14,724 bases of DNA from Acetobacteraceae bacterium. Lineage in GTDB: Bacteria > Pseudomonadota > Alphaproteobacteria > Acetobacterales > Acetobacteraceae. The position numbers and the translations under genes were made by a program. Location: positions 1-14,724 of the forward strand of contig JASHVB010000677.1 of assembly GCA_030039695.1 (NCBI GenBank), in the 5' to 3' direction. How positions within the stretch are numbered: the first letter of the stretch is position 1; each line of letters starts with the position of its first letter. Of this stretch, positions 1 through 14,724 are shown piece after piece. The notes beneath the pieces were generated by a model, which did no database searches, was not told the origin of the DNA, and saw nothing but the letters and a program-made list of their open reading frames with translations.

Positions 1-2
1 CC

Positions 3-170
3 TCCAGCTCGCAATGTTTATTTCAGCACGGCGAGATCTTCACCGGCGTAACCCTGCCGATTGCGTGGCCCATCATTCGGGCGTACGGCCAGCAGATATA
101 CGGCTCATTGAATGAAGCCCTGAAGCGGCGTGCGGAAACGCCGTCCGCGGACGGCAGCACGCCCGGCTGA
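3..170 (+). CDS. C-terminal 55 codons of an unidentified protein (5' end outside window)
   Basis: An open frame enters from the left edge and ends at TGA 168-170. It reads as a plausible C-terminus: a hydrophobic stretch (GEIFTGVTLPIAWPII), then a helix rich in charged residues (YGSLNEALKRR), then a polar Ser/Pro/Gly-rich tail ending in TPG. It is only 21 bp upstream of the next + strand gene, which has a strong ribosome binding site, so the two are probably co-transcribed. I do not recognise the family from this fragment. Given the hydrolases elsewhere in the window it could belong to another lipase or alpha/beta hydrolase, but nothing in the 55 residues shows this. No start codon or catalytic motif is visible. 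Confidence 0.55.
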   Translation, partial: SSSQCLFQHGEIFTGVTLPIAWPIIRAYGQQIYGSLNEALKRRAETPSADGSTPG

Positions 171-180
171 CCACGTCGGC

Positions 181-186
181 AGGAGG
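181..186 (+). promoter_or_regulatory. Strong Shine-Dalgarno for the first GMC oxidoreductase
   Basis: AGGAGG lies 5 nt before ATG 192. It fixes that start and supports translation from a message shared with the upstream partial gene. Confidence 0.85.
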
Positions 187-191
187 TTCCC

Positions 192-1880
192 ATGACCAGC
201 GTCCTGTCTTCACCGATCGACTTCATGCGTGGCGAATATGATGTCGTCATCGTCGGGTCGGGCTACGGCGGCGGCATCGCTGCCTCCCGCCTCAGCCGCG
301 CCGGCAAGACTGTGTGCGTGCTGGAGCGCGGCGCGGAGAAGCAGCCGGGTGATTATCCTGACAACGCGCTGAGCCTGCTGGAGGAGATCCAGCTCGACAT
401 GCCGGCTGGGAGGCTCGGGTCGGACCTGGCGCTGTTCGACATGCGATACAACGACAGCGTGAACGTCGTGGTGGGCTGTGGCCTGGGCGGCACGTCGCTG
501 ATCAACGCCGGAATTTGCCTGCGGCCGGACCCGGCCGTGTTTGCCAACGGCAATTGGCCCACTGCCTTGAGAGGCGGGAGCACGCTCGCGGGGTATTTTG
601 ACCGCGCCGAAGCCATGCTGAAGCCGTCGCCGAGCCCTGCCGCCTTCCTAGCCTCGGATAAGACACGGGCTTTGCTGGCGGGCGCAGCGGCGGTCGGCAA
701 GACGGCGGCGGCGGTCTCGGTCCTGGTCAATTTTCAGCCCTTGCCGGACGACAAGAACCACGTCGGCGTCACGCAACTTCCCTGCATTGGCTGCGGCGAC
801 TGCGTGTCTGGCTGCAACCACCGTGCGAAAAGCACGGTCATCATGAATTACCTTCCCGATGCCAAAAACCACGGGGCGGCGATATTCACCCGCACGCGTG
901 CACGCTACGTCGAACCGGCAGGCTCCGGTTGGATGGTGCACGGCCAGATCGTCGGCGGCGATAGCGGCAACATCGCTTTTCAGGTGAAGGGTGGAGTGGT
1001 CGTTTTGGCGGCGGGCACCTTGGGCAGCAGCGAACTGCTGCTGCGGTCGCGCGACAAAGGGCTGGCAATCTCCGAGCGACTCGGCAGTCGGTTTTCCGCC
1101 AACGGCGACATGATCGGGTTTGCCTACAACACCGGCCGCGACATCAACGGCATTGGGCTGGGCAGCCGCAAACTTGGTGACAAGGCGCCAATCGGACCCT
1201 GCTCTACCGCGATGGTGGACTGGCGCGTGGGCACCGGCCCGGCCGGCGGCGCGGTGATGGAGGATGGCGCGATACCGGGCGCCGTATCGGCGTTCCTGAC
1301 CCCGGCGCTGGCGACGGCGTCGGCGTTCCTTGGCACCGAGGCAAGCCAGAACCTATGGAACGAGCTCAAGCAGAAAGCGCGGGCGGCCGAAAGTGAGTTC
1401 GCCGGCTCGTACACCGGCGCCATCGCCAACACGCTGTTCTTGCTCTGCATGGCTTATGATGACAGCCAGGGACGCATGTTCCTGCGCGACGACCGGCTGC
1501 GGGTGGATTGGCCAGGCCTGGGACAACAGCCGCAATTCGTCACGGCCAGCGACAAGATCCGCCGGATCGCGGAGGCACTCGACGGCACCTACGTGCAGGA
1601 TCCTGTCTGGAGCAACCTGACCGGCCACAGCATGATCAGCGGACACCCGCTGGGCGGTTGCCCCATGGCAGACGATGCCGACCGCGGCGTCGTCAATCAT
1701 AAAAGCCAGGTGTTCCGTGGGACGACCACCGGGCCCGACGTGCATGCCGGGTTGTACGTGATGGATGGCTCTGTCGTGCCGACGGCATTAGGTGTCAATC
1801 CGCTGTTCACAATATCGGCGTTGGCCGAGCGAAGCTGCTATGAAATGGCGCGTGACTACGGCTGGACCATCGCGTACTGA
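192..1880 (+). CDS. GMC-family FAD oxidoreductase, cholesterol-oxidase (ChoD-like) type with CxxCxxCxxxC cluster
   Basis: This 562-aa flavoprotein is predicted to oxidise an alcohol on a bulky lipid or sterol-like substrate. The N-terminal Rossmann motif is YDVVIVGSGYGGG (residues 16-28), with the acidic ribose-binding residue in VLERG (43-47). C198, C201, C204 and C208 form CxxCxxCxxxC, a ferredoxin-like pattern shared by ChoD-type GMC proteins, followed by AKSTVIMNYLPDA. The C-terminal GMC signature is GHPLGGCPM (H485), then LYVMDGSVVPTALGVNPLFTI (521-541) with N536, matching the family's His/Asn active-site pair. There is no signal peptide or Tat motif, so it is probably cytoplasmic. The stop codon abuts the stop of the convergent DyP gene with no gap. 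The family is secure; the substrate is not, and cholesterol oxidation should not be assumed. Whether the cysteines bind 4Fe-4S is inference. Confidence 0.93.
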   Translation: MTSVLSSPIDFMRGEYDVVIVGSGYGGGIAASRLSRAGKTVCVLERGAEKQPGDYPDNALSLLEEIQLDMPAGRLGSDLALFDMRYNDSVNVVVGCGLGGTSLINAGICLRPDPAVFANGNWPTALRGGSTLAGYFDRAEAMLKPSPSPAAFLASDKTRALLAGAAAVGKTAAAVSVLVNFQPLPDDKNHVGVTQLPCIGCGDCVSGCNHRAKSTVIMNYLPDAKNHGAAIFTRTRARYVEPAGSGWMVHGQIVGGDSGNIAFQVKGGVVVLAAGTLGSSELLLRSRDKGLAISERLGSRFSANGDMIGFAYNTGRDINGIGLGSRKLGDKAPIGPCSTAMVDWRVGTGPAGGAVMEDGAIPGAVSAFLTPALATASAFLGTEASQNLWNELKQKARAAESEFAGSYTGAIANTLFLLCMAYDDSQGRMFLRDDRLRVDWPGLGQQPQFVTASDKIRRIAEALDGTYVQDPVWSNLTGHSMISGHPLGGCPMADDADRGVVNHKSQVFRGTTTGPDVHAGLYVMDGSVVPTALGVNPLFTISALAERSCYEMARDYGWTIAY

Positions 1881-3371
1881 TCAGTCGCCCCGCGCCAAAA
1901 AGCGCAACGCCCGCACGCCAGGTAGGAAGAAATATCCACCGCCGCGCACGGTGACGAAGGCCGGCACCGGCTGCAGCCGCCGCCTTACCCCGTTCGCCTG
2001 TGGCAAACTGAAGCTGTCCGTGGCGCGGCCCGAGCGCAGCGGCAGACGATTTCCCGTCACTGGGTCGCTTTCTCCGGCGATCCCATTAAATTTGGTACTG
2101 CTCAGCCACGCATTCTGAACGAATTCGAATTGCCGGCTGATGTTGGCATTCAGGCAGATGAAATGCAGCCCGCTCCGTGGATCGGAACAATCAGGCTGCA
2201 TCGCGGACTCGGGCGGCACCCAGGTGCCAAACTCGCGTCCCCGCCGCACGATGCGGTGAAATCGGCTGGATGCCACGAGATCCCCCCGCAGATCAGGCCG
2301 CCCAATTCCCAATGTGCGAACTAGCCGCGCGATCAGACCCTCCTGCCCGCCCGGCATGTCGCCCGTCCGAGGGTTGGCGCGCCGTACATGCGCGCCCAAC
2401 GGACAACGCCCCCCCTCGGCGTCGCCATCGTACGTGAACTGGTTGTTCGCGATGTCGGCCACATCCGGGCCAACCCCACGTATCGGCGCATTTTGTAGCG
2501 GCATTAGCGGATCTCCGGAAAGGTGCCGGCCGATCATGCGCTCGGCGAGAGCCTCGGCACGGCCGGCGTCCGCTTGTGCGGCCATGAAACGCCAGAATCC
2601 CCTGACATCCTGATGCAGCTCCCGCAACACCAGATAGCTGCCGTTGCGCCCGAGGTCGCGCAAGCCTGGCTGATCCTCCGCGCTTGGCAATGCCGCGCCG
2701 GCGGCCTCGGGCAGCAGGGGCCGGTCGGTGTACTCGCCGTATTCGTTCTGATATCCGAGCAGGAATTCGCCGCGCACGATCAGATTGCCATAATCAAGGT
2801 CGGCGTTGGTGCCTGGCTTGCGCTTGCCGAACCAGTCGATCTGCGGCTGGCTCACGCCATCGACGAATCCGAACGGCTCCTTGCCGCCCATGTCGTTAGT
2901 TAGCAATTGCTGGACAACGTCGAAACCGTTCTGCTCGACCGCCGCGGTGATTTTGCCAGACCACGCCTCCAGTTTTGCCGCTTCGGCATAGAGCAGCAGC
3001 AGGACGCCCGGCTCTCCCTGACCACCCCAGCGCCAGTTCGCCGGGGCATTCGCATCGACATCGCCCAACCTGCGCGACCGCGCCTGGTCGGTTGCCATGC
3101 CCGACAGGAATTCGGATCCGAAGCCACCGATGACGGGTTCGGCGACACCAAGCTCGATAAGACCATTGGCCGACAGCGCGATCTGCAGCGCCGTCGCCTG
3201 ATGCGTGTTCAGATGCCCGATCGTCGTGACTGGCGCGTCGCGCAGCCAAGCACGAGCCGCCACCCGATCCCGAACCCGCAGCAGCATAAACGTTGCGGCA
3301 GACAGAGCGTTGAACCCCGACCACAGCAGAGCCTGGATGTCCTCTGCTTCCGCAGGGTGCGCCGCTGTCAT
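1881..3371 (-). CDS. DyP-type heme peroxidase
   Basis: This 496-aa enzyme should use heme and hydrogen peroxide to oxidise organic substrates. The diagnostic GxxDG motif is GFVDG (residues 168-172), with D171 as the distal catalytic acid. The proximal heme ligand is H328 in CPLGAHVRRANPR. The distal arginine region is FHRIVRRGREFG (371-382). GLHFICLNANISRQFEF and FVTVRGGGYFFLPG complete the fold. The open frame extends 40 codons upstream, but that extension lies inside the preceding gene. ATG 3371 overlaps the neighbour's TGA as ATGA and gives an N-terminus starting MTAAHPAEAEDIQ. There is no Shine-Dalgarno before it, which fits translational coupling. No Tat or Sec signal is seen, so it is likely cytoplasmic, unlike exported DyPs. 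It is the last gene of a three-gene operon and is longer than compact bacterial DyPs (about 300-350 aa). Confidence 0.94.
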   Translation of the reverse strand: MTAAHPAEAEDIQALLWSGFNALSAATFMLLRVRDRVAARAWLRDAPVTTIGHLNTHQATALQIALSANGLIELGVAEPVIGGFGSEFLSGMATDQARSRRLGDVDANAPANWRWGGQGEPGVLLLLYAEAAKLEAWSGKITAAVEQNGFDVVQQLLTNDMGGKEPFGFVDGVSQPQIDWFGKRKPGTNADLDYGNLIVRGEFLLGYQNEYGEYTDRPLLPEAAGAALPSAEDQPGLRDLGRNGSYLVLRELHQDVRGFWRFMAAQADAGRAEALAERMIGRHLSGDPLMPLQNAPIRGVGPDVADIANNQFTYDGDAEGGRCPLGAHVRRANPRTGDMPGGQEGLIARLVRTLGIGRPDLRGDLVASSRFHRIVRRGREFGTWVPPESAMQPDCSDPRSGLHFICLNANISRQFEFVQNAWLSSTKFNGIAGESDPVTGNRLPLRSGRATDSFSLPQANGVRRRLQPVPAFVTVRGGGYFFLPGVRALRFLARGD

Positions 3372-4651
3372 ATCAGCGCCAGCCAGCGCCGGGCTTCGGC
3401 TTCCGTCATACGTTCGCGTTGCAGGCCTTCGCGAATCTGCGTGTTGGTTGCAAGATTCGATGCTGTGAGGTCCGGATACGCCTTGTACCAAACCTGTGTC
3501 TGTACTTCATGCCGATGCAAATAATTCTTGAACTCCTGCTCGTACGATGCGCCTCCAAACAGCAGAAAACTGGTGCGCGGCCAGCCGATACCGTTGCTGA
3601 AGACGAGGTTCAGGCCAAACGCGACCTTGTTGATGAAATCATCCATATAACTGTCCAGGCTGCCGTCGTAATTGCTGGCGAACAGCAGCCGGCGACGGTT
3701 GTCAAGGAACACCCAGCGCGCGAAATGGATCGTCCCCACCCGCGCCAGCCGGCCGCGGGTATAGATGAAACGCGTGCTGAATTCGAGCGCGCGAAACACC
3801 AGCAGCAGCGTGCATAGTCGGAACAGGCCGGGCTTCACGCTACCGAACGCACTGAATGGGTTGGTGACGTCATAATCTTCCAGCCGGCTCGTTGCCGCGA
3901 GATGCGCTGCGGTGGGACGCGGTGTGATCACCGGATCGGTCCTCTCGCGAATGCGCAGCTGCCAGAGCAAAAGCGGAGACAGCACCAGCAGGAAGGGCAA
4001 CAGCAGAATGGTGGCCAGCGTGGTGGTGAGCAACCAGAGGCGACGTTCGCGCTGCCAAGCAGGTCCCGTCGGCGCAGGCGGTGACAGCGCCGGCCCGGCG
4101 CGCCGCGCATCTGCCACCAACCTCTCGCGCACCAAAACCGCCGGCTGCGTCAGGAGCGTCGCGTCGCGTTCGAGACAATCACGCAGAAAATCGTGCAACG
4201 TCGCTTCCTCGCGGATCTGCTGCACCGTGCGCCCGACCCAGTTCACGTATTGCGCCGCCGGCGGCACGGAATGCCGACGCATCCAGTCCAGCAGATCTGC
4301 ACCTGGCGGTTCTTCGCAATGGGCGAAGATGCTGCGCAGCCCCCCCTCCGCCGTCGCCGCGAATTGGCGCAGCATGTCGTCAGCGGGACCGTCGCAATCG
4401 CCCAGGAACACCATCCAGACCGGAGCATTCGGAAACGACGTGCCGTATGCGGCCAGGTCCCCCAGCGTCTCGTCGCGCAGAATGACAAACCGCGCAACGT
4501 GCAGCCGGTCGTAGCGTCCAAACGGCAGCAGCGTGTTGCTGGGATCAACCCGGCCGGGCGCGCTGTTCATGCTCTCTAGTGCCGCGGACAGAGCCGCGTG
4601 CTGCGTCGGACGGATCGGCGCAGCAACCATGAAGGCCGATTGAGGAGTCAT
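3368..4651 (-). CDS. Uncharacterised membrane protein with two related soluble halves (DyP-operon partner)
   Basis: A 427-aa protein I cannot assign to a named family. Residues 206-230 form one strong hydrophobic segment, preceded by RERR and followed by RIRER. The soluble parts on either side look alike. LHVARFVIL (50-58) matches IHFARWVFL (308-316). VFLGDCDGPADDML (81-94) matches LFASNYDGSLDSYM (323-336). QQIREEATL (144-152) matches TQIREGLQR (404-412). Each half reads like a ferredoxin-like alpha/beta unit, the fold also used by DyP peroxidases, but I see no heme-ligand motif. Its stop overlaps the DyP start (ATGA), and the upstream gene ends 15 bp before its ATG. This linkage suggests it anchors, chaperones or works with the peroxidase. 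A second in-frame ATG at 4630 is possible; neither has a clear Shine-Dalgarno. Confidence 0.85.
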   Translation of the reverse strand: MTPQSAFMVAAPIRPTQHAALSAALESMNSAPGRVDPSNTLLPFGRYDRLHVARFVILRDETLGDLAAYGTSFPNAPVWMVFLGDCDGPADDMLRQFAATAEGGLRSIFAHCEEPPGADLLDWMRRHSVPPAAQYVNWVGRTVQQIREEATLHDFLRDCLERDATLLTQPAVLVRERLVADARRAGPALSPPAPTGPAWQRERRLWLLTTTLATILLLPFLLVLSPLLLWQLRIRERTDPVITPRPTAAHLAATSRLEDYDVTNPFSAFGSVKPGLFRLCTLLLVFRALEFSTRFIYTRGRLARVGTIHFARWVFLDNRRRLLFASNYDGSLDSYMDDFINKVAFGLNLVFSNGIGWPRTSFLLFGGASYEQEFKNYLHRHEVQTQVWYKAYPDLTASNLATNTQIREGLQRERMTEAEARRWLALI

Positions 4652-4666
4652 AGCCGCCGAAGCCGG

Positions 4667-5101
4667 TCAGAACTGCAGGCAGAAGTCGATCAGCCGCGTC
4701 TTGTCCCAATAGACCAGGCCAAGGTAGAGCCCCGGTGGCTGGATCAGCCGGATCTCATCGCGGATCCAGTGGGCAACGACGGAGGTCTGCGAGTAGTCGA
4801 GGACGATGCACTCCTTGCCATCAAACCAGCTGGGTGCCTTGTAGACACTGGCGATGATCGCGTTCAGCCCGAACGGGCCGATGCGGTTCTTGAGCTGCGC
4901 CGTGGCTGGGTCGAACACCTTACCCTGCCAGGCGAAGTACTTGACGAAATTTGCGATGTCCGGGCTGAAGGTAGTTCCCGGCGCGATGATCGCGGTGCCG
5001 TCCGCTTCTCCTGCCGGGATCGGCCCTGCGTCGCTGGCGGTGAACAGGGCATCCAGTTCCTGCTGCGACATGCGCAGAAGCTGCGGCACATCATAGGACA
5101 T
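4667..5101 (-). CDS. Conserved-looking small protein of unknown function, first gene of DyP operon
   Basis: This 144-aa soluble protein has no signal peptide and no membrane segment. The open frame has an earlier ATG at 5122, but GGGAGGA sits 6 nt before ATG 5101, so the start beginning MSYDVPQLL is preferred. After a short helical N-terminus (LLRMSQQELDALF) the pattern is strand-rich: PAGEADGTAIIAPGT, AWQGKVFD, LKNRIGPFG, ECIVLDYS, WIRDEIRLI and LYLGLVYWD. This resembles a small beta-barrel of the lipocalin/calycin or GXWXG/DUF4334 sort, which often bind hydrophobic ligands. That fold is a guess from pattern only. No catalytic motif is recognised. It leads the operon with the 427-aa membrane protein and DyP, 15 bp apart from the former, and a ligand- or heme-handling role for the peroxidase is conceivable. 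Confidence 0.85.
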   Translation of the reverse strand: MSYDVPQLLRMSQQELDALFTASDAGPIPAGEADGTAIIAPGTTFSPDIANFVKYFAWQGKVFDPATAQLKNRIGPFGLNAIIASVYKAPSWFDGKECIVLDYSQTSVVAHWIRDEIRLIQPPGLYLGLVYWDKTRLIDFCLQF

Positions 5102-5107
5102 GGCGTG

Positions 5108-5114
5108 TCCTCCC
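5108..5114 (-). promoter_or_regulatory. Shine-Dalgarno deciding the 144-aa protein start
   Basis: Read on the - strand, GGGAGGA is followed by CACGCC and then ATG 5101. It selects this ATG over the in-frame ATG at 5122, which lies upstream of the ribosome site. Confidence 0.8.
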
Positions 5115-5148
5115 TGTCTCATACGGTCGTCGTTTCCTCAACGCACCA

Positions 5149-5154
5149 CAAATA
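5149..5154 (-). promoter_or_regulatory. Possible -10 element of the DyP operon
   Basis: Read on the - strand this is TATTTG, which matches only the first three bases of TATAAT. Its interest is position: a transcription start about 7 nt downstream (near 5143) would place the centre of the FNR-like box at about -41.5, the standard class II activator distance. Weak on sequence, supported by geometry only. Confidence 0.25.
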
Positions 5155-5177
5155 GGCATCGATCCGCAACTATTTTT

Positions 5178-5191
5178 TTGATATCTATCAG
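5178..5191. promoter_or_regulatory. FNR/CRP-family (FNR/ANR/FixK-like) operator candidate
   Basis: TTGATATCTATCAG matches the FNR consensus TTGAT-N4-ATCAA at 9 of 10 specified positions. Its core is a perfect inverted repeat, TGATA-N2-TATCA. It lies almost exactly midway in the 166-bp gap between the start of the DyP operon (5101) and the start of the catalase-like gene (5268), next to the most AT-rich tract of the region. Geometry favours activation toward the DyP operon; on the + side no -10-like sequence appears at the matching distance. Any CRP/FNR-superfamily regulator could be the binder. Confidence 0.45.
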
Positions 5192-5253
5192 CCACCACCT
5201 TCCGCAAGGCCGCCCGAGCGGCATCCTGTCGGGTACTCGCCTCGTCAATTCAC

Positions 5254-5258
5254 AGGAG
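5254..5258 (+). promoter_or_regulatory. Shine-Dalgarno deciding the catalase-like gene start
   Basis: AGGAG lies 9 nt before GTG 5268. The in-frame ATG at 5100 would add 56 low-complexity, unrelated residues and would overlap the divergent gene's start codon and leader, so GTG is preferred. Confidence 0.7.
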
Positions 5259-5267
5259 AATAGCGCC

Positions 5268-6449
5268 GTGTTGCTGAAGCGATTACACGATGCTGTGGTG
5301 TCCCTGCTGCACTTGGAGCGGCGGTTTGAGCCATTCTTTCGTCCGGCAGTCGATGCCGTCCTGCGCGAGCCGTCCGCTGCCCTGATCCAAATGCTGATCA
5401 ATCTGCCTCGCCGCGATGAAGGACTGCGCCTCGCCGAAGAAACGATTCAGCCGAATGAGGAGGCACATCTCCAGGCGATGATCGAGACGCTCGGTGAATA
5501 CATGAAGCGGCACTGGCCGCCTGGGAATTTCCAGCGTGGCGGCAACACCAAGACCCACGGCGTTGTCCGTGGCACCTTTACGGTGCGCGACGACTTGCCG
5601 GCGAAGTACTGCCACGGTCTGTTTTCAAAGCCAAAGGCCTATCCGGCCTGGATCCGGTTCTCTGGCCCGGGACCCGACTGGCCGCGCGACATTGACGACG
5701 TCGGGTTTGTCAGTTGCTCGATCAAGGTCATGGGGGTGCCCGGCCCCAAGCTCATGGAGGATGAGAAGTTCACCCAGGACTTCCTCAGTATCTGTACACC
5801 GACTTTCGTCACCCCCGACACACGCGCCAACGCCAAGCTACAGGCCTGGATCCTAAAGGGCACGCCACTATTTTACTTCGTCGATCCGCGCGATTCGCAT
5901 GTGCTGGACGGATTTATGCAATCCTGGTGGAACAAGACGCAAAGCAACCCCCTAGGCGAGCGCTATTGGAGCTGCGTGCCCTATCTCCTGGGCGAAGACC
6001 AGGCGATGATGTATTCGGTCTATCCGCTGTCTAAGGTCTATCGCCACATTCCCCGCTTGCCGCTGCGTCCGCCGGACAACTATTTGCGAGACAACATGGT
6101 GCGGACATTATCGGAACAGGATGTCGAATTCGACTTCATGCTGCAGTTGCAAACCGATTCGTTCCGTATGCCGATTGAGAATGCTGCCGTGCGCTGGCCG
6201 GAGAGGCTGTCGCCTTTCATGCCGGCGGCACGGGTCCACATTCCGCGCCAACGCTTCGATTCGCCGGAGCAATTGGCGTTCGCCAACGTGCTTTCCTACA
6301 ACCCCTGGCATTGCCTGCCGGAGCATCGGCCGCTCGGCAACCAGAGCCGCGCCAGGCATCGGATGTATCGGGAACTTTCGCAGCTTCGCCAGCGGATGAA
6401 CAACACGCCGCACGTCGAGCCTACGGGAGACGAAGTATTTCCGACGTGA
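5268..6449 (+). CDS. Catalase-family heme protein (short, catalase-core / allene-oxide-synthase-like)
   Basis: From GTG 5268 the protein is 393 aa, shorter than true monofunctional catalases (about 480 aa or more). It matches the minimal-core relatives. The distal histidine is H97 in NTKTHGVVRGTF. Heme-pocket RFS is at 130-132, followed by DDVGFVSCSIKVMGVPG. The proximal heme-ligand pattern RxxxY is RHRMY (R363, Y367), after NPWHCLPEHRPLGN. WPERLSPF and the IPRQRF segment are also typical. At the usual distal-Asn position (family pattern close to QDFLxxNxPxF) this protein has QDFLSICTPTF, putting C176 where Asn is expected by eye. It has no signal peptide. It is divergent from the DyP operon and convergent with the second GMC gene. 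It may act on organic or lipid hydroperoxides, or be a peroxidase; strong catalase activity is uncertain. Confidence 0.9.
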   Translation: MLLKRLHDAVVSLLHLERRFEPFFRPAVDAVLREPSAALIQMLINLPRRDEGLRLAEETIQPNEEAHLQAMIETLGEYMKRHWPPGNFQRGGNTKTHGVVRGTFTVRDDLPAKYCHGLFSKPKAYPAWIRFSGPGPDWPRDIDDVGFVSCSIKVMGVPGPKLMEDEKFTQDFLSICTPTFVTPDTRANAKLQAWILKGTPLFYFVDPRDSHVLDGFMQSWWNKTQSNPLGERYWSCVPYLLGEDQAMMYSVYPLSKVYRHIPRLPLRPPDNYLRDNMVRTLSEQDVEFDFMLQLQTDSFRMPIENAAVRWPERLSPFMPAARVHIPRQRFDSPEQLAFANVLSYNPWHCLPEHRPLGNQSRARHRMYRELSQLRQRMNNTPHVEPTGDEVFPT

Positions 6450-6547
6450 CAGGCTTTGCCACGGTCTGCTCGCCGCCAGCGATCCGAGTCAGGTGACGCC
6501 CAAGTTGAGCAGAATCGCATGGCAGGCAAACCCCGATTCCGCATCAA

Positions 6548-6562
6548 CCCGGCGAAGGCGGG
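6548..6562. repeat. Weak REP-like hairpin in convergent spacer (6450-6647)
   Basis: The 198-bp spacer between two converging genes holds no convincing gene. CCCG at 6548-6551 and CGGG at 6559-6562 can pair around GCGAAGG. Read on the - strand, the surroundings would encode VVPAFAG, a spurious peptide typical of the dispersed GC-rich hairpin repeats of some Proteobacteria. It could act as a bidirectional transcription barrier. There is no T-tract, so it is not a classical intrinsic terminator. A single degenerate copy cannot prove a repeat family. Confidence 0.3.
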
Positions 6563-6647
6563 CACCACGGCGGCGCAAGTTCTCGAGTGCACGGCGATGA
6601 CGAAGAATGAACAGGTTCGCTGATGTCTCGGTATGGCTTGATCGGAA

Positions 6648-8546
6648 TCACCCCATGGCGTCCGCCAGGATGACGTCCGCGGCCTTCTCCGCAATCATGT
6701 ACACCGCACTGGCGATGAAGTAGCCGGGAATTCGCGGGAAGACCGAGGCATCCGTCACGCGCAGACCGGCCGTGCCATGCACACGAAAGTCGCTACCCAA
6801 TACACCATTTTCCTCCACAGGTCCGATCGCGCAGGTGCCACAGGCGTGATGGCCCCAGGCATTGTCGCGCACAAACTGCTGCAGAGCGTCATCGGAACCA
6901 ATAGCGCGTCCCGGCACTTCTTCCTCTGCAATCAGACCGGAACGGACAAGCGGATCGGATAGCCGGCGTGCCAGCCGGATTCCGGCCACCACGGCACGCA
7001 AATCCATCTCTTCCGGATCGTCCGTCTGATCGAAGTAGCGGAAATCGACGCAGGGTGGATCGGTCGGGTCTGCAGATTGCAGTGTCACCTTGCCGGCGCG
7101 GTTGCGGGTATGCGCCTTCAGAATGCTCCACGTCAGCCGGTTGCGCTGTTCAGCGATGGCGCGGGAGTAGCCGGGGTAGTAACCCGTGAACGGCGCCAAC
7201 ACCGACATCAGGAACAGGTCCGGCTGCGCCGTCTTTTCATCGGACTTCGCCGCGACGCAGATTCCCGCGCCATTTGATCCGTACATGCCATGGCCGCCGC
7301 GCTGCCACTCCCGCCACGACGGATCACCGCGCCGGAATGTCGCGTCGCGCATTGAGGGCCACACGGGAATGGCCATGCGGTTGACCACGCCGATCTCGTA
7401 ACGGTCCTGCAGGTTCTGCCCAACCCCCGGCAGGTCGATCAGCGACACAATGCCCAGGGATTCCAACGCCTCCTTCGGGCCGATTCCCGATAGCATCAGA
7501 AGTTGCGGGGTGTTGAAGGCACCGCCGGCCACGATGACCTCGCGCCGCACCTGCACCGTATGAATTTCGCCCGGCGTCCGGGCAGGATGGCAATGCGCAC
7601 GGTATTGATTGGCGCCACTGCGATATTCAACGCCGACCGCGCGCTTGTTCTCGTCCAACAGCACACGTGTCGCTAGGGCATTCAGGCGCAGTTCCAACAG
7701 GCGCGGCCAGCTTGCATGCATCTCCAGCAGCCGTTCGCGCGACCCGTTGCGGCGGTGCCGGTACGTGGCGAGCGGCGTGTAGAACAGATCCGCTGCGTCG
7801 TGCTGTAACACGCTGCGATCATTTGGATCACCAAACGATCGCAGCATTACGCGCAGCCGCTGCCACAGGCCGCGGCGCTGACCCAGCGCGATCATCGACG
7901 CCGTCGCCATTACGCGCACCACGTCGCCGTCGTCCAATGCCTGCCGCGGCAGTGCCTTCTCGGTGGACAGCCAGCCGCGCCAGCCGTGCCCGGTGCCGTC
8001 GATGCCAAGCCGGGCCAGCACACGAGCCACCGGACGGTAGCGGCAGTCCTCCAGCCGCGCGAAATAGCGCGCCATGTTCGCTGCGCACCATGACCGGTCT
8101 TTGGTTTGGTCGGCGATCGCATCCCAGTCCGCGTCCGATGGCGCGATCAGAATCATCGCGTTATGTGCGGTGCAGCCGCCCAGGCAAGACGCGCGTGGGT
8201 ACAGGACCCCGTCCGCTGGCCGCCCCTCCCAGGTCGCCCGATATTTCGGATCGCGTTCGCGTTGCGCCCGGTCCGCATAATGCCGCACGAAGAAATGCCA
8301 GGAGATGGCCTGGTTTTCCGAAGCGAATGGATGGAAAGCAGGAACCTCGTAGTCATCCGGCAGGCGGTTCTCCCGCGGCTCGAGCGGATCGCCACCGGAC
8401 AATTCATAAGGGTCACCGCCGGCTTCCAGCACGACGACATGGAAGCCGGCCTCGGCGAGCCGTGCCGCCACCGCGCCACCGCCCGCGCCCGACCCGACGA
8501 CGACATAGTCGCAAATGTCGGACAATGGTGCGTCATTCGGTGGCAT
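6648..8546 (-). CDS. GMC-family FAD oxidoreductase (choline/alcohol dehydrogenase-like)
   Basis: This 632-aa flavoprotein is the second gene of the operon behind the di-heme cytochrome, 13 bp downstream of its stop. The FAD Rossmann motif is [11 protein letters not shown] (residues 14-24), with VVVLEAGGD at 37-45. The second GMC signature is [16 protein letters not shown] (117-132). [16 protein letters not shown], a standard GMC segment, follows in the middle. Near the C-terminus [11 protein letters not shown] carries the catalytic histidine (H566/H567). The final motif [21 protein letters not shown] has hydrophobic residues where BetA and choline oxidase have the Asn-rich GGNPNAPT, so the second active-site residue differs. 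No signal peptide or Tat motif is visible, which is awkward for direct electron transfer to the exported cytochrome. It likely oxidises an alcohol to an aldehyde or ketone; the substrate is unknown. Confidence 0.93.
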
Positions 8547-8559
8547 GGGGCGCGCGCCT

Positions 8560-11028
8560 TCAAAACGTCTTGAGATACTCGATCAGCGCGCGCTTGTCGG
8601 GATCGCTCAGGCCAGGCTCCTCGGTGAAGAGGTCAGTGCCAAAATAGTGGCCCCGATTGATGACATAGTCGGGACATACACTGAGCGAATACAGCTCGCG
8701 CCCCAACGGCTCGAAGATGCGTGCCGCGGTCGCGTCGTCCACATTTGCCGGCATCGCCGCCATGTCGTGCCGCAGCCGCAGCGCCATGCCCAGCAGCTTC
8801 CAGTCACGCGCCACAGCTGCCATCCAGCCAGGATCCTCCGGCAGCGGATCGAAATTGCCGAGCAAGCCCACCGCCGTGCCTTTCGGAATCGGCCCGATCT
8901 GCAAGTCACCGTTGGCAGCAACGATTCCCGGAACCAGCCAGTTCAGCGGCCCTTGGAGCCAGCCCAGGTAACCCGGCTGGAAGCCGACCGGCACCTTGAG
9001 CCAGCTTGTCGCGGTCGTCCGTTGGATCAGGCCGACACCCTTCGCCCCCAGCACTTCGTCACGTGTCCGTTTTTCCGGCCACAGCATTTGCTCGATGCTG
9101 GCCTGGAACACCCTCATACGCGTCGCCACGGATGGGTTCTGATCGAATGGCCCAACCGAGTTGTTCAGCAGGAACGGCGCGGTAGACCACAGGCTGATTA
9201 GCGACGGTGGTCGGGTAAAGCCTCGCCCGCCACCCGGCATGGTGAACTTGTGCGGTTCCCCCGTGAAGGGATCCTGCACCGTGATGTCACCGACCGAGGG
9301 CAAGCTCTTGTAGCTCTGCGAGGAGAAATTGTCCCAGATGTTATTGGCCAGCGCATTGCGCGCCAGCGGGCTGCAGGCGTTGGTTTGCAGTAGGGTCACT
9401 GGCACTCGGAACTCGTTCGACAGGTAGTTGTCGGTCTGGAAATCGGGCTGCTGCGCGATCGCCCGCATCTTCTGCTTGAAATCGTCGGTCTTGGTCCAGG
9501 CCCAGTAGCGGTTCCAGCAAGCCAGGTAATTCGGCCCGTTGCAGTCCTCCGTGCCGGGCCCCTCCATGCCCACGATCGGGTGCGGCAGCTTACCGGAATG
9601 GCAGCGGGCGCAGCGCTCGGCGAACACGGTCCGACCGCGATCGAGCGTGGTTGCGTCGGCCGTCAAATACAGGTCGCGTTGGTCCTGGGGTAGGTCGGCG
9701 AGCAAGTCCGGCTTACCCGCGGCAAGCAAGAATTCCGCCATGTAGAAGGTCTGTTGCTCAGTCGCCTGCCAGTAGACCGAGTTGTGGTTGGCGTCGGCGA
9801 TGCGTATCGGGCTCATCCGCTTGCCGCCAGTGAACGGATTGAAGTGCAGCAACCACTCCTCGCTGAACACCCCGATATTGAGATAAACTCGGTTGAGCGC
9901 ACCCATGACGCCCACCGAGTCCGACCCGTCCTTCAGCACGCGCGGGGTGTAAACGTACGGTTTGTCATACAAAGCCGCCAGCGGCCCAGAAGAGACGAAG
10001 TCGTTGAGTTGCTTGTTGTCGAGCTGTCCTCCGACGAGACGCTCCCGCCCGATTGGCTTTGCCTGCAAGAGTCGCGCTTTCAGGCTATAGATCGCGTTCA
10101 TCGTGCGGGGATTGACGATGCTGTCTGTCGAGACCAGAGAAGTATCGAGCGTACCTGGTAGATAGGTGTGCAGAAGCTGGAAGATGAAGTTGGACTGGTC
10201 GGCCTGCCAGGCGAACACCCGGTCAAACCAGAAATACTGCGAGCCGACAGTCGAATTAAGGTTCGACCACTGCGGATGCTCTGGATCGGCCGGCGAATGG
10301 ATCGGGCTTGGCCCGATGTGACAGAATCCGCACGCCATGCCGACGCGATAGGGCCGCACCAAATCCTTCTGCTCATAGTAGCTCGGGTCATTGTAGAAGC
10401 GCTGCGGGTCCCAGCGGCGGCGCGCCGCGTCGTCGAAGTCGGGGTTAGGAAACAGCCGCAACCCCACGATGCCCGTAGGCTCACCATAGTAGGAACCGAC
10501 CGGTAGGCCCTCACTGCCACGCGCGCCCAGTTTAACCCCTGGATATTTGGCCGCATTCGCAAAGGGATCGGGACCGTCGGGACAATCGGCACGGCGCTGA
10601 TCGAGCCACAGCCCGAAATGCTTCGCGTCCGGTTGGGTCGGCTTGTCGAAGCAGGGCTCATTGATGACGCCAAAATATGACCAGCGGTTGTCGCGGCTGA
10701 ACGGCGAACCAGGCGCCGAGGATATCATCTTCAGCAGGTCGAACGTGCCGAACGCATCCTGGATCAGGGTGTCCCAGAACCGATCGTTGCCGCCGGACCA
10801 CACCAGCCACATATTGCGGCCTTTGACTTGGTCTGCGGTCAGCTTCACGCCGTTGTCCATATCGTGGAAATAATCTTCGTCGGCGGCGGGGAAGGAGCTG
10901 GCCACGCGGCCGGCACGCATCGCCTCATCGTGCACCTGGCCAGGCTTCGGCGCGTTGTTGCCGAACCAAAGAAATGCGATGCCGCCAAGTATCAACAATC
11001 CTATCAGAATCAGGATGACCCGGCGCAT
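8560..11028 (-). CDS. Membrane-anchored di-heme c-type cytochrome, RoxA / di-heme peroxidase-like
   Basis: An 822-aa exported protein. Residues 1-22 form an uncleaved-looking signal anchor (MRR, then a hydrophobic run to FLWFG). Two c-type heme sites are present: CGFCH (C233, C236, H237) and CARCH (C473, C476, H477). RPPSLISLWSTAPFLLNNSVGPF, starting near 606, matches the conserved C-terminal element of di-heme cytochrome c peroxidases and RoxA rubber oxygenases (typically TAPYLHNGS), with Leu-Asn in place of His-Asn. The end, INRGHYFGTDLF then DKRALIEYLKTF, is also typical. Six further cysteines (126, 149, 496, 504, 552, 785) could form periplasmic disulfides. GGGAGG 5 nt upstream supports ATG 11028. 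It leads an operon with a GMC oxidoreductase and is divergent from the patatin gene. It is longer than RoxA (about 680 aa), and rubber cleavage is only one possibility alongside peroxidase or electron transfer. Confidence 0.9.
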   Translation of the reverse strand: MRRVILILIGLLILGGIAFLWFGNNAPKPGQVHDEAMRAGRVASSFPAADEDYFHDMDNGVKLTADQVKGRNMWLVWSGGNDRFWDTLIQDAFGTFDLLKMISSAPGSPFSRDNRWSYFGVINEPCFDKPTQPDAKHFGLWLDQRRADCPDGPDPFANAAKYPGVKLGARGSEGLPVGSYYGEPTGIVGLRLFPNPDFDDAARRRWDPQRFYNDPSYYEQKDLVRPYRVGMACGFCHIGPSPIHSPADPEHPQWSNLNSTVGSQYFWFDRVFAWQADQSNFIFQLLHTYLPGTLDTSLVSTDSIVNPRTMNAIYSLKARLLQAKPIGRERLVGGQLDNKQLNDFVSSGPLAALYDKPYVYTPRVLKDGSDSVGVMGALNRVYLNIGVFSEEWLLHFNPFTGGKRMSPIRIADANHNSVYWQATEQQTFYMAEFLLAAGKPDLLADLPQDQRDLYLTADATTLDRGRTVFAERCARCHSGKLPHPIVGMEGPGTEDCNGPNYLACWNRYWAWTKTDDFKQKMRAIAQQPDFQTDNYLSNEFRVPVTLLQTNACSPLARNALANNIWDNFSSQSYKSLPSVGDITVQDPFTGEPHKFTMPGGGRGFTRPPSLISLWSTAPFLLNNSVGPFDQNPSVATRMRVFQASIEQMLWPEKRTRDEVLGAKGVGLIQRTTATSWLKVPVGFQPGYLGWLQGPLNWLVPGIVAANGDLQIGPIPKGTAVGLLGNFDPLPEDPGWMAAVARDWKLLGMALRLRHDMAAMPANVDDATAARIFEPLGRELYSLSVCPDYVINRGHYFGTDLFTEEPGLSDPDKRALIEYLKTF

Positions 11029-11033
11029 ACTTG

Positions 11034-11039
11034 CCTCCC
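11034..11039 (-). promoter_or_regulatory. Shine-Dalgarno of the di-heme cytochrome
   Basis: GGGAGG on the - strand lies 5 nt before ATG 11028, fixing the start of the exported cytochrome and its signal anchor. Confidence 0.8.
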
Positions 11040-11198
11040 GTTTCCCGCCCGATTCATGCGGCTATCACGCACCGTTGCAGTGCGTTCGTTGCCCTGTTGG
11101 CCTGGTCCGGCGAATCGACCCAACGTAACGGCGTGGCCACCTCGCTGTCAAAATGAAATGCGAACAACGGGCCCGGGCTAACACGTCTCGGATTTCTG

Positions 11199-11228
11199 TT
11201 GCGAAACGTCCCGGCATGGCGCCATAGT
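11199..11228 (+). promoter_or_regulatory. Possible promoter of the patatin gene, implying a leaderless or near-leaderless mRNA
   Basis: TTGCGA (11199-11204) and CATAGT (11223-11228) each match sigma70 consensus at 4 of 6 positions, with an 18-nt spacer. Transcription would begin about 7 nt after the -10, which is the ATG at 11235 itself. No Shine-Dalgarno precedes that ATG, consistent with this reading. A 4/6 match is common by chance, so this is weak. Confidence 0.25.
11216..11225. repeat. 10-bp perfect palindrome before the patatin start
   Basis: ATGGC-GCCAT lies 9 nt upstream of ATG 11235, inside the possible promoter. It could be a repressor half-site pair or coincidence; no second copy is seen in the 206-bp divergent gap. 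Confidence 0.25.
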
Positions 11229-11234
11229 AGCGAA

Positions 11235-13955
11235 ATGAGTGCGCGGAGCCCGAACCAGCCGGAACCCGAGCTGCGGCCGGTCTCGACACTCGCCGGCGCG
11301 CTGTGGGACGAATTTGAGGCGATCCACGCAAAGCCTCGAGCCGCAGCGACAGCGCAGGGGCCCGATGCGTCATTGCACGCTTATTATAGCGCAGCTTTGG
11401 CAATGCCACAGGCAGCTTTGTGCCTGTCCGGTGGCGGCATCCGCAGTGCGGCTTTCTCACTCGGCGTGCTGCAGGCGCTGGCGCGCAGCAAGCTACTTAC
11501 GAGCTTCCACTATCTCTCTACCGTCTCGGGTGGCGGCTATGTCGGTGGATGGTTGTCGGCGTTGCTGCACGAACGCGACTGCGACGCCGCGAAAGTGCAG
11601 GATCTGCTTGCGGCTGACACCGCGCCGCCCGAGCTCGACGCGTTGCGGCGCTATACTGACTTTCTGGCACCACACCCGGGCTTGGCCTCGCCGGACACGT
11701 GGGCAGGAATCATATTGTGGCTTCGAAACGTCCTGGTGAACTGGCTGATCTTCTTTCCGGCATTGTTTGCGTTGGCAATGCTCCCCAACTTTTATCGCGA
11801 CATCCTGGCGACGATCTCCCCAGCCTGGAGCTGGCCGCTCTTGCTCGTCGCATTGGCGGGACTGGGCATCGGCGTTTTCAATGGCGTCAGGCACGCTCCC
11901 AGCCATGGATTCCACGAAGCAACCAGGCGAGGCCGCCAGACCGGTTTCGTGCCGTGGCGCGTCGTCGTACCGCTCATGCTATGGTCGTCATTCGTGCCGC
12001 TGGCCGCCGCGCCCTGGTTGCGTCCGGTGATGCCGATCGGCGCCGTCTCGGGCGATGTGATCCCCCTGCTCGGCTTCATCGTCAAGGAGCTGGCTTTTCT
12101 GCTGGCGCTGGCAACCGAGGACACCGAGGACCGCAAGCTGCTTTGCCACAATTTCGGCTGGTGGACCCTCGCGTCGCTGGCGGCAACCTTCGTGCTGTGG
12201 ATCGCGCTCTGTCTGGGCAACGCCCGCAATATCAGCATCGTTGCCGTGCTCGGGCCGCTCGCCGTCACGATGGCGCACCTGGTGCAGTCATTGGTCTATG
12301 TTGCGTTCCGGACTGAGGCGTTCCGCGGCGATCTCGATCGCGAATGGCTGGCGCGCCTGAGCGCCGAGAAGGCGATTCCCGCATTGCTCTGGGCCGTGTT
12401 CGCCGCGATATGCCTGTTCCTGCCCGGGTGGGCGCTGGACGGTTGGAACACTGCCTTCGCCCCGTTCGCGATGAGCGCCGTCGGGCTGCTGACCGGACCG
12501 CTCGCCGCATATCTCGGCAAGATCGCACAGGACGTTCCAGGCGCCGGTGTACCCGGCACCAGCAACAGCTACGTGCCGCCATTGCGCATCGTGATCAACG
12601 TGATCGCGGCGGTGTTCGGCATCGCGCTGTTTATGCTGCTTGCACGGTTGGGGACGCTGCTGTCCAACAACCATTGGCGCGCCGACCTGCTGCTGCTGAT
12701 CATTGCAGTATTGCTGGCCTGGGGGTGCGGGAAGCACATCAACGTCAATCGCTTCTCCATGCATGCGGTGTATCGCAATCGGTTGGTGCGGGCATTCCTT
12801 GGCTCAGCACGACCGGACCGTACCCCTGACGACTTCACCGATATCGACCCGAAGGACAATCCGCGCATTGCGGATCTGCAACTGTCGGCGTGCAGCGATG
12901 GCAAAGCGCCCGCGATCGACCCGCCTGCTACGAGGCGTCCCCCGCGCATGCTGTTCCCGGTGGTCAACGTCACGCTCAATCTGGTGGCCGGGCGCAACAC
13001 GGCGTGGACGGAACGCAAGGGTGAAAGCTTCACCATAACGCCCGTCAGGTGCGGCGGGGCCTATCTACACAGGCGCGAGGACCAAGCGGCCGGTTTGCCG
13101 GTACGCGGCGCTTACGCGCGCACCGAGGCCTATGCAGGCAAGGAAAAGGAGACCGGGCCGGACGACCAGGGCCGGGGCATCACGCTAGGTACCGCGATCA
13201 CATTGTCCGGCGCCGCGGTCAGCCCGAGCATGGGTTATAACTCCTCGCCCGCTACCGCCTTCCTGATGACATTGTTCAACGTACGGCTGGGTGCATGGTT
13301 GCCGAACCCCGCCATGGCCTCGACCGGGCAGCTCCTGCAAGCCAAGCCACCGAATGCGCTGCTGACCCTAGCGCGTGAGCTGCTCGGGCTCACTGACGAT
13401 CTGGGCAAGGCCGTGTACTTGAGTGACGGAGGCCATTTCGAGAACCTCGGTTTGTACGAGATGATCCGTCGCCGCTGCCGATACATCGTAGTGGTGGATG
13501 CAGGCGAAGATAGTAAAGCCTGGTTCGAGGACTTGGGTAATGCGATTCGTAAGGCACGAATCGACTTCGATGTGGAAATCGACTTTGACCCGCCCGTCGG
13601 CATCGGATCGCGCGACCGGCCGTCAACGCCGTTCCGCAGCTTCGCCTGCGCCACCATCCGCTACCCGGAGAGCCAAACGACCGGCCGACTGATCTACCTC
13701 AAGCCGTGCGCTCCACCCGATATGCCAATGGACGTGCGTTCCTACTTCAATGCGCACGCCAACTTTCCACACGATTCGACAACAGAGCAATTCTTCACCG
13801 AAAGCGAGTTCGAGAGCTACCGTCAGCTCGGTCAGACCGAAGCGCTGAAGCTGATACGCGGTGCTGGCACCCTCGCGGCTTGCTTTGAAGCGGCCATCAA
13901 ACGGCTGCGGCAGCCGCTCAACACGAACGGCTGCGGCGGGCTACCGAGAGCCTGA
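11235..13955 (+). CDS. Patatin-like phospholipase with inserted multi-pass membrane domain
   Basis: From ATG 11235 the protein is 906 aa. The oxyanion motif SGGGIRS (residues 65-71) and the nucleophile segment STVSGGGYVGG (S98) form the first half of a patatin domain. The catalytic Asp lies far away in LSDGGHFENLGLYEM (D731-G-G), followed by YIVVVDAGED. Between them, roughly residues 159-498 contain about ten hydrophobic segments, so a membrane domain splits the Ser-Asp dyad. The dyad and domain are those of serine lipases or phospholipases A, and the product should be an integral inner-membrane enzyme acting on lipid acyl esters. A TTG at 11199 would add 12 residues but has no ribosome site; ATG 11235 is preferred, also without a clear one. 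It is divergent from the di-heme cytochrome and 64 bp upstream of a DUF2235 hydrolase. The substrate is unknown. Confidence 0.9.
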   Translation: MSARSPNQPEPELRPVSTLAGALWDEFEAIHAKPRAAATAQGPDASLHAYYSAALAMPQAALCLSGGGIRSAAFSLGVLQALARSKLLTSFHYLSTVSGGGYVGGWLSALLHERDCDAAKVQDLLAADTAPPELDALRRYTDFLAPHPGLASPDTWAGIILWLRNVLVNWLIFFPALFALAMLPNFYRDILATISPAWSWPLLLVALAGLGIGVFNGVRHAPSHGFHEATRRGRQTGFVPWRVVVPLMLWSSFVPLAAAPWLRPVMPIGAVSGDVIPLLGFIVKELAFLLALATEDTEDRKLLCHNFGWWTLASLAATFVLWIALCLGNARNISIVAVLGPLAVTMAHLVQSLVYVAFRTEAFRGDLDREWLARLSAEKAIPALLWAVFAAICLFLPGWALDGWNTAFAPFAMSAVGLLTGPLAAYLGKIAQDVPGAGVPGTSNSYVPPLRIVINVIAAVFGIALFMLLARLGTLLSNNHWRADLLLLIIAVLLAWGCGKHINVNRFSMHAVYRNRLVRAFLGSARPDRTPDDFTDIDPKDNPRIADLQLSACSDGKAPAIDPPATRRPPRMLFPVVNVTLNLVAGRNTAWTERKGESFTITPVRCGGAYLHRREDQAAGLPVRGAYARTEAYAGKEKETGPDDQGRGITLGTAITLSGAAVSPSMGYNSSPATAFLMTLFNVRLGAWLPNPAMASTGQLLQAKPPNALLTLARELLGLTDDLGKAVYLSDGGHFENLGLYEMIRRRCRYIVVVDAGEDSKAWFEDLGNAIRKARIDFDVEIDFDPPVGIGSRDRPSTPFRSFACATIRYPESQTTGRLIYLKPCAPPDMPMDVRSYFNAHANFPHDSTTEQFFTESEFESYRQLGQTEALKLIRGAGTLAACFEAAIKRLRQPLNTNGCGGLPRA

Positions 13956-14019
13956 CGGTGCGGCGCGACGGCGTGCCACGCAGTGCGACAGAACGGCATC
14001 AAAACCGGGGGAACGTCCG

Positions 14020-14724
14020 ATGAGCAAGGTCATCGTATTTTGCGCCGACGGCACCTGGAATGGCCCCGGCGAGCCCGACGACGACAACACCGCGGCGCCA
14101 CCCACTAACGTGTTCAAGCTGTTCCTCAACCTCGCCGGCACCGATCAGCCCGGCACCATCCTGTTGGCAAGAGAGCAAGAGCGGGTGCTGCACGGGAGGG
14201 ATGGTATGGTGCAGCAGACGGCCAAGTATCTGCATGGCGTAGGGGATTCGACCAATTTCCTGGTGCAGGTACTTGGCGGCAGTATCGGCGCGGGACTGAT
14301 CGCGCGCATCGTACGCGGCTACACGTTCATCTCGCGTGAATATGTGCCGGGCGACCGGATATACATCGTCGGCTTCAGTCGTGGCGCCTACACCGCGCGA
14401 GCGCTCGCCGGCATGATCGCCGCCAAGGGCTTGCTCGACGCGACGAAGAACACGCTCTCCGACAAGAACAACGCCTATCGCCTGGGGTCCGCGGTCTGGT
14501 ACGAGTGGCGGCAGGCGGTGGCACAATCCAAGGCGGGGTGGCTGACGAAACTTGCCAATATTGCAACCGACCTGCCAGCCTTCCTGCAGAAATCAGTGCC
14601 CGACAACCAGCTTATCAAGGCGCCGATCGAGGTGGTTGCGGTGTGGGAAACAGTCGGAGCGCTGGGTATTCCCGACTACACGCGACAGGACACGCGCCTT
14701 GACGTGTTCCAGTTCGCAGACCGG
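14020..14724 (+). CDS. DUF2235 alpha/beta hydrolase, partial (3' end outside window)
   Basis: An open frame of 235 codons runs off the right edge. GGGGGA 7 nt before ATG 14020 supports the start. The N-terminal strand VIVFCADGTWNG (residues 4-15) is the DUF2235 hallmark. QTAKYLHGVGDS (66-77), GGSIGAGLIARIVRGY (86-101) and the nucleophile elbow IVGFSRGAYTARALAG (S120 in GFSRG) follow. VWETVGALGIP (208-218) has Glu210 where I expect Asp in the family (WDTVGA). DUF2235 includes the Tle1 phospholipases of type VI secretion, but there is no vgrG, PAAR or tss gene here, so that role is unsupported. Its position 64 bp behind the patatin gene suggests a second esterase or lipase in the same transcript. 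The catalytic His region is outside the window. Confidence 0.88.
   Translation, partial: MSKVIVFCADGTWNGPGEPDDDNTAAPPTNVFKLFLNLAGTDQPGTILLAREQERVLHGRDGMVQQTAKYLHGVGDSTNFLVQVLGGSIGAGLIARIVRGYTFISREYVPGDRIYIVGFSRGAYTARALAGMIAAKGLLDATKNTLSDKNNAYRLGSAVWYEWRQAVAQSKAGWLTKLANIATDLPAFLQKSVPDNQLIKAPIEVVAVWETVGALGIPDYTRQDTRLDVFQFADR

What the first reader, a model, noticed from the sequence alone, without database searches (positions are those of the whole stretch)
1..14724. Co-localised lipases, three heme oxidoreductases and two GMC flavoenzymes: candidate oxidative lipid or isoprenoid processing system
Seen: patatin-like and DUF2235 hydrolases, DyP peroxidase, catalase-core protein, RoxA-like di-heme cytochrome and two GMC oxidases, plus two proteins of unknown function, arranged in divergent and convergent blocks with no unrelated gene between them. 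Known: catalase-core proteins include allene oxide synthases acting on lipid hydroperoxides, RoxA-type cytochromes cleave polyisoprene, and GMC enzymes oxidise alcohols. Inferred: hydrolysis, oxygenation or peroxide conversion, then alcohol oxidation of one hydrophobic substrate class. A peroxide or lipid-peroxide defence island is the main alternative.
Basis: partly seen in the sequence, partly recalled or inferred. Interest (0 to 1): 0.75.

Follow-up and report, generated by a model that had tools for sequence, protein, structure and literature searches.

The report
Conserved bacterial lipid-oxidation gene cluster
A set of six oxidation genes, centred on a peroxidase and a previously unnamed partner protein, keeps company in distantly related bacteria and may make or process oxidised fats, which would give this kind of peroxidase a natural job that can be tested.

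Summary
The genes are there as described. Six of the nine form a conserved system: P151, P427, DyP peroxidase, catalase-related CAT, GMC2 and di-haem ROX. All six are in 15 of 37 loci that hold P427, at least five in 22 of 37, in Pseudomonadota and Acidobacteriota. Among 120 genomes of one acidobacterial family, strong P427 and strong CAT matches fall in the same 7. GMC1 recurs in none of the 37; patatin (6) and Tle1 (3) are accessories.

P427 is predicted to be a tandem alpha+beta barrel with a hydrophobic helix, P151 a lipocalin-like barrel. On plasmids P427 and DyP occur as one polypeptide, sometimes with a P450. CAT's nearest solved relatives are coral allene oxide synthases, ahead of catalases. 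Three loci without ROX carry a fatty-acid alpha-dioxygenase relative, and patatins are enriched near P427.

Best reading (0.45): exported dioxygenases make fatty-acyl hydroperoxides that CAT (or a P450) and a P427-DyP complex convert. No chemistry is shown. Lipid-peroxide detoxification and specialised-metabolite tailoring are live rivals. Ten literature searches listed no paper on this cluster.

The parts
192..1880 (+). GMC1, cholesterol-oxidase-like GMC flavoenzyme; neighbour, not a core member
   Evidence: Pfam GMC_oxred_N/C over cut-off; NF058674 166.6 bits against a cut-off of 850; no orthologue in 37 loci
1881..3371 (-). DyP-type haem peroxidase, 496 aa; core
   Evidence: profile against PDB: 8re3 6.8e-102; D171, H328, R377 in 27 of 27 members; in 36 of 37 loci; ATGA overlap with P427
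3368..4651 (-). P427, tandem alpha+beta-barrel protein with an inserted hydrophobic helix; core, no Pfam or NCBIfam match
4667..5122 (-). P151, predicted lipocalin-like barrel; core, no Pfam or NCBIfam match
5268..6449 (+). CAT, catalase-related haemoprotein of the coral allene-oxide-synthase type, 393 aa; core
6648..8546 (-). GMC2, choline-dehydrogenase-like GMC flavoenzyme; core
   Evidence: Pfam over cut-off; in 21 of 37 loci
8560..11028 (-). ROX, di-haem cytochrome with N-terminal hydrophobic anchor, two CxxCH 240 residues apart; core
   Evidence: in 25 of 37 loci, two of them with the shorter paralogue only
11199..13955 (+). Patatin-like protein with many hydrophobic segments; accessory
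   Evidence: Pfam Patatin 31.8 bits, cut-off 27.7; in 6 of 37 loci
14020..14724 (+). Tle1/DUF2235-like hydrolase, 3' end cut by the window; accessory
   Evidence: PF09994 140.7 bits, cut-off 27; in 3 of 37 loci at about 30% identity
5123..5267 (.). 145-base divergent spacer between P151 and CAT
   Evidence: no promoter call was made above shuffles
11029..11198 (.). 170-base divergent spacer between ROX and PAT

Best explanation
A conserved haem-based lipid-oxidation system made of two units. Unit A is P151-P427-DyP with CAT; unit B is ROX-GMC2, often with a lipase. Proposed working: lipases free or expose acyl chains; an exported dioxygenase (ROX, or an alpha-dioxygenase in some lineages) adds O2 and gives fatty-acyl hydroperoxides or cleavage products; CAT, or a P450 in other lineages, rearranges or splits the hydroperoxide; P427 and DyP act as one membrane-docked complex that oxidises the product or uses the peroxide; P151 carries the hydrophobic intermediate; GMC2 oxidises the resulting alcohol or aldehyde. 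Shown: the six genes keep company, P427 and DyP occur fused, catalytic residues are kept, CAT's nearest solved relatives are coral allene oxide synthases, three ROX-less loci hold an alpha-dioxygenase relative. Inferred: the substrate, every chemical step, the exchange of ROX for alpha-dioxygenase and of CAT for P450, the carrier role of P151, and membrane topology.
For: All six core genes in 15 of 37 loci and five or more in 22 of 37, in 22 arrangements, partial loci counted. Strong P427 and strong CAT in the same 7 of 120 genomes, within about 3 kb. CAT profile: 1u5u 4.4e-8, 3dy5 7e-7, 3e4w 3.3e-5, catalases 0.017 and weaker; Thr-His pair and RxxxY kept in most or all members as in coral AOS. 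Alpha-dioxygenase relatives in L018, L024, L026, nearest solved relatives 4kvj 4.5e-57 and 4hhr 5.3e-53 for the L024 copy, motifs kept in all three and in L101. RoxA-type di-haem proteins PA2077/PA2078 make and convert fatty-acid hydroperoxides (PMC4496055, abstract and passages). Patatin within 10 kb of P427 in 7 of 28 genomes, 0.51 expected. P427-DyP and P450-P427-DyP fusions.
Against: No product or activity is shown. Distal His is replaced in 5 of 31 CAT members, and PMC5617202 reports that one wild-type coral AOS with the same residues has marked catalase activity, so residues do not decide. ROX never meeting the alpha-dioxygenase has a chance of 0.028 and rests on about two lineages. Distant alpha-dioxygenase relatives occur in 17 further genomes of the order surveyed, none near P427. 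ROX occurs without P427. ROX was not compared with PA2077 by sequence. P427's best fold matches are polyketide proteins. P151 has no Foldseek match at E 0.001. P151-CAT distances correlate weakly (r 0.21).
Confidence: 0.45

Rival explanations
1. A lipid-peroxide or peroxide detoxification island: CAT, DyP and ROX remove hydroperoxides from damaged membranes, lipases excise oxidised acyl chains, and no dedicated product is made.
For: Peroxidase plus catalase-related protein plus lipases; P. aeruginosa PA2077 product is toxic and PA2078 relieves it (PMC4496055 passages).
Against: CAT is nearer to allene oxide synthases than to catalases; an oxygenase relative, which would make hydroperoxides, sits in three loci; a GMC oxidase is part of the core.
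Confidence: 0.25
2. Tailoring of a specialised metabolite (polyketide, aromatic or terpenoid) by a set of oxidases built around P427-DyP.
For: P427's best matches are WhiE-ORFI and the decarboxylase Abx(+)O; P450 fusions.
Against: The Pfam lists shown for 112 of 152 neighbour ORFs (first 25 of 51 and of 50 families) name no polyketide or peptide synthase; lipases recur instead.
Confidence: 0.2
3. Breakdown of polyisoprene, lignin or another polymer, with ROX as a rubber-oxygenase relative.
For: Pfam RoxA-like_Cyt-c in 11 of 17 ROX members at E up to 10, best 1e-6.
Against: The window member has no such match; RoxA/RoxB/RoxC equivalog scores were far below cut-off in the members tested; haem spacing 240 against 199 in RoxA.
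Confidence: 0.07
4. Chance neighbours.
For: GMC1, and often the lipases, do not recur.
Against: Recurrence in two phyla in many arrangements, the same 7 of 120 genomes, gene fusions.
Confidence: 0.03

Closest known systems
Coral allene oxide synthase / hydroperoxide lyase (catalase-related; PDB 1u5u, 3dy5)
   Same: CAT: best solved relatives by profile; Thr-His and RxxxY layout
   Different: Not fused to a lipoxygenase; lipoxygenase found in 1 of 31 genomes; activity unknown
P. aeruginosa oleate diol synthase, PA2077/PA2078 (FadCcp)
   Same: Two CxxCH; spacing 240 in ROX against 245 and 235; exported
   Different: That operon is a tandem of two di-haem proteins; no DyP, CAT or P427 is mentioned in the passages seen. 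Sequences not compared
Rubber oxygenases RoxA/RoxB
   Same: Two CxxCH, exported
   Different: Weak sequence similarity and other haem spacing
Plant and cyanobacterial fatty-acid alpha-dioxygenases
   Same: Neighbour protein in L018, L024, L026: motifs and best PDB hits
   Different: 936-1021 aa against about 620-650 in the PDB chains; not in the window
DyP-type peroxidases (8re3, 4au9, 2d3q)
   Same: Catalytic Asp, His and Arg
   Different: Tied to P427 by overlap, co-occurrence and fusion
WhiE-ORFI / Abx(+)O, tandem ABM-type barrels (9lmn, 9ltx)
   Same: Fold of P427 by prediction
   Different: P427 has an inserted hydrophobic helix and about 10% identity

Membership tests
Catalase-related hydroperoxide enzyme (coral AOS type) | Nearest solved relatives are coral AOS rather than catalases | tested here: met
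   1u5u 4.4e-8 against 0.017 for the best catalase; with a narrower alignment only the two coral entries, at 0.043 and 0.57
Catalase-related hydroperoxide enzyme (coral AOS type) | Distal Thr-His, haem Arg and proximal Tyr | tested here: met
   Window member has them; T 29, H 26, R363 31 and Y367 31 of 31 members
Catalase-related hydroperoxide enzyme (coral AOS type) | Acts on fatty-acid hydroperoxides | not testable with these tools
   needs enzyme assay
True catalase | Pfam Catalase match over the gathering score | tested here: not met
   no match in P0123; 1 of 31 members matches at all
DyP peroxidase | GxxDG Asp, proximal His, distal Arg | tested here: met
   27 of 27; which His and Arg are the ligands is recalled. 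TIGR01413 score 78.3, below its cut-off of 100.5
RoxA/RoxB rubber oxygenase | NCBIfam equivalog score over cut-off | tested here: not met
   no Rox model listed for the window protein; paralogue in L015 32 bits of 900
RoxA/RoxB rubber oxygenase | Two CxxCH motifs | tested here: met
   17 of 17 members
FadCcp (PA2077/PA2078) | Two CxxCH with 235-245 spacing | tested here: met
   240 in the window; 239-248 in 14 of 17, 237 in one, 220 in two. Spacing of 229-250 is also seen in other CytoC_perox proteins, so not specific
FadCcp (PA2077/PA2078) | Sequence relationship to PA2077 and oleate oxygenation | not tested
   no PA2077 sequence was fetched
Alpha-dioxygenase (L018, L024, L026 neighbours) | Distal His, catalytic Tyr and proximal His motifs | tested here: met
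   3 of 3 plus L101; alignment to 4kvj for L024
ABM-type alpha+beta barrel (P427) | Tandem ferredoxin-like barrel fold | tested here: met
Lipocalin-like carrier (P151) | Closed lipocalin-type barrel | tested here: inconclusive
Tle1 phospholipase | Catalytic-domain model over cut-off | tested here: met
   140.7 bits, cut-off 27, on the partial protein
Tle1 phospholipase | Type VI secretion context | not tested
   no whole genome is held

The most novel reading that the evidence does not exclude
A bacterial oxylipin assembly line: an interchangeable exported dioxygenase (di-haem or alpha-dioxygenase type) feeds an interchangeable hydroperoxide-rearranging haem enzyme (catalase type or P450 type), both built around a conserved membrane-docked P427-DyP complex. 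It would be a bacterial parallel to eukaryotic dioxygenase-AOS pairs and would give DyP peroxidases a natural substrate class.
Probability: 0.3. Interest if true: 0.85.

Novelty: new variant of a known kind. Interest (0 to 1): 0.62.

Why it matters
What DyP peroxidases do in nature is an old open question (recalled). Here a DyP is tied by gene overlap, co-occurrence and fusion to an unnamed partner protein and to enzymes with fatty-acid affinities, so the question becomes testable in cultivable bacteria such as Paraburkholderia sacchari, and for ROX-GMC2 alone in Rhizobium johnstonii 3841. It also points to bacterial oxylipin chemistry without lipoxygenase.

Tried and rejected
Rejected: chance neighbourhood for the six core genes. 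Rejected: rubber oxygenase as the main reading. Rejected: lipoxygenase as the source of hydroperoxide in most carriers (1 of 31 genomes). Rejected: GMC1 as a member. Not shown: profile homology of P427 to DyP (hhalign probability 0.4%).

Nothing found: PHROGs for seven proteins, Rfam, near DNA match in plasmids, promoters or terminators above shuffles; the repeats listed look like chance. PDB by single sequence gave nothing useful for CAT, P427, ROX or PAT. The CytoC_perox survey (47 of 293 genomes over cut-off) did not place ROX nearer to PA2077 than to RoxA. P427 was found in only 2 of 120 genomes of the order of L005's genome, both already known.

Literature: ten searches; none of the papers listed is, by title and start of abstract, about this cluster. 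One search found no paper; one search listed 20 of 2,051 and 20 of 30; only open-licence papers are held.
Full report
WHAT IS THERE. The window encodes nine products. P151-P427-DyP form a minus-strand row: 15 bases between the first two, an ATGA overlap between P427 and DyP. CAT is divergent from P151 (145 bases). ROX and GMC2 form a second minus-strand pair (13 bases apart). PAT and Tle1 run rightwards, divergent from ROX (170 bases). GMC1 converges on DyP without a gap. The window's CAT is listed on a contig of 14,724 bases. Relatives with a source's name are Acetobacteraceae, Rhodospirillales and other Alphaproteobacteria.

IS IT MORE THAN CHANCE. A scan of one genome for each of 84,980 species with a P427 alignment gave 37 loci (two short patterns were used, so others are missed). 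tblastn of the window proteins found P151 in 30, DyP in 36, CAT in 23 (one, L010, at 30% identity only), GMC2 in 21, ROX in 25 (L012 and L021 only as a shorter paralogue at 37-38%), patatin in 6, Tle1 in 3 and GMC1, counting only matches over 300 residues, in 0. Hand count from that table: all six core genes in 15 of 37, at least five in 22 of 37; some others are cut by contig ends. The 15 include Paraburkholderia, Acidisoma, Caulobacteraceae, Phenylobacterium and four acidobacterial records (titles). There are 22 arrangements, partial loci counted, so membership is kept while order changes. In 120 genomes of the family of L015's genome (titled Acidobacteriaceae), P427 matches 9 (7 at E below 1e-170, 2 near 1e-81 to 1e-85) and CAT 12; the 7 strong CAT matches (E below 1e-160) lie in exactly the 7 genomes with strong P427, on the same contigs within about 3 kb. 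The chance is 1.7e-11 if genomes were independent, which they are not. P151 is in 9 and ROX in 13 of the 120, so both also occur without P427. The system is patchy: 2 of 120 genomes in the order of L005's genome, 4 near-full-length P427 among 194 in the order of L024's genome. Distance matrices correlate between families (r 0.21-0.87; for 14 of 15 pairs no permutation of 500 reached it; for P151-CAT 19 did, limited to loci up to L034 and members of at least 44% identity).

TWO UNITS. ROX is on 21 plasmid records, all Rhizobiaceae or Mesorhizobium by name. I opened three. In R. johnstonii 3841 pRL11, ROX, a GMC enzyme and an annotated patatin follow each other; in S. fredii pSF45436e ROX-GMC has a DUF2235 gene nearby; the third has no annotation. 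P427, DyP and CAT gave no match in those 25-27 kb stretches. Conversely L018, L024 and L026 have P151-P427-DyP-CAT without ROX or GMC2. The window joins both units.

FUSIONS. A P427 search found 45 plasmid records, none covering 80% of the query in one place; I opened six. In Rhizobium sp. CC1099 (L166, 974 aa) P427 and DyP profiles match one polypeptide; in Novosphingobium aromaticivorans (L163), Pararhizobium qamdonense (L164) and Sulfitobacter sp. CB2047 (L165) a P450 domain precedes them. In Skermanella rosea (L167) P427, DyP and P450 are three overlapping neighbours; the S. mucosa record looks alike by annotation and was not profile-tested. The Pfam P450 score of L163 is below cut-off, those of L164, L165 and L167 above. 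A strict P450 cysteine motif is found in L164, L165 and L167; L163 keeps the cysteine in a variant motif; the GFxDG pattern is not found in L165. Fusion plus adjacency argue for a P427-DyP complex. That CAT and P450 fill the same slot is inference.

THE HAEM ENZYMES. CAT: the 31-member profile finds coral AOS 1u5u (4.4e-8), 3dy5 (7e-7), 3e4w (3.3e-5), then catalases (0.017, 0.027). A narrower 20-member profile gave only the coral pair, at 0.043 and 0.57. Thr96-His97 and Arg363/Tyr367 match the layout given for coral AOS (PMC5617202, passages); His97 is replaced in 5 of 31 members. The same paper says these residues are shared with catalase and that one coral AOS has marked catalase activity, so they do not prove function. 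DyP: D171, H328 and R377 in 27 of 27. ROX: two CxxCH in 17 of 17, 240 residues apart in the window; PMC4496055 (abstract, outline and passages) gives 245 and 235 for the fatty-acid enzymes PA2077 and PA2078 and 199 for RoxA. Similar spacing occurs in other proteins, and no sequence comparison with PA2077 was made.

THE SUBSTRATE CLUE. L018 (Gemmatimonadaceae), L024 (Pseudomaricurvus) and L026 (Parahaliea) encode a 936-1021 aa An_peroxidase protein. The nearest solved relatives of the L024 copy are fatty-acid alpha-dioxygenases, 4kvj (4.5e-57) and 4hhr (5.3e-53); motifs are kept in all three and in L101. Their N-termini look like lipoprotein signals in L018 and L024 (by eye). Of 194 genomes in the order of L024's genome, 20 have a match; three at 70% identity or more: L024's own, G401 with P427 1.6 kb away, and G329, on short contigs, where P427 was not found. 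The 17 distant ones are not near P427. PF03098 occurs in 11 of 31 genomes: near P427 in 3; in 8 elsewhere, of which 5 are shown on another contig than P427. Among the 37 loci ROX and alpha-dioxygenase never meet, with a chance of 0.028. Alpha-dioxygenases make 2-hydroperoxy fatty acids (PMC8720084, passages). Lipolytic genes: a patatin within 10 kb of P427 in 7 of 28 genomes (two of them Paraburkholderia) against 0.51 expected from 125 patatins in 145.4 Mb, P about 1e-6 if independent; Tle1 relatives in L013, L028 and L032; Lipase_3 and an alpha/beta hydrolase in L012, an alpha/beta hydrolase in L006. Lipoxygenase is in 1 of 31 genomes. For the neighbour scan 112 of 152 called ORFs went to Pfam, and the answers show the first 25 families of each half.

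VERDICT. The six-gene core is real and, as far as ten searches of an open-licence library show, not described. The lipid reading is the best supported but unproven; detoxification and metabolite tailoring remain open.

Noticed in passing
L163 6814-11145; L164 6874-11145; L165 6739-11601: Three-domain polypeptides P450 + P427 + DyP (1443, 1423 and 1620 aa) on alphaproteobacterial plasmids.
   Followed up: partly
L160 8384-14652; L161 8408-14640: Rhizobium and Sinorhizobium plasmids carry ROX-GMC2 behind two further di-haem (CxxCH) proteins and an NADH:flavin oxidoreductase.
   Followed up: partly
L024 8256-9371; L026 8438-9490: A second, 32-33% identical CAT copy without the distal His lies beside the alpha-dioxygenase; its N-terminus looks like a lipoprotein signal by eye.
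   Followed up: no
L036 8389-11371: Rhizobium calliandrae: DyP, a single ABM half and a PF00199 catalase-family gene in a row, a possible minimal version of unit A.
   Followed up: partly
L015 1453-3591; L012 6315-8426; L021 1478-3760: A shorter ROX paralogue (37-40% identity, 703-760 aa) beside or instead of the main ROX; the L015 and L012 copies match CytoC_perox and, weakly, Rox models.
   Followed up: partly
L003: A record titled Solirubrobacterales carries a cluster 55-80% identical to the alphaproteobacterial window; perhaps a wrongly binned contig.
   Followed up: no
L010 3357-4379: The place of CAT in this Caulobacteraceae contig is taken by a protein only 30% identical to CAT.
   Followed up: no
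window 192-1880: GMC1 resembles cholesterol oxidase far below the family cut-off (166.6 of 850 bits) and is not conserved with the cluster.
   Followed up: partly
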